Of a stretch of DNA of 64,000 nt, positions 1 to 64,000 are shown one piece after another. The notes below the pieces were generated by a model that searched no databases, had not been told where the DNA came from, and saw only the letters and a list, made by a program, of their open reading frames with translations. Positions within the stretch are counted from its first letter, which is position 1, and every line of letters begins with the position of its first letter. Made by a program: the position numbers and the translations under genes. Source of the DNA: Fimbriimonas ginsengisoli Gsoil 348 (lineage in GTDB: Bacteria; Armatimonadota; Fimbriimonadia; Fimbriimonadales; Fimbriimonadaceae); assembly GCF_000724625.1 (NCBI RefSeq), contig NZ_CP007139.1, forward strand, positions 1,736,001 through 1,800,000, written 5' to 3'.

Positions 1-704
1 GCGGCGGTTGGTATTCGAACCACGAGGGGATCAACTCGCAGCTGGCGGATGCGATGACAGCGTCGGGCTTCACCGTTTTCGAGGTGGTTCACGGAGCCCA
101 GCCGAAGTACACGATCCCCGAAATCGCGGTGCAGATCAAGCGCGCGGTTCGGTTCGTCCATGTCAATTCCGCCACCTATGGCGTCGACACGAACCGCATC
201 GGCCTCTCCGGGATGAGCGCCGGCGGGCACCTCTCGCTGTTAACCGCCGGCACCGGAGACGCCGGTAACCCCGACGCGAAAGACCCGGTGGAGCAAGCCC
301 CCAGCACGGTCGCCGCCGTCGTGGCGTTCATGCCTCCCACCGACTTCCTCCACTACGGCACCCTGAGCACCAAGGAGCTGATGAGCGGCATCACGTTTGC
401 GCCGTTCCGTCCCGCCTTCGGTTTCAAGCCGAACGCCACCGACGAGGATATCGCTGAGATCGCGAAAACGGTTTCGCCGATCACTTACGTGACCGCCAAA
501 TTCCCGCCGACCCTTCTGATCCACGGCGACGCCGACCCCCTCGTCCCGATCCAGCAGTCCGAATCGTTCCGCGACGCCCTTAAGAAGCAGGGCGTGGAAA
601 CCGACCTCGTCCCCGTCAAAGGCGGCAAGCACGACATGGTAACCTTCGCCGGCGGCTTCCCTCGCCTCATCGCCTGGTTCCAAGACAAGCTAAAGAAGAA
701 GTAG
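1..704 (+). CDS. Alpha/beta hydrolase (5' end cut by window edge)
   Basis: This is the C-terminal part of a serine hydrolase of the alpha/beta fold, close to the BD-FAE/acetyl-esterase type. Its reading frame is already open at base 3, so the start lies outside the window. The nucleophile elbow GMSAGG contains the catalytic serine. The acid lies in HGDADPLVP and the catalytic histidine in GGKHDM near the end, so the triad is complete in the expected order. The substrate is not visible, but carboxylic esters or short peptides are usual. It converges on the next gene with a 14-base gap. Confidence 0.85.
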   Translation, partial: GGWYSNHEGINSQLADAMTASGFTVFEVVHGAQPKYTIPEIAVQIKRAVRFVHVNSATYGVDTNRIGLSGMSAGGHLSLLTAGTGDAGNPDAKDPVEQAPSTVAAVVAFMPPTDFLHYGTLSTKELMSGITFAPFRPAFGFKPNATDEDIAEIAKTVSPITYVTAKFPPTLLIHGDADPLVPIQQSESFRDALKKQGVETDLVPVKGGKHDMVTFAGGFPRLIAWFQDKLKKK

Positions 705-718
705 CTGAGGCGGCCGAT

Positions 719-2929
719 TCATCTTCGCAGACGGGACGCCTGCTCCACGTCCAGCACGATCCATCCAGTTAACGGCTCTACGTTGATTCCCCCCTCCGCC
801 GCCGGCGACCAAGTCGCCCGGCGGGTTCGCTCGCCGGTCTTCGCGTCGCAGACATAAACCCGCAGACCGGTGGACGGCCGCACCGAAAGGTGTACCGGCA
901 ATCGCTCCCCTTCGATCGGGTCTACGTTCACCCTCAGCACTCCTCCAGTGGTGGACTCCGCCTGAGCAACCGCGCGGCCGTGCCACGTCGACCGATCCGT
1001 AAACCGGTAACCACCTTTGACGATCGTGGTCACCACTCGTTTGGCGTCGTCGTCCCACACCTTCTCGGCTTGTCCCCACGGCCCCTTTGCGATCCAGCCG
1101 AAGCGGGGGATCGTGTAGCTTCCCTCTAAGAACTTCGTCGATCCGAAGTTGACCACCACCCGAGTCCCATCGGACCACCGGGTCTCCTGTACGTCGCGGT
1201 CCGGGGTTAGAAAGCGGTGGGAAACCATTTCCTTATCCGCCAATGCCTCATGGATCTTCGCCGTATTGCGATAGCTCGTCATGAATTTGCCGCGGTCTTT
1301 GAACCACGATCCGGTCCCTGGGTCGCTTACCATGAAGCCCGCCGCGACTCCGTAAAGCACGCTCGCCGCGTCTTTTTTCTCCTGGATCCAGTCATTGGGA
1401 ATCCCGACCGTCACGTCGTTCACGTCCCACGGGTACCACATGGTGATCGCGCTATCGTGGTAGACGAGCTGCCATAGCGGAACCCGGTAGGTGTGCCCGA
1501 CGCTTCCCCAGGTGCGGTAGTACCGCCACTGCTCGTTATCCCCTTCCGAGGTTGGAAAGGTGACGTCCGGCCAGGGCCATTGCGCACTGACGATCCCGTA
1601 GAAGATGCTCGTATACGGGACCTCCCACCACTTCCCGTGCTCCGCGGCGGGAATCACCTCCAGATCGGTCACGTACTTCAGAAAGTCGCGGACCGCCCCG
1701 CTCCACTCCCTCCGCCCGAGCGGGTGCTTCGGATCGTAGCATTCCTCCAGCGAGCCGCCGCCGAGCGGTCCGTCGTCCACTCCCAGGTAGTCGGCGGTGA
1801 TCTGGTCGAAGTAGATCGCCGTCGTCGGCGTCTTCGCCAGCCTCTTGGGAATGATCTCTTTCCCCACGGTTTTGTAGAAGCTTGGGCACTGAATCCACCA
1901 ATCTCCCTCGCCGCGCGGCTTGCCGTCGGCCGCTACCGCCACGTGTTCGAGCGTGTCGTAATACCCGCGCCCGCTCGTCCCTGAGAGGTACGGATGATCG
2001 GGGCTCACCGGGTGTGAGGAGAGGTAGTAATCGTAATCCTCGGTGATGTATCCAAGCGCGTTGGCCGCCTTCACGGCGTCGCCGTGCGCGCTCCAGTCTT
2101 GGACGTGGTGTACGCATCGGTCCACTCCAAGCGCCTTCATTTCCCGATCCGAAACGAGCTGATTGAAATCCCAAAGCCCGGGCGCGCCGTACAGCTTCGG
2201 GATGTTCTTGTTGCTTCGCGCCTTGGTAGATAACTTCCCGAGCTCGGTGCGGGCGCGAAACGCCTTCGCCATATCGACATAACCCCCCTTGGCCGTGAAG
2301 TGGTATGTGACGGCCCGAGCGTAGCCGAGCGATCCTTTTTCCGCCTCCCACCTCACCCACGGCGCTCTTTGGCCGTCCGTTTTCAGACACTTGAGAGTCG
2401 CATCGAACGGGGTATCGACCATGAGGGAGTATCCGCGGCCACTCCGGAGATCGACGACCCCCACCCATGGCATATCGAGGGCGTTCACGTGGATGTGATC
2501 AAGGTTGTAAAGCGGCCACTTGTCCAGATCGGTTGGATAGAGGTGACCGTCGTTGTAGTCGGCAACGGTGAGAAAGCTCCCCGGTTCGGGCTGAAAGGGG
2601 GCGAAGAAGTCGAACGGTTCGATCTTCGCCTGAGGATCGTCTGCCTGGATGGAAACGGTCAAATTTCGAGACCGTGGCGGAAGCGTGAACTCCACCTGAG
2701 CCTTGAGGCCGGCAGACTTAAAACGTAAGTTGCCGCCGCTCTGAGAAACTGGTCCGGTGAGCGGAATCCGTGCCCCTTTCGCCTGACGCCAAACCTGCCC
2801 CGTCCCCTTATCGAGCACCGCCATCTCTCCGCTCGAGGGATCGACTTCCACTCGCAATTCGGAATTCTCTAGCCGAGCCACCGTACCCACCGATAACCCG
2901 AGCGCAACCATCCAAAGCGATCCAGCCAT
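719..2929 (-). CDS. Secreted glycosidase-like protein (DUF5696/GH101-129-like, tentative)
   Basis: A 736-residue protein with an N-terminal hydrophobic signal (SLWMVALGLSVGTVA). The first 220 residues read as a beta-sandwich like those of carbohydrate-active enzymes (repeated VDP..GEMAVLDKGTG-type strands). The middle part resembles a TIM barrel, with YFDQITADYL and AAEHGKWWE as candidate catalytic acid segments. Family assignment is tentative: the layout recalls GH101/GH129 and DUF5696 proteins, but I see no diagnostic motif. It probably degrades a complex glycan outside the cytoplasm. It stands alone, convergent with the hydrolase. Confidence 0.6.
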   Translation of the reverse strand: MAGSLWMVALGLSVGTVARLENSELRVEVDPSSGEMAVLDKGTGQVWRQAKGARIPLTGPVSQSGGNLRFKSAGLKAQVEFTLPPRSRNLTVSIQADDPQAKIEPFDFFAPFQPEPGSFLTVADYNDGHLYPTDLDKWPLYNLDHIHVNALDMPWVGVVDLRSGRGYSLMVDTPFDATLKCLKTDGQRAPWVRWEAEKGSLGYARAVTYHFTAKGGYVDMAKAFRARTELGKLSTKARSNKNIPKLYGAPGLWDFNQLVSDREMKALGVDRCVHHVQDWSAHGDAVKAANALGYITEDYDYYLSSHPVSPDHPYLSGTSGRGYYDTLEHVAVAADGKPRGEGDWWIQCPSFYKTVGKEIIPKRLAKTPTTAIYFDQITADYLGVDDGPLGGGSLEECYDPKHPLGRREWSGAVRDFLKYVTDLEVIPAAEHGKWWEVPYTSIFYGIVSAQWPWPDVTFPTSEGDNEQWRYYRTWGSVGHTYRVPLWQLVYHDSAITMWYPWDVNDVTVGIPNDWIQEKKDAASVLYGVAAGFMVSDPGTGSWFKDRGKFMTSYRNTAKIHEALADKEMVSHRFLTPDRDVQETRWSDGTRVVVNFGSTKFLEGSYTIPRFGWIAKGPWGQAEKVWDDDAKRVVTTIVKGGYRFTDRSTWHGRAVAQAESTTGGVLRVNVDPIEGERLPVHLSVRPSTGLRVYVCDAKTGERTRRATWSPAAEGGINVEPLTGWIVLDVEQASRLRR

Positions 2930-3079
2930 GTCCGTGGGGTTTACCCCGGCAGCCTCAAGAGGGCTTTGTCACGACCATGACTGGAGAGAGGCAATCCGGT
3001 GCGCTCCCCCAACAATATGGGCGCCGACAAGCTGGGTTTCTACGTCCCTTGTCTGATTTCACCGTAGCCCGGGGATGAA

Positions 3080-3181
3080 GGTCATTGACAAATTATGTTT
3101 ACAATTCCTTTGTCTTGTTTCACCCGTAGCCCGGGGATAAATCCCCGGGCTACGGGTGAAACAAAACTATTCTTGATGACC
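3080..3181. repeat. Palindromic intergenic repeat, 24-bp perfect stem
   Basis: A perfect 24-bp inverted repeat (3115-3138 with 3141-3164, loop AA) centres on CCCGTAGCCCGGGGAT. It sits inside a looser pair of ends GGTCAT/ATGACC (3080 and 3181). A partial extra copy of the left half lies at 3048-3079 (TTGTCTGATTTCACCG then GTAGCCCGGGGAT). A second, more degenerate copy of the whole unit is at 40455-40612. The unit fills most of the 285-base gap between the glycosidase and the HIT gene. I see no gene in that gap. Confidence 0.85.
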
Positions 3182-3214
3182 CTGTTGTTGAGCGCCAAAA
3201 CTCAATCTCTACTC

Positions 3215-3670
3215 CTAAACGGGTTCGTACGGCTGAAGGTGGGAAGCGATGACTCGGCGGAGGGCGTCGTGCACGGAGGGGTCGTAGGGGACCGAGCCGC
3301 GGACGTCGGCGGGAATCGACATCGGAGGGATGGTGGCGTAGGCCGGGTCTTCGGTCGCGTAGCGGGGGAAGATGTGGGCGTGGAGGAACGGGTCGAGGTT
3401 GCCGTAGATCGAGTAGTTAATCCGGACGGCGTCGGTGGAGGCGAGGACCGCGTCGCCCAACTTCGCCATGTCGTCGAGGAACGCCGTGCGATGCTCGCCT
3501 TGTAGGTCGTTCAGCTTCTCGACAAGCGGAAACGCGAGGAGAAGGCAGTAACCGGGCAGGAATTGCGAGTCGCCCATGACGGCGTAGCCGCTCTTCATTC
3601 GGGCGATCTCCAGGGGGTTCTCTCCGGCTTCCAGGGCGGCGAGCCGTTCGGCAGGTGTTAGATTTGGCAT
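3215..3670 (-). CDS. HIT-family nucleotide hydrolase/transferase
   Basis: A 151-residue protein of the histidine-triad superfamily. The segment FLHAHIFPRY matches the HIT active-site strand. The second His, the nucleophile of the HINT/Fhit class, is present, but the third triad position is Phe instead of His. Such variants exist among HIT-like proteins, so catalysis is possible but unproven. Likely substrates are nucleotide phosphoramidates or dinucleoside polyphosphates. Its start is only 10 bases from the divergent transporter start, so the two promoters must overlap. Confidence 0.75.
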   Translation of the reverse strand: MPNLTPAERLAALEAGENPLEIARMKSGYAVMGDSQFLPGYCLLLAFPLVEKLNDLQGEHRTAFLDDMAKLGDAVLASTDAVRINYSIYGNLDPFLHAHIFPRYATEDPAYATIPPMSIPADVRGSVPYDPSVHDALRRVIASHLQPYEPV

Positions 3671-3680
3671 CGTAGCTGTT

Positions 3681-4943
3681 ATGATGCCCTCAGCAATGGC
3701 GGCAGCGGTTTCAGCGGAGAAGCAATCGGGGCATCGGAGCGGTTTTATCGCCGCGTGGTTAGGGTGGGCGTTCGACGGACTGGATGGGATGCTGTATCCC
3801 TTGGTCGCGGTTCCGTTCGTGATGGAGCTCCTGGGGCCGGGAGCGACCGTTCCGCAGGCGGCGGCGAAAGCGGGTCTGATTCAGGCGATTTTTCTCGTTG
3901 GCTGGGCGATCGGCGGGCTCGTATTCGGCCGGATCGGAGATGCGCTTGGCCGCTCGCGAACGTTGACGCTCACGATCGTGACTTACGCCGCGTTCACCGG
4001 ACTTTCCTTCTTCGCCCACGAGTGGTGGCATTTGGCGGTGTTTCGCTTCTTGGCCGCCCTCGGAATCGGCGGAGAGTGGGCGGCGGGGTCGGCGCTGGTC
4101 TCCGAGACACTGCCCGCGCGCTACCGCCCCTGGGGGAGCGCGATGCTGCAGACCGGCTACATGATCGGCATCATCTTGGCCGCGCTCACCGTCGGATCGT
4201 TTGCCGGCTTCCATTCTTATCGTTACGTGTTCCTCGTCGGCGTTCTCCCGGCGGTCGTCACGATCTGGATTCGGCGCTCGGTCCCGGAGCCGGAGGAGTG
4301 GGCAGGCGAGCGGACCGCCCGGAAGATGCCGAAGATTTCCGACTTGTTCGGGCCGGAAGTTCGGAAGGCGACGTTGTTTACGCTCGCCGTTGCCAGCCTC
4401 GCCCTCACTTGCTCGTGGACCCTTATCTACTTCTCCACCCAGGTGCTGCGCGGCCTGCCCGAGGTAAAGGCGATGGCCAAACCCGCGGTGGACGATCTTG
4501 TCCGTAGCGTGACGATCGCGTACTCGATCTGGAATATCGTGGGCAACTTCCTCGCCGCGGCGATGGCCCGCTACATCGGATACCGTCGCGCGTTTATCGT
4601 CATGGCGGCGGGCGGCTTGGTCGCCTATGTGGTCGGATTCGCGCATCCGCGCCCGCTCGACGAATTCAAGATCTGGATGAACCTGTCCGCGGTCTTCGGG
4701 CTCGGTCTCTTCGCGTTGTTCCCGCTGTACCTGCCACCGCTCTTTCCGACCCTGTTGCGAACCACCGGGGCCGGGTTCGGCTATAACTTCGGCCGAATCG
4801 TTGCCGCCGCCGGAACCCTGTACCTGGCGATGTCCACCGCGGGGGCGGTGAGCCCGCACCAGGCGATCTACCTATCGGGCCTGCTGTTCATTCCGATCAT
4901 CCTCCTGGCATTCTTCATGCCGGTACTGAAGGAAGGAACTTAA
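3681..4943 (+). CDS. MFS transporter (metabolite:H+ symporter type)
   Basis: A 420-residue major-facilitator protein with about twelve hydrophobic helices. The loop 2-3 signature appears as GRIGDALGRSRT, and RFLAALGIGGEWAAG is typical of the sugar/organic-acid porter and AAHS/SHS families. The substrate cannot be read from the sequence. The start is uncertain: ATG codons lie at 3681, 3684 and 3696, and TATGAT ten bases before 3696 would favour the third. The gene is divergent from the HIT gene. It ends on the BON lipoprotein gene with stop codons interlocked in the tetranucleotide TTAA. Confidence 0.85.
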   Translation: MMPSAMAAAVSAEKQSGHRSGFIAAWLGWAFDGLDGMLYPLVAVPFVMELLGPGATVPQAAAKAGLIQAIFLVGWAIGGLVFGRIGDALGRSRTLTLTIVTYAAFTGLSFFAHEWWHLAVFRFLAALGIGGEWAAGSALVSETLPARYRPWGSAMLQTGYMIGIILAALTVGSFAGFHSYRYVFLVGVLPAVVTIWIRRSVPEPEEWAGERTARKMPKISDLFGPEVRKATLFTLAVASLALTCSWTLIYFSTQVLRGLPEVKAMAKPAVDDLVRSVTIAYSIWNIVGNFLAAAMARYIGYRRAFIVMAAGGLVAYVVGFAHPRPLDEFKIWMNLSAVFGLGLFALFPLYLPPLFPTLLRTTGAGFGYNFGRIVAAAGTLYLAMSTAGAVSPHQAIYLSGLLFIPIILLAFFMPVLKEGT

Positions 4944-5275
4944 GAAGACTTGGAGATTCGGAGGTTGTTGACCACCGAGTCGACGCCTCGGATCTCCTTA
5001 ACCGCTTCTTCGACTCGCTTCTTCTCGGCCGCGTCGTGGACGTGCCCGCCGAGGGTCACAACGCCGTTTCTGGCTTCGATGTGAAGGCCGCTCACATCGA
5101 CCCCTTTGCGCTGGAGAAGGGCGGCATTGATTCGGGCGACGAGTTGGGCATTGCCCAGCGCCCGGCCACCGGTCTCCGCGACCTTGCCGACGTCGCGCTT
5201 CAGGTCGTTCGCGTCCTGCGAATTGCAAGCGACGACCGCCATCGCGGTGGCCAATAGGATCGCCAAATGCTTCAT
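4940..5275 (-). CDS. BON-domain lipoprotein
   Basis: A 111-residue exported protein. The N-terminus MKHLAILLATAMAVVAC is a lipoprotein signal with Cys17 as the probable lipidated residue. Residues 40-108 form one BON domain (LVARINAALLQRKGVDVSG, then GVVTLGGHVHDAAEK and IRGVDSVVNNL), as in OsmY-like phospholipid- or envelope-associated proteins. It probably sits in the outer envelope. It is convergent with the MFS gene and shares four bases with its stop. Confidence 0.85.
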   Translation of the reverse strand: MKHLAILLATAMAVVACNSQDANDLKRDVGKVAETGGRALGNAQLVARINAALLQRKGVDVSGLHIEARNGVVTLGGHVHDAAEKKRVEEAVKEIRGVDSVVNNLRISKSS

Positions 5276-5319
5276 GTGTGTTACTGAAGCTTACGCTGGT
5301 CTCAGCGTTCCGTTTCAGC

Positions 5320-5706
5320 TTATCGAAGGGTGGCGTACGGTTCGTCGCAGTCAGGGTCGCCCATCAGCCACTCGAGGGCATCGGTGCCGACGAGCACGGA
5401 ACGCGGCTCCGGTCCATCTTGGAACTCGAATAGGTAGCCGATGCGGGTGGCGACGCCGTTGCTGACGATCCGGTAATGCACATGGGCACCCTCCGCGATG
5501 GGGAGCGCCTGGCCCGACATTCGAATCCGCTTTAGCGTGGTCGAGTCGAGGCTCGCATTGAGTACCGGCTCGCCCCGCAACCGCCCGATCTTCATCGTCA
5601 TAACGCCGGGTCTGCCGGTCGGTTTCGTTTCGAATTCATAGCGACAACCAGGTTGTTCAGCGGGGTAGATACGCGAGGCCATGTCCGAAATCATTGGAGC
5701 CCCCAT
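5320..5706 (-). CDS. Hypothetical protein, 128 residues
   Basis: I do not recognise the family. The product is soluble with no signal peptide or membrane segment. The central part alternates beta-like stretches (GRPGVMTMKIGRLRG, AHVHYRIVSNGVATRIGYLFEF). It ends in an acidic segment (DALEWLMGDPDCDEP). The pattern loosely recalls small beta-barrel sensor domains such as PilZ, but the RxxxR and DxSxxG motifs are absent. A second ATG at 5694 (MISDMAS) is an equally good start. Confidence 0.5.
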   Translation of the reverse strand: MGAPMISDMASRIYPAEQPGCRYEFETKPTGRPGVMTMKIGRLRGEPVLNASLDSTTLKRIRMSGQALPIAEGAHVHYRIVSNGVATRIGYLFEFQDGPEPRSVLVGTDALEWLMGDPDCDEPYATLR

Positions 5707-5796
5707 TTGAACCTAGAGACCCACTTTTCCGCCTGGGACATTTGCCTGGGTCTTCGTTCCCTAAAAACTGGCGAGGCGCCGGCCGGCTGGCGTAAT

Positions 5797-6421
5797 CCCA
5801 TACGCCGAAGGCGTTTCGAACAGAAGCGAAGGGTTGCCCCGCGTAGCGAGGGCTACCCTGGTAAAGGCCGGCCAACCTTGCCTACCCCGTAGGCGCTTGT
5901 CCTTACCCACATCTTCGGCACACGCCCGGAGCCGGGACGAAGCTTCGTCAGGGGGAACCCTCCCTCGCCAAGGCGGGGGAGGGCAGGGAGGGGGTGGACC
6001 ATTCCTGTCACAAGTCCATTAAATAGAAGCCCTTTAACTACCCGCAACTGACCATTCAAAGGACTTCGGACGTGTTGAGTGCTCCCCCACCCTGCCCTCC
6101 CCCTCAGGTGCGAGGGAGAGGGTTCCACCGAGCGAAGCGTTTGTTCCCGAATCCCGGTATGTGGTCTTCTCCTTGGGGACCGAAGGAATTCCCCCCGCGC
6201 GCCGCTACATCGAAACCCAAGAGGAGCATCATCGGGCCGTGTCATTCCAGGACGAGTACCGAGAGTTGTTACAGGGACACGGCCTCGAGTGGGACGAGAG
6301 ATATGTCTGGGATTGACCTGTATCCACAACCCCTTCGGGGTAGAACCGACCCCACCTCTGACCAGGGTAGGCGCGCCGCGCCAACCCTTCGCTACTATTC
6401 GGAACGCCTTTGGCGTAGGGT
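5797..6421. repeat. Intergenic repeat cluster with two nested inverted pairs
   Basis: The 730 bases between two genes hold no convincing coding sequence. Copy A (5797-5861, TACGCCGAAGGCGTTTCGAA onward) is an inverted copy of B (6361-6421, ending GGAACGCCTTTGGCGTAGGG). Inside them A2 (about 5930-6000, CCCTCCCTCGCCAAGG then GGGGGAGGGCAGGGAGGG) is inverted relative to B2 (about 6083-6160). All four segments contain short hairpins of their own. Arm-to-arm spacing is unequal (about 70 and 200 bases), so this is a cluster of dispersed repeats and not one simple palindrome. Confidence 0.8.
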
Positions 6422-6436
6422 CGGAGCCCAAGATGT

Positions 6437-7501
6437 TTATGGCTGGACAACCTCTATCCGTATGGCGCTCCAGTCGAACTGCACTGAGTCGCAGACAGCG
6501 ATCGTGTTACGCATAAGGTCGTCAGCGCTGAAGTGGCTTTCCATGGCCAGTTCACCGAACTTCATCGGCTCCCGCATCGTAGACCCTTCTTCGGCGAGGA
6601 AGAAGCCTTTACTTCGGCCGATTCGGTAGGGGATCGGCGGAGGACTGCCGGCGTTAACGAGTCGGCTGATGATCTCACGGGCGACTGCTTTCCAGGTGGT
6701 GACCTCAAGTTCGTCTCCGGGACTAAAAATCAGGCGGACAGGCTTGGTACCCCGGTGAGTTGCGGTGAGCCCGACCACCTTCGTTGGCCGGATCTGCGTT
6801 GTTGCCTCGACGAGTTTCGGCTCCGGTGCCTCCGCTGGTTCTCTATCTTTCGTTTGCTTGATTGGCGCGAGGGCTCGTTGCCCAAAGTAAGCGGCAATGT
6901 CGGAAGATTTAACGGATTGCATCCCCGGCATCTTTTGTACGGCTCGCGTCACTGCCTTTACGACTTCGCTGTCTTTCTGGGTAAGTTGGCCCTCCAGCAC
7001 ACTTCTAAGTTGAGTCGCGACAACGCTCCGCTCAATGGCTCCACTTAGAACGTTTGCTTTTGATAGGGCTTCAAGAAGGTCTGTGAATTCGCTTTCGTCT
7101 TTGATCGAAGCTTCAGCCACCAGACGATCCTCGTTGGATACATTGGGAATCTGGTCGTCGTAAAGACGCCATTCGCGACCGTTGGTTAGGACGACCCAGC
7201 GCTTACCCTGTCGGTGAGCGTAATTGATGGCTTGGTCAACATCACGGGGGTGCAACCGTTCCTTCCAACTTTTGGCTTCCAAGAACCATGTGTGCGCGGA
7301 TTCTGGAAGGAGGGTGTAGTCGGGAAACTTACCCGCGGCGTCAGGCGAGCGCGAACAGATGTCGCGACGCGAGTACCCCATACTTTTGAGGAGCGGAAGA
7401 ATGACATGGTCGCAGGTGTTTGATTCATTCTCAGGAGCCCCGAGTGTTGCGTTTTCTTCCTTTATCTCTGCGAGTTCGCGCTGGATATCTTGCCTGTTCA
7501 T
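6437..7501 (-). CDS. Orphan HsdR-N-type nuclease domain protein
   Basis: A 354-residue protein starting MNRQDIQRELAEIKEENATL. Residues 30-130 match the N-terminal nuclease region of type I restriction HsdR (HSDR_N): PDYTLLP supplies the Asp and WFLEAKSW the E-x-K of a PD-(D/E)xK site, followed by QAINYAHRQGKRWVVLTNG. The helicase motor of HsdR is missing. The C-terminal half (about 250-354) is unassigned. No methylase or specificity subunit is nearby, so the role may be defence or regulation. The coding DNA is visibly more AT-rich than its neighbours, which suggests transfer. TATACT lies 14 bases before the chosen ATG. Confidence 0.75.
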   Translation of the reverse strand: MNRQDIQRELAEIKEENATLGAPENESNTCDHVILPLLKSMGYSRRDICSRSPDAAGKFPDYTLLPESAHTWFLEAKSWKERLHPRDVDQAINYAHRQGKRWVVLTNGREWRLYDDQIPNVSNEDRLVAEASIKDESEFTDLLEALSKANVLSGAIERSVVATQLRSVLEGQLTQKDSEVVKAVTRAVQKMPGMQSVKSSDIAAYFGQRALAPIKQTKDREPAEAPEPKLVEATTQIRPTKVVGLTATHRGTKPVRLIFSPGDELEVTTWKAVAREIISRLVNAGSPPPIPYRIGRSKGFFLAEEGSTMREPMKFGELAMESHFSADDLMRNTIAVCDSVQFDWSAIRIEVVQP

Positions 7502-7747
7502 TAGGATCGTATTGAAGTATAGGAGGAATGAGAGCCCTTGTATCCATGATGTAGAGCGACGATTCTCGCTCGAACTGGCGATAGAGTGGAACTCCAGCAG
7601 GCAAGAGTTAGAGGTTTGGCGGGACCCCTCTCGCATTGCCAGTTGAATTGCCACGGTAATCGCTTCTGTCCAAAACGTCCGCGGCATAAAGTTGAGTTGC
7701 CCGCGAGAGAAAACCTTTACTGTTACAAGCCTTCGCGTAGCAGGAGC

Positions 7748-8317
7748 CTAGCCGTTGGGATCGTCGATCAACTGCTTGAGCCGACCGGCAAGGGAAGCCG
7801 GCAGACGGTCCAGCCAAGACTCGTCGATCAAGCCGACTTGCAGCATGTCTCTTAAGTGCGTACGGTCCTTGTCTCGCCAAGCTGTAAGCTTAATCTCGAC
7901 CAAGGGCAACAGGCCGATGACGGGAGTGCCGTTTAGTAGGACGACCTCTCCCAGGTCGGGATTGGGCGCCATGTTGTCCGGCCGCACAAACTCGTTTGCA
8001 AACACGAGATGCACCGCGTCACTAGCCCGCGCGTTTTCGTCGTCAAGGAAAATGTCCATCTGGGCGACGTGCCGGTAAACAAACCCCACGGATTCGAGCA
8101 CCTCCCGCATGCGATCCAAGTCGCCTCGCCGCACCATCACGTCCAAGTTGCGGGTGTTTCGTACCGCGCCCTCGTCGACCGTTGCAACCCAGGCCGCGAC
8201 CGCATTGCCGCCCACGATGGCAAAGGGGATTCCGGCCGCCTGCAGAGCGGAGGAAGCCCGCTCAAGTCGCTGGCGGACCTTGAGGACGGCGTCTTCCATG
8301 CGGGTCCAAACGTTCAC
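7748..8317 (-). CDS. Nucleotidyltransferase-fold protein (AbiEii-like)
   Basis: A 189-residue protein with the minimal nucleotidyltransferase fold. It has the GG..A motif (AIVGGNAVAAWVA), then RNTRNLDVMV where the family usually has T-[RK]-D-[ILV]-D. The first metal-binding Asp is therefore Asn here and only the second is present. A conserved helix follows (VEIKLTAWRDKDRTHLRDML). Such proteins act as toxin-type or immunity-type transferases. The altered motif suggests reduced or different activity. It starts at GTG 8317, immediately after the sdhA stop, or at ATG 8299, and is probably co-transcribed with sdhA. Confidence 0.7.
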   Translation of the reverse strand: MNVWTRMEDAVLKVRQRLERASSALQAAGIPFAIVGGNAVAAWVATVDEGAVRNTRNLDVMVRRGDLDRMREVLESVGFVYRHVAQMDIFLDDENARASDAVHLVFANEFVRPDNMAPNPDLGEVVLLNGTPVIGLLPLVEIKLTAWRDKDRTHLRDMLQVGLIDESWLDRLPASLAGRLKQLIDDPNG

Positions 8318-8318
8318 A

Positions 8319-10241
8319 TTACTTCGTGCCGGTCGCGGCTTCGAAGCCGCTGAGGAAGTCGTCGCCCATTAGCTTCTTCACGATCGAGAGCTGGTTGACC
8401 GCGTACTTGCGGGCTCGCGGCGGGATGTAGCGGGTGTCGATCGGTTCGTAGCTGAACTTGGGACCGCCGGCCGTCCAGTCGGCGAGGGTGGTTCGGAGCC
8501 AGTTGGTGTCGTCCCGAGCCGGGGTGTCCATCTTGAAGTGGGCGCCGCGCGACTCGTCGCGGGCGATGGCGCCGCCCACGATCGCCTTCGACTGCTCAAT
8601 CATGTTGACCACCGCGCGGGCGAACGGAACGGCTTGGTTGTTCCAGCCCGAGTCGTCGATCATGTCGCACTGGTGAGCGCGAGCCGCCAGCTCGTCGAGC
8701 TTCGCTTGGGCCGAAATAAGGTCTTTCTGCACGCGCCAGATGCCGCAGTTGTTCCACATCACCTCGGCCAGTTCGGCATGGAGCCGGTAAGGGTTCTCGC
8801 TTCCGTTGCTCGACTTGAGGTGGTCGTACTCGGCCTGGCGCTGCTTGCGCGCATCTTCCAGCATCGATCCCGAGGCGTCCTCGGAAGCCCCCTGAAGCGG
8901 GAGGTTCTGCATGTACGCCTGGATTCCCTGGGCGGCGATTTCCCCGCCGACGAGGCAGCTCAAGAGGGCGTTCGCACCGAGGCGGTTGGCGCCGTGGTAC
9001 TGATACTCGCACTCGCCCGCCGCGTACAGACCGGGCACGTTGGTCATCTGGTTCCGAGCGGAGTCGACGTCCCACGAGCCGTCGCCGTTCATTTCGTAGT
9101 CGACCCAAAGGCCGCCCATGGTGTAGTGGACGGCGGGGTAGATCCGCATCGGGTTCGCGATCGGGTCCTCGCGCATGAACTTCTCGTAGATCTCGAGAAC
9201 CCCTTCCAACTTGTCGTTGATCTGCTCGCGAGTGTAGGGACCGCCGCGGCTCTCGTGGAGTTGGGTGATGTCGAGGTACGCCTGCTGCTGGCCCCGGACC
9301 CCCTTGCCCATACGGCAGACGCAGTAGATGATGAAGCTGACGATGTCACGGGAGAGGAGATTGCCGTACTTGGGGTCCATCTCCTCGCACACGTACCAGC
9401 GGTCCGGTTCCGGGATGTCGGCGGCGTTCCTCGTGTCCATCGGGTTGCGCGGCACCCAGACCCGGCCCCCTTCGCCGCGGACCGACTCCGAGATGAGCCG
9501 GCACTTGTCTTCGCCGGGAATCGCGGTCGGGTGGATTTGCACCATCTCGGGGTTGCCGTAATGCACCCCCTGCTGATAACAGATCGAAACCGGCGCGCCG
9601 GTGTTGATGATCGAGTTGGTGCTGCGGCCGAAGATCAGGCCGTTGCCGCCGGTCGCGATGACGGCCGCGTCGCATGCGAACGCCTCGATCGACATCGTCC
9701 GCAGATTCTGCGCGGTGATGCCGCGGCAGGCGCCGTTGGAGTCCTTCACGATGCCGAGGAACTCCCATCCCTCGTACTTCTCCACCTGGCCGGTGGATTC
9801 CCAGCGGCGGACCTGCTCATCGAGCGCGTAAAGAAGCTGCTGGCCGGTCGTCGCGCCCGCGTAGGCGGTGCGGTGCTTGAGGGTGCCGCCGAACCGGCGG
9901 AACGAGAGGAGCCCTTCCGACGTGCGGTTGAACGGCACGCCCATCCGGTCGAGAAGGTAAATGATCGCGGGCGCCCGCTCGGCCATCCGCATGACCGGGG
10001 GCTGGTGGTTAAGGAAGTCGCCTCCTGTGATCGTGTCTTCGAAGTGGAGGTAGGGAGAGTCGCCCTCGCCGCGCAGGTTCACCGCGCCGTTGATGCCGCC
10101 TTGGGCGCACACCGAGTGCGACCGCTTTACCGGCACCAGGCTAAAGAGCTTGACCTTGTGCCCGGCTTCCGCCAACTTCATAGTGGCCATCAGCCCGGCA
10201 AGACCACCCCCGACGACGACGACCGTACGCTGCGCTGCCAT
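8319..10241 (-). CDS. sdhA: Succinate dehydrogenase/fumarate reductase flavoprotein subunit
   Basis: A 640-residue flavoprotein. VVVVGGGLAGLMATMKLAEAG is the N-terminal Rossmann FAD site. SHSVCAQGGING carries the His that binds FAD covalently. IHPTAIPG and the SVRGEGGR segment belong to the dicarboxylate active site. The length and the HRTAYAGATTGQQLL stretch fit the type B/E enzymes of Bacillus, Bacteroides and epsilonproteobacteria. It oxidises succinate to fumarate in the TCA cycle at the membrane. No sdhB or sdhC gene adjoins it. The gene is flanked by VapC upstream and a nucleotidyltransferase downstream, so the operon appears split. Confidence 0.95.
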   Translation of the reverse strand: MAAQRTVVVVGGGLAGLMATMKLAEAGHKVKLFSLVPVKRSHSVCAQGGINGAVNLRGEGDSPYLHFEDTITGGDFLNHQPPVMRMAERAPAIIYLLDRMGVPFNRTSEGLLSFRRFGGTLKHRTAYAGATTGQQLLYALDEQVRRWESTGQVEKYEGWEFLGIVKDSNGACRGITAQNLRTMSIEAFACDAAVIATGGNGLIFGRSTNSIINTGAPVSICYQQGVHYGNPEMVQIHPTAIPGEDKCRLISESVRGEGGRVWVPRNPMDTRNAADIPEPDRWYVCEEMDPKYGNLLSRDIVSFIIYCVCRMGKGVRGQQQAYLDITQLHESRGGPYTREQINDKLEGVLEIYEKFMREDPIANPMRIYPAVHYTMGGLWVDYEMNGDGSWDVDSARNQMTNVPGLYAAGECEYQYHGANRLGANALLSCLVGGEIAAQGIQAYMQNLPLQGASEDASGSMLEDARKQRQAEYDHLKSSNGSENPYRLHAELAEVMWNNCGIWRVQKDLISAQAKLDELAARAHQCDMIDDSGWNNQAVPFARAVVNMIEQSKAIVGGAIARDESRGAHFKMDTPARDDTNWLRTTLADWTAGGPKFSYEPIDTRYIPPRARKYAVNQLSIVKKLMGDDFLSGFEAATGTK

Positions 10242-10286
10242 ATCGTATTCGCCAGTTTACGCTCCGCAGCCGTTTCTATGCCGGGA

Positions 10287-10688
10287 TCAACCGAGCGTGG
10301 TCAGCCAAGGGAGCGCACGGAGCTTGGAGTCCGCCGTTGCAAGCGGAACCCGCAAGTGATAAGCAGTTGCCGCGATGAACCGGTCTGCGGGATCTTCGTG
10401 AGCGAAGGGGAGAGTCCGGGAGAGCAGCGCGATTTCTAAATCCAGGGGGATGACACGCATTGGAACCTGGCTCAGCCAGGACCGCACGGTTACTTCGGGC
10501 GAGAGAGAGGAAACGATCCGCCCACGTTGAATCGCTAGCAACGCTTCCCATATACTGACGGACGAAAGGGCAACGGTCCCCTTGAGCCTTTCAATCTCTC
10601 TCGCCAATTCGGGAGGCAAACGAGAGTCTCCTTTATGGAACCAAATCCACATGTGGGTATCTAGAACCACTCCTTCTCCACGCCCCAT
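10287..10688 (-). CDS. PIN-domain ribonuclease toxin (VapC-like)
   Basis: A 133-residue PIN domain. The acidic residues expected for metal binding are in VVLDTHMWIW, SSVSIWEALLA and AHEDPADRFIAATA, followed by ATADSKL. The intact set predicts an active endoribonuclease that cleaves tRNA or rRNA when free of antitoxin. The gene overlaps the end of the Phd-type antitoxin gene by 28 bases, so the two are translationally coupled as a type II toxin-antitoxin module. Confidence 0.88.
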   Translation of the reverse strand: MGRGEGVVLDTHMWIWFHKGDSRLPPELAREIERLKGTVALSSVSIWEALLAIQRGRIVSSLSPEVTVRSWLSQVPMRVIPLDLEIALLSRTLPFAHEDPADRFIAATAYHLRVPLATADSKLRALPWLTTLG

Positions 10689-10903
10689 TCCTCAGGACTG
10701 AGAAGCGGTTCCACGATGTCCCCTACGATTTGAAATTGATCCCGGAACTGTCCCGGTTTGTAAGAAGCCTCACTAGCCGCCGGTGTGACTGTTGCGAACG
10801 GCTTTCCCCGCTTTGTGAGCTCTATCGGTTCACCAGTTTTTTTTGACTCCTCCAGAAGCCGGAGGCAGTGCGCCTTGAACTCCGTCACTGAAATCGTCTT
10901 CAT
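10661..10903 (-). CDS. Phd/YefM-family antitoxin of the VapC pair
   Basis: An 80-residue antitoxin. MKTISVTEFKAHCLRLLEE is the Phd/YefM DNA-binding N-terminus, and ELTKRGKPFATVTP is the conserved beta strand. The tail (VEPLLSPEEWGVEKEWF) is the toxin-binding part. The start is supported by TAAAAT exactly six bases upstream, a layout seen at many starts in this window. It lies head to head with a second Phd gene, 62 bases away, and shares palindromic operator-like sites with it. Confidence 0.85.
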   Translation of the reverse strand: MKTISVTEFKAHCLRLLEESKKTGEPIELTKRGKPFATVTPAASEASYKPGQFRDQFQIVGDIVEPLLSPEEWGVEKEWF

Positions 10904-10965
10904 ATGGTCATTTTACATGACTATTCGTCAGGGGCTGTAACATATGACCGGTCATACTGACTGGT
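10904..10965. promoter_or_regulatory. Shared operator/promoter region of two divergent antitoxin genes
   Basis: Two palindromes with the same half-site GTCAT/ATGAC lie between the starts. One is GTCAT-N5-ATGAC at 10907-10921. The other is the perfect 14-bp TATGACCGGTCATA at 10943-10956. The left-hand promoter (TAAAAT complement, 10910-10915) overlaps the first palindrome, and the right-hand one (CATACT, 10953-10958) overlaps the second. Phd-family antitoxins typically repress their own operon by binding such sites, so each protein may bind both. Confidence 0.7.
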
Positions 10966-11181
10966 ATGAGAACGATCACGGCAACCGAATTCAAAGCGAA
11001 GTGCCTGGAGATCTTGGATCACGTTCCTCAGGAGGGAATCAAGGTGACCAAGCGCGGCAAACCCGTGGCGCGGATCTACCCTGAGAACAACGGCATCATG
11101 GATCTTTGCGGATCGGCGCCGGGAATTTACGTAGGAGGCGACATCCTTAGCACGGGCGAGAAGTGGGATGCTGAATCTTGA
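10966..11181 (+). CDS. Second Phd-family antitoxin (toxin partner broken)
   Basis: A 71-residue antitoxin. MRTITATEFKAKCLEILDH and IKVTKRGKPVARIYP match the Phd/YefM fold and resemble the divergent neighbour. Its tail GGDILSTGEKWDAES is of the usual VapB toxin-binding type. CATACT lies seven bases before the start. The expected toxin gene overlaps its end at 11168 but stops after 36 codons, so this antitoxin now appears orphaned. It could still act as a repressor on the shared operators. Confidence 0.8.
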   Translation: MRTITATEFKAKCLEILDHVPQEGIKVTKRGKPVARIYPENNGIMDLCGSAPGIYVGGDILSTGEKWDAES

Positions 11182-11278
11182 TACGAACATTCTGACCGAC
11201 GCCGTGCACCGGCCGCCTTCGCTCACGCGGGATGCAAAGCCTAGAGCGTCCACCGTGGTTCCGCTTGCGCTACGGTAG
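11168..11278 (+). pseudogene. Truncated VapC toxin remnant
   Basis: An ATG at 11168 overlaps the antitoxin end by 14 bases, the usual VapBC arrangement. It opens with MLNLDTNILTDAV, matching the first strand of PIN toxins including the first catalytic Asp. After about 20 residues the similarity fades, and a TAG at 11276 ends the frame after 36 codons. The remaining acidic residues of a PIN domain are missing. I read it as a decayed toxin gene. Confidence 0.7.
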
Positions 11279-11328
11279 CAGTCTCCGCGGGCCAACAAGT
11301 CGCCGCTACGGACGGCTAAACTGCCTTC

Positions 11329-11724
11329 ATGGATGCTGCCGAACTGCTTCTCCGCCACCTTTCGCTCGTGGGACGGGCCGCTACCGCGGAGGAGTTGGAG
11401 ATCTATGCCGCCGACGTCGTGGCGGAATTCCCGTACGCGCCGGAGGATCACACGCGAAGGCTAGAAGGACCGGCAGCGATCGCTCAGTTCCTCGAGAACA
11501 TTGGGAAGTTCGCCGAAGGGTTCCGCCTCGGAGACCCGGCGATCCACCCCACCGCCGACGGCTGCATCGCGGAATACCATGGCGACGCGGTGTTCAAGTC
11601 CACCGGCCGCCCGTACTCGCAGGACTACATCTCGGTCATCCGAGTGGAGAGCGGTCGAATCGCCGGCATTCGCGAATACTACGATCCACTTAGAGTGTTG
11701 CGCGCGATGGGCGAGATTGATTAG
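11329..11724 (+). CDS. SnoaL/NTF2-like protein
   Basis: A 131-residue cone-shaped NTF2-like domain: an N-terminal helix pair (AAELLLRHLSLV and AEELEIYAADVVAEFPYAP), the GPAAIAQFLENI helix, then strands ending in YSQDYISVIRVESGRIAGIREYYDP. The closing R-x-Y-Y-D is typical of SnoaL-like polyketide cyclases and limonene-epoxide-hydrolase relatives. No substrate can be inferred. The start is well supported by TAAACT six bases upstream (11317-11322). Confidence 0.8.
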   Translation: MDAAELLLRHLSLVGRAATAEELEIYAADVVAEFPYAPEDHTRRLEGPAAIAQFLENIGKFAEGFRLGDPAIHPTADGCIAEYHGDAVFKSTGRPYSQDYISVIRVESGRIAGIREYYDPLRVLRAMGEID

Positions 11725-12043
11725 GCGACCATCACACGCTGATCGCTCAAGGTTGGAACGATTCTAATGTCCGACGAATCGAGGGCCATACCGACTCGCA
11801 AATTCCATAAGCATTGAAGGTCACTGGCTGCTCGCTCCACGCTTCTTTACTCGATGGAAGATCACGCCGTAGAAAGTGGGCAGCACTCCGAGACCGGCAA
11901 TATTCGACACTTCTGGATACTTTCTCACCTCCGCCATCGAACCCATTTTTGCAGATCCTTGATCGCCGGTTACGAAGCGCTCATCCGAATCTCAGCAAGA
12001 ATTTGCCTTGGGATAGCAATTGCGGTTTGTTATCATGGACTCG
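11725..12043. other. Gene-free stretch
   Basis: About 320 bases with no frame that I would defend as a gene on either strand and no strong repeat. The only landmark is the TATCAT hexamer at 12031-12036 that serves the next gene. Scattered short open frames here have no recognisable composition or motif. Confidence 0.5.
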
Positions 12044-12289
12044 ATGGCACAACACATCGAGGTGCAGGTGCTCGACCGACATGGGCAACCTGTCAATAAT
12101 GAGCGGGTCTCTATTTTCGCGACCCATATCGCCGCGACGGGCGGGATTCCGGATCAGTGGACCGATACCGCCGGGGTGGCCCGATTCGACTTGGAGATCG
12201 AGGCAACCGAAGAAGTCATTCTCTACGTGAAGGGACGCGAGCGAGTCCCCCGGGCCCCTCTCAAACCCCAGTACCGAGTCGTTACCTAG
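12044..12289 (+). CDS. Small beta-sandwich-like hypothetical protein
   Basis: An 81-residue protein starting MAQHIEVQVLDRHGQPV. The pattern VLDRHGQPVNNERVSIF followed by TDTAGVARFDLEI resembles a single carboxypeptidase-regulatory or Ig-like fold, as in proteins where D-x-x-G-x-x-V precedes a T-x-x-x-G-x-x-x-F strand. No signal peptide is visible. I chose ATG 12044 because TATCAT lies exactly seven bases before it; ATGs at 12020 and 12035 would place that hexamer inside the gene. Its stop interlocks with the VOC gene stop in CTAG. Confidence 0.6.
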   Translation: MAQHIEVQVLDRHGQPVNNERVSIFATHIAATGGIPDQWTDTAGVARFDLEIEATEEVILYVKGRERVPRAPLKPQYRVVT

Positions 12290-12690
12290 GCAGGATCGGG
12301 CGACCACCATTCGAGCAAATTGCCGTCCGGGTCATAGAAGTAGTACGACTTGGCGGACATCCACTCGAAATAAGTAGGGCCGTATACCGTCACGCCCCTC
12401 TCCCGCACGTGGGCGACCGCCTCCTCTAACCGGTCCCGGGTGACTTCGAAGGCGTAATGGAGCCGGCCAAAGCGCCCGCCTTCCGGTAGCGGCGAGTGCT
12501 CCTCGAAGAGCAGTTTGCCCCGCCGCAAGGCAACCCGCGGGGACGCTTCGGGAGGGCCGGACCAAAACCATGCCCAATCTTCGCTTGCTGGCGACATCGG
12601 GGTCAGGCCGACCACGTCTCTATAGAATGCCGCGGCTTTCGTCACATCGTCGACGATGAGGACGATTTCGGCGATGCCTTGGCTGAACAT
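12286..12690 (-). CDS. VOC-family (glyoxalase/bleomycin-resistance fold) protein
   Basis: A 134-residue protein with the vicinal-oxygen-chelate fold in two babbb halves: AEIVLIVDDVTKAAAFYRDVVGL at the front (18 residues of it diagnostic) and LHYAFEV...YFYDPDGNLLEWW at the end. His and Glu in the usual metal-ligand places (LHYAFEV and LLEW) are present. It could be a dioxygenase, an epimerase or a resistance protein. Only five bases separate it from the OstA-like gene upstream, so the two are probably co-transcribed. Confidence 0.8.
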   Translation of the reverse strand: MFSQGIAEIVLIVDDVTKAAAFYRDVVGLTPMSPASEDWAWFWSGPPEASPRVALRRGKLLFEEHSPLPEGGRFGRLHYAFEVTRDRLEEAVAHVRERGVTVYGPTYFEWMSAKSYYFYDPDGNLLEWWSPDPA

Positions 12691-12695
12691 GCAAG

Positions 12696-14162
12696 TTATC
12701 GGACTTTGCCGCCGCCGGTCTTCTTCGGGTCGCCGCCCCCGGTTTTGGGCGGGTCGACTTTCTTGGGCGGATCGGTCGGCGGCGGAGTCGTGCCGCCATC
12801 CTTGGTCTCGTCGTCGAAGGTGGTGAAGGTGCCGACGAACCCGGAGCCAGTGAACGAATCGTCGTCTTCGACGGTGGAGACCTCCATCCAGTCGGAGGAG
12901 ACGTTGTCACCCACGGAGTCCTTCATGCGAGTATCTTTCAGCGCCTTGGTGCTCACCATCTTGAGGAGCTCTTTCTCTCCGTCGTAGTAGGCCACGTTCG
13001 TCCAGAGGTGACGCCAGCGCCCTTCCGGCAGCTCTTGCCGACCCTGCGGCGAGCCGGTGATGACGGCGCGGCGGGCGCCCTTGCCGTACCAATACTCGAT
13101 CTTTGCCGAGACCATGACGGTGGGGAAGTCGCGAATCGTCTTGGTATCTCTAACCTGCTCGATCTGCTTCTTCTCGGCCTCGGTCGGCTTCTTCTTGGGT
13201 GGTTCGGGCTTCACCTGATCCGGGTTGAGCGGCTGGAAGGCGGGAAGCGGCTCGACCTTCGGTTTGCCGTCTTGATCCTTCTTCGGCTTGACGTACATCA
13301 ACACGTTGCCGATCATTTCGATCCGCTTCTCTTTCCGGTAGACCACGCATTGGTCGGCAACCAAGTCCGCTTTGGCCGAGAAATATTGGACTCTGCCGGT
13401 AGCGGTCAGCACGTCGGTCTTGCGGTCGTGGACGACTTTCGGAGCGATCAGGATCACCTCGTCGTCGGCCGCGATCGCATTGGTGTAGGTAGCGATTTGC
13501 TGGTTCTTGCCGGAATAGGAAATCGTCTGACCTTGAATCTCCCATGTCCTCGGCTTGCTCTGGTCCTCCTGCCCTTGGAGGTCCAACGCCAGCGCGCCTT
13601 TCCAATACACCGGCCCCGCCGTGAACGCCTCGGAATCGATACGGTAGTCGATATTCTTTGCCCGGATCGCGCCACCCTTGAGTTTTCCGCTCACGTCGCC
13701 CCGCACGAGCAGGGAGCTGACCAATCCGTTGTATTCGAACGCGTTTGAAGAAAGGTCGAGCTCTTTGTTGCGGACGCGCACGCCGCCATCCGCCTTTAGC
13801 TGCTTGAGGACGTCGATGAATTTGGCGTGGTGGGCGGTGTATTGAAAGGTCCCTTCTTTGCCGCGGTACACCGCGTCCCGGATTCCAGAAAGCTCGAACG
13901 TATGCCGGTCCGCGGCGAGATCCACGTGGTCGCATTTGGCGTAAGTGACGAGCCCGTTTTTGTCGAAGTGCTTGATCTGCACCCCCTGCATCCGCATCAT
14001 CGTGCCCGACTCCACGAAATCTTGGTTCTTGAGCGATCCGAGCGGGTCCGATCCGGCAAACTCGCGCATATACCGGACGGTGGCCGGGGTTACGGCGATC
14101 AGCCCCGCGAGCAAGATCAGGTTTCGGGCGAGCCGGAGATTGGGTGAGAGGGGACGTGCCAT
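12696..14162 (-). CDS. OstA/LptA-LptC-like envelope protein
   Basis: A 488-residue protein with a single N-terminal membrane anchor (LARNLILLAGLIAVTPATV). Repeated beta-strand pairs of the OstA/LptA jellyroll type follow: GVQIKHFDKNGLVTYAKCD, then DDEVILIAPKVVHDRKTDVL and GRVQYFSAKADLVADQCVV. The C-terminal 60 residues are a Pro/Gly/Lys-rich tail. LptC-like anchoring plus LptA-like repeats suggest a role in carrying lipopolysaccharide or another amphiphile to the outer membrane. It follows a methyltransferase gene by 95 bases. Confidence 0.7.
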   Translation of the reverse strand: MARPLSPNLRLARNLILLAGLIAVTPATVRYMREFAGSDPLGSLKNQDFVESGTMMRMQGVQIKHFDKNGLVTYAKCDHVDLAADRHTFELSGIRDAVYRGKEGTFQYTAHHAKFIDVLKQLKADGGVRVRNKELDLSSNAFEYNGLVSSLLVRGDVSGKLKGGAIRAKNIDYRIDSEAFTAGPVYWKGALALDLQGQEDQSKPRTWEIQGQTISYSGKNQQIATYTNAIAADDEVILIAPKVVHDRKTDVLTATGRVQYFSAKADLVADQCVVYRKEKRIEMIGNVLMYVKPKKDQDGKPKVEPLPAFQPLNPDQVKPEPPKKKPTEAEKKQIEQVRDTKTIRDFPTVMVSAKIEYWYGKGARRAVITGSPQGRQELPEGRWRHLWTNVAYYDGEKELLKMVSTKALKDTRMKDSVGDNVSSDWMEVSTVEDDDSFTGSGFVGTFTTFDDETKDGGTTPPPTDPPKKVDPPKTGGGDPKKTGGGKVR

Positions 14163-14257
14163 GGACTTCGTTTCTAGGAGGTTACTACGCCTAAGTTTGA
14201 TCCCTCACATCGAATCAACACCGTATCGAAAATCCTCGTTCCATTGGCACAGGCCGA

Positions 14258-14974
14258 CTACTTGCGCGCGGAGACTTGGCGTGAGGGGGTGACGAACAGA
14301 AAGTTCGGCCCCGAAAGCTGCACGTCTTGCATCCGGGCTTCCCGCAGAACGTCTGCGTAGAAGCCAACGGAACCGATGTCGACGATGAGCACTTTGCCCC
14401 CGGGCTTGAGAACTCGCACCGCTTCGAGCAGCGCCTGCCTGCGCTGTTCCTTCTGGGGCAGATTGTGGATGGCCCAACTCGATACCACGCAGTCGAAGCT
14501 GTCCGGTTCGAACGGCAGCTCGAGCATGTTGCCGGTGTGGAGCTCGACCCGTTCTTCCACCCGCTCGGCGCGGGCGTTGTACAGCGTCTCTTTGCGATCA
14601 TTTCCCGACTGGTCGACCTTACGCCACAGGTCCACCCCGACTGCGCGACCGCTTTTCAGCTTCTTCGCCACCCCGATGAGAAGCAGCCCGCGGCCGCAAC
14701 CGATGTCGAGCACCCGCTCGCTGCCGGTCAGTCCTAAGCTCTCCACGAGCCGGTCGCGCATCGCGATCTTGCCGAACCTGCTTCCTGACCACATCACCGC
14801 CGCCGTACCCGCCATCGAAATGCCGGCCCAGAGAAACGGCGCGAAGAAACCGCTCCGCGATCCTAGGAAGATAGCGAGTACGATCAGCACCCCGCCAATC
14901 GCCGCGAGGTTCCGCACAACCACGGGCGCGTCGATGCCGTAATTCGGTTTCATGGCAAATTGAGGACGCGTCAC
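14258..14974 (-). CDS. Membrane-anchored class I SAM methyltransferase
   Basis: A 238-residue protein. Two hydrophobic helices (LAAIGGVLIVLAIFLG and FFAPFLWAGISMAGTAAVM) precede a Rossmann methyltransferase domain with motif I VLDIGCGRGLLL, motif II acidic GVDLW, motif IV FDCVVSSWAIHNL and motif VI LKPGGKVLIVDIG. Small-molecule methylation at the membrane is likely; the substrate is unknown. The frame opens at GTG 14974, and an internal ATG at 14953 is possible. Confidence 0.82.
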   Translation of the reverse strand: MTRPQFAMKPNYGIDAPVVVRNLAAIGGVLIVLAIFLGSRSGFFAPFLWAGISMAGTAAVMWSGSRFGKIAMRDRLVESLGLTGSERVLDIGCGRGLLLIGVAKKLKSGRAVGVDLWRKVDQSGNDRKETLYNARAERVEERVELHTGNMLELPFEPDSFDCVVSSWAIHNLPQKEQRRQALLEAVRVLKPGGKVLIVDIGSVGFYADVLREARMQDVQLSGPNFLFVTPSRQVSARK

Positions 14975-15006
14975 CCCCGGCCATCGTTGCGCGTATCATG
15001 CCTCTG

Positions 15007-15816
15007 ATGGTTCGCCGAGCACTGGTCGAGAAGGCTCCCGAGGTAATCGAGGGGTTTCGCATGCGGGGCACCGAAGTGTCGCGGTTGGAAGCATTCGCCG
15101 ACTGCGTTTTCGGTTTCGGCATCACCCTGCTGGTCGTCAACATCGACACGCCGAAAGACTTCGCCCACCTGATGATCGCGATGCGCGGCTTGGTTGCGTT
15201 CGGTCTGTGCTTCGCCGTCTTTTACGGCGTTTGGTCTCGACACTACACCTACTGCCGCCGTTACGGTCTGGAAGACGCACCGGTGAGGTTCTTGACCGTC
15301 GTGATGCTCTTCGTTGTTTTGGCTTATCTGTACCCACTTCGCTTTCTAACCTTGGTGTTCGTAACCGGGGTGCTCGGGATCAAGAACGTGGGGTGGACTC
15401 CCGCCGTGGGGAACGACATCAATGCAAATTTGGGAAACCTTTTCATTGTCTATGGGGTGGGAGTTGCCGCGATACAACTGGTCTTCAGCGCTCTCTATGG
15501 GCACGCTTACCAGCAACGAGACAAGCTCAAGCTAGACGAGATCGAGATTCTCGATACTCGCTGGTGGACGCGTGAGCAACTGGCTTATCTGCTTATTCCC
15601 CTCCTCTCCATCTCCATCGTGGAATTTCTGCCGTACCGAATGATCGGCTTGGCAGGCTGGATTTATTTTGGAATGGGGTTCATCGGTTGGATCCATGGAT
15701 CGATGCACGGTAAGCGCCACCGCGCATTGGTCGAAAAAATGGAAGCCGAAGGTCGGCTCTCGGAAGACCAGTTGTCCACCGAAAACGACCTCGTCGAAGT
15801 ACCTCCCCCGGCGTAG
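15007..15816 (+). CDS. TMEM175-family (DUF1211) membrane protein, putative K+ channel
   Basis: A 269-residue integral membrane protein with about six helices. The first carries SRLEAFADCVFGFGITLLV, corresponding to the R-x3-F-S-D motif of TMEM175 channels with FSD changed to FAD. The family conducts potassium, so that is the likely role, though the altered Ser position may affect gating or selectivity. Its charged C-terminal tail is cytoplasmic. ATG 15007 is preferred over 14998 because TATCAT (14994-14999) is seven bases upstream. Confidence 0.75.
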   Translation: MVRRALVEKAPEVIEGFRMRGTEVSRLEAFADCVFGFGITLLVVNIDTPKDFAHLMIAMRGLVAFGLCFAVFYGVWSRHYTYCRRYGLEDAPVRFLTVVMLFVVLAYLYPLRFLTLVFVTGVLGIKNVGWTPAVGNDINANLGNLFIVYGVGVAAIQLVFSALYGHAYQQRDKLKLDEIEILDTRWWTREQLAYLLIPLLSISIVEFLPYRMIGLAGWIYFGMGFIGWIHGSMHGKRHRALVEKMEAEGRLSEDQLSTENDLVEVPPPA

Positions 15817-15835
15817 GGTCAGGTTCTTTGGGAGT

Positions 15836-15880
15836 GCGCGAAGCCCTTCGCGCTTTCCCCCCCGCGCGGAGCGCGCTCGG
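15836..15880. repeat. GC-rich hairpins before the M1 peptidase gene
   Basis: GCGCGAAG (15836-15843) pairs with CTTCGCGC (15846-15853) across a two-base loop, and GCGCGGAGCGCGC follows at 15864-15876. Related GCGCGAG/CTCGCGC hairpins occur near 63700. They lie 20 bases past the TMEM175 stop and may act as a terminator or repeat module. A nearby GGAGGCTACATAG (15890-15902) recurs almost exactly at about 55337-55349. Confidence 0.6.
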
Positions 15881-15910
15881 CCACCGGCTAGGAGGCTACA
15901 TAGCGCTATC

Positions 15911-18250
15911 ATGAACCCAATGTTTCGTTTGCGGATTGCCCTTGCCGCTTTGGCTGCCGTTACGTGTGCCTACGGTCAGACTCGGCCTCACAACTTCGAC
16001 CTGCTCGACGTGCGGTGGTCGGTCTCGCTCGATGAACCGACTTCCTCACTCGTCGGCGACGTGACCAACACGCTTCGGCCGACCGCGGGAGCGGCGTCCA
16101 TCCAGCTCGACTTCGGCCGGCTCGAGGTCGACAGCGTGACCGTGGACGGCGTCGCCGCCACGTTCGACCACACCGCGCCGCTGCTCACGATTACCCTGCC
16201 AAAAGCCACGGATGGCGATAAGGCGATGGCGATTCGGGTCCGCTACCACGGCCAGCCGCAATCGGGCGCTTACTTCGTCCCCGCTTCCCGCGCTTTCCCC
16301 GCTCATACGCCGGTGGTTTATACGCAGGGTGAGATGGTCGACAACCGATTCTGGATCCCGACCTACGATTATCCGGACGACAAGGCGACGAGCGAAGGGA
16401 CGATCGACGTCCCCGAGGGTTGGTTCGCGCTAAGCAACGGCAAACTCGTCTCGAAAACCACCAAAAACGGGCGGACCGAGTTCCATTGGAAGATGGATAA
16501 GCCGCACGCGACGTATCTGATCTCCTTCTCGGCGGGTCCGTACGACGAGGGTGCGGGAAGCTGGGACGGCATCCCGATCAACTACTACGTTCCGCAGGGG
16601 TTGAAGGATCAGGGAGAGGCGGCGTTCGGTTTCACCCCCGATATAGTCCGCTTCTACTCCAAGCTCACCGGGTTCCGCTATCCGTACGCCAAGTACACGC
16701 AGTCCGCGGTGCCGGACTTCATGTTCGGCGGCATGGAGAACGTCACCTGCACCACGCAGACGATCAATGCGCTCCATCCGAAGTCGACGGAGCCGATCCA
16801 GGACACGCTCGGCCTCGTAGCGCACGAGCTTGCCCACCAGTGGTTCGGCGACACCGTCACCTGCAGTGGCTGGAGCGACGCTTGGATCAACGAGGGGTGG
16901 GCCACCTTCTTGCCGCCGTTCTACAACCGCGAAAAGCGGGGGATGGAGGAATTCGACCTTAACCGCTACGACATCTTTCAAGGCGGGCTCGCTGCCCACC
17001 GGTCGGCGCCGAATCGTCCCGTGGTTTGGAAGGGATACAAGGACGCTTTGGACATGTTCGACAACTTCATCTATCCGGGTGGGGCGTCGCGCATGTTCAT
17101 GCTAATGCACGAGGTTGGGGAGCCGGCGTTCTGGAAGGCGACGCAGGCGTACCTGGAGCAGAGAAAGTACACCTCGTTCGACACGCCCGCCTTCTTCGAC
17201 ACCTATTCCGCCAACCTCAAGCGGGATCTCCGGCCATTTATGCGCCAGTGGTTCTACACCGCAGGAGCTCCGAATCTGACCGTATCGATGGAAGGAACGG
17301 ATCTTGTGGTGACGCAAACGAAGCCGTACTTCACAGCCGACGTCGCGGTGTGGGTGCTGGAAGGGAACGAGTGGACGAAAAAGAAGATGTCGCTATCGGG
17401 CGAACGCTCCTATTTAGATCTCGGCGCGCAGGCGGGTCGTCCGGCATTGGTAGATCCCGAGTGTTGGCTAATGGCGAACATCACGAGCAAGCTGCCGATG
17501 ACCTCCGATGACATCGCGGCGGTCTTTAAGGCGGCCCCCAACGCGGGGGAGCAGGCGCGGATCATGGATACCATGCTTGGCTCGCTGACCAACGATCAGT
17601 TACTCGCGCTGGCCAAGACGATCCGAACTCCACAGGTACTTCGACGATTTATCGGATTGCTGAAGGATGGTTCACAGACGTTCCTCCTCGACCTCAGCCG
17701 CGGTCCCGATCGAAGCGTGGCGGATACGGCGGTCGACCATCTCGGCGCATTACCGTCTTCCCCAGCGGTGATCGCCCGGTTACACGAAATCGCCGATTCC
17801 GACCCAAACGAATCGCTACGGCAGAATGCGTTCAACGTTCTTCTGAGAATGACCAAGGACGCCTCGATGGCGGACCGGGCTTGGGCGATGGACGGATTCC
17901 GGGACCAGTACCGTCAGATCGCGCTGAATTGGTGGCGTCAGGTGAACCAGGCCACCGCGCGGGAGAAGGCGCTCGAAGCTCTGGAAAAGGGATATCCGGA
18001 GCCGACGCGACAGTTGGCGGTGAGCATCCTCGGCCAGCTCAAAGATAAACCCGGCGAGCACCGGGTGTACGACGCGCTCGCGTCGGTCCTAAAGGAGACA
18101 TCGTTCGGAGCCCGCAACAACGCGATCTCCGCGCTCGGCAGTTACGGCGACAAAGCCGCCATCCCACTCCTCGAGCCGTTCGAGAAAGCCGAGCTCGTCT
18201 TCTTCCGCCGAACCGCCGACGAGGCGCTGCGGAAGCTCAGGGCGAAGTAG
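15911..18250 (+). CDS. M1-family aminopeptidase with C-terminal HEAT-like repeats
   Basis: A 779-residue secreted peptidase. MFRLRIALAALAAVTCAYG is a signal peptide. The exopeptidase motif GGMEN is at 273-277. The zinc motif HELAHQWFGD is at 305-314, with the third ligand Glu at 328 (NEGWATF), so the gluzincin active site is complete. The last 200 residues form helical repeats as in ERAP-like enzymes. It removes N-terminal residues from peptides outside the cytoplasm. The open frame runs further upstream, but ATG 15911 is the one followed by a signal peptide. A composite repeat begins seven bases after its stop. Confidence 0.9.
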   Translation: MNPMFRLRIALAALAAVTCAYGQTRPHNFDLLDVRWSVSLDEPTSSLVGDVTNTLRPTAGAASIQLDFGRLEVDSVTVDGVAATFDHTAPLLTITLPKATDGDKAMAIRVRYHGQPQSGAYFVPASRAFPAHTPVVYTQGEMVDNRFWIPTYDYPDDKATSEGTIDVPEGWFALSNGKLVSKTTKNGRTEFHWKMDKPHATYLISFSAGPYDEGAGSWDGIPINYYVPQGLKDQGEAAFGFTPDIVRFYSKLTGFRYPYAKYTQSAVPDFMFGGMENVTCTTQTINALHPKSTEPIQDTLGLVAHELAHQWFGDTVTCSGWSDAWINEGWATFLPPFYNREKRGMEEFDLNRYDIFQGGLAAHRSAPNRPVVWKGYKDALDMFDNFIYPGGASRMFMLMHEVGEPAFWKATQAYLEQRKYTSFDTPAFFDTYSANLKRDLRPFMRQWFYTAGAPNLTVSMEGTDLVVTQTKPYFTADVAVWVLEGNEWTKKKMSLSGERSYLDLGAQAGRPALVDPECWLMANITSKLPMTSDDIAAVFKAAPNAGEQARIMDTMLGSLTNDQLLALAKTIRTPQVLRRFIGLLKDGSQTFLLDLSRGPDRSVADTAVDHLGALPSSPAVIARLHEIADSDPNESLRQNAFNVLLRMTKDASMADRAWAMDGFRDQYRQIALNWWRQVNQATAREKALEALEKGYPEPTRQLAVSILGQLKDKPGEHRVYDALASVLKETSFGARNNAISALGSYGDKAAIPLLEPFEKAELVFFRRTADEALRKLRAK

Positions 18251-18256
18251 CTAGAC

Positions 18257-18412
18257 GTGGCACTGGTTTCTAGCCCGTGTGTATCACGACCATCCTGGTC
18301 GTGAAAACGTAGCATCGGTCCCAGCCGATGAACCTTCACGACCAGGATGGTCTTGAGAAAACGGCCAAGGGCAGGATGCCCTTGGGACCCACTGGCTAGA
18401 AGCCAGTGCCAC
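18257..18412. repeat. Composite palindromic element E1
   Basis: The element is a string of hairpin modules bounded by GTGGCACTGG on the left and CCAGTGCCAC on the right. Modules in order: an arm, TATCACGACCATCCTGGTCG, a GTAGCATCGG..CCGATG hairpin, an inverted copy of the CGACCATCCTGG module, GGCCAAGGGCAGGATGCC, and the closing hairpin CTGGCTAGAAGCCAG. It starts six bases after the M1 peptidase stop and ends one base before the pepF stop. Related elements E2 (20249) and E3 (43569) share the modules. Confidence 0.9.
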
Positions 18413-18413
18413 G

Positions 18414-20231
18414 TTACTTGTATTCGCCCCAGAGCCGCTCGAACTCGGTGACCAGCTTCTCCATGGCGGCGAAGCCGCCATCCCAGAAGGCGGGGCTCTT
18501 GAGGTCGACGCCTACGATCGACATCAGCTCCTGCGGAGTCAGTGATCCTCCGAGGCGGAGCACCTCGATGTACTTGTCCGCGAATCCTGGTCCCTCGGCC
18601 TTTGCCATCTGATACAGCGACAGCACCAATAGCTCGCCGAACGAGTAGGCGTACACGTAGAACGGGGCGTAGATGAAGTGCCCTACGTAGCTCCACCAGA
18701 TTCGGTGTTGGTCGCCGATTTTCACCGAGTCGCCGAACATCGCCTGGATCTCTTGCTGCCAGACCTCGCCGATCTGCTCGGCGGTCTGCTCGCCCCCTTC
18801 GCGGCGAGCCTTGTGAGACCGCTGCTCGAAGGAGAACATCGCGGCTTGGCGGAACACCGTGGCGAAGATCCCCTCGATTTTGTCTGCGTAGAGGGCGATC
18901 TTGTCCTTGGGACTCGCATCCGCGACCAACTTCTCGAACACCAGCATCTCGCCAAAAGTGCTCGCCAATTCGGCGAGGGGGAGCGTGCCGTGGAAATTCA
19001 GGTAGCTCTGGGCGCGGCTGAGCGAAGCGTGAACGCCGTGGCCTAACTCGTGGGCGAGCGTCATCACGTCGTCCATCTTGTTCAGATAGGTCTGGAAGAC
19101 GACCGGGTGGGTGTCGGGCGTGTTATAGGCGCAGAAGGCCCCGCCCTGCTTCCCTTTCCGCGGCTCGGCATCGATCCAATTCTTGTCGAAGAACTCGGCC
19201 GCTCGCTGCTCCAGCGTCGGACTGAACGTGGCGAACGAGGTGAGGACGATCTCCTTCGCCCGGTCCCACCCGACCTGCCCCTCGCTTGGGAAAAGGGGGG
19301 CGTAGCGATCGATGTGGGTGAGCTCGGGAAGCCCGAGAATCTCTCGCTTGACGTTGTAGAAGCGTGAGACGAGGCCGTAGTTCTCTTTGCATTTGCTGAC
19401 GACGAGGTCCACCGTCTCGCGGTCGAGCTCGTTCGAAAGGTGGCGGCTCTGCTCGGGGTATTCGAACTTGCGGAGGCGGTCCTCCACCGACTTGTCCTGC
19501 AGGAGGTTGTTGAAGTTGTAGACGAGCACCCGCTGCATCTCCTGCAGCCCCTTGGTGAGGCTATCGGCGGCCATCTGCCGCACCTCGCGGTTTTCGTGCC
19601 TAAGGAGAGCCAACACCTCTTGCTCGGTGGCGTCCTTCGCATCCTCCCCCGGCATTTGGATCTTGAAGACGTGATTGGCGGTTAGCTCCTCGAACAGCCG
19701 GATCCAAGCGCGCGAGCCGGTGTTCGCGGTCTCTTCCAGGATGATCTCTTCTTTTTCGCTCAGGCGGTAAGGACTGTAAACCCGGGTCGATTGCACGTAA
19801 TGGCGGTAGTTGGCTAGCTCGTCCGAAGCGAGCAACCGGTCGATCAGCTCGCCGTCCGCCGCTTGGAGCTCGAGCTCGAAGAACAGGGTCTTCACGCTGA
19901 GCTCGGTTCCTCTTTCGCGCTGCTTCTGCATGAACGCGCCGACCTTGGGATCGCCGCTATCGGTGGAGAAGACGAGATTGGCGTAGCCCATCGGCTTGGC
20001 GACCTCGTTGTACAAAGCTTCGATGTCGCGAATCGCCGCCGCCAGAGTGGGGGCGTCGAGGTCGGCGGACTCGATCTTGCCACGGTACTTCGCGGCGAAC
20101 GCGTCCGCGCGCTCCATCGCCGTTGTCCAGGTCTCTTCGATCTTCGGATCGTCCAACCCCGAGAAGAGAGCGGAAAGGTCCCATCGAACCTTCGGTGGCG
20201 CGATTTCCTGCGTCGTACTCATAGAGTTCAT
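18414..20231 (-). CDS. pepF: Oligoendopeptidase F (M3 family)
   Basis: A 605-residue cytoplasmic metallopeptidase. The zinc-binding HELGHGVH is at about residue 394, and downstream LAELASTFGEMLVFE supplies the third Glu ligand. Length and the flanking helical pattern match M3B oligoendopeptidase F, which trims peptides of about 7-17 residues. ATG 20231 is used; an ATG at 20222 (MSTTQEI) is an alternative. The gene is bracketed on both sides by composite repeats E1 and E2. Confidence 0.93.
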   Translation of the reverse strand: MNSMSTTQEIAPPKVRWDLSALFSGLDDPKIEETWTTAMERADAFAAKYRGKIESADLDAPTLAAAIRDIEALYNEVAKPMGYANLVFSTDSGDPKVGAFMQKQRERGTELSVKTLFFELELQAADGELIDRLLASDELANYRHYVQSTRVYSPYRLSEKEEIILEETANTGSRAWIRLFEELTANHVFKIQMPGEDAKDATEQEVLALLRHENREVRQMAADSLTKGLQEMQRVLVYNFNNLLQDKSVEDRLRKFEYPEQSRHLSNELDRETVDLVVSKCKENYGLVSRFYNVKREILGLPELTHIDRYAPLFPSEGQVGWDRAKEIVLTSFATFSPTLEQRAAEFFDKNWIDAEPRKGKQGGAFCAYNTPDTHPVVFQTYLNKMDDVMTLAHELGHGVHASLSRAQSYLNFHGTLPLAELASTFGEMLVFEKLVADASPKDKIALYADKIEGIFATVFRQAAMFSFEQRSHKARREGGEQTAEQIGEVWQQEIQAMFGDSVKIGDQHRIWWSYVGHFIYAPFYVYAYSFGELLVLSLYQMAKAEGPGFADKYIEVLRLGGSLTPQELMSIVGVDLKSPAFWDGGFAAMEKLVTEFERLWGEYK

Positions 20232-20248
20232 TACACCTCAGATGAACC

Positions 20249-20352
20249 GTGGCATGGGCTTTCAGCCCATGTGTATCACGACCATCCTGGTCGTGTGGAT
20301 GAGGCCAAGGGCAGGATGCCCTTGGGACCCACTGGCAAGATGCCAGTGCCAC
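20249..20352. repeat. Composite palindromic element E2
   Basis: A shorter relative of E1: GTGGCATGGGCTTTCAGCCC opens it. Then come the CGACCATCCTGGTCG hairpin, the GGCCAAGGGCAGGATGCC module, and the closing CTGGCAAGATGCCAG hairpin ending in CCAC. In the opening hairpin ATGGGC/GCCCAT replaces E1's ACTGG/CCAGT, so base-pairing is kept although the sequence changed. It ends two bases before the stop of the carotenoid-type gene. Confidence 0.9.
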
Positions 20353-20354
20353 CA

Positions 20355-21032
20355 CTAACCGATTAGCCCGAGGCCGACGACGAGCCCCAGATGACCGAGG
20401 AGGACGGCGAGCGGATCGTTTGGGCGCCGAGAAGGTTGACCGGTGGCCGTGAGAACGAGACCGGCGAGAACCGACGTTCCGAACCAGCCAAAAAAGTTGG
20501 CAACCGGAGCACCCCCAGGCAAGGGGCCCTTTCCCTGCCAAACCCAATAGCCGAGGGTGCCCGTCATCACCGGCTCCATGACCAAGTCTAAAACCGCCGC
20601 GAGCAGGCCGCCCAGCAAAACACGTGGAGCCGGCGAGGACACGAGCCGGGCGGCAACGAGCGACGACGCTCCCGCGATCAGCGCCCAAGCGAGCGGGACA
20701 AGCAGCGGAAACCACCCAAATCCAGGGAGATAAATTACCGGCCACCATCGGCTCGTATATGCGTAAGTGCCGAAGGGGAAACCGGTTCGAACGCCGACCA
20801 GCTCAACGACCGTCCCCAATAACACAATGGCGAGAACTCCGCGGAATGCGGTCCGATCGGTCCCAAACGCAGCGACCAAGCCTACAAGCAGGGTGAGGAT
20901 CGCGGTCACGGGAGCGATGACGCCGGGGTCCAGGTGAGTGAGATGCGAGAAGAGGGAACCGAGCAATGAAAATGCGACGAGGCCAAGATATCCCCAAGTC
21001 CAGCGGGAGAGGGCTAGGTGATCGCTTCCCAC
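20355..21032 (-). CDS. Carotenoid biosynthesis membrane protein (CruF/DUF422-like)
   Basis: A 225-residue protein with about seven hydrophobic helices. GTYAYTSRWWPVIYLPGFGWF and the LDLVMEPVMTGTLGYWVW segment match the DUF422/CruF family, which includes carotenoid 1',2'-hydratases and bacterioruberin-pathway hydratases. I start it at GTG 21032, which overlaps the upstream gene by 19 bases and is preceded by GAGGGG. The longer open frame upstream has no membrane character. No other carotenoid genes are in the window. Confidence 0.72.
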   Translation of the reverse strand: MGSDHLALSRWTWGYLGLVAFSLLGSLFSHLTHLDPGVIAPVTAILTLLVGLVAAFGTDRTAFRGVLAIVLLGTVVELVGVRTGFPFGTYAYTSRWWPVIYLPGFGWFPLLVPLAWALIAGASSLVAARLVSSPAPRVLLGGLLAAVLDLVMEPVMTGTLGYWVWQGKGPLPGGAPVANFFGWFGTSVLAGLVLTATGQPSRRPNDPLAVLLGHLGLVVGLGLIG

Positions 21033-21388
21033 TGCCCCTCGCGGACCGCATCGACGAAAGCTCCGGGATTGCGCAGCCGCATCTCCAGGCAGCGGCACCA
21101 GCCGTCTTCGCCGGTGTATTCCAGCCGAATGTTCGCCTTCGGGCCGGCCAACCTTTCCATCAAGTGGATCTTCAGGAGCGGAATTTGTTGGTCGAGTCCA
21201 AAGAACCGGCCAAGCCGGGTCGGTACGATCGAAAGCGTGTCCTCGGTGACCGTCACGATGTTTCCGGCATGCATCCCAAGGCGAGGAATGAGGCGCCCGT
21301 CGCACCGCCGCGCGACCACGCTCGTCTCGCGAAAGACCGAGATCGGCAGCGGGCTACTGTGCGTTTCCAGCGGCATATTCGTGCTCAC
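21014..21388 (-). CDS. Hypothetical protein, 124 residues
   Basis: No family recognised. The product is soluble with alternating short strands: GNIVTVTEDTLSIVPTRLG, then QIPLLKIHLMERLAG and a C-terminal helix NPGAFVDAVREG. This is compatible with a PH-like fold, as in several small bacterial PH-domain proteins, but that is only a shape argument. It starts at GTG and its end overlaps the downstream membrane gene, so the pair is probably one operon. Confidence 0.5.
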   Translation of the reverse strand: MSTNMPLETHSSPLPISVFRETSVVARRCDGRLIPRLGMHAGNIVTVTEDTLSIVPTRLGRFFGLDQQIPLLKIHLMERLAGPKANIRLEYTGEDGWCRCLEMRLRNPGAFVDAVREGQWEAIT

Positions 21389-21426
21389 GGACCCTACCGG
21401 GGCAAGCAGGCTTACCCAATCATGGA

Positions 21427-21432
21427 TATAAT
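21427..21432 (+). promoter_or_regulatory. -10 box of the tRNA-Ser gene
   Basis: A perfect TATAAT lies 12 bases before the mature tRNA 5' end. Transcription would begin about 21438-21440, giving a very short leader. No clear -35 hexamer is visible at the matching distance. Confidence 0.7.
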
Positions 21433-21444
21433 GGTCGATGACGC

Positions 21445-21536
21445 GGAGAGATGGCTGAGTGGACGAAAGCGCCCGCCTGCTAAGTGGGTAGAGGTTGAAA
21501 AACTTCTCTCGGGTTCGAATCCCGATCTCTCCGCCA
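21445..21536 (+). tRNA. tRNA-Ser (anticodon GCU)
   Basis: A full cloverleaf of 92 bases. Acceptor GGAGAGA pairs with TCTCTCC. The anticodon stem CCCGC/GTGGG closes the loop CTGCTAA, giving anticodon GCU for AGC/AGU serine codons. There is a long type II variable arm (AGAGGTTGAAAAACTTCTC) and a T-arm with GGTTCGAATCC. Discriminator G and the CCA end are encoded. The lytic transglycosylase gene follows 25 bases later. Confidence 0.97.
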
Positions 21537-21561
21537 GTTTTTGCGATAGCGGTTGGTCTCG

Positions 21562-22584
21562 ATGAACCGGCTTTTCCCCATCGTTGTTCTCGTCGCCGCC
21601 GCGGCTCTCGCGCCGGCGCAAAGCTTGTCGAATTACCTGCGGCTTCGCAAAGAGCATCACATCGCTCAAGCTTCCGCCACGAACCTCGTTCAGTCGGTCG
21701 TCGGCACCAAAGTTTTGGAGATCCAAGGAACCGTTAAGGGTTCGTTCCGAATCGGGAATAAGACGACGCTGGTCGTGGAGCGCCCGGAGGGCGGTTCGCT
21801 GGAGGTAGAGACCGACGTCGTGCCCGACTGGATGGTCGGTACCGAGAGCCCGGCTCGGTTGCTCGTCAAAATCATTCACCCCGATGAGGTGGCTCCGCTG
21901 CGGGTGCTGATGCTCGGTGCGGCGCACGAGGAAGAGATCCGCTCGATCGAGATAAAGCCGGCCAAAAAGAAAGCCGGTCCCCCGGCCCCGCGAACGGTCG
22001 CTTCAGAAGGTCTCCGCAACTCCCGGTCGGCATTGTTTGGACCGATCAGCCGGAGCGGTTCGCGGCTCGTGAGGCAACCCGGCGACCGGGTGGTTTCGCT
22101 GGAGCGGGCAATTCCGGAGTACGCCGCATTCATCAAGCGCGAGAATCGCAAGCTCAGCGACGCCGAAGCGGTTCGCATGGCTCAGGCGCTCGTGGGGTTC
22201 AGCGACCAGTATCGGGTCGACCCGCGATTAGTCGTCGCGATAATCTTGGCCGAGAGCGGCTTCGATCCAAACTCGGTCAGCCACAGCGGCGCCGTAGGTC
22301 TCGGGCAGCTCATGCCGGGAACGGCCCGGTGGATGGGGGTCCGAAACGCATTCGACAGCGTCGACAATCTGTACGGCATGATCAAACTGATCCGAACCCA
22401 CCTGGATCAGTACCACCGCCAAACCGGCGAGGATTTTCAATCGCTGGTATTAACCTTGGCCGCCTACAACGCCGGCGAAGGGGCTGTCCGCCGCTACAAG
22501 GGGATCCCGCCCTACCGCGAGACGCAGCACTACGTGATCAAGGTGATCAAGAAGTTCATCGAGCTTCGCGGCTACGGCATGTAG
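21562..22584 (+). CDS. Soluble-type lytic murein transglycosylase
   Basis: A 340-residue exported protein: MNRLFPIVVLVAAAALAPA is a signal peptide. The C-terminal SLT domain has the catalytic Glu in IILAESGFDP, GAVGLGQLMP as the GLMQ-type motif, and AYNAGEGAVRRY. Its end RETQHYVIKVI is typical. It cleaves peptidoglycan glycan strands to anhydromuropeptides in the periplasm. The N-terminal 150 residues are a non-conserved domain with a beta-rich, Lys-rich linker. An upstream TTG at 21553 is less likely than this ATG. Confidence 0.9.
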   Translation: MNRLFPIVVLVAAAALAPAQSLSNYLRLRKEHHIAQASATNLVQSVVGTKVLEIQGTVKGSFRIGNKTTLVVERPEGGSLEVETDVVPDWMVGTESPARLLVKIIHPDEVAPLRVLMLGAAHEEEIRSIEIKPAKKKAGPPAPRTVASEGLRNSRSALFGPISRSGSRLVRQPGDRVVSLERAIPEYAAFIKRENRKLSDAEAVRMAQALVGFSDQYRVDPRLVVAIILAESGFDPNSVSHSGAVGLGQLMPGTARWMGVRNAFDSVDNLYGMIKLIRTHLDQYHRQTGEDFQSLVLTLAAYNAGEGAVRRYKGIPPYRETQHYVIKVIKKFIELRGYGM

Positions 22585-22585
22585 A

Positions 22586-23167
22586 TTAGCTGGGTCTCTG
22601 CTGAACGGACGTAGGCTCCGCAACTCGCGCGACTGCCCGGAGCGGGCGGACGGCCGGAATCTTGAACCCCCGCGCGGCGCACGCCGCCGCGGCATTCTGG
22701 CGCAAGTGAGCTCGGAGGACCGGGTCGGTTCGCGACATCTCTATGACCAGGTCGGACTGCCAGCCTTGAAGGTCCCGAATTCTCGCGGCGGCTTCGGGGG
22801 AATCTTCGACCCGCTCCATCGCCTTCGTCGCCTCGCCGTAACGGCCCAGGCACTGGAGGGCGGCTCCGCGAAGGGCGTGGTAGCCCGATTCGTAAGGGTT
22901 CACCCGGATCAGATCCTGCAACGTCAAAAGGAGCGGTTCGTATTGCCCCCCCTTCCACTGGGCTTTCGCTTGGATCTCCAAAGCTCCAAGATGGCTGGGA
23001 TCGTCACCTAACAGCTTCTCGGTGAGAACGATCGCCGCCGCGTTGTCGCCATCTCGCAAGCACATCTGAGCCCGGCGAAGCGCTTGCGCGGCTATTCGAC
23101 GGTCGTCCCCTCGCCGATTCTTGCTCTCCATATGGGCCGTGACTGCACTAATGCGCAGGCGGTTCAT
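22586..23167 (-). CDS. TPR-like protein
   Basis: A 193-residue cytoplasmic helical protein. Residues 25-120 form about three tetratricopeptide-like helix pairs (AQALRRAQMCLRDGDNAAA, then GALEIQAKAQWKGGQYEPL and HALRGAALQCLGRYGEAT). Such repeats mediate protein contacts; no catalytic domain is attached. It is the last gene of a leftward series that may start at mutS, and it converges on the lytic transglycosylase gene with a one-base gap. Confidence 0.6.
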   Translation of the reverse strand: MNRLRISAVTAHMESKNRRGDDRRIAAQALRRAQMCLRDGDNAAAIVLTEKLLGDDPSHLGALEIQAKAQWKGGQYEPLLLTLQDLIRVNPYESGYHALRGAALQCLGRYGEATKAMERVEDSPEAAARIRDLQGWQSDLVIEMSRTDPVLRAHLRQNAAAACAARGFKIPAVRPLRAVARVAEPTSVQQRPS

Positions 23168-23255
23168 CCTAACGCAATGGCTTAACGGGTGGAGGCAAGA
23201 AACTGGGATTTCTACTAGCTCAATTGGGCCGGCCGCTGGGACTTTTGGCGGAACG

Positions 23256-23606
23256 CTACGGCAGATAGGTGTCTCGATCCATCTCGCGAAGCTCCACCGA
23301 AACCGCTACCTCGTTCGCTTGAAGCGACTCGGAGAGATGGTCGCGAAGAACGCGCATCATTCCCGCCACCATCCGCTTCCGAAGCTCTAACGGGCGGCCC
23401 GTGAGGACCAGCACGGTGAGATGTGCGAAACCGGGAGGAGCCCCGGCGCCCATGTGCCACACCGACCGAAGCGTGTGGTACGCCTTGATCGAAGCGCTCG
23501 CGACGGTTTCATAGGTCGCCAGCTCCTCGGTAAGCGCCTCCAGGATATCCGGAACGTTTGCGTTCTCCGGAAGGTCGGCGGTGGTCTCTAGGACGAGGTG
23601 CGGCAT
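23256..23606 (-). CDS. 5-carboxymethyl-2-hydroxymuconate isomerase-like (tautomerase fold)
   Basis: A 116-residue protein beginning MPHLVLETTADLP. After Met removal, Pro1 would be the catalytic base, as in the tautomerase superfamily, and the PHLVLE start is characteristic of CHMI (HpaF). Two babb-like halves follow, with HLTVLVLTGRPLELRKRM in the second. In homoprotocatechuate degradation CHMI isomerises the ring-cleavage product. No other hpa genes are present, so the physiological role is open. Confidence 0.72.
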   Translation of the reverse strand: MPHLVLETTADLPENANVPDILEALTEELATYETVASASIKAYHTLRSVWHMGAGAPPGFAHLTVLVLTGRPLELRKRMVAGMMRVLRDHLSESLQANEVAVSVELREMDRDTYLP

Positions 23607-23623
23607 AGCTTTCCGTTTGGCTC

Positions 23624-24949
23624 CTACTTAATATGTATAGACTCGTCGAACGTCTTCGAGGAATCTTTCGGGTCTCGCCCCGCCCCGCCATCGTCCACCC
23701 GATCTTTGCCCACGCTATACAGAAGGAAGCCGGAATCCTCGCGGAGATAATGGAGCGGCTTGCCCGAGAACGGGTCGATTCGGTCGTCTCCGAAGTTCGG
23801 CAGCAGTCGGGGAAAGGCTCGCTTGTGGGCTTTCTCGTCGAGCAGTTTCAAGGTAGTGATCGCGAGCCGGCGCCGCATGAGCGCCTGGCCAACCGATTGG
23901 GCGGCTTGTTCGAAAACCGGCATGATGATCTGATTGAGCGTGTTCGCGATCGAGTGATCGGCTTCTACCGCCCGGCCCCGCTCCACCGCCACCTGGTAGC
24001 TCTTTTCCCACTGAGACGGGTCCTTCGGAAGCGCTTCGATCATCTTCCGATACGCCTCGACGAGCTTCGCGTCGAATGCCCCTTGCACCTGTGGCGACTG
24101 GAAGAACGCCTTCTCCCATCGATTCGGCTCGGCGTGAGGCTCACCGGTCATCTGTAGATCCGCGCTTCCGTTCAGACCCCGAATAGACGCGCGACCCAGT
24201 ACGAGCTCTCCCATCATCGCCCTCCGGAAGTCGGGTAGGGAACCGAATTGCTTGACGGTCTTAAGCGCTTCCGAAACGAACGCCGGGTTATCCCGATGAT
24301 CTTCGATGACCCGCTGCAGGGCCGCCACCGTAATCGCCTCCGTCGCCACTCCGACGAGCATTCCGATCAGAATCGGATCTTGACCGGAGTGGTGCGCGAT
24401 CCGCTCGCTTCGCTCAATCTGCTTTAGCGCCCCCCGCCAGTCGCCGCGCTCGCTACGCAGTTCGGCGTCGGCGCAAAGGAGCCGCCCCCAGGATTTCATG
24501 TGGGCGAATTCTGGAAAGAGTAATTTCGCCCCCAAGGACCAGTCATGGTGAAAATCACAGCTGGGCATATCGCCGGCCTTCTCGACCATCTTCTGCAAAG
24601 GGCCGACACGTCCGAGAGCCTCCGCCATCGCTTGGCGCTGGGCTACGGTCGCCTTTTTCGCGAGACCGTCGCGAATCGTCTTTAGGTCTTTATCGTAGTG
24701 CTCGTCTCCCTCTTCTAACTTCATCGCCTGTCGATAAATCGGAGCGGCGTTTCGGTCGTCCGGGACGTTCAACATCGCACTTAACCCCGCCGGATCGACG
24801 GGAATGCCTGCTTTACGGGCGGCCGCAACCTCGGCGTCGCGTTTGGATGCGGCCGACCCGAAGAGCCCCTGCAGAAGGGAGTAACTTCCTCCGCAGCAGC
24901 ACACAAGCGCGCAGGCGCACCCGATTCCGATCTTTTTGCTGGTGGTCAT
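23624..24949 (-). CDS. Exported protein of unknown function, tandem paralogue B
   Basis: A 441-residue protein with a Cys-rich hydrophobic N-terminus (IGIGCACALVCCCGG). The rest is mainly helical and looks periplasmic. It is a clear paralogue of the upstream gene: both have GDMPSCDFHHDWSLGAKLLF-type, ERSERIAHHSGQDP and DPFSGKPLHYLRE segments, and both end FDESxxIK. The closing GFLLYSVGKDRVDDGG motif is common in planctomycete-type pseudopilin-like proteins. No catalytic motif is visible. It follows its paralogue by four bases. Confidence 0.7.
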   Translation of the reverse strand: MTTSKKIGIGCACALVCCCGGSYSLLQGLFGSAASKRDAEVAAARKAGIPVDPAGLSAMLNVPDDRNAAPIYRQAMKLEEGDEHYDKDLKTIRDGLAKKATVAQRQAMAEALGRVGPLQKMVEKAGDMPSCDFHHDWSLGAKLLFPEFAHMKSWGRLLCADAELRSERGDWRGALKQIERSERIAHHSGQDPILIGMLVGVATEAITVAALQRVIEDHRDNPAFVSEALKTVKQFGSLPDFRRAMMGELVLGRASIRGLNGSADLQMTGEPHAEPNRWEKAFFQSPQVQGAFDAKLVEAYRKMIEALPKDPSQWEKSYQVAVERGRAVEADHSIANTLNQIIMPVFEQAAQSVGQALMRRRLAITTLKLLDEKAHKRAFPRLLPNFGDDRIDPFSGKPLHYLREDSGFLLYSVGKDRVDDGGAGRDPKDSSKTFDESIHIK

Positions 24950-24953
24950 AGGA

Positions 24954-26273
24954 CTACTTAATTCTCACTGATTCGTCAAAAGTGGCGTGGCTGTCCGTGG
25001 GATCTCTGGGAGCGCCGCCGTCGTCGGTTTTATCGGCGCCGATACTGTAGAGAAGAAAGCCGGTTCCTTCCCGTCGATATCGGAACGGTTTGCCGCTGTA
25101 CGGATCGATGCTGAGCTTCCCATAATCGGGCAATAACCTCGGGTAGCGGCCGGTCTGGTGCCGAACGTCGATCAGCTTTAGGGTCGTGCCGATCAACTGT
25201 CGGTGAGTTACGATGCCGCCAGTCGCCATCGCCGCCGCGTCGAAAGTAGGAAACAGGAATTGGTTGATCTTATTGGGTAGAGAGTTATCGGCGTCGATCT
25301 CCCTTTGCATTTCTCTCGCCGCCAAGGTCGCCTTCTCCCACTGCCTTGGGTCCTTCGGGACTCGCTCGATGAAAGTGCGGTAGGCGCGCAGGAACTTGGT
25401 ATCGAACGCGTTCTGAACGGTGTGCGACTGCAGCAAGGTGCGCTCGAGCGCGTTCGAGTGCCCGGGCGACCCGCCGCCAAAAACCCCGAAGCTGTCGATC
25501 ATGGGGATTGCGACGCGCCCCATCGCTACCTCGCCCATCAGGCTCCGGCGATAGTCTGGCAGCGGACCGTATTTAGCGATGGTTTGCTGAGCCGCCACCA
25601 CGAACCGCGCATTACCGACATGCTGGCCGATGATCTTTTCGAACGATCTATCGACGATCTTCTCGGTGGCGATCTGCACCAGATGGCCGATGACGATCGG
25701 ATCGGCACCGCAGTGGTGCGAGATCGTCTCGGCGCGCTCGATTGATTTAAGCGCGGCTCGCCAGTCGCCACCGGCGCTTTGCTGCTCCGCCTGAACGCAT
25801 AATGCCTTCAACCAGAGCTTGATGTCGGCGTACTCGGGAAATAAGAGGTTGGGGCCGAGGCTCCAATTCCGGCGAAAGTCGCAACCCGGCTTGTCGCCCG
25901 CCGCCTCGACGAGTGCTAAAAGGGGACGAAGATGGGCCAAGGCCGCCGGGAACTTTGACCGATCGGTCGTCTTTGTTCTGGTACTCCAACTCGTCCCGAG
26001 CGTATCGAAATCCGCTCGAAACGCTCCCGTCTTCATCAACGAAGAAACCTTTGCGTAATACGGGGCCGCGTTATCCTTATCCGCCACGAAGGTCATGGGG
26101 GCAAGCTCGGCCGGCTCGACCGGAATCCCGTCGGCGCGGGCCGCTGCCAACTCGATATCGCGTTCCGAGGCGGTTCGGCCGAAGATCGACTGCACGACCA
26201 AAAACCCGCCGACTGCGCATACGGCCGGCAGGCCCAGGGAGATAGCCAGTCCAACCTTTTTGCCTTTGGTCAT
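24954..26273 (-). CDS. Exported protein of unknown function, tandem paralogue A
   Basis: A 439-residue protein with an N-terminal membrane anchor (KVGLAISLGLPAVCAVGGFLV). It shares blocks with the next gene along most of its length: GDKPGCDFRRNWSLGPNLLF, IERAETISHHCGADPIVIG, YRRSLMGEVAMGRVAI and GTGFLLYSIGADKTDDGG. Two conserved tryptophan/histidine-rich blocks and the invariant C-terminus suggest a defined fold. The pair arose by tandem duplication. It lies 56 bases after mutS on the same strand. Confidence 0.7.
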   Translation of the reverse strand: MTKGKKVGLAISLGLPAVCAVGGFLVVQSIFGRTASERDIELAAARADGIPVEPAELAPMTFVADKDNAAPYYAKVSSLMKTGAFRADFDTLGTSWSTRTKTTDRSKFPAALAHLRPLLALVEAAGDKPGCDFRRNWSLGPNLLFPEYADIKLWLKALCVQAEQQSAGGDWRAALKSIERAETISHHCGADPIVIGHLVQIATEKIVDRSFEKIIGQHVGNARFVVAAQQTIAKYGPLPDYRRSLMGEVAMGRVAIPMIDSFGVFGGGSPGHSNALERTLLQSHTVQNAFDTKFLRAYRTFIERVPKDPRQWEKATLAAREMQREIDADNSLPNKINQFLFPTFDAAAMATGGIVTHRQLIGTTLKLIDVRHQTGRYPRLLPDYGKLSIDPYSGKPFRYRREGTGFLLYSIGADKTDDGGAPRDPTDSHATFDESVRIK

Positions 26274-26329
26274 CCTTAAGGCATGGACGGGTTAAGGGCG
26301 CCGGTTCGCTCAAACACCTAGTGGAAATG

Positions 26330-28906
26330 CTAGCGCCCAAACTTCCGTTTCCATTCATCCAGGAGCCGTAGCGCCTCGATCGGCGTGAGCTGATTCACGT
26401 CCAGCTTCTGAAGCGCCTTCATCACCGGCGGCTCCTCGAACTCGAAAAGCGAAAGCTGCAGCCTTTGGGTGGTGGCGGGAATCGCCCGCGGCGCTTCCGA
26501 TTTGTCTTCAAGCTCGGCCAGGATCTCCGCCGACCTCTTGAGTACCGCTGCGGGTACGCCCGCCATGCGGGCCACGTGGATTCCGTAACTTCGGTCCGTT
26601 CCGCCGGGGAGAACCCGGTGGGTCCACACGATGTCGTCGCCGAACTCTTCAACCGCGACCCGGTAGTTCGCCACGGTCGGCATCTGGTCGGCCAACGCGT
26701 TGAGCTGGTGGTAGTGGGTGGCAAAGAGCGTCTTCGCTCCAATATCGACAAGGTGTTCGATCATCGCCCATGCGATGGCGAGACCGTCGTACGTGCTCGT
26801 CCCTCGCCCTACTTCGTCGAGGATCACGAGCGACCGCTCGGTGGCGTGGTTCAGGATGTTGGCCGACTCTACCATCTCCACCATAAAGGTGCTCTGGCCA
26901 AGGGCAAGCTCGTCTTTGGCTCCGATGCGGGCAAAGATGCGGTCGCATAACCCCAACCTACAGCTAGCGGCCGGAACGAACGACCCGATCTGGGCGAGAA
27001 GGACGATGAGGGCGTTCTGGCGAAGGTACGTCGACTTGCCCGCCATGTTCGGACCGGTGAGGATCAAGCACCGGGCATCTTCGTTGGATCGGTTACCCAG
27101 CGCGGTTTCGTTCGGTACGAACCCGTTCGTCGATGCCTCTACCACCGGATGACGACCAGATTCGACCGCCAGAAGATCTTCCTCGACGATCTCGGGCCGA
27201 ACGTAGCCCCGCCTGGCCGCAACCTCGGAGAGGGTAGCCAAAACGTCGATCTCCGCCAATGCGCGGGCGGTTTGCAAAAGCGAGCTAGCGTGCTCCGAAA
27301 CTCGATGGCGAAGCCGGTTGAAGAGGTCCGATTCGAGCGCCACCGCCTTCTCCTCGGCGCCGAGCACCAGAGATTCGTGCTCCTTAAGCTCGGCGGTAAT
27401 GTAACGCTCCGCATTGGCGGTGGTCTGCTTTCGGATGTACTCGGGGGGCACTCGATCGCTGTAAGCCTTCGATAACTCCAAGTAATATCCAAAAACCGAG
27501 TTATAACCCACCTTGAGAGTGTTAAGACCGGTCCTCTCCCGCTCGGATCGCTCCAGACTGGCGATGTACCCCTTCCCGTTTCGAGAGAGATCCCGCAGCT
27601 TGTCCAGCTCCAAGTCGTGCCCCTCGCGGATGACGCCCCCTTCTCGCAGGTTGTGGGGCGGGTCCGGTACCAGCGCCCGATCGAGCACCGCCGCGAGCTC
27701 GTGGTGGTCGGCGATCTGCTCGCGCAACTCCTGAATCCGTCCCAGTCCGACTTTCCGAAGCGGCTCGGCAAGTGCGGGCATTGCGAGAAGGGTGTTCCGG
27801 AGCGCGGCCAAGTCGCGTGGTCCCGCCAGCCCCGCGGCGGCGCGAGAAACGAGACGCTCCAGGTCCGATAACCGCCGGAGGCCGTCTCGTAAATCGCCCC
27901 GCACCATCGCCTGGGTTTGGAATCGCTCGACCGCCTCTTGGCGGCCGCGGATGGCACCGGTGTCCAAGAGAGGCTGCTCGATCCAGCGCCGTAATAGCCG
28001 GGCCCCCATTGCGGTGACCGTCTCGTCCAGAACGCCGAGCAGGGTGAACCGCCGGCCTCCGTCGGCCATATTCTGCGTTAGCTCCAAACTTCGACGCGTC
28101 GCCGGATCGAGGCGCATGAATCCTTCCACCGAATAGGTGGCGAGGGAGTCCACGTGTCCGAGAGCGAGGTGGTTCTTCTCCGCGTACGCGAGGATCATCG
28201 AAGCGGCCACGACCGCGCTTGGCTTATCCTCGCATCCAAATCCGTTCAGGTTTGCCACCCTAAACTGCTCGATAAGCTTTCGGCAAGCTCGATCGAATCC
28301 GAGGGCAGCCTGCTCCGTGACCGACGTCCCCAGCGCTCCCTGCGCGAGCTCGCCGTACGCTTCGGCATTCGGTCCCACCAGCAGCTCCGTCGGCCGTACT
28401 CGCGCCAGCTCTTGTACGAGAAGGTCTTGGGCTGCCTCCCCAAGAACCTCGGTCACGATGAACTCTCCCGTCGATGGATCGAGCAAAGCGAGTCCGGCTC
28501 GGCCGTCCTGCACGCAGATCGCGGCGAGGAAATTGTTCTGCCCCGCGCTGAGCATCGAGTCCTCGACCAAGGTTCCAGGGGTCATGACCCGCGTAACTCC
28601 TCGCTTGATCAGTCCCTTAGCGGTTTTAGGATCTTCGAGCTGGTCGCACAGCGCCACCTTGAGCCCTTTCTGCAGAAGCCGGGCGAGGTACTTCTCAACC
28701 GAGTGGAACGGCACTCCGGCCATCGGGATCCGCCCATTCGCCGCGTCCTCCCGCCCGGTAAGGGTGATCTCCAGCGCCGCCGCCGCGGTCTCGGCGTCCT
28801 CCCCATAGAACTCGTAAAAGTCCCCCACCCGCATCGCCAGCAGCACCCCCGGGTGCTCCGCCTTCGCGGCGAAATACTGCTGAAGCATCGGCGTCCGAAC
28901 CGTCAC
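26330..28906 (-). CDS. mutS: DNA mismatch repair protein MutS
   Basis: An 858-residue MutS. The mismatch-reading N-terminus has RVGDFYEFYGEDA (the Phe-x-Glu site). The ABC ATPase region has Walker A GPNMAGKSTYLRQ and Walker B LVILDEVGRGTSTYDGLAIA, and the C-terminal helix-turn-helix dimerisation region is present. It recognises mismatches in replicated DNA. I start it at GTG 28906, just before TPMLQQYF, where MutS proteins normally begin; the open frame extends 49 codons upstream through repeat-like DNA. No mutL is in the window. Confidence 0.95.
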   Translation of the reverse strand: MTVRTPMLQQYFAAKAEHPGVLLAMRVGDFYEFYGEDAETAAAALEITLTGREDAANGRIPMAGVPFHSVEKYLARLLQKGLKVALCDQLEDPKTAKGLIKRGVTRVMTPGTLVEDSMLSAGQNNFLAAICVQDGRAGLALLDPSTGEFIVTEVLGEAAQDLLVQELARVRPTELLVGPNAEAYGELAQGALGTSVTEQAALGFDRACRKLIEQFRVANLNGFGCEDKPSAVVAASMILAYAEKNHLALGHVDSLATYSVEGFMRLDPATRRSLELTQNMADGGRRFTLLGVLDETVTAMGARLLRRWIEQPLLDTGAIRGRQEAVERFQTQAMVRGDLRDGLRRLSDLERLVSRAAAGLAGPRDLAALRNTLLAMPALAEPLRKVGLGRIQELREQIADHHELAAVLDRALVPDPPHNLREGGVIREGHDLELDKLRDLSRNGKGYIASLERSERERTGLNTLKVGYNSVFGYYLELSKAYSDRVPPEYIRKQTTANAERYITAELKEHESLVLGAEEKAVALESDLFNRLRHRVSEHASSLLQTARALAEIDVLATLSEVAARRGYVRPEIVEEDLLAVESGRHPVVEASTNGFVPNETALGNRSNEDARCLILTGPNMAGKSTYLRQNALIVLLAQIGSFVPAASCRLGLCDRIFARIGAKDELALGQSTFMVEMVESANILNHATERSLVILDEVGRGTSTYDGLAIAWAMIEHLVDIGAKTLFATHYHQLNALADQMPTVANYRVAVEEFGDDIVWTHRVLPGGTDRSYGIHVARMAGVPAAVLKRSAEILAELEDKSEAPRAIPATTQRLQLSLFEFEEPPVMKALQKLDVNQLTPIEALRLLDEWKRKFGR

Positions 28907-29275
28907 CCCTATAGGGTGGCACGTAACCCCCGTCCGGAGCCCCTCTCGCTCCTCGAGATGTTCGTGCCCGAAGAGGGGTTGGGGGTGAGGGAGTCCGGTC
29001 CGGATCATCGGCGAGGGCGCCGACGCTACTACGCTATCAAGAACCCACGTCATCCGCTATCACCGTGCCCACGGACGGGACGGACGGTGGAAAAGATGCC
29101 GGATTTTGCAGATTTTTCTGTCTAACTCCGCGCCTCGATACTTGCACACGCGAAACGAAATAGCCAAGAATGTTCGCTAAAACTAGATCATTTCGGATCG
29201 AAACACACAAATAACCTCTGCGGTCTTCTGCTTGCCAGCGCGAATTTACCGCCGACGGCAAAGAGGAGAACGAAG
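28907..29275. other. Intergenic region between mutS and ku
   Basis: About 370 bases with no gene. Positions 28950-29000 (GAAGAGGGGTTGGGGGTGAG) resemble the purine-rich GGGGGAGGGCAGGGAGGG segments of the repeat cluster at 5930-6160. The remainder is more AT-rich and presumably carries the ku promoter. GAGGAG at 29263-29268 is a strong ribosome binding site for ku, unlike the many leaderless-looking starts elsewhere. Confidence 0.5.
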
Positions 29276-30082
29276 ATGGCGGCAAGGCCGATATGGAGAG
29301 GAGTGGTGAGCTTCGGAATGGTGAGCATTCCCGTGGCGCTTTATCCGGCGGTGCAGGAGCACGATATCCGGTTTCACCAGATTCACAAGAAATGTGGCTC
29401 CCGGATCAAACAGCAGAAGTGGTGCCCGGTCGATGAGGAAGTCGTGTCGGCGGACGAGATCGCCCGCGGCTACGAGATCAGCAAAGGTCGTTACGTGTTG
29501 ATCGACGACGAAGACCTGGAGGCGCTCCCGGTTCCAACCAAGCACACCATCACCGTCGGCTCGTTCGTAGACGCCGGGCAGATCGATCCGATCTACTTCG
29601 ATCAGCCGTACTACGTCGAGCCGGAAGAGACGGGCAAGAAGCCATACGCACTCCTCCTGAAGGCGCTCGAGTCGAAAGGAATGGCTGCCGTCGCCAAGAT
29701 CGCGATGAGGCAAAAGGAAAGCCTCACCCTCCTTCGCGCCGCTGAGGGGCGGCTCGTCTTGGAAACGCTTCACTATCCCGACGAGATCCGGGAGATGGCG
29801 CATGTCGGAGGCAACATACAGGTCGACGAGCGCGAGCTGAAGATGGCCGAGAGCCTGGTCGACCTGCTGACCGAGCCGTTCGAACCCGGAAAATACAAGG
29901 ACGATTACCGCGAAGCGTTAATGGCGCGGATCGAAGCGAAGTCGCACGGAGAAAATATCCGCGAGCAGCCGGAAGCGCCGCAGGCTCAAGTCATCGACCT
30001 GTTCGAGGCGCTGAAGCGAAGCCTCGAGACGGCGAAAGGGCAGACCGCCAAGCCGGCTGAAAAGCGAAGGAAGGCGAGCTAA
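29276..30082 (+). CDS. ku: Ku DNA end-binding protein
   Basis: A 268-residue bacterial Ku. MAARPIWRGVVSFGMVSIPV is the family start, with a core beta-barrel ring (YVLIDDEDLEALPVPTKHTI) and a C-terminal Lys-rich extension (AEKRRKAS) that contacts DNA and LigD. Ku threads onto double-strand break ends and recruits LigD for non-homologous end joining. Its TAA overlaps the ligD ATG in TAATG, so both proteins are co-translated. A GAGGAG ribosome binding site precedes the start. Confidence 0.95.
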   Translation: MAARPIWRGVVSFGMVSIPVALYPAVQEHDIRFHQIHKKCGSRIKQQKWCPVDEEVVSADEIARGYEISKGRYVLIDDEDLEALPVPTKHTITVGSFVDAGQIDPIYFDQPYYVEPEETGKKPYALLLKALESKGMAAVAKIAMRQKESLTLLRAAEGRLVLETLHYPDEIREMAHVGGNIQVDERELKMAESLVDLLTEPFEPGKYKDDYREALMARIEAKSHGENIREQPEAPQAQVIDLFEALKRSLETAKGQTAKPAEKRRKAS

Positions 30083-32688
30083 TGAAGCGGACCTACGCCG
30101 ACAAGCGGAATTTCGCCGTCACCCCCGAACCGACCTTCGCGACGCAAGTCGACGATAAGGGAGGGCCGCTGACGTTCGTGATTCAACGTCATGAGGCATC
30201 GCACCTCCATTTCGACTTTCGACTCGAGTGCGATGGCGCGCTCAAGAGCTGGGCGGTTCCAAAGGGTCCCTCGCTCGACCCGACTGTCAAACGGGCAGCG
30301 ATTATGGTGGAGGACCATCCGCTTGACTATGCCGACTTCGAAGGTCGGATCCCCAAAGGGCAATACGGAGGCGGAGAGGTAATCCTCTGGGACGAGGGGA
30401 CCTACGAACCGGAGGGAGCGACCGGCGACCGGAGGCGGGACGAAGAGCTCGTGAAGCGGGGGCTTTCTGAGGGCAAGCTCTCATTCACTCTCTACGGATC
30501 CCGCCTTCAAGGCGCCTTCACCCTGATCCGAAAAGGGGAATCGGAAAACTGGCTGCTGATCAAGAGAAGGGACGAGTTCGCGAGCACGGAAGACCCGACC
30601 AAGATCGTCTCCTCCGTACGCACGGGCCGAACGGCGGAAGATCTTCGAGCAGGCAAACGCGGCCAACAGATGGTCCGAATCCCCGGCGCGATCCTCGCCC
30701 CGATCCCGCCTCGGTTGGGGGTCATGGTTCCCAAAGAGCTGCCCAAGCCGTTTACCAGCGAGCTTTGGACGTTTGAGCCAAAGCTCGACGGGATCCGGGC
30801 GCTCGCCATCAAAGACGGCCCGCAGGTCCGCATTATCAGCCGAAACGGAAACGAGGTGTCCTCCCGCTTCCCCGGCGTGGTGTCGGACCTGCGGGCCTTG
30901 CCTCATGCCTCCTTTGTGCTGGACGGCGAGTTGGTGCTGTTGGATCAGAACGGGCGGCCGTCGTTCCAGTCGCTCATGGAGGCGTACCACCGAGGGCAAG
31001 CACCAGCCGACGCGCTTCACTATTACGCTTTCGATTTGATCTACCTCGATGGATACGATTTACGGCGGGTCTCTCTCTCCGACCGTAGGGCGCAACTGGA
31101 GCGGGTTCCCTTGACCCGTTCCCTGCGCCTGCTGGAGACCGTGGATACCGACGGTGAGATGCTGTACGACGAGGCGATGCGCCTCGGGTTCGAGGGGATC
31201 GTCGGCAAGCGGCTCGACAGCAAGTACCGCGAGGGCGCCCCGAGCGACGACTGGGTGAAGATCAAGGGATACCACACCGAGGAATTCCTGATCTGTGGCT
31301 TCACCATGGGATTCGGATCCCGCGAGCACACTTTCGGGGCGCTTCTGCTCGGCCGCCGCGACGAGAGTGGAAAGTTACGGTTCTGCGGCAGCGTCGGGGG
31401 TGGACTGTCGGAGGCGCAGCTCATCGAGCTTAAGCGATTGCTAGAACCGCTGAAGGTGAAGAATTCGCCGTTCGACGAGCCGATTTCGACTCGGGGCGTC
31501 CCAACCTTCGTTCGCCCTGAGCTGCTGGCCGAGGTCCGGTTCATGTCCTGGACCAAGGATCGACGCCTTCGCTTCCCAATCTTTAAGCGGCTTCGCCCCG
31601 ATTTACAGCTTGGAACTGCCGAGCCGGCACCCAAGCCGGAGCTGGCGACCACCGGAGCGAGCGAATCGGATGCCGTTCTCGAAGCGCTGCTCGAGCCCGG
31701 GGAAGAGCTGCAACTGACCATCGACGGGAACCCGATCCGGTTCACCAGTCTAAGTAAGGAGCTATGGCCGGGCATTACCAAGCGTGATTTCGTGCGCTAC
31801 CTGGCCAGCGTCTCCGATATCTACTTGGCCCACCTGCGCGACCGTCCGGTCACGTTCGTCCGATATCCGGACGGCATCGGCGGAGAAGGCTTTTTCCAGC
31901 GCCATTGGGAGCACCGCCTGCCGGAGTTCGTGGAGACGGCAAAGATTTTCTCGCAGAACAACGGAAAAGCGCTCGACTTCGTGCTGTGCAACAACCTAGC
32001 CTCGTTACTGTGGTTCGGGCAGGTCGCCGCCATCGAGCTTCATCCGTGGCACTCTCGGGTTACGACATCTCCCGATGCGGTGGGATTGGGCGCGCAGTTC
32101 GACACCCTGGAAAACCTGGAGGAGTCAGTCCTCGAATATCCCGACTACCTGGTCTGCGACCTCGACCCTAACATCCGTTCCGGCCTGGAGAAGGAAGGGG
32201 CCGAGCCTGAGCTGAACGAGGCAGGCTGGCGGCGCACCGTCGAAGTGGCGTTCGGCCTCAAGGAGATGCTCGACTCGCTTCGCCTCAAGTCGTTCGTGAA
32301 GACGACAGGCAAGACCGGACTCCACGTCTACCTCCCGCTGGAGCGCCATTACGACTCCACTCAAGTCCGCGAAGTGGCCCGGACTCTGGGGCAACACCTC
32401 ATGGAACGGATGCCGGGAAAGATCACGATGGAGATTCGGCTGAACAAGCGTCCGAATCTGGTCTTCTTCGACGCCAACATGAACGGCCGAGGAAAGACTC
32501 TAGCCTCCGCCTATTCCCCTCGCCCGGTTCCAGGCGGACGCGTCTCGATGCCGATTGCCTGGGAAATGCTGGACCAAGTCCACCCGGACGAGTTCAACAT
32601 CTTCACGGTTCCGAAGCTATTGGCCACCAATGGCGACGAGTGGCACGGGATATTGAATGCTAGGCAGCTCTTGGCGGTCGGGCCGTAG
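30082..32688 (+). CDS. ligD: Multifunctional DNA ligase D (PE-LIG-POL)
   Basis: An 868-residue enzyme with domains in the order phosphoesterase (about 20-160), ATP-dependent ligase (about 200-510) and primase-polymerase (about 550-850). PE has HEASHLHFDFRLE and VEDHPLDYADFEG. The ligase nucleophile is Lys234 in FEPKLDGIRA. POL carries YPDGIGGEGFFQRHW and DYLVCDLDPN. It processes 3' ends, fills gaps and seals Ku-bound breaks. Its last 72 bases overlap the 3' end of the opposite HD-GYP gene. Confidence 0.95.
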   Translation: MKRTYADKRNFAVTPEPTFATQVDDKGGPLTFVIQRHEASHLHFDFRLECDGALKSWAVPKGPSLDPTVKRAAIMVEDHPLDYADFEGRIPKGQYGGGEVILWDEGTYEPEGATGDRRRDEELVKRGLSEGKLSFTLYGSRLQGAFTLIRKGESENWLLIKRRDEFASTEDPTKIVSSVRTGRTAEDLRAGKRGQQMVRIPGAILAPIPPRLGVMVPKELPKPFTSELWTFEPKLDGIRALAIKDGPQVRIISRNGNEVSSRFPGVVSDLRALPHASFVLDGELVLLDQNGRPSFQSLMEAYHRGQAPADALHYYAFDLIYLDGYDLRRVSLSDRRAQLERVPLTRSLRLLETVDTDGEMLYDEAMRLGFEGIVGKRLDSKYREGAPSDDWVKIKGYHTEEFLICGFTMGFGSREHTFGALLLGRRDESGKLRFCGSVGGGLSEAQLIELKRLLEPLKVKNSPFDEPISTRGVPTFVRPELLAEVRFMSWTKDRRLRFPIFKRLRPDLQLGTAEPAPKPELATTGASESDAVLEALLEPGEELQLTIDGNPIRFTSLSKELWPGITKRDFVRYLASVSDIYLAHLRDRPVTFVRYPDGIGGEGFFQRHWEHRLPEFVETAKIFSQNNGKALDFVLCNNLASLLWFGQVAAIELHPWHSRVTTSPDAVGLGAQFDTLENLEESVLEYPDYLVCDLDPNIRSGLEKEGAEPELNEAGWRRTVEVAFGLKEMLDSLRLKSFVKTTGKTGLHVYLPLERHYDSTQVREVARTLGQHLMERMPGKITMEIRLNKRPNLVFFDANMNGRGKTLASAYSPRPVPGGRVSMPIAWEMLDQVHPDEFNIFTVPKLLATNGDEWHGILNARQLLAVGP

Positions 32689-34017
32689 GCTCTTCAACTC
32701 CTCCAGTGCAGCCAGACAGTCCGGGCAGATACTTTGCCCGGCCTCTCGCCACATGAGCGCTATCGCATCGTCGGGGGTCATTGCATCGCGGTAAGGGCGT
32801 TTCGCGGTAAGTGCATCGTAGATGTCCGCCACGGCAAGGATTCGCATCTCCTCGTCAAGATCGACGGCAGTGAGTCCTCGCCAGTAGCCGCGACCATCCA
32901 GCCGCTCGTGGTGGGCAGCGGCGATTTCCGTTATCCGCCCGAATCCGCGGATCGGAGAAAGGATCTCGTACGTGTAACGCGGGTGGCGTTTGACGCTCTC
33001 AAACTCCTGAGCGTCAAGGCGTCCCGGCTTGTCGAGGATGGCGTTAGAGACCCCGAGTTTCCCGATATCGTGCAGCAAAGCGGCTCTTCGCAATTCGCTT
33101 ATGCGCTGGGGGCCAATGCCCATTCGCTGGGCGATCGCCACCGCATATTCAGTGACACGAGACGAGTGTTCGGCGGTATATCCGCTCTTCGCGTCCACAA
33201 CGTCGGCAAATGCCCCGCAGACGTCGTCGATCGCCTTCGCCGTCGGGACGAGGGCGCTTCCAGGATGGCTTACCGGGCGCGGCCGCCCGGCTCGATGGTC
33301 GGCATGGCTCGCCCAGAACCGCTCATCCTGCTCGAAGGCACGCGCCGCACTGACGACGTCCGGGTCGAACCATCGCCCCGAGCGTTCCGCGAGCATCGTG
33401 TATCCCTGGGCTCGCCCTCGTTCGGCGACGAAAAGCTCCAGCGTTTGGGCGAGGCAGAGGATTCGGCCGACGATAGAGATTTGGAATCCGGAGAGATGCC
33501 GAGGCGCTCCATGGCCGTCCCAGTGCTCATCGAGATCGAGTATCGCAAGGGCGACGTCATCGTCGAAGCCAAGCCGTCGCGCGATTTCGGCTCCCCTCTC
33601 GCATCGCTCACTCGTCGCCGCATCCATTGCCCGGCTCGGAGGGCCTGCCATCTGCAAGAGCTTTTGAAGACGGGCCAACGGAGGCGCATCTGGTTCAGTA
33701 AATCTAACCGCGAATCCGATCGCGTTGGTCGGATTCGACCAGTCGACGAATTTGATCGCTTGCTTGGTCAGAAGCTCGTCTCCACCGAACGATGATTGGA
33801 TCCGTCGGGAGTTGGCCGAGCAACCGGAGTCTTTGATCAACGCCGCGTAATACAGCGTCTCAAGCTGATGATCGGTAAGCCGAAGCTCCTGCCCGATACG
33901 AAGCGCGACCATTGCCGTTCGCGCGGAATGACCTCGCGGTTGGCCTTCGGTAAGGTCGAGAGCCCGGCTCAATGCATCGAGGATCTCTGCTAACGTCGGT
34001 GTTGCCGAAGACTCCAT
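32617..34017 (-). CDS. Tandem HD-GYP protein (one degenerate, one active-looking)
   Basis: A 466-residue cytoplasmic protein. The C-terminal domain has the HD pair at about 316-317 (LLHDIGKLGVS) and AAHHERLDGRGYW, where the GYP motif reads GYW; it probably hydrolyses cyclic di-GMP. The N-terminal copy is degenerate: ALIKDSGCSANSRR replaces the HDxGK motif and DEHWDGHGAPRHL remains. No input or receiver domain is attached. TAAGGAG directly precedes the start. Its 3' end overlaps ligD antisense by 72 bases. Confidence 0.85.
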   Translation of the reverse strand: MESSATPTLAEILDALSRALDLTEGQPRGHSARTAMVALRIGQELRLTDHQLETLYYAALIKDSGCSANSRRIQSSFGGDELLTKQAIKFVDWSNPTNAIGFAVRFTEPDAPPLARLQKLLQMAGPPSRAMDAATSERCERGAEIARRLGFDDDVALAILDLDEHWDGHGAPRHLSGFQISIVGRILCLAQTLELFVAERGRAQGYTMLAERSGRWFDPDVVSAARAFEQDERFWASHADHRAGRPRPVSHPGSALVPTAKAIDDVCGAFADVVDAKSGYTAEHSSRVTEYAVAIAQRMGIGPQRISELRRAALLHDIGKLGVSNAILDKPGRLDAQEFESVKRHPRYTYEILSPIRGFGRITEIAAAHHERLDGRGYWRGLTAVDLDEEMRILAVADIYDALTAKRPYRDAMTPDDAIALMWREAGQSICPDCLAALEELKSLRPDRQELPSIQYPVPLVAIGGQ

Positions 34018-34138
34018 CTCCTTAGATCTTCGGAGACGGCTGGGGCGATCAGTAGCAGAATAGGCAAGAATTCACCCGCCGTTCAGGTAAGCCGCAAACA
34101 TTACGAGCGCGGTTACGCACAATTGCCAGGTAAGTCCG

Positions 34139-34459
34139 CTACGAAAGGTAAATGGAACCTTCCAAGACGGTGTCGGCATTCGGATAGAGCCGGAACGGGA
34201 TTCCCTGAACTTTCCCGCCGAGAATGGTTCCGAGGACTGGCTGCCTCCCACGCTTGATGATGGCGTGTACGCCGTCGCTTTGGGGATTCAGAGTAAGAAC
34301 TAAGTCGCCGGGCAGGATGTAGAGGCCGCCTCGAATACTCGTGGAAACCCGATCCGAGAACATTTGCGTTCTCTTCCACTCCGACAGGAAGAACCACCGG
34401 CGGGTTCGACGCTTCACGGTGCCTTCAACCATTACGTTCATTCCACGCGTAGTGTCCAA
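34139..34459 (-). CDS. Hypothetical protein, about 100 residues
   Basis: I recognise no family. The protein is basic and beta-rich: MVEGTVKRRTRRWFFLSEW, then GLYILPGDLVLTLNPQSDGV and a closing FRLYPNADTVLEGSIYLS. There is no signal peptide. TTG at 34459 opens the frame, but ATG 34441 (MNVMVEG) or 34432 are more natural starts. It stands between the HD-GYP and SulP genes on the same strand. Confidence 0.45.
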   Translation of the reverse strand: MDTTRGMNVMVEGTVKRRTRRWFFLSEWKRTQMFSDRVSTSIRGGLYILPGDLVLTLNPQSDGVHAIIKRGRQPVLGTILGGKVQGIPFRLYPNADTVLEGSIYLS

Positions 34460-34514
34460 TCTTTGGTCACGACAAAACAGTCCTCCGAAAGGGGGGCACC
34501 CGACCGGGTGGCAG

Positions 34515-36188
34515 CTAAGAAACCGCTTCCTCTTCCTTCAGAAGCGCTCGCGCCCGCTCGATGCCGGCGCGGAGCGAAGGGCAGATGTTGGCGTGACCCA
34601 GGTGTTGGTCGAACTCGGCCCGCCTCATCAGCTTCTCCGGTTGATCGCGCATTCCGCACAGAACGAGAGTTCGGCCGGTTGCGTGCAAACGGTCGGCCAA
34701 GCTTTCCAGCGCGTGGAGTCCGGTGCCGTCGATCGCGGTCATGTTCCGGACGCGCAAAAGCACCACCGTAGGGAGCGTGTCGATCTGGGCTTCGATCACC
34801 GACAGCTTGTCCGTGGCTCCAAAGAGAAATGGACCATGGATTCGAAAAGCCGCAACGCCGGGAGGGAGCGGATTCGATTGAAGGCTATGCTCGATCCCAT
34901 CGTGAACATACTCGGGAGTCACCTCCGCGACAGTGGTCGTGGCCGTCACCCGGCCGATGTAGAGCAGTGCCGCAAGCAAGATTCCCGCTTCGACCGCGAC
35001 CGAGAGATCGGCAAATACGGTCAGCGCGAACGTGATGAGCCAGACCGCCACGTCCGCTCTTCCCAGCTTGAGAATGTCCGGGATCTCGCGCCACTCGCCC
35101 ATGTTGTAGGCAACCACGAACAAGATTGCGGCCAGGACGCAGAGAGGGATGTGCTTTGCCAGCGGAGCCGCGACGAGCAGGACGACCAGCAAAACGGCGG
35201 CGTGAACGATACCGGCGACCGGCGTTTGAGCTCCGGACCGAATATTCGTCGCCGTCCGAGCGATGGCCCCAGTCGCCGGTAACCCGCCGAAAAGCGGAGA
35301 GAAAAAGTTAGCCACTCCCTGGGCAAAGAGCTCGGTGTTGGAATTGTGCCGGTCGCCCGACATGCGATCGGCGACTACCGCGGAAAGAAGCGATTCGACC
35401 GCCCCGAGAACGGTGACGGTGATGGCGGGCGAGAGAAGCGTCAACGCGAGGTCGGGCCGAAACGTCGGCAGCACCAGCTTGGGAAGCCCGGCGGGAATGC
35501 CGCCGAAGCGGGTCTCGATCGTCTCCAACGGTAGGCGGAGTCCCCAAGCGATCGCGGTGCCCAAGAACAAGGCGACGATCGCTCCGGGGATTCGCTTGGC
35601 GTAGCGCATCATGAGAACGATCAGAAGCAAGGCGGTGGCGGCGGTAACGGTCGCGGTGGGTGACAGGGTCGGGAATCCGCGGATCAGTGCCGACATTCGC
35701 CCCAGAAAGTCGCCAGGGACCTTTTCCACCCTCAAGCCAAAGAAATCTTTGATCTGCGTGCTCGCGATGAGCACCGCGATACCGTTGGTGAAACCGATCA
35801 CTACCGGCCGCGGGATGTACTTCACCGCCGTTCCAAGGCCGGTGAGGCCCAGAACCATAAGGAACACCCCCGCCATTAGGGTGCACACGAACAGGCCGTC
35901 CAAGCCGTACTTCGTCACGATCCCCGCCACCACCACCACGAAGGCGCCGGTGGGGCCGGTGATTTGGTAGCGCGATCCGCCGAGCGCCGAACCGATGAAT
36001 CCGGCGATGATTGCGGTGTAGATCCCTGCTTGGGGCAATACGCCGGACGAAATGGCGAACGCCATCGCCAGCGGCAGGGCGACGAGACCGACAGTCAGGC
36101 CGGCCACCAGGTCCGCCAAGAACTTGGAAAGATTGTAATCCTGAAGGCAGGTTACGAGCCTCGGCAACTCGGTGCGGGCCGGCTTCAC
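34515..36188 (-). CDS. SulP-family anion transporter with STAS domain
   Basis: A 557-residue membrane protein with 10-12 helices, opening LADLVAGLTVGLVALPLAMAF as SulP proteins do. A cytoplasmic STAS domain follows (about 435-545: VAAFRIHGPFLFGATDKL, MTAIDGTGLHALESLADRL). The family carries sulfate, bicarbonate or dicarboxylates by proton or sodium coupling. It starts at GTG, overlapping the ArsR stop in GTGA, so expression is coupled to that regulator. Confidence 0.9.
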   Translation of the reverse strand: MKPARTELPRLVTCLQDYNLSKFLADLVAGLTVGLVALPLAMAFAISSGVLPQAGIYTAIIAGFIGSALGGSRYQITGPTGAFVVVVAGIVTKYGLDGLFVCTLMAGVFLMVLGLTGLGTAVKYIPRPVVIGFTNGIAVLIASTQIKDFFGLRVEKVPGDFLGRMSALIRGFPTLSPTATVTAATALLLIVLMMRYAKRIPGAIVALFLGTAIAWGLRLPLETIETRFGGIPAGLPKLVLPTFRPDLALTLLSPAITVTVLGAVESLLSAVVADRMSGDRHNSNTELFAQGVANFFSPLFGGLPATGAIARTATNIRSGAQTPVAGIVHAAVLLVVLLVAAPLAKHIPLCVLAAILFVVAYNMGEWREIPDILKLGRADVAVWLITFALTVFADLSVAVEAGILLAALLYIGRVTATTTVAEVTPEYVHDGIEHSLQSNPLPPGVAAFRIHGPFLFGATDKLSVIEAQIDTLPTVVLLRVRNMTAIDGTGLHALESLADRLHATGRTLVLCGMRDQPEKLMRRAEFDQHLGHANICPSLRAGIERARALLKEEEAVS

Positions 36189-36550
36189 GAGGCCTCCATC
36201 TCCTGAAGGATGTCGAGCGCCTCCTCCAGGTGAGCTTGGAAGTAGCGGCGCATACTGTCCAGCACCTCCGTCAGGAGCGGGTCTCGGAGCGAGTAAAAAA
36301 CCTGGTTGCCGTCTTTTCGGTTGACGACCAGACGCTTGCTTCGCAGGATCGACAGATGCTGGGAGGCATTCGCGGGCTCCACTCCGATTCGCTCGATGAT
36401 CGCGCCCACGGAGAGTTCGCCGTCGCGAAGGCTCTCGATGATGTGAATCCGAGTCGGGTGAGCCAGAACGGAGAAAACATCCGCTTTGAAACGCCGAAGC
36501 GCCTCCGGCATCGCTACTTCCGACAATGATTCCTGTGAGCGCTTCGGCAT
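36185..36550 (-). CDS. ArsR-family repressor without cysteines
   Basis: A 121-residue winged-helix protein: DVFSVLAHPTRIHIIESL, then GVEPANASQHLSILRSKRLV as the recognition helix and DGNQVFYSLRDPLL as the wing. It contains no Cys at all, so neither the classical metal site nor a thiol redox switch is possible. The inducer must be something else. It is the first gene of the SulP operon. A 34-base inverted repeat sits directly before its start, as expected for autorepression. Confidence 0.88.
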   Translation of the reverse strand: MPKRSQESLSEVAMPEALRRFKADVFSVLAHPTRIHIIESLRDGELSVGAIIERIGVEPANASQHLSILRSKRLVVNRKDGNQVFYSLRDPLLTEVLDSMRRYFQAHLEEALDILQEMEAS

Positions 36551-36555
36551 CTGTC

Positions 36556-36589
36556 CTTTAGTATATTCGATATTTCGAATATACTAAAG
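36556..36589. promoter_or_regulatory. Operator-like perfect inverted repeat before arsR-sulP
   Basis: CTTTAGTATATTCGA (36556-36570) and its exact complement TCGAATATACTAAAG (36575-36589) flank TATT. The 15-bp arms make this the most perfect AT-rich dyad in the window. The minus-strand hexamer TATACT (36565-36560) lies inside it, nine bases from the arsR start, so repressor binding would cover the promoter. AAAGGA between it and the start could serve as a ribosome binding site. Confidence 0.8.
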
Positions 36590-36728
36590 CATCCCGAGAA
36601 AACCGAGCGTTCGCGTGACTCGACCCGCCACGGCCCCTGCATCAACGGATTTCAGACGCCAAGAACCTGCAAGACACAGTAAACTGGACCCTCTCGCGCT
36701 CGTGCGTAAATGCGCCGAAAACAACAAG

Positions 36729-36908
36729 ATGCCGGAAACACCAGCCAAAACCAAGGAGGATCTGTTCGGAGTGTATGTGGAGAAAGAGGCCGCTCCGGCT
36801 CGACCGGCAAAAGTGACCGACTTCGCCCACTCGGTCATTCACCTCGTGTCCGAGCCTAAGAAGGCCAAGCCTGCCTTCTGGAAGAAGCGAAAACCGACCC
36901 CCGAGTAA
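36729..36908 (+). CDS. Small basic hypothetical protein
   Basis: A 59-residue protein (MPETPAKTKEDLFGVYVEKE onward) with a Lys/Pro-rich C-terminus (KKAKPAFWKKRKPTPE). I recognise no family. The frame is open further upstream, with GTG 36702 as an alternative start. No ribosome binding site or TANNNT hexamer supports either start, so the gene is only probable. It lies convergent with queC, 14 bases from its stop. Confidence 0.4.
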   Translation: MPETPAKTKEDLFGVYVEKEAAPARPAKVTDFAHSVIHLVSEPKKAKPAFWKKRKPTPE

Positions 36909-36922
36909 TTCCGGCCGAACCG

Positions 36923-37588
36923 CTAAAGCGCCGGATCCTTCATCCCAAGGCTCTCAAACGCCTTGAGCCGAATCAGACAAGCGTCGCAATGTCCGCACGG
37001 ACGCCCGTCCGCGGGATCGTAGCAAGAGTGGGTCAGGGCATAGTCGACGCCTAGCTCCAAACCTCTCTGAATGATCTGGGGCTTCGTGAGCTGAATCAAC
37101 GGGGTTCGAATCTCGATCGGTCTTCCTTCGACCCCGGCTTTTGTGGCCAGCCGGGCGAGGGTTTGGAAGGCCGCGATGTATTCCGGCCGGCAGTCCGGAT
37201 ATCCCGAGTAGTCGACCGCGTTTACCCCCGCGTAAATTGCCTCCGCCCCAACGACTTCCGCATATCCGAGCGCCAGCGAGAGCATCACCGTGTTCCGAGC
37301 CGGAACGTACGTGACCGGAATATCGGTCATCTTCGACTCGTCGCGGTCCTTGGGCACCTCGATCGCGTCCGTCAGCGCCGACCCGCCGATCGCATCGAGC
37401 TCCACCCGAACGAACTTATGCTCCACCGCACCGAGTTGTGCCGCTACCCGCTTCGATGCCTCCACCTCTTCAAGGTGTCGCTGCCCGTAAAGAACCGTCA
37501 GCGCATACGGCTCCGTCCCGTCGCCGCGAGCGATAGCCAAACAAGTAGCCGAATCCAGCCCCCCGGACAGCAAAACGACGGAACGCAT
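36923..37588 (-). CDS. queC: 7-cyano-7-deazaguanine synthase (queuosine pathway)
   Basis: A 221-residue enzyme. [18 protein letters not shown] carries the PP-loop SGGLDS at 8-13. The zinc cluster is [16 protein letters not shown] near the end. QueC converts 7-carboxy-7-deazaguanine to preQ0 with ATP and ammonia, for tRNA queuosine or DNA deazaguanine modification. The start at 37588 is supported by TACTCT seven bases upstream. This start and its promoter form one arm of a large inverted repeat whose other arm carries the dppA start. Confidence 0.93.
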
Positions 37589-37777
37589 GAGGGAGAGAGT
37601 ACTTGGGGCTAGGCGTTGGGCGCTAGACACTAGGCGTTCGGGCGTTGGGCGCTAGGCGTTGGGCGTTGGGCACGTTCGAAAAGGCATACCTCTGTCAGTC
37701 GGACGGGCGCGGCACGCAAAGCGCCGTTTCCCAACGCCTAGCGCCCAACGCCTAGCCCCAAGTACCCTCTCCCCATG
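37586..37777. repeat. Inverted repeat spanning two start codons, with heptameric tandem repeats
   Basis: Arm 37586-37626 (CATGAGGGAGAGAGTACTTG onward) and arm 37738-37777 (ending AAGTACCCTCTCCCCATG) are near-perfect complements, about 38 of 40 positions. Each arm ends on the start codon of its neighbouring gene and includes that gene's TANNNT hexamer. Between them 37612-37672 is a tandem array of degenerate 7-base units (GGCGTTG, GGCGCTA, GACACTA, GGCGTTC). This whole intergenic region has no coding content. Confidence 0.9.
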
Positions 37778-38620
37778 CGCGTCTACATCTCCGCCGATAT
37801 CGAAGGGATCACTGGCTTGGTGAGCTGGTCACAGTGCAGCCGGCCCGATGGCAAGTCGTTCGACTACGCGTTTGCGCGGCGGATGATGACCCACGACGTC
37901 AACGCGGCGATCCGAGGGGCACGGGCCGGTGGCGCGACGGAGATCCTCCTCAAGGACTCTCACGGCAACAGTAAGAACCTGCTTCTGGATCAGCTCGAGC
38001 CGGGAGTTCGCCTCATTAGTGGGCATGGTTCAGGCACCGATGGGATGATGCAAGGGATCGACGAGACGTTCGACTGCGCCTTTTTGGTCGGCTACCACGC
38101 CATGGCCGGAACATTGGGCGGGGTCATGGAACACACGATCACCGGCGGGGTGCACCGGCTCTGGGTGAACGGGTACGAGTGTGGGGAGATGGGACTTAGC
38201 GCGGGGGTTGCCGGGCGGTATGGAGTGCCGATCGTGATGGTCTCTTCCGATACCGCCGGCTGCGATGAAGCAAGCCGTCTTCTGCTAGGCGTCGAGACGG
38301 CGGTGACCAAGACCGGAATCGGCCGGTACATGGCAAATATGCTCTCCCCGGACGACACCGGCATGCTTATCGAGGCAGCGGCCAAGCGCGGAGTGGCGAG
38401 GCGCAAAGAGATCGCCCCGAAGATTTGGAGCGAGCCGGCCCACATCCGAGTGGAGTTCAACCGGGCCGAAGAAGCCGATATGGGCGCGAAGCTCCTGTCG
38501 GTACCCACGCGGACGAACGGCTATACGTTGGAAGGGACCTACCCCACGTATCAGGAAGCGCACCGCGTGGTGTGGAATCTCATGGCGATGTCGGCGGAGG
38601 GAATCGGCTCTCAGTATTAG
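37775..38620 (+). CDS. M55-family D-aminopeptidase (DppA-like)
   Basis: A 281-residue zinc peptidase. MRVYISADIEGITGLVSW is the family N-terminus with the DxEG metal ligands. KDSHGNSKNL and VGYHAMAG supply further His ligands, and EHTITG the Glu. The relatives form decameric D-aminopeptidases that release D-Ala from peptides, useful in peptidoglycan recycling. TACCCT lies six bases before the ATG. It is divergent from queC across the inverted repeat. Confidence 0.92.
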   Translation: MRVYISADIEGITGLVSWSQCSRPDGKSFDYAFARRMMTHDVNAAIRGARAGGATEILLKDSHGNSKNLLLDQLEPGVRLISGHGSGTDGMMQGIDETFDCAFLVGYHAMAGTLGGVMEHTITGGVHRLWVNGYECGEMGLSAGVAGRYGVPIVMVSSDTAGCDEASRLLLGVETAVTKTGIGRYMANMLSPDDTGMLIEAAAKRGVARRKEIAPKIWSEPAHIRVEFNRAEEADMGAKLLSVPTRTNGYTLEGTYPTYQEAHRVVWNLMAMSAEGIGSQY

Positions 38621-38713
38621 GTCGGTGGCGTATTTGACAAAAAAACACAATTTGGGCCCAGACTGTTCAGGGAACCTTGATCCCTCCATAATGAATCTCC
38701 GTAAAGGGGTGAG

Positions 38714-39109
38714 ATGAGCAAGCTCTTTCTGCGTTGGGTGCTTTTAGCGGTCTCGGTATATGCCGCATCTCTCGTTGCCCAAGCCCTTCACCTCGGCTTT
38801 CGGGCGGATGTCTCTTCGGTAGAAGGCGGCTTCAAGCTGTTGATCGGCGTCGCGGTGCTCTCGTTCTTGAACGCCACGCTCGGCCGGATCCTGCGGCTGC
38901 TCACGCTGCCGCTGAGCTGTATCACGCTCGGGCTCTTCTCTCTCGTCGTCAACGCAGTCGTTCTTATGATCGCCGCGTCGTTTAATCTTGGCTTTCGAAT
39001 CGAAGGAAGCGGATTCAATGCCTTCATTGCCGCCTTCGTGGCAAGCATTATGATTTCGTTCATCAGCGGCGTTCTTGGAGTGTTCCTGCCAGACGACAAA
39101 GATGAGTAG
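38714..39109 (+). CDS. YvlD/phage-holin-IV-like small membrane protein
   Basis: A 131-residue protein with four hydrophobic helices (FLRWVLLAVSVYAASLVA, KLLIGVAVLSFLNATLG, CITLGLFSLVVNAVVLMIAA, FIAAFVASIMISFISGVLG). The RILRLLTLPLSCITLG motif is typical of the YvlD/phage holin IV family, whose function is unknown. AAAGGGG about seven bases before the ATG is a ribosome binding site. yvcK follows 12 bases later, so the two probably form an operon. Confidence 0.8.
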   Translation: MSKLFLRWVLLAVSVYAASLVAQALHLGFRADVSSVEGGFKLLIGVAVLSFLNATLGRILRLLTLPLSCITLGLFSLVVNAVVLMIAASFNLGFRIEGSGFNAFIAAFVASIMISFISGVLGVFLPDDKDE

Positions 39110-39121
39110 CGGGGCCTGCAG

Positions 39122-40429
39122 ATGATCAGGAGATACCGTCTCCGAAAACTGCTCGCGCCGACCGCCGGACTTCAGAAGGCGGTCGGTATGTTTGCGCTGG
39201 GATTTTTTGCCCTGCTGCTCGGTATCGGCCTCAGCTTCCGGCAGATCCTGCAACCTCTAATTCACTCCTTCTCCGTCCGAATTCACGAAGGAATGGCCAG
39301 GTTGGTGGCGGCGGATCAGGTGGATACCGCCGAGTGGCTGCTCGGGGGCGCATTCCTCGTGATGGGGTCGTACCTAACCTACCGAGGGGTCCGGTCGGCC
39401 TTTAACCACGTCTTCGACATCATCAACCCGAATCTGCCGCCCGGCAAGATGGATGTCTATTTCCGGCGGCAGCAACTTGCGAACGGCCCCCGGATCGTGA
39501 GCATGGGAGGCGGCACCGGCCTCAGCACTCTCCTCCGCGGATTCAAGCACCACTCCTCTAACATCACGGCCGTGGTGACCGTCACCGACGACGGCGGCTC
39601 ATCCGGACGGTTGATCCAGGACAAGGGGATGATCCCTCCGGGCGACATCCGGAACTGCCTGGTCGCCCTATCCGACGCGGAAAAAGCGATGACCGACCTT
39701 TTCCAGCACCGCTTCCGAGGCGACAGCGGCTCGCTGAGCGGGCACGCTATCGGCAACCTGCTCATCGCCGCATTGGTCGACCAGGCGAACGGAGATTTTG
39801 AAAAAGCGGTGCAGATCGCTTCGGACGTTCTCGCAATTCGAGGCCGCGTTCTTCCCGCCACCCTGGACCATGTCCGGCTGCGAGCGGTGCTCGAAGACGG
39901 AACGGAGGTATGCGGTGAAACGAGAATCGTCGCCGCCGGCCGTCGAATCCGGCAGCTTCACCTTGATCCGGTTGGGAGCATCGCCCATCCTTCCGCCGTC
40001 GACGCGATCAAGACCGCCGATATCATCTGCATCGGGCCCGGCAGCGTCTACACCAGCATCATTCCGAACCTCCTGGTTCCCGGCATCGCCGAAGCGCTCC
40101 GCCAAGCCCGCGTTCCGAAGATCTATATCTGTAACGTCATGACGCAGAAAGGGGAAAGCGACGATTTCACGGCGAGCGAGCACGTAAAAGCGATCGTCGA
40201 TAACGCCGGGCCGGGTCTGTTCGACATGGTGCTGGTCAACACCGGCATACCGAGCGAATCGGCGTTGGATAAGTACCGCGCTTCCGGCTCGCACACCGTG
40301 GAGGCGGACATCGACCGTCTCCGGCAAATGGGCCTGAAAGTCTTGCAAGGCAACTTCATGAGCGAAACCGACGTGGTCCGCCACGACCCCATGAAAGTCG
40401 TCGCCCGCGTCCTGATGCTCCTGAACTAA
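39122..40429 (+). CDS. yvcK: YvcK-family gluconeogenesis/morphogenesis factor, membrane-anchored
   Basis: A 435-residue protein. The C-terminal 315 residues are the CofD-like YvcK fold: GGGTGLSTLLRGFK from about 129, VTDDGGSSGRL, PPGDIRNCLVAL and GHAIGNLLIAAL. YvcK binds UDP-sugars and supports growth on gluconeogenic substrates and cell shape. Unlike Bacillus YvcK, it carries an N-terminal extension with two membrane helices (MFALGFFALLLGIGLS and LLGGAFLVMGSYLTYRG), so it is probably tethered to the membrane. Confidence 0.9.
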   Translation: MIRRYRLRKLLAPTAGLQKAVGMFALGFFALLLGIGLSFRQILQPLIHSFSVRIHEGMARLVAADQVDTAEWLLGGAFLVMGSYLTYRGVRSAFNHVFDIINPNLPPGKMDVYFRRQQLANGPRIVSMGGGTGLSTLLRGFKHHSSNITAVVTVTDDGGSSGRLIQDKGMIPPGDIRNCLVALSDAEKAMTDLFQHRFRGDSGSLSGHAIGNLLIAALVDQANGDFEKAVQIASDVLAIRGRVLPATLDHVRLRAVLEDGTEVCGETRIVAAGRRIRQLHLDPVGSIAHPSAVDAIKTADIICIGPGSVYTSIIPNLLVPGIAEALRQARVPKIYICNVMTQKGESDDFTASEHVKAIVDNAGPGLFDMVLVNTGIPSESALDKYRASGSHTVEADIDRLRQMGLKVLQGNFMSETDVVRHDPMKVVARVLMLLN

Positions 40430-40430
40430 C

Positions 40431-40612
40431 CGTAGCATCGGCTCCCAGCCGATGACCCGTATTCGTCATTCAGAAATTAGGTTCACATTTCCCTTGTCTA
40501 ATTTCACCCGTAACCCGGGGCTTTTAGCCGCGGTTCAAGGTTCTACCGGGGATAAATCCCCCGGGCTACGGATGAACCTGGATTGTCAATCTATTTTATT
40601 GATGAACAGGTC
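40431..40612. repeat. GTAGCATCGGC hairpin plus second copy of the CCCGGGGAT repeat
   Basis: CGTAGCATCGGCTCCCAGCC (40431 onward) is the hairpin module found in E1 and E3, one base after the yvcK stop. From 40455 follows a degenerate copy of the 3080-3181 unit: GTCATTCAGAAATTAGG aligns with GTCATTGACAAATTATG, then TTTCACCCGTAACCCGGGG, a 35-base insert with its own hairpin, and ATAAATCCCCCGGGCTACGG. It ends near 40612 (TTGATGAAC). This fills the gap before the AraC gene. Confidence 0.8.
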
Positions 40613-40670
40613 TCCCGGCAACGGGGAACCATCATCGACCGAAATCCGCACGGCGGTGTATCGTTACGTC

Positions 40671-41111
40671 ATGAAGGAACGGATCCATCACGGGACTCAG
40701 ATCCACTTGGAGCGGGCGCGCGACCTCATCGTCGCCCGCTTAGACGAGCCCGTGAGTCTGGCCGAGGCGGCTCGAGAGGCTTGCCTATCTCCGTTCCACT
40801 TCCACCGCCTCTTCGTTCGAACGTACGGGCAAACGCCGCATGCATTCCTAACTGCCCGCCGGATCGACCAAGCCAAGCGTCTGCTCGCGGAAGGGGATTT
40901 GACGGTGACGGAGATCTGTTTTTCGCTCGGTTACGAGAGCCTCGGCACCTTCAGCACCCGCTTCCAACGCATCGTCGGCTGCTCGCCGACCCAGTACCGA
41001 ATCGGCGCCGCCCGCCACTTTGCCCTTTCGTCGTTGCGACCCTACCGCTTTATTCCCACCTGCTTCACCCGGCGGCACGCTCCGGTCGTAGTATCGGCTC
41101 CCAGCCGGTAG
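40671..41111 (+). CDS. Short AraC-family transcription regulator
   Basis: A 146-residue protein consisting almost only of the AraC DNA-binding domain: LAEAAREACLSPFHFHRLF as the first helix-turn-helix and VTEICFSLGYESLGTFSTRF as the second. No ligand-binding domain is attached. I prefer ATG 40671 because TATCGT lies exactly six bases before it; the frame is open further upstream (ATG 40602) but through repeat DNA. Its last eight codons and stop lie inside a GTAGTATCGGC repeat hairpin. Confidence 0.82.
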   Translation: MKERIHHGTQIHLERARDLIVARLDEPVSLAEAAREACLSPFHFHRLFVRTYGQTPHAFLTARRIDQAKRLLAEGDLTVTEICFSLGYESLGTFSTRFQRIVGCSPTQYRIGAARHFALSSLRPYRFIPTCFTRRHAPVVVSAPSR

Positions 41112-41114
41112 TAC
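41088..41114. repeat. GTAGTATCGGC hairpin overlapping the AraC gene end
   Basis: GTAGTATCGGCTCCCAGCCG then GTAGTAC: a palindromic module of the GTAGCATCGGC family. It contains the TAG stop of the AraC gene (41109-41111) and supplies its last residues. Confidence 0.75.
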
Positions 41115-41136
41115 ATGCGAAAGGTATTCTCGTAGC

Positions 41137-43566
41137 GTGTCCACCGTGCGGGTCGCCGATGTTGCGCTCGATCCCCGCTCCGGCGGCGCGGAGGCGCTCT
41201 ACACGTACCGAGCCGAGGGGAATCTCACCCCCGGCGACGCCGTCTTCGTCCCCCTCGGCACCCGGAGCGTGCTCGGCTTTGTCACCAGCGTCTACGACGC
41301 GACCGAACAAGATCTTGGATTTCCCTTCGCGAGCCTGAAGTCGATTCTTGGCGAGGTAGAGGGGTTGGGCTTGCCCGCCGCTCTGATCGACCTTTGCCGT
41401 TTCGTGGCGGAGGAGACACTCTGCTCGCTCCCCGTCGCCCTGTCCAGCGCCTCGCCTCCCGGCGTCCGCGACCGGCTGGTGAGCGTCTGGGCGCCGGTGG
41501 ATTCGCCGACGGAGCACAAATTGACCCCGATGCAGGAGGAAGTCCTGCGGGTGGTCCAAGAGAACGACGGTTTGATCGAAGCCAAGGGAAAGAAGCTCCC
41601 CGCGGCGACTATACGCGCCCTACGGCTGCTAAGAAATAAGGGACTCGTCCGCCAGGTTCTCCGGGTCGAGCCGTACGCCGAGCGTCGAGCCAAGGTCGCC
41701 ATGCTCCGGCTGACCGCCGACTCCGACCGAGTGGACGCCTTTCTCAAAAAGGAGGGGCGACGGCGACCGGCTCAAGCGCTCACGCTGATGCGCCTGCAGG
41801 AAGCGGAGAGTGCGCAACTGACCTCGCCCGAGCTGCGCGCGCTCGCCGGGGTCACGGAAACGACGATCAAAGCGCTCCTCGAAGCCGGAATGCTGGAAGC
41901 GGTTGACGAGGATTCGGCCGGGGTGGTGCGACCGCCGATCCCTAATCCGGCCCAGCAGATCGCCATCGACGCGGTGGTGGAGGCGGTCAACGCCCGCGAA
42001 CCGCAGGCGTTCCTCTTGTACGGGGTGACCGGAAGCGGCAAGACCGAGGTCTACCTGCGAGCGGCGGCGGAGGCGCTTCGGCAAGGGCGACAGGTGCTTT
42101 TTCTAGTGCCGGAGATCGCGCTGGCCACCCAGGCGATCGCTCGACTTCGGGAGCGATTCGGCCGCGGGGTGGCGGTCCTTCACTCCGACCTCCCGCCCGC
42201 GGAACGGCTCAAAAACTGGTTTCGTATCCGCGACGGCCAGGCAAGTGTCGTACTGGGGGCGCGCTCGGCGCTGTTCGCGCCGCTCTCCAATCTCGGTCTG
42301 GTCGTGATGGACGAGGAGCACGAGGCAAGCTATAAGCAGGAGACCTCTCCGCGCTACCACGCGAAGGCGCTCGCCCGATATCTCTCGCAACGCCACCGCT
42401 GCCCCGTGATCCTCGGCTCCGCCACTCCCAGCGTCGAAACCTTCTTCGAAGCCGACACCTCGGAACAAGCCTCAACCTCCACCCCTCACCCCTCCTCCCT
42501 CACCCTGCTTTCCCTGCCTCATCGAGCGGCGAGTGCCCAGCTTCCGGAGGTGCTGATCGAAGACCTCACGGAGGGATACCGATTTGGAAAGCCGGCGCTG
42601 CTGTGCGACGACTTGCACCAACGCATCGAGCAGGTACTGGCGCTTGGCCAGCAAGTCATCCTCTTCCTGAACCGCCGCGCTTACGCGCCGTTCGTCATCT
42701 GCCGCGACTGTGGGCAAAGGATGGAGTGCCCGAACTGCGCGATCTCCTTGAGCTACCACCGCCACGACCGCAAATTGCGATGCCACCACTGCGGCTACGC
42801 CGCCACTCCCCCGGATACCTGCCCCAAGTGCTCGGGGCTGCGCCTCGCCCCTTTCGGGGTCGGGACCGAAAAGGTGGAGGAGGCGGTAGCGGCGCTTTTT
42901 CCCACCGCCAAGGTGGCCCGGCTCGACCGAGACATCGCGCGGCGAAAGGGGGCGCTAGAGGAGACCTTGGCATCGTTCCGCTCCGGCGAAATCGGGATCT
43001 TGGTGGGGACGCAGATGGTGGCGAAAGGTCTCGACTTTCCCAACGTCACTCTCGTCGGTGCGATCGCAGCGGACGTCTCGCTCAACATCCCCGACTTCCG
43101 CTCCTCGGAGCGCACTTTTCAGCTTCTGTCCCAGGTCGCGGGCCGCGCCGGCCGCGGCAAGGCGCACGGACAGGTAGTGATCCAGACCTTTAATCCTGAG
43201 CACCCGGCTGTCCGCACCGCCCAGGCGCACGACTTCCTTGCGTTCTACGAGGCACTGCTCGTCGAGCGGCGCGAAGCCGGCTACCCGCCGTTCCGTCGGC
43301 TGGTGAACGTCACGATCAGCGGTGAGGCGCGTTCCACCGTCTTCACCGTCGCGGAAGAGGTTCGCCGCCGCCTGCAAGACGTCACTCTCGAGCTGCTCGG
43401 TCCCGCCGATTGCGCGGTCGAGCGCCTCCAAAATCGCTGGCGCCGCCACATCCTGCTCAAACTCCCCCCCAACGCCTCCGTAGCCCCGGTCGGTGAAGCG
43501 CTGCTCGGCTACACGCCAAAGGGCGTGCAAATCGTAGTCGACGTCGACCCCTACAACCTGATGTAG
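41137..43566 (+). CDS. priA: Primosomal replication restart helicase PriA
   Basis: An 809-residue PriA. The 3'-end binding domain comes first, then the helicase with P-loop GVTGSGKTEVYL (about 296) and MDEEHEASYKQE (DEEH 392-395). A zinc region with eight Cys runs from 522 (CRDCG, CPNC, CHHCG, CPKC). It reloads replication at stalled forks. The start is GTG 41137 with TATTCT six bases upstream. A Ser/Thr/Pro-rich stretch at about 445-460 (SEQASTSTPHPSS) has no usual counterpart in the family. Confidence 0.95.
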   Translation: MSTVRVADVALDPRSGGAEALYTYRAEGNLTPGDAVFVPLGTRSVLGFVTSVYDATEQDLGFPFASLKSILGEVEGLGLPAALIDLCRFVAEETLCSLPVALSSASPPGVRDRLVSVWAPVDSPTEHKLTPMQEEVLRVVQENDGLIEAKGKKLPAATIRALRLLRNKGLVRQVLRVEPYAERRAKVAMLRLTADSDRVDAFLKKEGRRRPAQALTLMRLQEAESAQLTSPELRALAGVTETTIKALLEAGMLEAVDEDSAGVVRPPIPNPAQQIAIDAVVEAVNAREPQAFLLYGVTGSGKTEVYLRAAAEALRQGRQVLFLVPEIALATQAIARLRERFGRGVAVLHSDLPPAERLKNWFRIRDGQASVVLGARSALFAPLSNLGLVVMDEEHEASYKQETSPRYHAKALARYLSQRHRCPVILGSATPSVETFFEADTSEQASTSTPHPSSLTLLSLPHRAASAQLPEVLIEDLTEGYRFGKPALLCDDLHQRIEQVLALGQQVILFLNRRAYAPFVICRDCGQRMECPNCAISLSYHRHDRKLRCHHCGYAATPPDTCPKCSGLRLAPFGVGTEKVEEAVAALFPTAKVARLDRDIARRKGALEETLASFRSGEIGILVGTQMVAKGLDFPNVTLVGAIAADVSLNIPDFRSSERTFQLLSQVAGRAGRGKAHGQVVIQTFNPEHPAVRTAQAHDFLAFYEALLVERREAGYPPFRRLVNVTISGEARSTVFTVAEEVRRRLQDVTLELLGPADCAVERLQNRWRRHILLKLPPNASVAPVGEALLGYTPKGVQIVVDVDPYNLM

Positions 43567-43568
43567 CC

Positions 43569-43722
43569 GTGGCACTGGCTTCCAGCCAGTGGGTCCCAGG
43601 GGCATCTTGCCCCTAGCCTTCCCCACGAGCGGTACGGTCGTGGGGTTCATCGGCTGGGAGCCGATGCTACGTTCACACGACCTGGAAGGTCGTGATACAC
43701 ATGGGCAAGATGCCCATGCCAC
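43569..43722. repeat. Composite palindromic element E3
   Basis: An inverted-order relative of E1 and E2: GTGGCACTGGCTTCCAGCCA, then GGGTCCCAGGGGCATCTTGC, a CCCCACGAGCGGTACGGTCG hairpin unique to this copy, the ATCGGCTGGGAGCCGATGC hairpin, ACGACCTGGAAGGTCGTGAT and the closing CATGGGCAAGATGCCCATG ending CCAC. It starts two bases after the priA stop and ends four bases before the DUF4127 stop. Confidence 0.9.
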
Positions 43723-43726
43723 GAAT

Positions 43727-45325
43727 TCACCCGCCAGGACCAGCGGCGACTTCCGGTTTCGCTTCCAAGTGGAGCTCCAATCGCATCTCGTAGGCCCGGG
43801 GCCAGGGGAGCCAGACTTTTACGTCGCGGACGCCGGTGAAGACGTACGGCTCGTTGCCAACGTAAAACCGCTGGTTCATAAAACCGTTTTGGAACAGCCG
43901 GTCGACGTGCTTCTCCACGTCTCGCTGGACGAAGTCGGTCAGGTCTGAGAAGTCGATCCCATACACCTCGTCGTGGTTGGGCGAGAGGATCATGCTATAC
44001 GCCACCGGACGGGTGTACTTGTGGAACGCGTAATCGTCGACGAAGCGGTGAAGCAGGAATTCTCGTTGCGATACCTCGCGCATCAGTGGTGAAACGTTAA
44101 GCTTTTTGGCCAGGAGATATACGTTGGCCGCCGGAATCGCCGTCCCCATTGTGTTTCCCGCCGTGTTCCATCCGGCAAAGGCGAGGAGCTTCATGACTCG
44201 CGTTTGGTCGGCGAGAGTGTCGAAAAGGTCCGAGTCGGCGGTACCGTCGTTGGCGAGATTGATGTCCGCGACTGCTACCGGCATCCCTTGGTCGAGCTCT
44301 GCGGTCAGCTCCGCAAGCCAATTCTTGAACGGAGCCTCTCTTCTCTTCGGCGTGTTGACATACAGCGAATAGTCGTATTCGCCGTTTGGATCGGCCAGAC
44401 GAGCGCCGCTGGCAACTAGCTGGTCCCGGAGGCTCTGCTCGATCGGCTTTGATTCATAGCTGGCGAATTTGTACTTGCCGGCGGGATCGGAATAGACCAC
44501 CCTCACCCGAGGCCTCCACCCGGCTTGCTGGAGAAGCGCCCGGCTCACTAACACGCTCGCGTGCTGATCGATCCCTTCGCAGAAGTAGACGCGCGAGTCG
44601 GCGCCCGAGCGGCGAACCTCCGCTCGAAGGGCTTCCGACTCCGGAACGTGGGGGCCGTACGGCTTGGCATCGTCCTGGCCGATCACCAGATAGTCGATCT
44701 GGCGCGCCGCCGCCATCCGGACCATCTCGCGCTGGACGGAATGGTTCCTCACCCGGGTCGCCTCGTAACGTGCGATTTCTCCCGGGGGAATCTGAGGCCG
44801 TAGCGCTTCGAGCTCTGGCTTCAGACGATCAATCCGTAACCGCTGAACCCGGTCCTGCAACTCCTCGAACTGGGCCAACTTCATCCGCCAAGGGCCGGCG
44901 GCACGGGTTGCGGTCGGCGCAAGCCGCATCGTCGAACTAAAAACGTATAGCTTGGTTTTCGGCGATCGGCGGCGGATATCGGCGAGCGTTCGCAAGCGCT
45001 GAACCGCTACTTCCGCCGGTGTGTTGTTCACTCGAGAGGCGACGAGGCCCCCGTAGCAAATCATGTCGGCGCTCACGATGATGGTGTCGACGTCCGAAAG
45101 GTCCTGCGTCGCGATCCATCGAAGAATCGCATCGGGATCGCCCGGATTGGTAAAACGGCCAAGCGTCTCGTACGGCGGCATGCGCAGGTCCTGGCCCGCA
45201 ATGTGCGAGATCATTTGCGCGAACTGGCCCGCCGCGGGACGGCTATCCAGTGGGACTAAGAGAATCCGTTCCGCACGCGCGGCGGCCACGCCCAGCACCA
45301 TAGCGATGACCGCGAACAGCCTCAT
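43727..45325 (-). CDS. DUF4127-family secreted protein
   Basis: A 532-residue exported protein. MRLFAVIAMVLGVAAARA is a signal peptide, directly followed by ERILLVPLDSRPAAGQFAQ, the DUF4127 signature. Further family-like blocks are SADMICYGGLVASR, YLVIGQDDAKPYGPH and FAGWNTAGNTMGTAIP. The fold of conserved Asp/His/Asn residues suggests a hydrolase, but no function is established to my knowledge. ATG 45325 is chosen for the signal peptide, with TACCTT nine bases upstream. A response regulator gene lies 44 bases upstream on the same strand. Confidence 0.82.
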   Translation of the reverse strand: MRLFAVIAMVLGVAAARAERILLVPLDSRPAAGQFAQMISHIAGQDLRMPPYETLGRFTNPGDPDAILRWIATQDLSDVDTIIVSADMICYGGLVASRVNNTPAEVAVQRLRTLADIRRRSPKTKLYVFSSTMRLAPTATRAAGPWRMKLAQFEELQDRVQRLRIDRLKPELEALRPQIPPGEIARYEATRVRNHSVQREMVRMAAARQIDYLVIGQDDAKPYGPHVPESEALRAEVRRSGADSRVYFCEGIDQHASVLVSRALLQQAGWRPRVRVVYSDPAGKYKFASYESKPIEQSLRDQLVASGARLADPNGEYDYSLYVNTPKRREAPFKNWLAELTAELDQGMPVAVADINLANDGTADSDLFDTLADQTRVMKLLAFAGWNTAGNTMGTAIPAANVYLLAKKLNVSPLMREVSQREFLLHRFVDDYAFHKYTRPVAYSMILSPNHDEVYGIDFSDLTDFVQRDVEKHVDRLFQNGFMNQRFYVGNEPYVFTGVRDVKVWLPWPRAYEMRLELHLEAKPEVAAGPGG

Positions 45326-45369
45326 GGGATGTGAAAGGTACCTGGTAAGACCCGTCATAGAGCGAACGG

Positions 45370-45819
45370 CTACGGAGTCAAAGCGACCCGGAGGTCCAAA
45401 TTAACTTCCAACCAATACTCGCATAGACGCCGGACGACGGTCTCGTATTCGTAGAAATCGGTCGGTTTGCGAACGTAGCTTCGCACCCCGGCGCGAATAC
45501 AGCGGTCGACGTCGTCGGCAAGTGCCGACGAAGAGAACAGGACGAGCGGAATCCGCGAAAGGTTGGGCTCGTTTTGCAATTGCGCCGCGACCTCGTCTCC
45601 ATTCAGCTTGGGCATCTTCATGTCCACGAGCGCGAGGTGGGGCATCTCGTCCCGATCGCGATCGACATATTCGAGAAGGCACCGTAACGCCTCTTCGCCA
45701 TCCTTACACGTGATGATGTGAGCATTCGGAGCCGCCTTTCTGATAAAGCGGATCGTGATTGCCCGGTCGTCTTCGTTATCGTCGGCGACCAACACGGTTG
45801 GCGAATCGTTCGACAGCAT
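45370..45819 (-). CDS. Single-domain response regulator (Rcp1-like)
   Basis: A 149-residue receiver domain. VLVADDNEDDRAITIRF has the acidic pair, ALVDMKMPKLNGDEVA the phosphoacceptor Asp, VLFSSSA the Ser/Thr switch and SYVRKPTDF the Lys. All key residues are present. The long loop after helix 2 (LEYVDRDRDEMPHL) is typical of the Rcp1/phytochrome-linked class. It has no output domain. No histidine kinase is nearby. Confidence 0.88.
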   Translation of the reverse strand: MLSNDSPTVLVADDNEDDRAITIRFIRKAAPNAHIITCKDGEEALRCLLEYVDRDRDEMPHLALVDMKMPKLNGDEVAAQLQNEPNLSRIPLVLFSSSALADDVDRCIRAGVRSYVRKPTDFYEYETVVRRLCEYWLEVNLDLRVALTP

Positions 45820-46010
45820 AAAATCCTGTGGAGTGCAGTGATTTTTGACTCCGGAACCGAACTACGCATACCCGTTTGCGGGGTAAGTGACAAGAACTGG
45901 ATGGGGTTATTTTTACGGGCCTAAATCCACGACTTGGTAGATAGGCCGTTTAAACGCGATACCTCGGCCGTCCCTGCTGTGTTTCCGATCGGCTATTCTC
46001 ACGCCACATC

Positions 46011-48029
46011 ATGATCGTCGTCGCCGCCCTTCTCGGACAGATCTACGCCCCCCTCGAACCCTCGCTCGACCGGTCCAAACCGGAATCCGTCGTTATTCGC
46101 CTTGGCCGCCCCGCTCTCCTCCGAGGCGTTTCGCATGGCGAATGTAAAGAGCATCTCGAGATCACCCCCGCCGAATCGCTCTATTTGGGCTACCCGCACG
46201 GTCCCAAAACCGCCGAGTTCGTCCCCCAAGGCGCTACGCGTCGTACCTTCAATGTCGACCTGACCGGTCCGCTGGACGCCCTCATCACCGCGTCCGCGGA
46301 TTCTTTTTTGTGCAACGACCGCTCGGACGCGCCGCTTTCCGTCTCCTTCGGATCCGGCGGTAACCGCCTTGACAACGGCGTCTACGACCGAAAAGGAGAT
46401 TGGCTCCTAACCGCCCAGGGAACCGGCGTCACCCTGACTCCCGAAGGAACCGGGCGCTACCGCCTTCGGGTCGGCTCCGGTCCGGTTAAGCTTCGGTTGC
46501 GGCCCGACTACTACCGAAACCACCTGGGCTACTTCCTGTGGGACAACACACAATCGCTGTGGAAGCAACCGGTAGCGGGCTGGTGCAGTTGGATGGCTCA
46601 CCTCCAGGACGTGACCGCCGCCAACGTTCTCGATGCCGCCCGCTTCTTCTCCAAGAACCTGAAAGGGTACGGCTACTCGGTCATCCAGATCGACGACGGC
46701 TACCAACGGGTCCGGCAGTTCCCGCAAGGAAATGAGAAGGTGAAGGAACCGTTTGCCCACTACTGGACGATTCCAAACGAGAAGTTCCCCAACGGACTAC
46801 AACCGCTCGCGCAAGAAATCACCCGTCTCGGGCTCACCCCCGGAATCTGGGTCGGCTACTACACGCCGCTCGGGCTAAAGAACCGCGATGGATATGTGAC
46901 CGACGCCGACGGGAAGCCGCACAAAGGCCCCTGGGTCAACTACGCGATGAACCCGTTGATACCTGCCGCCCGCGAGGAGGCGTACACCGAGACGGTCCGT
47001 GAGCTTCGCGCTCAGGGATGGCGCTACTTCAAGATCGACACCCTCCGCCACGTCCTCTACGACAACTTCCGGCAGGTCCCCGGCTACTGGAAGTCCCGTA
47101 GAGAGAGCATGGAAACGGCCTACCGGACGCTCCTCGCCGAAACGAAGCGAGCCGCCGGCCCAGGCAGCTACCTGCTCGCCTGCTGGGGCACCCTCCCGGA
47201 GCTCGCCGGTATCCCCGACGGCGCCCGCATCGGCGAGGACGTGGGCCCGGACGTGGACAGCATGCGCCGTAGCGCCAAGTACATCGCTCAGTTCGGCTAC
47301 TTGAACAATGTCGTGTGGCGCAACGATCCGGACTACATGTGCCTGCGAGTCCCGGTCCCCCAGGCCCAATCCTGGGCGACTCTCACCGCTTTAGCGGGCG
47401 GGCACGTGATGGTGAGCGACCCCATCAAAGAGTACGATCCGGCGCGGGTGGACGTACTGCGGCGCGTCGGCCCGCCTCTGATCGTGAAGCCGGCAAGCGT
47501 CGTCTCCCATGGCCCGGATCCCGAGTTTATGACGCTGAACGGCGCCAAAGGGGACGAGCGGTGGCTGGTCGCGGCGCGCTTCGGGTGGGGTGATCAACCC
47601 GCCCGCCGGGTAGACCTCGCCACCCTCGGGCTGGATCCGAGCCGCCGTTATCTTGCGTTCGACTTTTGGAAGGAGCGCTTCCTCGGCATCGTATCGGGCG
47701 AGGCGGCATACGATCCCCTAGAAAACGGTGGATGCCAGGTGATCTCGTTCCGGCCTCTAGCCGACCACCCGCAGGTGTTGGGCACCAACCGCCACATCGG
47801 CCAGGGAGCCTACGAGCTGGATCGAGTGCACTGGGATGGACAAGCTCTTTCCGGGCGAATGCGGCGGGGCCTAGGCCGTGTATGGAGCCTCTACTTGTAT
47901 GTTCCCGCCGGATGGCGCACCGCTCTGGTCGACGGGGCCGCTGCCTCCAATCCTTCACCGCAAGTTTTGAAGCTCACGTTCCCGAGCGGCGCAAGTACCG
48001 CCGATTGGAAGGTGACGTTCATCAAATAG
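46011..48029 (+). CDS. GH36/GH27-like alpha-galactosidase-type glycosidase
   Basis: A 672-residue clan GH-D enzyme. An N-terminal beta domain is followed by the barrel with WCSWMAHLQDVTAANVLDAA and VIQIDDGYQR, the probable nucleophile Asp343 in RYFKIDTLRH and the acid/base Asp410 in ARIGEDVGPD, and a C-terminal beta-sandwich. These match melibiase-type retaining alpha-galactosidases. The short hydrophobic start (MIVVAALLGQIYA) may be a signal peptide. TATTCT lies 11 bases before the ATG. Confidence 0.85.
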   Translation: MIVVAALLGQIYAPLEPSLDRSKPESVVIRLGRPALLRGVSHGECKEHLEITPAESLYLGYPHGPKTAEFVPQGATRRTFNVDLTGPLDALITASADSFLCNDRSDAPLSVSFGSGGNRLDNGVYDRKGDWLLTAQGTGVTLTPEGTGRYRLRVGSGPVKLRLRPDYYRNHLGYFLWDNTQSLWKQPVAGWCSWMAHLQDVTAANVLDAARFFSKNLKGYGYSVIQIDDGYQRVRQFPQGNEKVKEPFAHYWTIPNEKFPNGLQPLAQEITRLGLTPGIWVGYYTPLGLKNRDGYVTDADGKPHKGPWVNYAMNPLIPAAREEAYTETVRELRAQGWRYFKIDTLRHVLYDNFRQVPGYWKSRRESMETAYRTLLAETKRAAGPGSYLLACWGTLPELAGIPDGARIGEDVGPDVDSMRRSAKYIAQFGYLNNVVWRNDPDYMCLRVPVPQAQSWATLTALAGGHVMVSDPIKEYDPARVDVLRRVGPPLIVKPASVVSHGPDPEFMTLNGAKGDERWLVAARFGWGDQPARRVDLATLGLDPSRRYLAFDFWKERFLGIVSGEAAYDPLENGGCQVISFRPLADHPQVLGTNRHIGQGAYELDRVHWDGQALSGRMRRGLGRVWSLYLYVPAGWRTALVDGAAASNPSPQVLKLTFPSGASTADWKVTFIK

Positions 48030-48147
48030 CAGACCGCTACTCGACGGATATGGGAAAAACCAGCTCCGTGGCCGGCTCCTGCTCCCATGGCCGCTTCTCG
48101 GACGCGACACCCCCACGTCCTGGCTCACCGGCTACAATCCGAGCGGC

Positions 48148-49692
48148 ATGAGCAACCAGGTCACCCTCGCCCGAAACACGAACCAAGCGCTTGGCATCGG
48201 ACAATTCGCCATCGACTTTCTCGCCGGTTCCTTCGGACCTGGACCGTCGGAGGCGGTGCTGGAGCGCAACCAGCTTTTTCACACCGACGCGGTGCTTTGC
48301 GGCGTCTCCGCCTTAGCGCTCCGAACGAACGCACCGACTCTGCTTCGCACCGAGGCGTTGGAGTATCCGGACCCGCACGGAGCCGCCGTCATCGGCGGGA
48401 CCGCCAAAGTGAAGGCTGAGAAGGCGATCGTCGCGAACTCCTCCGCAGTACGGGAGTGGGACTCGAACGGAACGAACTTCGGCTACAACCCGGGACTTGG
48501 CCATACCGCGGGCGAGTTCGGGCACAACGATTTCTATCCGGTTGTGATCGCCGCCTGTCAGCAGCGAGGCCTGGATGGAGCGACGGCGCTTCGGGCAATG
48601 GTGTTGCTCGATGAGATCCGTGGGCGGCTCGCGGAGGTGTTCAGCCTCAAGACTTACAAGATCGACCACGTCGTGCACGGGGCGATCGCCTCCGCCGCCG
48701 TCTACGCGGCGCTACTTGGAGGAAGCGCGGAGCAGATCGAGAGCGCGATCGGCATGTTCGTGGCCCACTACATTCCTTGGCGGGCGATCCGAGCCGGCAA
48801 GCAGCTCAGCGACTCCAAGGGAGCCTCCGCCGCGATCTCGACCGAGGCGGCGGTGCTTTGCGCCAAGCGGGCGCTTGCCGGCTTCGTGGGGCCGAAGGAT
48901 ATCTTCCGCAATCCGGAATCAATGTTTCGCCAGTTCGTCAAGACGAGCGGCGATTCCCCCTTCGACCTAGTCCTCAGCCACTCCGGTGACGACTTCGCTG
49001 TGATGGGAATGCACTTCAAGCTCGGGCTGTACGAGCACCAGTCGGCAGGGGCGCTGCAAGGGTGCATCGATCTCCTCGCCGCAAACCCGGAGTTGGCCGA
49101 GCCCGGCCGGATTGCCCGGGTGCTGATCCGGGCGTACGAACCGGCGTTTGGCATCATCGGCGATCCCGCCAAGCGCGATCCGCACACGAGGCAGTCGGCC
49201 GACCACTCGATGGTGTACATCGTGGCCACCCTGCTGCGAAAGGCGACGGAGGCAAACGACTCGATCAAAGCGGCGGGCTCGGATGAGCTCTGGCAGACGC
49301 TGATGCTCTCGCCCTACGACTACGGCCAGGAAGCCATTCAGAATCCCGCCACGCGAGCCATCATGGCGCGAATCGAATTCGAGCACGGCGGTCCTGAGTA
49401 CGATGCCCGCTATCCCGACGGCATTCCGACCTCGGTAGTGATTACCACCGACGACGGTCGGACGCTCGACAGCGGCCTGGTCATGTACCCCGGCGGGCAT
49501 GCTCGGAATACGACCGCCGATCTAAAGGCGATCCTCGGTAAGAAATTCGCCATGCACGGTTCCCTCGGAGTTCCGGACGGAGGTGACGTGCACGCGCTGA
49601 TTGAGCGCCTCGGAAGCCTGGGGACGATGTCGGCCGACCAGATCGCGGCGATTTATGATTTCGAGGTGGCTTCTCGACCTGGGTACGAGTAG
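48148..49692 (+). CDS. MmgE/PrpD-family dehydratase
   Basis: A 514-residue protein. AVLCGVSALALRTNAPTLL, SSAVREWDSNGTNFGYNPG and GHTAGEFGHNDFYPVVIAA are typical PrpD blocks, followed by the lid domain (SVVITTDDGRTLDSGLV). Relatives are 2-methylcitrate or cis-aconitate-related dehydratases and isomerases of the MmgE/PrpD superfamily. No prpB/prpC is nearby, so participation in the methylcitrate cycle is not shown. TACAAT is nine bases before the start. Confidence 0.88.
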   Translation: MSNQVTLARNTNQALGIGQFAIDFLAGSFGPGPSEAVLERNQLFHTDAVLCGVSALALRTNAPTLLRTEALEYPDPHGAAVIGGTAKVKAEKAIVANSSAVREWDSNGTNFGYNPGLGHTAGEFGHNDFYPVVIAACQQRGLDGATALRAMVLLDEIRGRLAEVFSLKTYKIDHVVHGAIASAAVYAALLGGSAEQIESAIGMFVAHYIPWRAIRAGKQLSDSKGASAAISTEAAVLCAKRALAGFVGPKDIFRNPESMFRQFVKTSGDSPFDLVLSHSGDDFAVMGMHFKLGLYEHQSAGALQGCIDLLAANPELAEPGRIARVLIRAYEPAFGIIGDPAKRDPHTRQSADHSMVYIVATLLRKATEANDSIKAAGSDELWQTLMLSPYDYGQEAIQNPATRAIMARIEFEHGGPEYDARYPDGIPTSVVITTDDGRTLDSGLVMYPGGHARNTTADLKAILGKKFAMHGSLGVPDGGDVHALIERLGSLGTMSADQIAAIYDFEVASRPGYE

Positions 49693-49703
49693 GCGCGAGG
49701 ATA

Positions 49704-49735
49704 CGTCACGCAAAGGCGCGGAGACGCAAAGGGGG
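49704..49735. repeat. CACGCAAAGGCGC repeat, copy C1
   Basis: CGTCACGCAAAGGCGCGGAG then ACGCAAAGG, lying 12 bases past the PrpD-type gene. Inverted copies C2 (52234-52270) and C4 (52767-52796) and direct copy C3 (52704-52735) occur within 3 kb. C1 and C2 flank the S9 peptidase gene. Confidence 0.85.
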
Positions 49736-49768
49736 AGGCGATGAGGTCCCTCCCCTGAGCGACGCCAG

Positions 49769-52183
49769 CTACTTCTTTAGCCACTTATCGAGCCAAGCCA
49801 CCCATCGTGCCCATTGGTCCAAGATTGTCTCTTGGGCGATTTGGCCATGGTCTTCGTACGGATACATGTACAGAGCGGCCGGCTTCCCATTCGCCTGTAA
49901 AGCGGCGAACATTCGCTCGGAATTGATCGGCGTCGTACCCACGTTCTGGTCCTCCAGCCCGTGGTACATCAGCAGCGCGCCCGTGATCTGGTCGACGTAC
50001 AGGATCGGCGACATGCTGAGGTACATCTCCCGTCCCTCCCATAGCTGGCGCGACTCGGTCTGAAACCCGAATGGCGTCAGGGAGCGGTTGTAGTTCCCGT
50101 CGCCGGCGATTCCGGCTTTGAAGAACGGAGTTCCGACCATCGCGTTCGCGGTCGAGAATGCGCCGTACGAGTGGCCGCCGATCGCGAGGCGTTGGCGATC
50201 GATAAACCCGCGTCGATCGAGCTCGTCGATGATCGCCGAGAGGTCGTTGCGCAGGTCACTAACGTAGGTGTCGTTCTTCCGTTCGTTCGGGCCGATGATG
50301 GGAGAATCCGGCTCGACGAGCGCATAACCCAGGCGGATGAGCGCCGTTTTGTTCGCCGGGCTCATACCGTTGAACAGATTCTTGTTGAACGTCTTGCGTC
50401 CGCGGTCATAAGCGTCTTGCCCGGTGAATTCCGACGGGTAGAACCAGAAGAAGGCCGGAAGCCGGGTTCCTTCTTTGTAATCTTTGGGGACGGTCACCTT
50501 CGCCCAGAACTTGATGCCGTCGGCGCGGGTGATGGACACCCACTCTCGCCGCGCCTGGGTCAGGTCCGGTGAGTAGTCTTGGTTGTCGGTAATTTTTCGC
50601 TCGCTCTTGTTGCCTAACGACACCAAGTAGCTGTTCGGGACCATCGAGGGGGACTGACGCGTGACGACCAACGTGTCGACCGCGTCGTCCAGGGCGGTGG
50701 CCGATTCGTAGACGTTCGCTTGGCTTTCGAAAATCCTCGTTCTCTTTCCGTCGACGAGCGACATCCGGTCGATGAACGGTCGCGGCGCTTGCTGCATCGG
50801 GTCCTTGGCGTACGTCGTGCCCGCAACGAAAACCGAAGTTCCATCGGGTGAGACCCGAACCGCAGTGCCGGCCCTGGCAGGCTTGGTAAGGAGGTTGACC
50901 GCCTCGTCGTCCGGCTTCGCTTCGACCAACGCCACCGGCCGATCGGCCGTGAGGGGACGGACCAGCGAGAGCCGGTTCTTGCCGTCGATCGTTTGGCGAA
51001 GGAAGAGCAGGCTTGCGTCCGACGAGTACTGGGCGGAGGCGATCCGGTCGCTGCTCGACCAGACGACTTGCGTGTCGTTCGGACCAAATGGCGGCCGCCA
51101 CAGCATCACTTGATCCCGCGGCTTCTTGGACGCATCCTTCGGATCGGACGATTCGAGCTGCAGATAGGCGAGTCCTCGCCCGTCGGGACGCCACGCCACC
51201 GCCCGGCGGTCGGTCGGCTTTGGACGTTCGTCCTCGCTTGTCAATAGGCCGCGTTTTCGAAGCTCGACCTTCTGCTCCCCCTTGTCGTCCCAAAGCACCT
51301 CGCGTTGCGGGAAGCTGTTGAGGGGATAGAGGTAGCTGAAGGGCCGCTCCATCAGTGTGACCCGGAAGTATTTCCCGTCCGGACTCGGGTCGACGGCGGT
51401 GATCATCGCGGGCTTCCCCACGCTCTGGGACTTCCCGGTCGTAACGTCGACGAGGGCAAGCTGGCCAGTGGTGTAGTAGTCCAAAAGGTTTGCGTCGGTC
51501 GGATTGCCCAGCAGGCTCGCATAGGTGCGAAGCTGAGCTTTCTTCGGATCGCTGACGGCTACTCGCGGCGAGGTGGCGATGCCGGGAAGGAGAGGCGCCG
51601 GGATATTGGGGGCGAGCACGAGGGCGAGCCGGTGGCCATCCACCCAGTCGATGCCGGTCGACGCGGTCGCCAGGAGAGGCTCCGCGGTTACCCGATGGGC
51701 GGCTTTGTCGCCCAGGCGGAAAACCCAAGCTTCGGTGCGGTTCGGAAAGAGGGCCAGAAAGGCGACTTCCCTACTGTCGGGGGACCAGCTAGGATCGGTG
51801 ACGCGGGCGCCCTCAGGTGCGGGGATGTCCTGCGCGGTTCCTCCCGCAATAGCGACGACCTTCAGTCCTTTAGCGTTGCGGGTCGTCATCGATCGAGCGC
51901 GCTTGGCCCCGGTATCGATGTCGAGCCCGGCAAGATTGAGATGCGGCTTTCCGAGGGAAGCGAGGGGCGGAAGTCCATCCCGCTCGAGCACCACATAGTA
52001 AGCGCCGTCAGGCGAGTAGTTTCCGGGGGTCACGTTCCGCCACCAGGGCGCAAGCACTGCCTCCTTGATCGCGTCCGGCGGAAGTATGTAACCCTCCTGC
52101 GCCAGTGGATCCACCTTAGCCGGGGCTTGGGAAAGGGCGATAAGCTGAAGGCCGAGCAAACTCCAAACGAGGACGGTACGCAT
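49769..52183 (-). CDS. Secreted S9-family prolyl-oligopeptidase-type peptidase
   Basis: An 804-residue protein with signal peptide MRTVLVWSLLGLQLIALSQA. The middle part is a beta-propeller with repeated SPDG/SPDS strands (YSPDGAYYVVLE, WSPDSREVAFLALFP). The C-terminal hydrolase has Ser in AIGGHSYGAFS, Asp in YHGLEDQNVG and His in YPYEDHGQ. It cleaves peptides outside the cytoplasm. I start at ATG 52183, with TAGACT 11 bases upstream; the open frame continues another 27 codons into the CACGCAAAGG repeat, which is not credible coding sequence. Confidence 0.9.
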   Translation of the reverse strand: MRTVLVWSLLGLQLIALSQAPAKVDPLAQEGYILPPDAIKEAVLAPWWRNVTPGNYSPDGAYYVVLERDGLPPLASLGKPHLNLAGLDIDTGAKRARSMTTRNAKGLKVVAIAGGTAQDIPAPEGARVTDPSWSPDSREVAFLALFPNRTEAWVFRLGDKAAHRVTAEPLLATASTGIDWVDGHRLALVLAPNIPAPLLPGIATSPRVAVSDPKKAQLRTYASLLGNPTDANLLDYYTTGQLALVDVTTGKSQSVGKPAMITAVDPSPDGKYFRVTLMERPFSYLYPLNSFPQREVLWDDKGEQKVELRKRGLLTSEDERPKPTDRRAVAWRPDGRGLAYLQLESSDPKDASKKPRDQVMLWRPPFGPNDTQVVWSSSDRIASAQYSSDASLLFLRQTIDGKNRLSLVRPLTADRPVALVEAKPDDEAVNLLTKPARAGTAVRVSPDGTSVFVAGTTYAKDPMQQAPRPFIDRMSLVDGKRTRIFESQANVYESATALDDAVDTLVVTRQSPSMVPNSYLVSLGNKSERKITDNQDYSPDLTQARREWVSITRADGIKFWAKVTVPKDYKEGTRLPAFFWFYPSEFTGQDAYDRGRKTFNKNLFNGMSPANKTALIRLGYALVEPDSPIIGPNERKNDTYVSDLRNDLSAIIDELDRRGFIDRQRLAIGGHSYGAFSTANAMVGTPFFKAGIAGDGNYNRSLTPFGFQTESRQLWEGREMYLSMSPILYVDQITGALLMYHGLEDQNVGTTPINSERMFAALQANGKPAALYMYPYEDHGQIAQETILDQWARWVAWLDKWLKK

Positions 52184-52233
52184 GCTTGAGGTTGAGTCTA
52201 GCGGAGACCGGCTTTTTGTGTCACGCCAAGGAC

Positions 52234-52735
52234 TTCTTTGCGTCTTCGCGCCTTTGCGTGACATGTCCCCTCCCTTGCGAAGCGTTTACAAGCGACCAAA
52301 CTAGATCATGCTTACCGAAAATACCATTGCAAGAGAGATCGTCGATGCCTGCTACCAGATTCACGTCGAGACGGGTCCTGGCTTGCTTGAGTCTGCCTAT
52401 GAAGAAATCCTTTGCTGGGAGCTAGCCCAACCTGGCTTGTCCTTCGTTAGACAGCTCCGCTTCCAGTCATCTACCGAGGCAACAAGCTCGAGGCCGGATT
52501 TCGCGCCGATCTGATCGTGGAGAACCGCGTCGTAATAGAAATCAAGTCCGTCGAGGATCTGGCACCCGTTCACTATAAACAGGTTCTTACCTACCTTCGC
52601 TTGGGTGGATACCGACTCGGACTCCTGGTCAACTTCGGTGAAAATCTGATCAAGAATGGTATTCACCGAATCGCTAATGGAATGCCCTAGATTTGCCGGG
52701 GATATGTCACGCAAAGGCGCTAAGTCGCAAAGGGG
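52234..52735. mobile_element. Inverted-repeat-bounded element carrying a GxxExxY gene
   Basis: The left end (52234-52270, TTCTTTGCGTCTTCGCGCC then TTTGCGTGACATGTCCCC) and the right end (about 52698-52735, GGGGATATGTCACGCAAAGG then CGCTAAGTCGCAAAGG) are complementary over about 35 bases with few mismatches. The only gene between them is a GxxExxY-family gene. Size 0.5 kb, terminal inverted repeats and a single cargo gene suggest a small mobile or formerly mobile unit, but no transposase is present and no target-site duplication is evident. Confidence 0.55.
52308..52690 (+). pseudogene. Frameshifted GxxExxY-family PD-(D/E)xK nuclease gene
   Basis: The first frame (52308-52514) reads MLTENTIAREIVDACYQIH and contains GLLESAY, the GxxExxY motif, at residues 25-31. 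At about 52463 one C appears missing from TTCC(C)AGTC. In the next frame the protein continues VIYRGNKLEAGFRADLIVEN then VVIEIKSVEDLAPVH to the TAG at 52688, giving the Asp and E-x-K of the nuclease site. The two parts together make a normal-length family member of about 127 residues. It lies between inverted copies of the CACGCAAAGG repeat. Confidence 0.82.
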
Positions 52736-52766
52736 AATGCGCAGAGGGCGCCGATTTGCTCGGGCA

Positions 52767-52796
52767 TTTCTTTGCGTCTTCGCGCCTTTGCGTGAC
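52767..52796. repeat. CACGCAAAGGCGC repeat, copy C4
   Basis: TTTCTTTGCGTCTTCGCGCC then TTTGCGTGAC, the inverse of C3, 31 bases after it. C3 and C4 could form a large cruciform just upstream of the pabB-pabC gene, whose promoter must lie in or beside them. Confidence 0.85.
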
Positions 52797-52813
52797 CCTC
52801 CGAATCCGGCATC

Positions 52814-54619
52814 ATGCTCGTAATGGCATCCGAGGATTCGGCCGTTCGGCGCGGCGGTTACTTTCTTGATCTAGCCGCCATCAAGCCCGGCGATGCCGTC
52901 CTTCGGTACGACGATCCGGTGCTTGGATCGGGGTGGCTTTATTTCCAAAATCCAAGCCAGATACTCGCCGCCCATCGCCCGGAGGAGGTCGCGGCCTGCC
53001 TTAAGGCGGCGAGCGATTTCTCGGAACACGGAGGATGGTCGGTCGGCTTTCTCACGTACGAGGCCGGAGCGACTCTACGGCCGGAGATGGAAGCGATTGA
53101 GACCGAATGGCCGCTCCTTGCATGGTTCGCCTTGTATGCCGAAGCCCCTGCCCATTACCGAGAGCTTCTTCCCGTTTACGACCCGGTAGAGCCGCAGGAC
53201 CTAGACGCCGACTGGGATCTCGAGCGGTACAAGGTAGCGTTCGATCGGGTTAAACAGGCGCTCGCCGACGGCGAAACGTATCAGGTGAATCTCACCTTTC
53301 GGTGCAGATTCACACTCTCCGAAGACGCCGCCAAGTTTTTCGCCAGCCGTTGCGGCGTTCAGCCTCCCCTGTACGCCGCGTACATCGACGGCGGTGATTG
53401 GCAAATCGCCTCGTTCTCCCCCGAACTCCTCTTCGAGCGACACGGAGATCGGGTCACCACGCGGCCGATGAAGGGGACGGCCCGCGTCGGAGTCCAGCGC
53501 TCGGACACGGCGGCCGTCGCCGCCGCGCTGGCCAAAGATCCGAAGTCGATCGCCGAGAACATCATGATCGTCGACATGGTGCGGAACGACCTCGGCGCGG
53601 TCTGCGAGGTTGGGACCGTGGAAGTGCCCCAGTTGCTGAACGTCGAGCGCCACCGGGGGCTGTTGCAAATGACCTCCACCGTCACCGGCCGGTGCGCTCG
53701 CCGCACCTCCGACCTATTGAGTTCGCTCTTTCCCGCGGCTTCGATTACGGGGGCTCCCAAGGTGGCGACCATGCGCCTGATCCGTGAACTGGAGGGCTCC
53801 CCTCGGCACATCTATTGCGGAACGATCGGGGTGATGACGCCGACTTGGCAGCGATTCAACGTCGCCATTCGAACTGCGCTGGTTCGCAATGGCGTTGGTG
53901 AGTTCGGCGTCGGCAGCGGCGTCGTATGGGACTCGGAAGTAGAGGCCGAGTATCGAGAATGCCTCGACAAACGCGAGTTGCTCCTCAACCCAGCGCCCCA
54001 GTGGCAGATCCTAGACGCGATCGGCGGGCATCAGATCCAGGATCAGGACGAGGTTGCTCGGCATTTGGCTCGCCTTGCCGAAACGGCCGCAAAGCATGGC
54101 ATCCCCATCGATACCGAGGCGATTCGAAAGGCCCTTCTAGCCATAAAGGTATCGCCCGGAAGAACCAAGGTTCGGACGACGGTTCGGTACGACGGCCGCT
54201 TCGAAATCACTCAAGGCCCCAGCGCCATCGCCGGCGATCGAATCCGGGCCGCGTTAGCCAGCCATCCCGTCGCTTCGTCCGATCCGAATTTCAGGGTCAA
54301 GACGACATCTCGCGCCATGCTGGAAAAGCACCTCGACGCGCACCCGGAGGCCGACGAAGTGCTCCTCTACAACGAAGACGGACTCGTCTCCGAGTTCTGT
54401 GGCGGGAACGTCTTGATCCAACTCGGCGATCACCTTCTCACGCCCCATCCCGATTGCGGATGTCTGCCAGGAATAACCGTCCGCACATTGGTCGACAACG
54501 GCCAAGCCGAATACGCCGAGATTCGGGTCGGCGATTTGAAAGAAGCTAAAGCGATCTACTTTGCCAACTCCGTAACCGGGGTTCTGCCGGTGGAGTTGTC
54601 ACAACCGAACCTGGCCTAG
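52814..54619 (+). CDS. pabB: Fused aminodeoxychorismate synthase component I / lyase
   Basis: A 601-residue fusion. Residues 1-385 are PabB (chorismate-binding): YQVNLTFRCRF, MKGTARVG, ENIMIVDMVRNDLG and SITGAPKVATMRLI, ending GVGSGVVWDSEVEAEY. Residues about 390-601 are the class IV aminotransferase-like PabC lyase: ILDAIGGHQIQDQDEV, RTTVRYDGRFEI, EVLLYNEDGLVSEFCGGN. Together they turn chorismate plus ammonia into p-aminobenzoate for folate. The glutaminase PabA is not here. ATG 52814 or 52823 may be the start. Confidence 0.92.
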   Translation: MLVMASEDSAVRRGGYFLDLAAIKPGDAVLRYDDPVLGSGWLYFQNPSQILAAHRPEEVAACLKAASDFSEHGGWSVGFLTYEAGATLRPEMEAIETEWPLLAWFALYAEAPAHYRELLPVYDPVEPQDLDADWDLERYKVAFDRVKQALADGETYQVNLTFRCRFTLSEDAAKFFASRCGVQPPLYAAYIDGGDWQIASFSPELLFERHGDRVTTRPMKGTARVGVQRSDTAAVAAALAKDPKSIAENIMIVDMVRNDLGAVCEVGTVEVPQLLNVERHRGLLQMTSTVTGRCARRTSDLLSSLFPAASITGAPKVATMRLIRELEGSPRHIYCGTIGVMTPTWQRFNVAIRTALVRNGVGEFGVGSGVVWDSEVEAEYRECLDKRELLLNPAPQWQILDAIGGHQIQDQDEVARHLARLAETAAKHGIPIDTEAIRKALLAIKVSPGRTKVRTTVRYDGRFEITQGPSAIAGDRIRAALASHPVASSDPNFRVKTTSRAMLEKHLDAHPEADEVLLYNEDGLVSEFCGGNVLIQLGDHLLTPHPDCGCLPGITVRTLVDNGQAEYAEIRVGDLKEAKAIYFANSVTGVLPVELSQPNLA

Positions 54620-54624
54620 CTCGA

Positions 54625-55203
54625 TCAAATCTCTTCCAATGTCTTCCCGGTCTTGAACGACCTGTCCAGTACCAGGACTCGAGAGGTTGAGGCGTGTTCA
54701 TCGTCCATTTTTTGGAAATCCCAGTAGTCGCCCTGCCCCCGTTGAAGTTGCCAGCCACCCTTGAGATGCCTTCCGGTTAGGGTGAACTGGAAATCGCCCC
54801 GGCTGATCTGGTCGAGTGTCTCCAACTCATAGGTCGAGTACGTTCGGAGGATTGGGGCGAAGCCACCAAGGTCCACCGGCATCGTGGGACCCGCTCCGGG
54901 CTGACCCTCCGGAATTTTGCGCTCGGAGTCGATATATCGTGGGTCGTGATCACCCATCAGCTTGGCGCGCACCGGCTTCGCCGGATCGAGGGAAGGGTCG
55001 CCGAGCAAAACGAGGGAGAAAAGCGTCTGGAGAACCCTAAGCCTCAGATCGAAGTGACGAGTCGTGGCGTGGTGGAGCCGGAGGGCAAAGCTCATGGGAA
55101 GCTGGCATTCGGGAAGCAGGCTGAGCTGGACCGGCACATTAAAGCGAATCCTCCCTCGCGGCTGCGAAAAGAGCGCCGAAGCGATAAACGGCTCGAATTT
55201 CAC
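54625..55203 (-). CDS. Stand-alone LigD-type 3'-phosphoesterase-like protein
   Basis: A 192-residue protein resembling the PE domain of LigD. FALRLHHATTRHFDLRL aligns with the LigD motif HEASHLHFDFRL. The residues His44, His50, Asp52, Arg54, His86 and Tyr90 have the same spacing as the catalytic set described for Pseudomonas LigD (His42, His48, Asp50, Arg52, His84, Tyr88). The middle GDPSLDPAK, IPEGQPGAG and FQFTLTGRHLKGGWQL also align. The VPKGPS and VWDxG segments have changed. Start GTG 55203 is supported by TATAAT six bases upstream. It is convergent with pabB. Confidence 0.75.
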   Translation of the reverse strand: MKFEPFIASALFSQPRGRIRFNVPVQLSLLPECQLPMSFALRLHHATTRHFDLRLRVLQTLFSLVLLGDPSLDPAKPVRAKLMGDHDPRYIDSERKIPEGQPGAGPTMPVDLGGFAPILRTYSTYELETLDQISRGDFQFTLTGRHLKGGWQLQRGQGDYWDFQKMDDEHASTSRVLVLDRSFKTGKTLEEI

Positions 55204-55356
55204 GACCACATTATAGTAGACATTTGTGCGCTTGGATTGACCATTCTTTTGCGTCGCGGGTTTCAGCGATGCAGAAGCCCCGCACTGTGGGTGGGGCTAC
55301 AAATCGTCAAATAGTAGGTCAGGCCGCGCGCGGGAGGGAGGCTACATAGGCGGTCG

Positions 55357-57069
55357 TCACAAGCCGGCCAGTTCTCCCAACGCCTTGACATGCGCATCGT
55401 GGGGAAATCGGGCGTGGAGAACTCTCAACGCTTCGATCTCAACGCTCCTCCAAGGATAAGGAGCTCCCGCCACCCGCCCCGCAGCGGCAACGTGCTCGGC
55501 CGCTTCGGCGTCCATCCGGGGTCCTTGGAGGAGGCAGTAAGCCATCAGAAGGCGCAGCATCGCGAGGTCGCGATGACGGAGCGCTTCGTCGATCCAGCGG
55601 CTCGCTTGGTCGAGCTGGCCGTGCTCGATAAGGACGCATGCGACCTCCACAAACTCCTCCGGATTCTCCTCTAACGTGGCAAGCAAGGGGCTCGGCTCCT
55701 TCCCCATCGTCATCGGCTGCGCCAGGAACCCTTCCGCCCGAAGGGCCGGTTCCAAGGGCGCAAGAAAGTGGGCGTTCAGCAGTTCCGCCGGTTCTGCTTC
55801 CGAACCTTGCAGACGCTGCCCCAGCGCCTTCGCCCACCACAGCAGAGGGTCGTCGGCGTTATACAGAAGCGCCTGCTCCAGCTTGGCATCCGCTTCCGAA
55901 AGATCCTTGCGGGCCATGGCGCGCTGGCCCAATATCGTCAGCGCCTCGTGCCGCCGGCCAGTATCGAAGGTCGCTCGCCGCAGGCTCGGTTCGTCCACAC
56001 TTCGAAGGTCCGGCCGATCCGCCTCGACGACCTCAGGTGGTTGAGGATAGGCGGCCGGGTCGATCGGACGCGCAGGAACCCGTAGAATCTCCTCCCGGCG
56101 CTCGTCGACGAGGACGAGCGCCTCTGGGGCGGCCGGAAGTTCTCCAAGGTCGATCTCGAGCACATGTTCCGGGTAGAGGTCCGCCGGGGCTTCGAGGGTC
56201 TGCCCGTCGGAGGTTAACAACAGAAGCTTATGCCCGGGCCGCGGTGACGCCGTCTGCACCCTAACCGAGCCGCCGTCGAGCCAGGCGCCGACTTCCGTCG
56301 ACCCTCCGCTCAGACCCGCCAGTCCAGAGTACGGCGTGAGGGTAACCGACCACGAGTCCACCTGTCGAGGCGCCAGCAAGCGGTTCCGGCCGAAGCGGGC
56401 AAAGCGGACTTCACCATCCTCGTAGCGAGCGCCGTCGAACGACGACTCCTCGGAGAAGAGTCCAAACCCCGCGTCGCGCTCCGGGCAATAAAATGCCGAT
56501 CCATTCCATGTTCCTTCTCCAAGGCCGAAGGACAACTCCCCGTCATATCGCAGCGGCGCCAAGGTCCGATTAAGAATCCTGGCCTCAAACCGCAACTCGG
56601 CCCGGTCAGGAAGGAGCGAGACGAATAGGTGAAAGCTCAAACCGGGAGCAAACGCCGACTCCGCGAGCCAGACTCCCCCCGGCGACGCTTCGTCCTCCGG
56701 GTCTTCGATCTGGATCGCCACATTGCCGAGCGAGTTCGGGCGGTCCTCGCCGCTTAGGCGGAGCTGGATCCCCTCCCGCAGCCTCACCCCGCGTGGACCT
56801 CCCGGCACCGGCATGATCGAATTCCATTTGGGAAGGATCTCGATGCCGGTTCGCTTGTCGAGCAGACCAAGGATCCGCCCCCCGAGCGCGGGAACGAGGG
56901 TAACGCGCAAGTAAGGGTTTTCGAGCAGAACCGTTCGAAACGTGCGCGTTTCCGCTTCGCCCGTCGTATGTAACCGAGGCAGCGGATACGCCGAGCCAAC
57001 CGCGACCGGTTCGGCTTCCAATAGCCCGATGTGGATATCGAGCCCATCTTCGAATATCTCGGTTGGCAT
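55357..57069 (-). CDS. DUF5107 protein with TPR-like C-terminus
   Basis: A 570-residue protein. Residues 30-260 are a DUF5107-type beta-sandwich (VLLENPYLRVTLVPALGGRI, GIEILPKWNSIMP), a fold related to aldose-1-epimerase-like sugar-binding domains. The C-terminal 220 residues are helical repeats (RRHEALTILGQRAMARKDL, ADAKLEQALLYNADDPLLWW). Relatives are often annotated as carbohydrate-metabolism proteins without proven activity. No signal peptide is visible. It lies alone between the phosphoesterase and a divergent gene. Confidence 0.78.
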   Translation of the reverse strand: MPTEIFEDGLDIHIGLLEAEPVAVGSAYPLPRLHTTGEAETRTFRTVLLENPYLRVTLVPALGGRILGLLDKRTGIEILPKWNSIMPVPGGPRGVRLREGIQLRLSGEDRPNSLGNVAIQIEDPEDEASPGGVWLAESAFAPGLSFHLFVSLLPDRAELRFEARILNRTLAPLRYDGELSFGLGEGTWNGSAFYCPERDAGFGLFSEESSFDGARYEDGEVRFARFGRNRLLAPRQVDSWSVTLTPYSGLAGLSGGSTEVGAWLDGGSVRVQTASPRPGHKLLLLTSDGQTLEAPADLYPEHVLEIDLGELPAAPEALVLVDERREEILRVPARPIDPAAYPQPPEVVEADRPDLRSVDEPSLRRATFDTGRRHEALTILGQRAMARKDLSEADAKLEQALLYNADDPLLWWAKALGQRLQGSEAEPAELLNAHFLAPLEPALRAEGFLAQPMTMGKEPSPLLATLEENPEEFVEVACVLIEHGQLDQASRWIDEALRHRDLAMLRLLMAYCLLQGPRMDAEAAEHVAAAGRVAGAPYPWRSVEIEALRVLHARFPHDAHVKALGELAGL

Positions 57070-57114
57070 AACGTCGGGGCGGACGTTCAGGGTACCTAAG
57101 CTAAAATGAGGAAC

Positions 57115-57624
57115 ATGGCGACCGGAACGTCTTCCATTGGGGTGATCGGCAAATGGCTGATCGTGCCGGTCCTAGTCGCTGCCCTCGGCTATTTTGTAAT
57201 TGCGCCGGCGATCCGGCATCAGCCTCCTCCAGCTACCGCTGCCCCAACTTCGATTCCCAATGCCGCGGAAACCTCGGGCCACGCGATCGCTAACCCCGAG
57301 GTCACCATCGAGCGAGGTCCTGCGGTGGCCACGCGAGGTCCGGAAGTCAGCATTTCCCAGACTCCTTACCGCCCCCACCATCACAAGAGAAAGAAGAAGC
57401 CCGATCCAAAACCGGCAGAGCCCCCAAAAACCGAAGTCCCCGCACCACCAGCCACCGAACCACCCGTCGACGGCGGCGGAAGCGGCGGCGCGGCAACGAC
57501 CGGGGGAGACGGGACGACCGGGACCGACGCCGGCGCCACGACGGGCGGAGCTACCGGTGGAGACACCGCCGGTTCGACTACCGGAGCAACCGGGGGAACA
57601 GACACGACCGGATTGAAGATATAG
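57115..57624 (+). CDS. Membrane-anchored low-complexity protein
   Basis: A 169-residue protein with one N-terminal membrane helix (LIVPVLVAALGYFVIAPAI). A Pro/Ala/Thr linker, a basic patch (PHHHKRKKKPDPKP), and a Gly/Thr tail (GDGTTGTDAGATTGGATGG) follow. The tail is likely disordered and outside the membrane. No function is recognisable. ATG 57115 fits TAAAAT seven bases upstream better than ATG 57106. The radical SAM gene follows seven bases later. Confidence 0.65.
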   Translation: MATGTSSIGVIGKWLIVPVLVAALGYFVIAPAIRHQPPPATAAPTSIPNAAETSGHAIANPEVTIERGPAVATRGPEVSISQTPYRPHHHKRKKKPDPKPAEPPKTEVPAPPATEPPVDGGGSGGAATTGGDGTTGTDAGATTGGATGGDTAGSTTGATGGTDTTGLKI

Positions 57625-57631
57625 TAGACGT

Positions 57632-58483
57632 ATGTCTGCAGAATCTCAGGCCTCGTTGTTCGAGCCGGAACCCGTCACCCTGCCGGCATCCGTCGGACCG
57701 GCGGCCGTGCGGGCCATCGAAACAACCCACCTGCTAACTCCCGGCAAAGGAAGAATTTCCGACTACGACTTCACCCTTAATCCCTATCGAGGCTGCTCGT
57801 TCGGGTGCTCGTACTGTTTCGCCGCGTTCTTCGTGGCGGACGATCTTCAGCGAGCCGAGTGGGGCAAGTGGGTGGAGGTGAAGGTGCGAGCCGCCGAAGC
57901 GCTGCGGCATCGGAATCTGCGCGGCAAGCGGATCTTCATGAGCTCCGCGACCGACCCGTACCAACCGCTCGAAGCCAAGCTCGAACTGACCCGCGAGATC
58001 GTGGCGATATTGGGCGACGCTCAAGCGCGTTTAGTGGTTCAAACGCGAAGCCCGCTCGCCGCGCGCGACGTCGACCTGTTCAAGAGATTTCAGTTTCTCC
58101 GCGTGAATATGTCGGTAACGACCGACGACGATTCGGTGCGCAAGCAGTTCGAGCCGGGCTGCGCCAGCATCGAGAGGAGGTTGGAGGCGGTTGAGCGGAT
58201 CAAAGCGGCGGGGGTCCGCGTGGCGGTGTGCGTCTGCCCGATGCTTCCAATGCACGATCCGGAAGCGTTCGGCAAGCGGCTGACCCGAATGGGAGTCGAT
58301 GCCGTAACGTCCGGCTACTTCCATTCGGGGGACCGCGCCTTCGCGGCCGGCACTCGCGACCGAGCGCGGGAACTTGCCGACGAGCAAGGGTGGACGTACG
58401 AGGCGTACAGCCGCTGCCGCGCCGCGTTGCGCCACGGTTGCGAGGCTTACGGCTCTTCGGGAGCCGCATTCGGCCCCGTCTGA
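57632..58483 (+). CDS. SPL-family radical SAM protein
   Basis: A 283-residue protein. The [4Fe-4S] motif is C55-x3-C59-x2-C62 in NPYRGCSFGCSYCFA. FMSSATDPYQPLEAKLELTR and VVQTRSPLAARDVDLF are characteristic of spore-photoproduct-lyase-like (Rv2578c-type) proteins, and NMSVTTDDDSVRKQFEPG follows. The true substrate of this non-sporulation branch is unknown. The start has TATAGT six bases upstream, although the previous gene ends only seven bases away, so it may have its own promoter inside that gene's end. Confidence 0.88.
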   Translation: MSAESQASLFEPEPVTLPASVGPAAVRAIETTHLLTPGKGRISDYDFTLNPYRGCSFGCSYCFAAFFVADDLQRAEWGKWVEVKVRAAEALRHRNLRGKRIFMSSATDPYQPLEAKLELTREIVAILGDAQARLVVQTRSPLAARDVDLFKRFQFLRVNMSVTTDDDSVRKQFEPGCASIERRLEAVERIKAAGVRVAVCVCPMLPMHDPEAFGKRLTRMGVDAVTSGYFHSGDRAFAAGTRDRARELADEQGWTYEAYSRCRAALRHGCEAYGSSGAAFGPV

Positions 58484-58511
58484 GAAACCAACGCGCCAAG
58501 TGGATTAGAAA

Positions 58512-58615
58512 GGGAGCGCGAGCTTCAGCTCGCATGCGGCGTCGACTTCAGTCGACGCCTTTCCGAAGCGCGGGCTGAAGCCCGACGGAACAAGCGAACT
58601 GAAGTCCGCGCTCCC
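58512..58615. repeat. CTTCAG/CTGAAG hairpin array
   Basis: Outer arms GGGAGCGCG (58512-58520) and CGCGCTCCC (58607-58615) enclose four hairpins that all share the core CTTCAG or its complement: GCGAGCTTCAGCTCGC, GGCGTCGACTTCAGTCGACG, GCGGGCTGAAGCCCG and GCGAACTGAAGTCCGC. The arm sequences differ but each keeps pairing. It follows the radical SAM gene by 28 bases. Confidence 0.85.
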
Positions 58616-58821
58616 ATTGCACGCCTCTTTCAAACCTCTCAACGGGTAGATCGACACGCATCAATTCCAGGATTCTCCCCTCCGGGAATCCGCCCTGGAA
58701 GGGGACCAGAACTTCGCCCCGGGTTTTCCCACCCGGGGAATAGAGACCGGTTCGAACCGATCCCGGAGGCGTTCGCAGATCCCTCTGGACATCATTCGAT
58801 GGAGCTCTATCGGCTACTTGG
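58616..58821. other. Gene-free, strongly structured stretch
   Basis: No coding sequence is seen. Three further dyads occur: TTCCAGG/CCTGGAA (58665-58700) with GATTC/GAATC inside, CCCCGGGT/ACCCGGGG (58717-58738, loop TTTCCC), and CGGTTCGAACCG (58748-58759). None has a clear T-tract. It could encode a structured RNA or be a mosaic of repeat debris; the sequence alone does not decide. Confidence 0.45.
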
Positions 58822-59034
58822 CTAGAAGTTCCCTTCGAAGCGGGCCGAGATGTCGGAACCGATCAGCCGCTCTTCACCCGTCGCTTCGTTTTTAATGCGG
58901 TAACTCTTGGGACGCGCCGTCGGAGGATTGTCGTCCCGCAAGATGTTATGCCCTTCGGTATCGCCCATGACCGTCCAGATTTGACCGGTCGCTCGTTCGG
59001 TGATTTTCTTTCCCATCCTTGTCATAGTGGTCAT
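58822..59034 (-). CDS. Small hypothetical protein, about 70 residues
   Basis: The protein reads GKKITERATGQIWTVMGDTE at the front and SYRIKNEATGEERLIGSDIS near the end, with TG turns between strands. It is hydrophilic and beta-rich, and I recognise no family. ATGs at 59034, 59025 and 59016 are possible; AAGG directly before 59016 favours the last. It overlaps no other gene and is divergent from the receiver-like gene. Confidence 0.5.
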   Translation of the reverse strand: MTTMTRMGKKITERATGQIWTVMGDTEGHNILRDDNPPTARPKSYRIKNEATGEERLIGSDISARFEGNF

Positions 59035-59082
59035 TTGACGACGAACCGCAACCAGAAGGTCCATCCTTGCGTCGTTGCATCT

Positions 59083-59397
59083 ATGAAGGTGCTCGTTTGC
59101 CATCGAAACAAGGCCGTTCTGCACATGGCCCGGATCAACGCCGAAAAGCACGGGGTGGAGGTTACGGTGGCAAAGAACGGAAACGAGGTCCTGATGCTCG
59201 GGCGTATCAGCCGTCCCGATGTAATCGTGCTCGGCAATGATCTTGAAAAACCGTCAACCGACGAGACCGTAAAGATGTTGAAAGCAGAGCCGACGCTCCG
59301 CGGCGTCGAGGTCGTGATTACGAAGGGACTTCTTCCGGATCTATTCGGGACCAAGAAGCGTTTCCCGTTCCCGTGGAACAAGAGCGCGATCTCATAA
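59083..59397 (+). CDS. Degenerate (pseudo-)receiver-domain protein
   Basis: A 104-residue protein with receiver-like topology: MKVLVCHRNKAVLHMARINA, then GVEVTVAKNGNEVLMLGRIS, PDVIVLGNDLEKPS and GVEVVITKGLLPDLF. The acidic pair is replaced (VCHRN) and the phosphoacceptor position reads G-N in VLGND, so normal phosphorylation is unlikely. The switch Thr-Lys is partly kept. It may bind partners constitutively. An upstream ATG at 58948 is less likely because it would overlap the opposite gene. Confidence 0.65.
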   Translation: MKVLVCHRNKAVLHMARINAEKHGVEVTVAKNGNEVLMLGRISRPDVIVLGNDLEKPSTDETVKMLKAEPTLRGVEVVITKGLLPDLFGTKKRFPFPWNKSAIS

Positions 59398-59434
59398 ACG
59401 AAAAGATCCCAACAACCCTATGGGCGTTGGGATC
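59397..59434 (-). terminator. Rho-independent terminator for the small membrane protein gene
   Basis: GATCCCAAC (59405-59413) pairs with GTTGGGATC (59426-59434). Read on the minus strand the 9-bp stem is followed by TTTTCGTTT. It lies 20 bases past the stop of the minus-strand gene ending at 59454. It also sits directly after the receiver-like gene, but lacks a T-run in that direction. Confidence 0.7.
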
Positions 59435-59453
59435 ACCGAAGGGAGAGCGACGC

Positions 59454-59762
59454 CTATCGAGCTTGATAGGTGCTGGACCGTCCCATGCGGGCGTCCTCTT
59501 CCTCGAACTCCGTGTGCCACGGACTGGATTTGTCGGAGCGGAAATCGCGTCCCGACCATTCTGGGTGGCGCTGCAAGAAAATATGCTCGCGATGCACCAT
59601 AAGCGCTTTCTCAACTGCATCGAGTGGTGAAGTCTCCGGCGCCATTGTAAGATCGTCCGACGAATTTCGAGCGCCGAGGTAAGCGATCAATGCGATCGTC
59701 CCAACGCCTAGAATTGCGAAGATTATCAATGCAGAGACCACGACGGCCTGGGTAGGTTGCAT
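59454..59762 (-). CDS. Small single-helix membrane protein
   Basis: A 102-residue protein with one membrane helix (AVVVSALIIFAILGVGTIALIAYLG, residues 6-30, of which 20 are strongly hydrophobic) and a hydrophilic tail (HIFLQRHPEWSGRDFRSD, then EFEEEDARMG). No family is recognised. The start is supported by TAAGAT exactly seven bases upstream on the minus strand. A terminator hairpin follows the stop. Confidence 0.65.
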   Translation of the reverse strand: MQPTQAVVVSALIIFAILGVGTIALIAYLGARNSSDDLTMAPETSPLDAVEKALMVHREHIFLQRHPEWSGRDFRSDKSSPWHTEFEEEDARMGRSSTYQAR

Positions 59763-59859
59763 CCGCTTAATCTTACAAAAGGTTTGCTCTTATTCAAAGA
59801 CCCGTTTTTAGGGCTTTAGCCCCTGCAGGCTCAAGTGCATCCTTTGCCGTCGCCAAAAC

Positions 59860-59890
59860 AAGTAAATATGCTGGCGATGCATATTTACTT
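59860..59890. terminator. AT-rich perfect hairpin downstream of the ABC permease
   Basis: AAGTAAATATGC (59860-59871) and GCATATTTACTT (59879-59890) form a perfect 12-bp stem with a 7-base loop. The AT-rich island is unusual for this window. On the minus strand it follows the permease stop by about 43 bases and is trailed by TTGTTTTGGC, so a terminator is plausible. An operator-type role cannot be excluded. Confidence 0.5.
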
Positions 59891-59932
59891 AAATGTATTA
59901 GATATATCCTTAACTTCTTAGTTAAACGAGCC

Positions 59933-61459
59933 CTACCGCTCCCCCGGCAAAACGATCCCCCTCATGATCACCCTTTGAGCGAGGAGGAATACGATCAGCG
60001 TAGGCAAAGCCGCGAGCGTGAGAGCAGCCATCATCACCGACTTCGGCGCGTTGTTTTGAAGCTGATAGATCCAGACCATCAGGGTCCAAATCCTCTGATC
60101 CTGCGCCACCAGAAACGCGTAAATAAAGGCGCCGTATGCGCCCATGAACGCCACCAGAGCCAGGTAGCCGAGGACAGGACGGCTAAGCGGGAGGGCGATC
60201 CGGAACATCATCGTAGACTCCTTCGCCCCATCGAGCGAACCTGCCTCGAACAGCTCTTGAGGCAGTGAATCGAAGAACCCCTTCAAGAGGAAGATCATGT
60301 ATCCGCTCGCCGCCGACGGGAGCACTAGCGCGGCGAACGTGTTCAGAAGCCCGAGGTCCTTCAACAGCAAGAACGCCGGGATCATCGCGACCTCGGCCGG
60401 AAACGCCATCGTAGCGAGCAGAAAGATGAGGATCGCCCCCGACTGCCGGACCGGGTACCGGCTGAGAGCGTAGGCGGCGAGCGGATTCACCGTGAGCTGA
60501 GTCAGGATCGCCAACACACAGAAGAGCACCGTATTCGCCACCGCGCGGCCGTTGATCAGGATGTAATCCAACACGTACCGGTAATTGCGCCCGGCAAATT
60601 CGTTCCGGAGTTCGCTCGCGTGAGCGGCGACGTAAGCCGCTTCGTGAGGGGCGACCGGCATCGGACCGATTCCGCCGAAAGCGGCCCACTTAGCCTCTCC
60701 CGCATCGGATCGGAACCGGTCGGGCTCCTGCTTACGAAACTCGTCCAGTACCGGGCCGGAAGCCGGAACCTGAAGTTCTTCGAAGCGAGTGGCAGTCCCT
60801 TTCACGTCGAGCGGCACCTCGCCGAATTGGTTCTGGTACTTCCCCATCGCCCACTTCTGGAAAAGCAACCGTTCGGTAATCGGAATTCGAAAAGTCGTCG
60901 GCAGCCCTGCCTTAAAGCTTCTCCACTCCTCGTACTTGCGCCCGGGAGTAGGGCGCCAAACCTTTCGCGCGAACATCTCGCTGGGCGGGACCACGGTTTG
61001 GAAAGCGACGTTTTCCTCCACGTAGGCCCGGTTGAGAGCGTCGATATTCTCATATCGGCTCCGCAGCCACGTTCGATACAGATCGGTAAGCCGGCTCGTG
61101 ACCTGTCCCGGTGCGATCCGAAATCCAACTTCCCAAAAATCGATCGGGAGAGTTTTCAGAAAAGCGTCGTACTTCTCCACCTCCGCAGGGGAGCCGCCCT
61201 GGCGAGTTGAGGCGATCAGGCTTTTGTCGCCGGCGTATTTGTCGTCGACGTATTTATCCAGGAGCTCGGCATCTTTTTGAAGATAGGTCGGCACGAGGCG
61301 GGTGTCGTTCTGATCCGTCGGCCCCTTGAGGCCGGTGCTGATCATAAGCAGAAACGGATAGATCGTCGTGATCGCGCCAAGCGTAAGGATCAGGTACAGC
61401 CCCGCCATCGCCACCCGCGCCCGCGGGCGCTTCCGCCCCACCCGCCCGACGAGACTCAT
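59933..61459 (-). CDS. ABC sugar-permease (MalG-like) with very large first loop
   Basis: A 508-residue permease, against about 280 for the family. Helix 1 is LYLILTLGAITTIYPFLLM. Some 260 hydrophilic residues follow (about 40-300) before the usual permease core, which has the EAA motif EAGSLDGAKESTMMFRIALP. The insert includes YRTWLRSRYENIDALNRAY, a pattern resembling segments of family 42 glycosidases. No binding protein, partner permease or ATPase is adjacent. TATCCT lies seven bases before the start, in the region shared with the divergent AraC gene. Confidence 0.85.
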   Translation of the reverse strand: MSLVGRVGRKRPRARVAMAGLYLILTLGAITTIYPFLLMISTGLKGPTDQNDTRLVPTYLQKDAELLDKYVDDKYAGDKSLIASTRQGGSPAEVEKYDAFLKTLPIDFWEVGFRIAPGQVTSRLTDLYRTWLRSRYENIDALNRAYVEENVAFQTVVPPSEMFARKVWRPTPGRKYEEWRSFKAGLPTTFRIPITERLLFQKWAMGKYQNQFGEVPLDVKGTATRFEELQVPASGPVLDEFRKQEPDRFRSDAGEAKWAAFGGIGPMPVAPHEAAYVAAHASELRNEFAGRNYRYVLDYILINGRAVANTVLFCVLAILTQLTVNPLAAYALSRYPVRQSGAILIFLLATMAFPAEVAMIPAFLLLKDLGLLNTFAALVLPSAASGYMIFLLKGFFDSLPQELFEAGSLDGAKESTMMFRIALPLSRPVLGYLALVAFMGAYGAFIYAFLVAQDQRIWTLMVWIYQLQNNAPKSVMMAALTLAALPTLIVFLLAQRVIMRGIVLPGER

Positions 61460-61482
61460 GGTTTATAGGATAGCCGGTTAAT
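61460..61482. promoter_or_regulatory. Compact divergent promoter between permease and AraC regulator
   Basis: Only 23 bases separate the two starts. The segment TATAGGATA (61464-61472) contains, on the minus strand, TATCCT seven bases from the permease ATG. On the plus strand TAGGAT lies 11 bases from GTG 61483. The two -10 elements therefore overlap almost completely, so polymerase can serve only one direction at a time. Confidence 0.6.
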
Positions 61483-62418
61483 GTGGCGGGCTCTGATCCT
61501 AAAGAGGTACATCAAGGCTTGGTAGAGATGGCACGCGACTGGATTGCGCGACTCAATACGGAGCTTGGCCGCCTTGCCATTGGCGGCGGGCGGCTCGATT
61601 TGTTGCATTGGGCGTACGATGAGCACCTTCGGGACAACCAGCCGCATCGCCACACTCACTTCGAAGCTTGCCTAGTCGGCGCCCACGGATCCGGCACCTT
61701 TACCGCGTTGGGCACGGATCACCGGCTGACCCCCGGCACATTCTTCCTGGCCCGCCCGGGAGTCGTCCACCAGATTCGGAACGATGGCCCGGAGCTGATG
61801 GAGCTGGTCTGGGTCTCCTTCGCTTGGAGCGACGATGGAGGTACGCCGCGAACGCCCGGGGAGCGGCTGATGCGCAACTTCGCCGCCTCCGATGCGATCG
61901 TCGCGATGGACGATGGCCGCATCCGCTCCCTCTGGGATGCGCTTCGAGCCGTGGCACCGACCGCGTTGCCGGAACAGGTTCGCGCCCTCGTTCAAACGCT
62001 GGTCTTGGAGATGGCCCAAGCGTTGGCGCCGGACTCGGTCCCCGCCGAGCGCCCGGACCCACACGCCCGCATCGCTCAGCAGGCGGTGCGTTATATCGAA
62101 GACAACCTATACCGTCCGCTCGCGGTAGACGAAATCGCAAATTACGTCCATGTTTCGCCGCGTCACCTTGGACGATTATTCGCCGCCTTCACCGGAACTT
62201 CGCCCACTCGATACATGATGCTTGCCCGGCTGGATCGTGCAAGCGCGCTGCTGCAGCGGGGCGACCTTCCGATCAAGGAGATCGCCGACAGCCTCGGATT
62301 CAGCGACTCCGCCTACTTCACCCGGTGCTTTACTCGCCGATACGGAGTGGCCCCGGCCGCATTTCGTCGTGGAGAAGGCGAGGTCCGAATCGTCCAGTCT
62401 CCCGGCGGGTTGGTCTAA
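61483..62418 (+). CDS. AraC-family regulator with cupin-type sensor
   Basis: A 311-residue regulator. The N-terminal cupin (RHTHFEACLVGAHGSG, LTPGTFFLARPGVVHQI) would bind a sugar-like ligand. The C-terminal AraC domain has VDEIANYVHVSPRHLGRLF and IKEIADSLGFSDSAYFTRCF. By position it is the likely regulator of the divergent ABC permease. Start options are GTG 61483 and ATG 61528; neither has a clear ribosome binding site. Confidence 0.88.
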   Translation: MAGSDPKEVHQGLVEMARDWIARLNTELGRLAIGGGRLDLLHWAYDEHLRDNQPHRHTHFEACLVGAHGSGTFTALGTDHRLTPGTFFLARPGVVHQIRNDGPELMELVWVSFAWSDDGGTPRTPGERLMRNFAASDAIVAMDDGRIRSLWDALRAVAPTALPEQVRALVQTLVLEMAQALAPDSVPAERPDPHARIAQQAVRYIEDNLYRPLAVDEIANYVHVSPRHLGRLFAAFTGTSPTRYMMLARLDRASALLQRGDLPIKEIADSLGFSDSAYFTRCFTRRYGVAPAAFRRGEGEVRIVQSPGGLV

Positions 62419-62452
62419 GGAGAACGGCTCTCCGCTCCGCTACCCTTTCGGC

Positions 62453-63223
62453 ATGGTTCGTCCCGAATATGTCGATCAATACCGAGAGATGGGATATGTG
62501 CAGGTTCCCAGCCTTATCAGTGCAGACGAAGCGGCCGCCCTCCGCCAAGACATGCACGATCTGGCCGAGCGGCTGAGCCGCCGCGAGCACTTAGATGCGA
62601 CATGGGGATCGGCCCGCGCCGCCGTGGCGGAAGCCAAGGAAACCCGCATCCTGCACTGCCATAACGTCCAGTTCTACTCCGCGCTGGCCACCCGCCTCAT
62701 GTGCGACCCGCGGATAACCGACCACGCGGCGGCGTTTATGGGAAGCGAGAACGTTCAGCTTCATCACTCCAAGATGTTCATCAAGCCGCCCGAGAAAGGG
62801 TCTCCGTTCCCGATGCATCAGGACGCGCCGTTCTTTCCCCACGACCGGCATACGATGATGGCGGTGATCGTCCACTTCGACGACGCTCCGCTCGAAAAGG
62901 GATGTCTACGGGTAGTCCCCGGCTCACACAAGAACGGGATACTCGAGCACGACGGCGACGGCTCCTGGCACCTGCCGTTCGACCGATATCCGATCGAGGA
63001 TGCGGTACCGATTCCCGCCAAGGCTGGAGACGCGATCTTCTTTAGCTACCTCACGATCCATGGCTCGGGGATCAACGTTTCCGACGAAGCCCGGACCACG
63101 ATGCTTATCCAGATGCGCGACCCCAGCGATCCCCCCACGATCGTCACCCACCGCTCCCGAGGGCAGGGGATGATGCTGCGCGGAGTCGATCCGAACCCGG
63201 TATCCCAGTTCGAGGGAATGTAG
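62453..63223 (+). CDS. PhyH-type Fe(II)/2-oxoglutarate oxygenase
   Basis: A 256-residue phytanoyl-CoA dioxygenase-like protein. PFPMHQDAPFFPHDRHT gives the H-x-D of the iron site and FSYLTIHGSGINVS the distal His. RTTMLIQMRDP provides the Arg that usually binds 2-oxoglutarate. The substrate is unknown; the placement after a sugar-type regulator is compatible with hydroxylation of a small metabolite. TACCCT lies six bases before the ATG. Its TAG stop lies inside a repeat hairpin. Confidence 0.88.
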   Translation: MVRPEYVDQYREMGYVQVPSLISADEAAALRQDMHDLAERLSRREHLDATWGSARAAVAEAKETRILHCHNVQFYSALATRLMCDPRITDHAAAFMGSENVQLHHSKMFIKPPEKGSPFPMHQDAPFFPHDRHTMMAVIVHFDDAPLEKGCLRVVPGSHKNGILEHDGDGSWHLPFDRYPIEDAVPIPAKAGDAIFFSYLTIHGSGINVSDEARTTMLIQMRDPSDPPTIVTHRSRGQGMMLRGVDPNPVSQFEGM

Positions 63224-63250
63224 CATTGGCGGCAATCGCCGATGCTACAT
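63218..63250. repeat. GTAGCATTGGC hairpin joining two genes
   Basis: ATGTAGCATTGGCG and TCGCCGATGCTACAT pair with one or two mismatches. The left arm contains the PhyH stop (63221-63223). The right end contributes TACATT (63246-63251), five bases before the next GTG start, so one short repeat supplies both a stop codon and a putative -10 element. Confidence 0.8.
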
Positions 63251-63256
63251 TGAAGA

Positions 63257-63673
63257 GTGACCCGCGCCGAGCTGACCGATCTGCTGGACCTCGGCGCCAC
63301 CGGTAAGACCGTCCTCGTCGTCGAGGACCACGTTCCGTGGCTCACCCTTCTCGCTCACTTTTGGACAGAGGCAGGCCACAAAACGTTGGCCCTTACCGGC
63401 ATCGACGAAGTTCACGGAGACCTCGCCTTTGGAAGAACCGTCGACGGGACCGAGATGATCGACATCCGCACTGTCGACGTCGCGTTTCTCGATCACTACT
63501 TCCTCAGCACCCGTTACAACGGCGCCTTGCTTACCCGTGAGCTGTTGCTGCGCAAGCCGATAAGAATCTGCGGCATGTCGTCCGACGCCGCCGCCAACGC
63601 CGCCATGCGCCGGGAGGGGGCCATCGCCGCCTTTCGAAAGTCCGACCTGATGAGAATGATCGCCACCCCGTAG
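63257..63673 (+). CDS. Single-domain response regulator-like protein
   Basis: A 138-residue receiver domain. TVLVVEDHVPWLTLLAHFW has the acidic pair, VDVAFLDHYFLSTRYNG the phosphoacceptor Asp, IRICGMSSDA the switch Ser and AAFRKSD the Lys. A loop of about 15 residues (DLAFGRTVDGTEMIDIRT) before strand 3 is longer than usual. No output domain or kinase is adjacent. The start is GTG with TACATT five bases upstream, and the stop TAG lies in a repeat. Confidence 0.78.
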   Translation: MTRAELTDLLDLGATGKTVLVVEDHVPWLTLLAHFWTEAGHKTLALTGIDEVHGDLAFGRTVDGTEMIDIRTVDVAFLDHYFLSTRYNGALLTRELLLRKPIRICGMSSDAAANAAMRREGAIAAFRKSDLMRMIATP

Positions 63674-63770
63674 AATCGGCTCCCATCCGACAAAGCTGAA
63701 AGCGCGAGCGAGCTCGCGCAGTCCCAAGGCGCTTCGCGCATAGTTAAGCGGCTGGGAGCCGATGCTACAG
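63671..63770. repeat. GTAGAATCGGC...GCCGATGCTAC repeat between convergent genes
   Basis: The left end GTAGAATCGGCTCCCATCCG starts at the receiver stop, and the right end GCGGCTGGGAGCCGATGCTAC overlaps the stop of the opposite gene. Between them lie GCGCGAGCGAGCTCGCGC and AGGCGCTTCGCGC hairpins. Both flanking stop codons (63671-63673 and, on the minus strand, 63765-63767) are therefore inside repeat arms. Confidence 0.8.
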
Positions 63771-64000
63771 CAACGTGCGAAGCCGTTTGCCGTATCTTCG
63801 CCACCAGGCGCGAGCGGGCTTGAAGCCCGATTCCAGGGCGAATTCCCACTCCGCCAGCATGTCCCTCGCCTCGCCGCTTGTGTGACGAAGCATGCGGCGG
63901 CACTGCGCGCGCACGTCCTCCAGTGTCGGCTCGTACGGGATGGGACAAACCCACGGAACCCGGAACGAAGGGTTCTCCCGCAGCACGTCGTTCCAATCTT
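63765..64000 (-). CDS. Hypothetical protein, C-terminal part (cut by window edge)
   Basis: The frame is open to the window end, so about 78 C-terminal residues are seen: WNDVLRENPSFRVPWV, then EPTLEDVRAQCRRMLRHTSG and GFKPARAWWRRYGKRLRTLL. It is helical and basic. No family is recognised. The TAG stop lies inside the right arm of a GTAGCATCGGC-type repeat. Confidence 0.5.
   Translation of the reverse strand, partial: DWNDVLRENPSFRVPWVCPIPYEPTLEDVRAQCRRMLRHTSGEARDMLAEWEFALESGFKPARAWWRRYGKRLRTLL

Follow-up and report, generated by a model that had tools for sequence, protein, structure and literature searches.

The window, a 64,000-nucleotide stretch of the Fimbriimonas ginsengisoli Gsoil 348 genome, contains 15 start codons that a preliminary description had listed as preceded by a TANNNT hexamer and had read as leaderless-type promoters. 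All 15 hexamers and their spacers were confirmed when the sequence was read back, the spacer being 5 bases at one site, 6 at eight sites and 7 at six. Eight of these starts were also called by a start caller that uses only a coding score and start-codon priors and ignores the upstream sequence. On the plus strand the putative −10 boxes of this group are TAAACT (11317–11322; spacer 6, ATG 11329, SnoaL-like protein), TACCCT (37763–37768; spacer 6, ATG 37775, M55 D-aminopeptidase), TATCGT (40659–40664; spacer 6, ATG 40671, AraC-type HTH protein), TATTCT (41125–41130; spacer 6, GTG 41137, priA), TACCCT (62441–62446; spacer 6, ATG 62453, PhyH family) and TACATT (63246–63251; spacer 5, GTG 63257). 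On the minus strand they are TACTCT (37596–37601; spacer 7, ATG 37588, queC) and TATCCT (61467–61472; spacer 7, ATG 61459, ABC transporter permease). A further plus-strand TANNNT, absent from the original list, lies at 15907–15912 with a spacer of 7 to the blind-called start at 15920, so that 9 of the 46 genes called blind in the window carry the hexamer at a spacer of 5–7.

Seven listed starts were without blind support. Two of these belong to genes that were called elsewhere: TATCAT (14994–14999, plus strand; spacer 7, ATG 15007, TMEM175-like), where the caller chose an ATG at 14998 that overlaps the candidate box itself, and TATAGT (57620–57625, plus strand; spacer 6, ATG 57632, radical SAM protein), called at 57656. 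The other five precede open reading frames that were not called at all. Three are on the minus strand: TAAAAT (10910–10915; spacer 6, ATG 10903, a short frame of the Phd/YefM antitoxin family), TATAAT (55210–55215; spacer 6, GTG 55203, LigD 3′-phosphoesterase domain) and TAAGAT (59770–59775; spacer 7, ATG 59762, 102 residues, no Pfam match). The remaining two, on the plus strand, are doubtful. TATCAT (12031–12036; spacer 7, ATG 12044) precedes an 81-residue frame with a weak Ig-like match below the cut-off, and both gene and site are in doubt; TAAAAT (57102–57107; spacer 7, ATG 57115) precedes a low-complexity frame with no Pfam match.

The statement that no Shine–Dalgarno sequence accompanies the hexamers held for 13 of the 15 sites when GGAG, GAGG, AGGA or AAGG was sought at −20 to −4; the exceptions were 41137 (AAGG) and 57115, where GAGG lies between the TAAAAT and the ATG. 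The same kind of box also occurs at an untranslated gene in the window, with TATAAT at 21427–21432 on the plus strand, 12 nt upstream of tRNA-Ser (21445).

For the genome-wide frequency, we sampled 800 kb of the 5.23-Mb genome outside the window. The caller yielded 655 genes in 864 kb, which is below expectation, and missed short genes; errors in start calling mean that all the rates given here are diluted. TANNNT was found 5–7 bases upstream of 69 of 592 blind-called starts outside the window (11.7%), compared with 2.7% in control registers (P ∼8e-24). For these 592 starts, spacers of 5, 6, 7 and 8 gave 10, 35, 24 and 10 hexamers, respectively. Within the window, 9 of 45 starts had the hexamer (P ∼3e-6 against the control rate), which is no significant enrichment over the sample outside it (P = 0.10). 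Before any start triplet in the window, coding or not, it was found at 19 of 1435 ATGs, 19 of 1655 GTGs and 15 of 1608 TTGs. The rate implied by the preliminary description, 15 among about 60 starts, was too high because those starts had been picked with the motif in view; net of background, about 8–12% of genes, or roughly one in ten, would use a start-adjacent promoter. The motif itself was real but too loosely defined. Among 78 gene sites, G preceded the box at −1 in 41 and at −2 in 38, and within the box T occupied place 3 in 20 and C place 5 in 47. In a de novo word scan, TANNCT at spacer 6 ranked first (27 compared with 1.2 expected) and GTANNNT second.

There was a marked dependence on the identity of the start codon. 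Boxes preceded 58 of 483 ATG and 20 of 89 GTG starts (together 78 of 572) but none of 65 TTG starts (P = 2e-4). If any near-best start was allowed, box-bearing TTG starts did appear (3, then 7), and background matches rose too. Shine–Dalgarno words were found at 8 of the 78 box-bearing genes (17 of 78 for a control stretch) and at 167 of the 559 remaining genes against 109 in the control. Gene context also mattered: the box was present at 8 of 139 genes close behind a same-strand neighbour and at 50 of 372 that were divergent or more than 100 nt away (P = 0.018).

These features argue strongly that the hexamers are promoters of the −10-only type known from Deinococcus, from which leaderless mRNAs arise, and we consider this reading very probable. 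The −10 box would sit so near the gene that transcription begins on, or one or two bases from, the initial nucleotide of the ATG or GTG. The box would be read by the housekeeping sigma factor, RNA polymerase would initiate at the purine that opens the start codon, and ribosomes would load directly on the 5′-terminal start codon of the resulting message. The purine-initial start codons fit an mRNA 5′ end at this position, and such initiation would be commoner where genes are divergent or well spaced than where one closely follows another on the same strand. The leaderless-promoter interpretation of the preliminary description thus gains support from the positional peak, the purine-initial starts, the rarity of boxes behind close neighbours and the boxes at tRNA genes described below.

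It is possible, though in our judgement unlikely, that the boxes are promoters but that the majority of the mRNAs retain a leader a few bases long and are only near-leaderless. The positional profile has a shoulder, with 10, 17, 12, 13 and 12 of 637 starts at spacers of 8 to 12 over a background of 5.7, which points to a short leader on some of the mRNAs or to errors in calling some of the starts. However, the number of hexamers steps steeply from 11 to 40 of the same 637 starts between spacers of 5 and 6, and this rise, together with the absence of boxes at TTG, is what would be predicted if transcripts began with the A of ATG or the first G of GTG.

The tRNA genes allowed the box to be considered apart from translation. 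TANNNT was found 3–22 nt upstream of 32 of 46 tRNA genes, compared with 6 of 46 at 50–69 nt. These boxes were likewise preceded by G at −1 (23 of 31) and at −2 (23 of 31), and differed somewhat in composition from those of the protein-coding genes: 17 of 31 had T as the third letter and 13 of 31 had C as the fifth. They lie mostly 10–12 nt from the mature 5′ end, a distance that is uninformative on the exact transcription start. The start-adjacent box therefore looks like the −10 element of the organism's housekeeping-type promoter. It is very improbable that TANNNT is instead an RNA-level translation signal, such as a ribosome or S1 contact. Such a signal would account for the fixed spacing to the start codon, for the depletion of Shine–Dalgarno words where the box occurs, and for the box still exceeding its control where a gene closely follows its neighbour (8 compared with 2.2). 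But the same box with its preceding GG stands at tRNA genes, which are not translated, TTG starts are without it, and it is rarer inside likely operons; we rejected this reading on the tRNA-gene boxes.

No −35 element was found at the 78 leaderless-type sites: TTG was present at a spacing of 16–18 in 3 of 78, the same as off-register (3 of 78), neither TTG, TTGA nor TTGAC was supported as a −35 in this set, and an open word scan had no −35-placed word among its top 15. By eye, CTTGAC appeared to lie about 17 bases before the box in several tRNA promoters, but the counts did not bear this out (TTG 4 of 31 compared with 4 of 31 off-register; TTGA 3 compared with 1). The difference between tRNA promoters and leaderless-type genes in TTG at 16–18 (4 of 31 and 3 of 78) had P = 0.10. 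Within intergenic DNA, TTG at a spacing of 17 was slightly high (35, compared with 12–32 at 15 other spacings between 10 and 25), and TTGAC at 17 was not raised (1, compared with 0–3 at the others).

In 100 homologues of four genes, including those of queC, the M55 D-aminopeptidase and priA, there were 25 hexamers at spacer 6 and 10 at spacer 7, against about 0.9 per position at 15–59. The PriA and QueC homologues examined were mostly without a box (18 of 30 and 20 of 30). Homologues favoured 57632 as the start of the radical SAM gene and were compatible with 37588 for queC and 41137 for priA.

We give almost no credence to chance or start picking as the source of the signal, including in-frame TAA or TAG stops just before starts, despite the motif-guided choice of the original starts and the 5 of 15 frames that were not called blind, since the peak is kept in blind calls outside the window (with the P value given above), in the protein-anchored homologue starts, in the non-stop TAC and TAT forms (22 at spacer 6 and 15 at spacer 7, compared with 2.9) and against 58 permuted decoy hexamers (mean 23.5 and maximum 47 of 645, compared with 78 for TANNNT). 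For individual sites, for example 12044 and 57115, chance may still be the explanation.

Passed through the same pipeline, a D. deserti plasmid gave 9 of 101 starts, with 5 at spacer 6, and E. coli 4 of 153 with no peak. Among samples from relatives, the close relative G065 showed no signal (1 of 64) and G066 little (3 of 55), and the pooled relatives had a peak at spacer 6–7. The positional peak that the preliminary description had proposed as a check was thus present in the genome sample, the homologues and the pooled relatives. Across Armatimonadota the signal was patchy, being strong in Fimbriimonadaceae and in a single genome from a different family, with most other sampled genomes near background. 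The survey control was the same hexamer at spacer 18, a read-backwards control having been dropped because it differs in coding phase. As ATGs anywhere were counted against this single control spacer, and several genomes fell below 1 (down to 0.80), ratios of 1.1–1.2 mean little.

Known systems offer close parallels. In Deinococcus-Thermus, genes with leaderless mRNA have TANNNT ∼6–7 bp before the ORF, TACACT being commonest; most are without a classical −35, and Shine–Dalgarno genes coexist (Zhong 2025, PMC12340547). The Fimbriimonas sites resemble these in box position, lack of a −35, the C favoured at place 5 and the coexisting Shine–Dalgarno genes. They differ in belonging to another phylum, in the GG favoured before the box, in being known from sequence alone, and in a net share of 8–12% compared with nearly one third in D. 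radiodurans (PMC12340547). TA-led (leaderless) genes, with TAnnnT ∼10 bp upstream of starts, form a minority in high-GC genomes (Zheng 2011, PMC3160421) and ∼20% of genes in Actinobacteria (PMC3160421); Fimbriimonas likewise has TAnnnT upstream of a minority of genes, at a lower share. Mycobacterium tuberculosis is also reported to combine TANNNT −10 boxes with leaderless mRNAs, identified there through mapped transcription start sites (PMC3898074) rather than, as here, from sequence. Armatimonadetes are missing from the list of phyla with TA-led genes in the available part of PMC3160421, and are not mentioned in that of PMC5397173, which covers 260 prokaryotes. Our literature search, whose reach ended short of the domain-wide figure of PMC12340547 and the GeneMarkS-2 paper, found no Armatimonadota report.

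The leaderless mode itself is therefore already known from other bacteria, and what is added is probably an Armatimonadota lineage. On balance we lean towards Fimbriimonadia forming an additional deep branch, separate from Actinobacteria and Deinococcota, with genome-scale −10-only leaderless expression that is about as common as recognisable Shine–Dalgarno initiation and has been patchily gained or lost in the phylum. If so, many gene starts in the lineage are likely to have been misplaced by tools that seek a Shine–Dalgarno sequence, and its promoters, marked by the −10 box and nothing else, could be read directly from the sequence. If the signal is patchy within the phylum, relatives with and without it could be compared directly, making the gain or loss of leaderless initiation testable.

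The sequence TATAGTAGAC was also considered as a possible regulon mark. It has four copies in the genome, two of them within the window. One window copy precedes an ORF that by eye resembles a Phd-type antitoxin; for the other, a script found no ORF start within ∼170 nt.

We noted that all fifteen TANNNT hexamers listed in the preliminary description of the window are present at their assigned positions, with spacers of 5, 6 or 7 bases between the hexamer (hereafter the box) and the start codon. Starts were called using a coding score and start-codon priors only, blind to any upstream motif, so that none was picked by TANNNT. This gave 655 genes in 864 kb (the window, positions 1736001–1800000 with 59–63% GC in 4-kb blocks, and 40 stretches of 20 kb from the same genome, a single contig of 5,231,762 bases that is 99.96% complete), 637 of them with 80 upstream bases. 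For these 637 starts, the TANNNT counts at spacers 4 to 12 were 5, 11, 40, 27, 10, 17, 12, 13 and 12, compared with a mean of 5.74 per position from spacer 18 onward. A box at any of spacers 5–7 was seen at 78 starts (12.2%; 2.7% in control registers). The proposed pattern was upheld outside the window, where 69 of 592 blind-called starts carried it, against the same 2.7% for control registers of the full set; within the window it was found at 9 of 46 called starts, 8 of them on the original list.

The original rate of 15 among about 60 genes was an overstatement. Of 645 starts, permuted-letter decoy hexamers (n = 58) gave a mean of 23.5 and a maximum of 47, against 78 for TANNNT, and TANNNT itself at spacers 17–28 gave 16.8 per three registers. 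Where starts within 3 score units of the best were allowed, TANNNT was found at 108 of 648 (against 46.1 for decoys and 33.5 for TANNNT at other spacers); within 6 units, it was found at 123 of 652 (61.0 and 49.8, respectively). Whether decoys or the same hexamer served as the control, the net share of starts with an adjacent box is about 8–12%. An artefact of in-frame stop codons was rejected: with the non-stop TAC and TAT forms alone, there were still 22 sites at spacer 6 and 15 at spacer 7, against 2.9. In a de novo scan of gapped words of 3–4 bases, TANNCT at spacer 6 ranked first (27 versus 1.2) and GTANNNT at 6 second (26 versus 1.5); the first Shine-Dalgarno (SD)-like word, ANNGAG, came near the bottom of the 45 listed.

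Transfer RNA genes offer the best discrimination between a promoter and a translation signal. Across 46 distinct tRNA upstream regions, some within tRNA clusters, TANNNT lay 3–22 nt from the tRNA 5′ end in 32, compared with 6 at 50–69 nt; the tRNA-Ser gene of the window has a TATAAT box at 21427–21432. When the 78 gene sites were aligned on the hexamer, 41 had G immediately before it (−1) and 38 had G at −2, while the fifth hexamer place was C in 47. For the 31 tRNA boxes at 5–20 nt, G occupied −1 in 23 and −2 in 23. The same GG-TA-N3-T element thus also serves genes without a start codon. The two sets of boxes are not identical, with T at the third place in 17 of 31 tRNA genes versus 20 of 78 gene sites, and C at the fifth in 13 of 31 versus the 47 of 78.

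The proposed mechanism, a promoter abutting the start codon and yielding a leaderless message, is very probably correct, judging from the sharp onset of the peak (11 at spacer 5, 40 at spacer 6), the same box at tRNA genes and the lack of a box at TTG starts. By start codon, the box was found at 58 of 483 ATG, 20 of 89 GTG and 0 of 65 TTG starts (TTG versus the rest, P = 2e-4). Pooling these with the named Fimbriimonadia and G012, a genome from another Armatimonadota family, gave 0 of 111 TTG starts versus 142 of 1002 others. Were transcripts to begin with the start codon itself, a purine would be favoured as its first base, in keeping with this distribution. Sets outside the pool had a box at 0 of 7 (G065), 0 of 5 (G066), 1 of 6 (D. 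deserti) and 1 of 7 (E. coli) TTG starts, and the two looser start choices gave 3 and then 7 such starts in our own set. The box was present at 8 of 139 genes lying 25 nt or less behind a same-strand neighbour, compared with 50 of 372 that were divergent or more than 100 nt away (P = 0.018); outside the window, genes 26–100 nt from a neighbour had it in 12 of 80 cases. The shoulder at spacers 8–12 makes it likely that some of the messages have a short leader or that some starts are miscalled.

SD use in this genome is weak. At L151, one of two 16S loci, the 3′ end reads GGATCACCTCCTT, so an anti-SD is present; the motif was not matched on the strand read at the second locus. An SD word was found at 27.5% of starts versus 19.1% in controls (E. 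coli, same pipeline, 52.9% versus 12.7%). SD four-mers occurred in 8 of the 78 box genes versus 17 in the control stretch, and numbered 167 versus 109 in the remaining 559 genes. Net of background, the shares are therefore similar, about 8% for SD and 9.5% for the box, both diluted by start errors of the caller. Most called starts in the window, L001–L020 and L049–L068 (genomic stretches) have neither an adjacent box nor an SD word above background. A published table gives SD-bearing mRNAs as 25% in Fimbriimonadia and 70% in Chthonomonadetes (PMC10783764).

Homologues were examined for priA (41137, plus strand), queC (37588, minus), a radical SAM gene (57632, plus) and an M55 D-aminopeptidase gene (37775, plus). 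Loci for the first three genes were taken from the source genome's family, where PriA was matched in 41, QueC in 38 and the radical SAM protein in 18 of 41 genomes, with 30, 30 and 19 loci examined; the 28 D-aminopeptidase loci were obtained by searching named genomes with the copy in the window, their titles being Fimbriimonadia, Chthonomonas-type, other Armatimonadetes and, once, just 'bacterium'. Each start was set from the aligned proteins without regard to the box, and own copies were excluded. Among 100 homologues, which are not independent and belong to genes chosen for the box in the window copy, TANNNT was found at spacer 6 in 25, at 7 in 10 and at 5 in none (background 0.89 per position at 15–59). 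Allowing any nearby in-frame start and counting the own copy, a box at 5–7 was seen in 12 of 30 PriA, 10 of 30 QueC and 12 of 18 radical SAM loci. Most PriA and QueC copies thus lack the box, which therefore turns over.

With the same pipeline, the pooled named Fimbriimonadia loci had the box at 41 of 332 starts (28 at spacer 6) and G012 (L158–L167) at 23 of 144; two members of the source genome's family, at 100 kb each, had 3 of 55 (G066) and 1 of 64 (G065). The control D. deserti plasmid gave 9 of 101, and E. coli 4 of 153 with no peak. Across 61 whole genomes of the phylum, our own included, we also set the count of TANNNT-6-ATG against that of the hexamer at spacer 18. Ratios were 1.17 to 1.78 in the seven genomes of the source family (six more than 4 standard deviations up, G035 1.8). 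G012 was the strongest of all (999 versus 517, ratio 1.93), while G060 and G036, from the family of G012, gave 1.25 and 1.07. The remaining 51 ranged from 0.80 to 1.20; among these, G025 and G045, which belong to a single family, exceeded 3 standard deviations. Within the phylum, then, the trait is patchy.

This leaderless −10-box mode is already known from other bacteria, and the present genome is a probable added case. In D. radiodurans, the classical −35 is missing from most such genes and the box alone sufficed in reporter tests (PMC12340547); our sites, seen as sequence, likewise lack a −35. TTG at spacing 16–18 occurred in 3 of 78 box genes and off-register likewise in 3 of 78, and no −35-like word stood at the expected place among the top 15 of an open word scan of box genes. 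A study of 953 bacterial genomes reported leaderless genes in 207, mainly from Actinobacteria and Deinococcus-Thermus; its phylum list includes one unclassified genome and does not name Armatimonadetes (Zheng 2011, PMC3160421). According to PMC9581028, the share of bacterial species for which GeneMarkS-2 predicts leaderless transcription is 21.6%, and F. ginsengisoli may belong to that share. Zhong 2025 (PMC12340547) has a domain-wide bacterial scan in a supplementary figure, Armatimonadota being absent from the main text. In the open-licence literature, titles and passages yielded no report of leaderless mRNA in Armatimonadota or Fimbriimonas.

Several box sites have further features. The word TATAGTAGAC, with four copies in the whole genome, occurs at 55212–55221 and 57620–57629, overlapping the −10 boxes of a LigD 3′-phosphoesterase gene (55203, minus) and of the radical SAM gene, whose product resembles spore photoproduct lyase; it may be an operator that DNA-repair genes share. 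Upstream of the radical SAM homologues at L133, L140, L142 and L145 there are words resembling TAGTAGAC or GTCTACTAG. The 30 or so bases preceding queC, its box among them, recur almost unchanged in inverted orientation ahead of the D-aminopeptidase gene (37589–37680 and 37731–37774), and a 28-base pattern drawn from these copies matches the genome at 2 places when up to 3 mismatches are allowed. The stretch is rich in short GTTGGGC/GCTAGGCG-type repeats. A Phd/YefM antitoxin-family gene (PF02604; 10661–10903, minus) carries a leaderless-type box, and an ORF elsewhere in the genome (L178), Phd-like by eye, has TACTAT six bases ahead of an in-frame ATG.

Follow-up and report, generated by a model that had tools for sequence, protein, structure and literature searches.

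LigD-type phosphoesterases (PEs) are usually discussed as enzymes of non-homologous end joining (NHEJ). In the PE domain of Pseudomonas aeruginosa LigD (structures 3N9B and 2LJ6; families PF13298 and TIGR02777), mutants of His42, His48, Asp50, His84 or Tyr88 are inactive and Gln40Ala reduces the phosphodiesterase activity; Arg14, Arg15 (as printed), Glu21 and Glu82 are required for the 3′-phosphatase step but not for removal of the 3′-ribonucleoside (review PMC8656161). Small stand-alone PEs of the same fold are represented in archaea (Methanocella paludicola 5DMP; Ca. Korarchaeum, Methanosarcina barkeri, 3P43, 3P4H), and 5DMP has been described as an archaeal NHEJ phosphoesterase. Another system that bears on the present locus is the imuA-imuB-dnaE2 cassette; imuB-dnaE2 belongs, like recA, ruvB and splB, to the standard SOS genes (PMC8565304). 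Our search of the literature found no PE member of this cassette, and no LexA motif for Armatimonadota.

Here we describe a stand-alone PE gene of Fimbriimonas ginsengisoli Gsoil 348 whose product, with a probability that we put at about 0.6, would be an SOS-induced, clamp-tethered 3′-end processor of the LigD family acting outside NHEJ. This reading comes from comparative sequence analysis, in which an upstream box, linkage to imuB-dnaE2 and a clamp-type peptide say more about the role of the PE than its active site does.

A stand-alone gene of the LigD phosphoesterase family

The gene lies on the minus strand at positions 54625–55209 of the window, that is, of the whole 64-kb stretch of DNA analysed. 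Translation from the GTG at 55209 gives a protein of 194 aa; the sequence-only reading that preceded this work had used the alternative GTG at 55203 (192 aa). As that reading had stated, the gene stands apart from the ku-ligD operon, which occupies 29276–32688 on the plus strand (ku, 29276–30082; ligD, with a canonical PE domain, 30082–32688) and is itself divergent from the adjacent mutS (26330–29053, minus strand). The window PE is a true member of PF13298, the LigD 3′-phosphoesterase superfamily. The LigD_N profile matches residues 46–157 (54739–55074, minus strand) with 81 bits (E = 8e-23), which is 50 bits clear of the gathering cut-off of 31.1 and far beyond chance, so that the earlier idea of a distinct family was not borne out. 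With the NCBIfam equivalog model TIGR02777 (LigD_PE_dom), the protein scores only 68.7 bits against a cut-off of 144, and it is therefore a diverged member. The nearest solved structures by phmmer are 5DMP (5e-13) and 3N9B (8e-12). In the Fimbriimonas genome (5.23 Mb, one contig) PF13298 matches two proteins, the window PE and the LigD of the same window.

An AlphaFold2 model of the window PE (pLDDT 84, pTM 0.78; residues 1–24 of low confidence) has the β-barrel fold of the PEs. It superposes on the P. aeruginosa LigD domain 3N9B_B with Z 23.3 and 1.7 Å over 147 residues, and on 5DMP with Z 22.4 over 155 residues, unrelated folds dropping to Z 4 in the same comparison. The input alignment consisted mostly of canonical PEs, which favours a PE fold; the PF13298 match is independent of the model. 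Profile search and superposition were both checks that the sequence-only reading had proposed, and both came out in favour of the LigD PE family.

All six catalytic residues are present and align one-to-one with those of P. aeruginosa LigD at a constant offset of 4, in the spacing originally noticed in the sequence. That is, His46-x5-His52-x-Asp54-x-Arg56 (55042–55074, minus strand) corresponds to His42, His48, Asp50 and Arg52, and 32 residues on, His88-x3-Tyr92 (54934–54948, minus strand) corresponds to His84 and Tyr88. The loss of the PE hallmarks VPKGPS and VWDxG had also been read correctly, the window PE having VLLGDPS and PVDLG. Unlike the LigD domain, with which it has the fold and the catalytic set in common, the window PE is a separate protein without the N-terminal KRDF..T.EP motif, Glu82, Gln40 and Lys66, and it has an SOS-type promoter and a clamp-type peptide.

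Distribution of the clade and its relation to end joining

PF13298 matches were found in 65 of 291 genomes of the phylum Armatimonadota, among which low-scoring stand-alone PEs (82–97 bits) were confined to the window's own family. The clade of the window PE occurs in 8 of the 85 family genomes, namely G000 (the genome of the window), G074 (Armatimonadetes bacterium 55-13), G083, G084, G121, G153, G154 and G157. Maximum-likelihood analysis of 53 PE domains places the eight proteins together on one side of a 99/94 branch (99% of bootstrap trees), which divides them from the LigD PEs and from the other stand-alone PEs; the branching order inside the clade is unsure because of long branches (G000 with G157). 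This tree rejects a recent origin of the window PE by duplication from the local LigD. Likewise, the earlier view of the protein as a diverged paralogue of that LigD did not hold, since the clade is common to seven other genomes and lies on the far side of the 99/94 branch.

Ku and LigD are both absent from six of the eight clade genomes, and both are present in G000 and G074 only. Occurrence together with Ku and LigD, as expected of an NHEJ component, is thus not a property of the clade, which indicates that it is not a part of NHEJ and that the PE needs neither protein. The window PE might still be an accessory or spare NHEJ enzyme, having diverged from the local LigD as its paralogue and healing ends on behalf of Ku and LigD, given that it has the family and fold of the LigD PE and that its genome and G074 do encode both partners. 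We consider this improbable: the phyletic pattern rejects it, a well-supported branch separates the clade from every LigD PE, and the SOS-type box described below stands before all eight clade PEs and before neither ku nor ligD. The general lack of Ku and LigD, together with this box, also sets the clade apart from the archaeal NHEJ phosphoesterase 5DMP.

The clade is fast-diverging and the window PE is without a close relative. Only one pair of members is close, G153/G154; its dN/dS of 0.038 implies strong purifying selection on the PE gene and, for this pair, rejects a decaying gene. A scan of a wider collection of genome contigs with the window PE alone gave no match. With an alignment of three clade members as query, one of the three (L195, i.e. 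G074) was recovered along with 79 others, the 77 of these that were read out all carrying canonical PE signatures. Phage records held no match, and plasmid matches were all below 60% identity. One transposase-bearing contig of a Mu-like phage from IMG/VR (L194:3891-5522) encodes a canonical stand-alone PE (145 bits) beside an S24-type repressor, an arrangement that could possibly represent a second route of PE genes into damage control.

An SOS-type box before the phosphoesterase genes

A box model was built from 28 imuB-dnaE2 upstream regions alone, so that the PE, recA, lexA and ruvB regions are independent of it. Its consensus is a symmetric 20-bp palindrome, TAGTAGACATATGTCTACTA, and the hexamer GTAGAC is found upstream of imuB in 27 of the 28 genomes. 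The best site of the 64-kb window, TAGTAGACATTTGTGCGCTT (plus strand, 55214–55233; 21.0 bits), lies 5 bp upstream of the GTG at 55209. A box precedes the PE gene in all eight clade genomes, at 12.1–25.5 bits and no more than about 60 bp from the start (shuffle p ≤ 0.006), and each is the top site of its 6–11 kb locus, except in G083, where it is second only to the imuB box. The same box stands before imuB-dnaE2 in nearly all of the family genomes that were tested, before recA in 11 of 13 genomes (p < 0.03 against a genomic null of 1033 segments which held a few true boxes, making the p-values conservative), before ruvB of the window genome (12.7 bits) and, as a clear copy, before lexA in 3 of 14 genomes, among them the window genome (12.5 bits). 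The window PE gene therefore carries the box common to recA, lexA, ruvB and imuB. No site of at least 12 bits was found upstream in 21 ku/ligD loci; in the window itself, ku has no box upstream and ligD none above 7.5 bits.

The sequence-only reading had given the gene a promoter of its own, with TATAAT six bases before the GTG at 55203. The hexamer is indeed there and the promoter is the gene's own. An ordinary sigma-70 reading of the TATAAT is not supported, no −35 element having been found, and the TATAAT abuts or overlaps the edge of the palindrome. It could be argued that the box is an element of promoters in general, or is bound by some regulator other than LexA, and that its link to SOS is unspecific, the more so since it is AT-rich, overlaps a −10-like sequence and has a clear copy before lexA in so few genomes. 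This is very unlikely in our view, because the sites are rare (none of at least 20 bits in a 400-kb sample of the window genome), are missing before ku and ligD, and precede recA, ruvB, imuB-dnaE2 and an SPL-like gene, a classic SOS set (PMC8565304). Since these genes share the box and a canonical LexA is encoded in 14 of the 14 genomes tested, the box most probably represents the lineage's own LexA box, to which LexA would bind, and we infer that the PE gene is under LexA control.

A second SOS-type box of the window (57622–57641; 17.5 bits) contains the ATG of a radical SAM, spore-photoproduct-lyase (SPL)-like gene (57632–58483, plus strand). In other bacteria SplB counts among the SOS genes (PMC8565304), and the finding of the same promoter type before the SPL-like gene is independent support for the predicted regulon. 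In many genomes the start codon of imuB is likewise predicted to lie inside the box (e.g. L098:1486-1510), which suggests leaderless SOS transcripts. Further strong boxes of G000 were observed before a 97-aa protein resembling a sigma-factor/helix-turn-helix fragment (24.8 bits; L164:1499-1802) and upstream of a patatin-like protein (23.2 bits; L165:1501-1520), both of which are possible additional SOS genes.

Clamp-type peptide, mutasome linkage and proposed role

Peptides of the QL[SD]LF type are the usual docking motif for the β sliding clamp, and QLSLF at the tail of MutS is a standard clamp peptide. The window PE has a putative peptide of this kind, QLSLL (residues 28–32; 55114–55128, minus strand), 18 residues ahead of the first catalytic His; in this region, which precedes the PE domain, the alignment consensus is PxQxxL. 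Six of the eight clade members have such a peptide (QLSLL in the window, QYSLL, QDELF, QYSFL, and QPPLW twice), always at a distance of exactly 18 residues from that His, against 0.6 of 8 expected from shuffles; it was not found in G083 and G157. At that position Q..L[FLWM] is absent from all 77 other PEs compared. In the six members the peptide occupies the place of the N-terminal motif tied to the phosphatase activity of the LigD PE. Among the ORFs of more than 200 aa in the window there are three instances of Q.[SD]L[FL], in the MutS tail (QLSLF), in the N-terminal part of the SPL-like protein (QASLF) and in the window PE. Comparable peptides are present at the expected place in the ImuBs of the family (e.g. 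QSDLF, QNGLF, QKALF and QESFL), and mycobacterial ImuB uses QLPLWG as its clamp peptide (PMC10421592). The conserved place of the peptide in most of the clade suggests that the window PE may dock on the clamp via QLSLL.

The clade is linked to the mutasome genes in two of its eight genomes. In G074 the PE gene is the first of an operon, overlapping (ATGA) a Y-family gene that in turn overlaps a DnaE-type polymerase gene, and the sole strong box of the operon stands before the PE. In G083 the PE is divergent from imuB-dnaE2, with a separate box for each. Pfam and NCBIfam identify the neighbour pair as IMS/DNA polymerase IV-like and DNA polymerase III alpha/error-prone polymerase, and from the gene order we take it to be imuB-dnaE2. 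Compared with the known imuA-imuB-dnaE2 cassette, the box is the same and the PE, adjacent or co-operonic, occupies the position of an accessory gene. A Y-family protein (ImuB) is encoded in 78 of the 85 family genomes; a search of the clade genomes for imuB gave no match in G084 and G153 and only a broken fragment in G121, and in G000 imuB-dnaE2 lies away from the PE, at about 1.05 Mb. In other genomes various genes take the site before imuB, in several cases that of methylpurine-DNA glycosylase. This glycosylase (Pfam-confirmed in L125, assigned by similarity in L095, L096, L098 and L109) is divergent from imuB-dnaE2 in all five of these loci, the slot held by the PE in G083. In G121 (L056:4545-5879) the PE is divergent from rnhB, encoding RNase HII, another ribonucleotide-removal enzyme; this neighbourhood may be due to chance, as the rnhB-yraN order is common.

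The active site varies across the clade. The Mn ligands His42, His48 and Asp50, as well as Arg52 and His84 (P. aeruginosa numbering), are invariant in all eight members. At position 88, Tyr is found in four members, the window PE included, Cys in three and Leu in one; Gln40 is gone from all eight, Lys66 is lost in nearly all, Glu82 is kept by one member only and Ser61 is replaced by Asp in three. In a comparison set of 40 other PEs, Tyr88 and Ser61 are kept in 40 of 40. The N-terminal motif bearing Arg14/15 and Glu21 is missing from the clade, including the window PE. With the catalytic set kept and the Glu82, Arg14/15 and Glu21 residues missing, the window PE is predicted to be active, perhaps with a bias to nucleoside removal, and a 3′-end-healing activity is plausible; other clade members may be altered or inactive. 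The changes could also be taken to mean that the clade consists of SOS-induced pseudoenzymes, in which the PE fold survives without catalysis and serves the mutasome as a module that binds DNA ends or the clamp, perhaps in place of ImuA. Besides the loss of Tyr88 in half of the members and of Gln40, Lys66 and Glu82, this would fit the leading position of the PE in the G074 operon with imuB-dnaE2 and the lack of an ImuA-like gene beside imuB in the loci inspected by eye. We regard it as rather unlikely, since the two His that bind metal have, together with the Asp, Arg52 and His84, stayed invariant despite strong divergence, and since the window PE keeps Tyr88.

The preferred reading, a clamp-tethered 3′-end processor of the SOS response, supposes that a LigD-family 3′-phosphoesterase left end joining and joined that response. 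The LexA-type box covering the PE promoter would let DNA damage induce the PE together with recA, ruvB and the imuB-dnaE2 mutasome; QLSLL, ahead of the domain, would dock the protein on the β clamp; and the Mn-type site (His46, His52 and Asp54 with Arg56, His88 and Tyr92) would remove unusable 3′ ends there, for instance ribonucleosides at the terminus or blocked ends, and so clear the way for translesion synthesis or gap filling. In short, we infer that the PE processes 3′ ends in damage-tolerant synthesis. Against this reading count the loss of Tyr88 in four of the eight members, that of Gln40 in all and of Glu82 and Lys66 in nearly all, the adjacency to the mutasome in only two, the failure of the imuB search to yield an intact gene in G084, G121 and G153, the missing peptide in two members, the rarity of a clear lexA box (3 of 14 genomes) and the small number of genomes. 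A more specific form, possible but offered tentatively, is that the PE acts as an extrinsic editor for ImuB-DnaE2, tethered to the clamp and induced by SOS. On translesion primers it would clear a blocked end or a ribonucleoside from the 3′ terminus, and the loss of Tyr88 in part of the clade would mark a shift in chemistry.

If the SOS-processor reading is true, the PE fold would also serve replication-coupled damage tolerance, and DnaE2 mutasomes would gain a candidate 3′-end processing factor. The analysis also provides a predicted LexA box, TAGTAGACATATGTCTACTA, for a lineage of the Armatimonadota.
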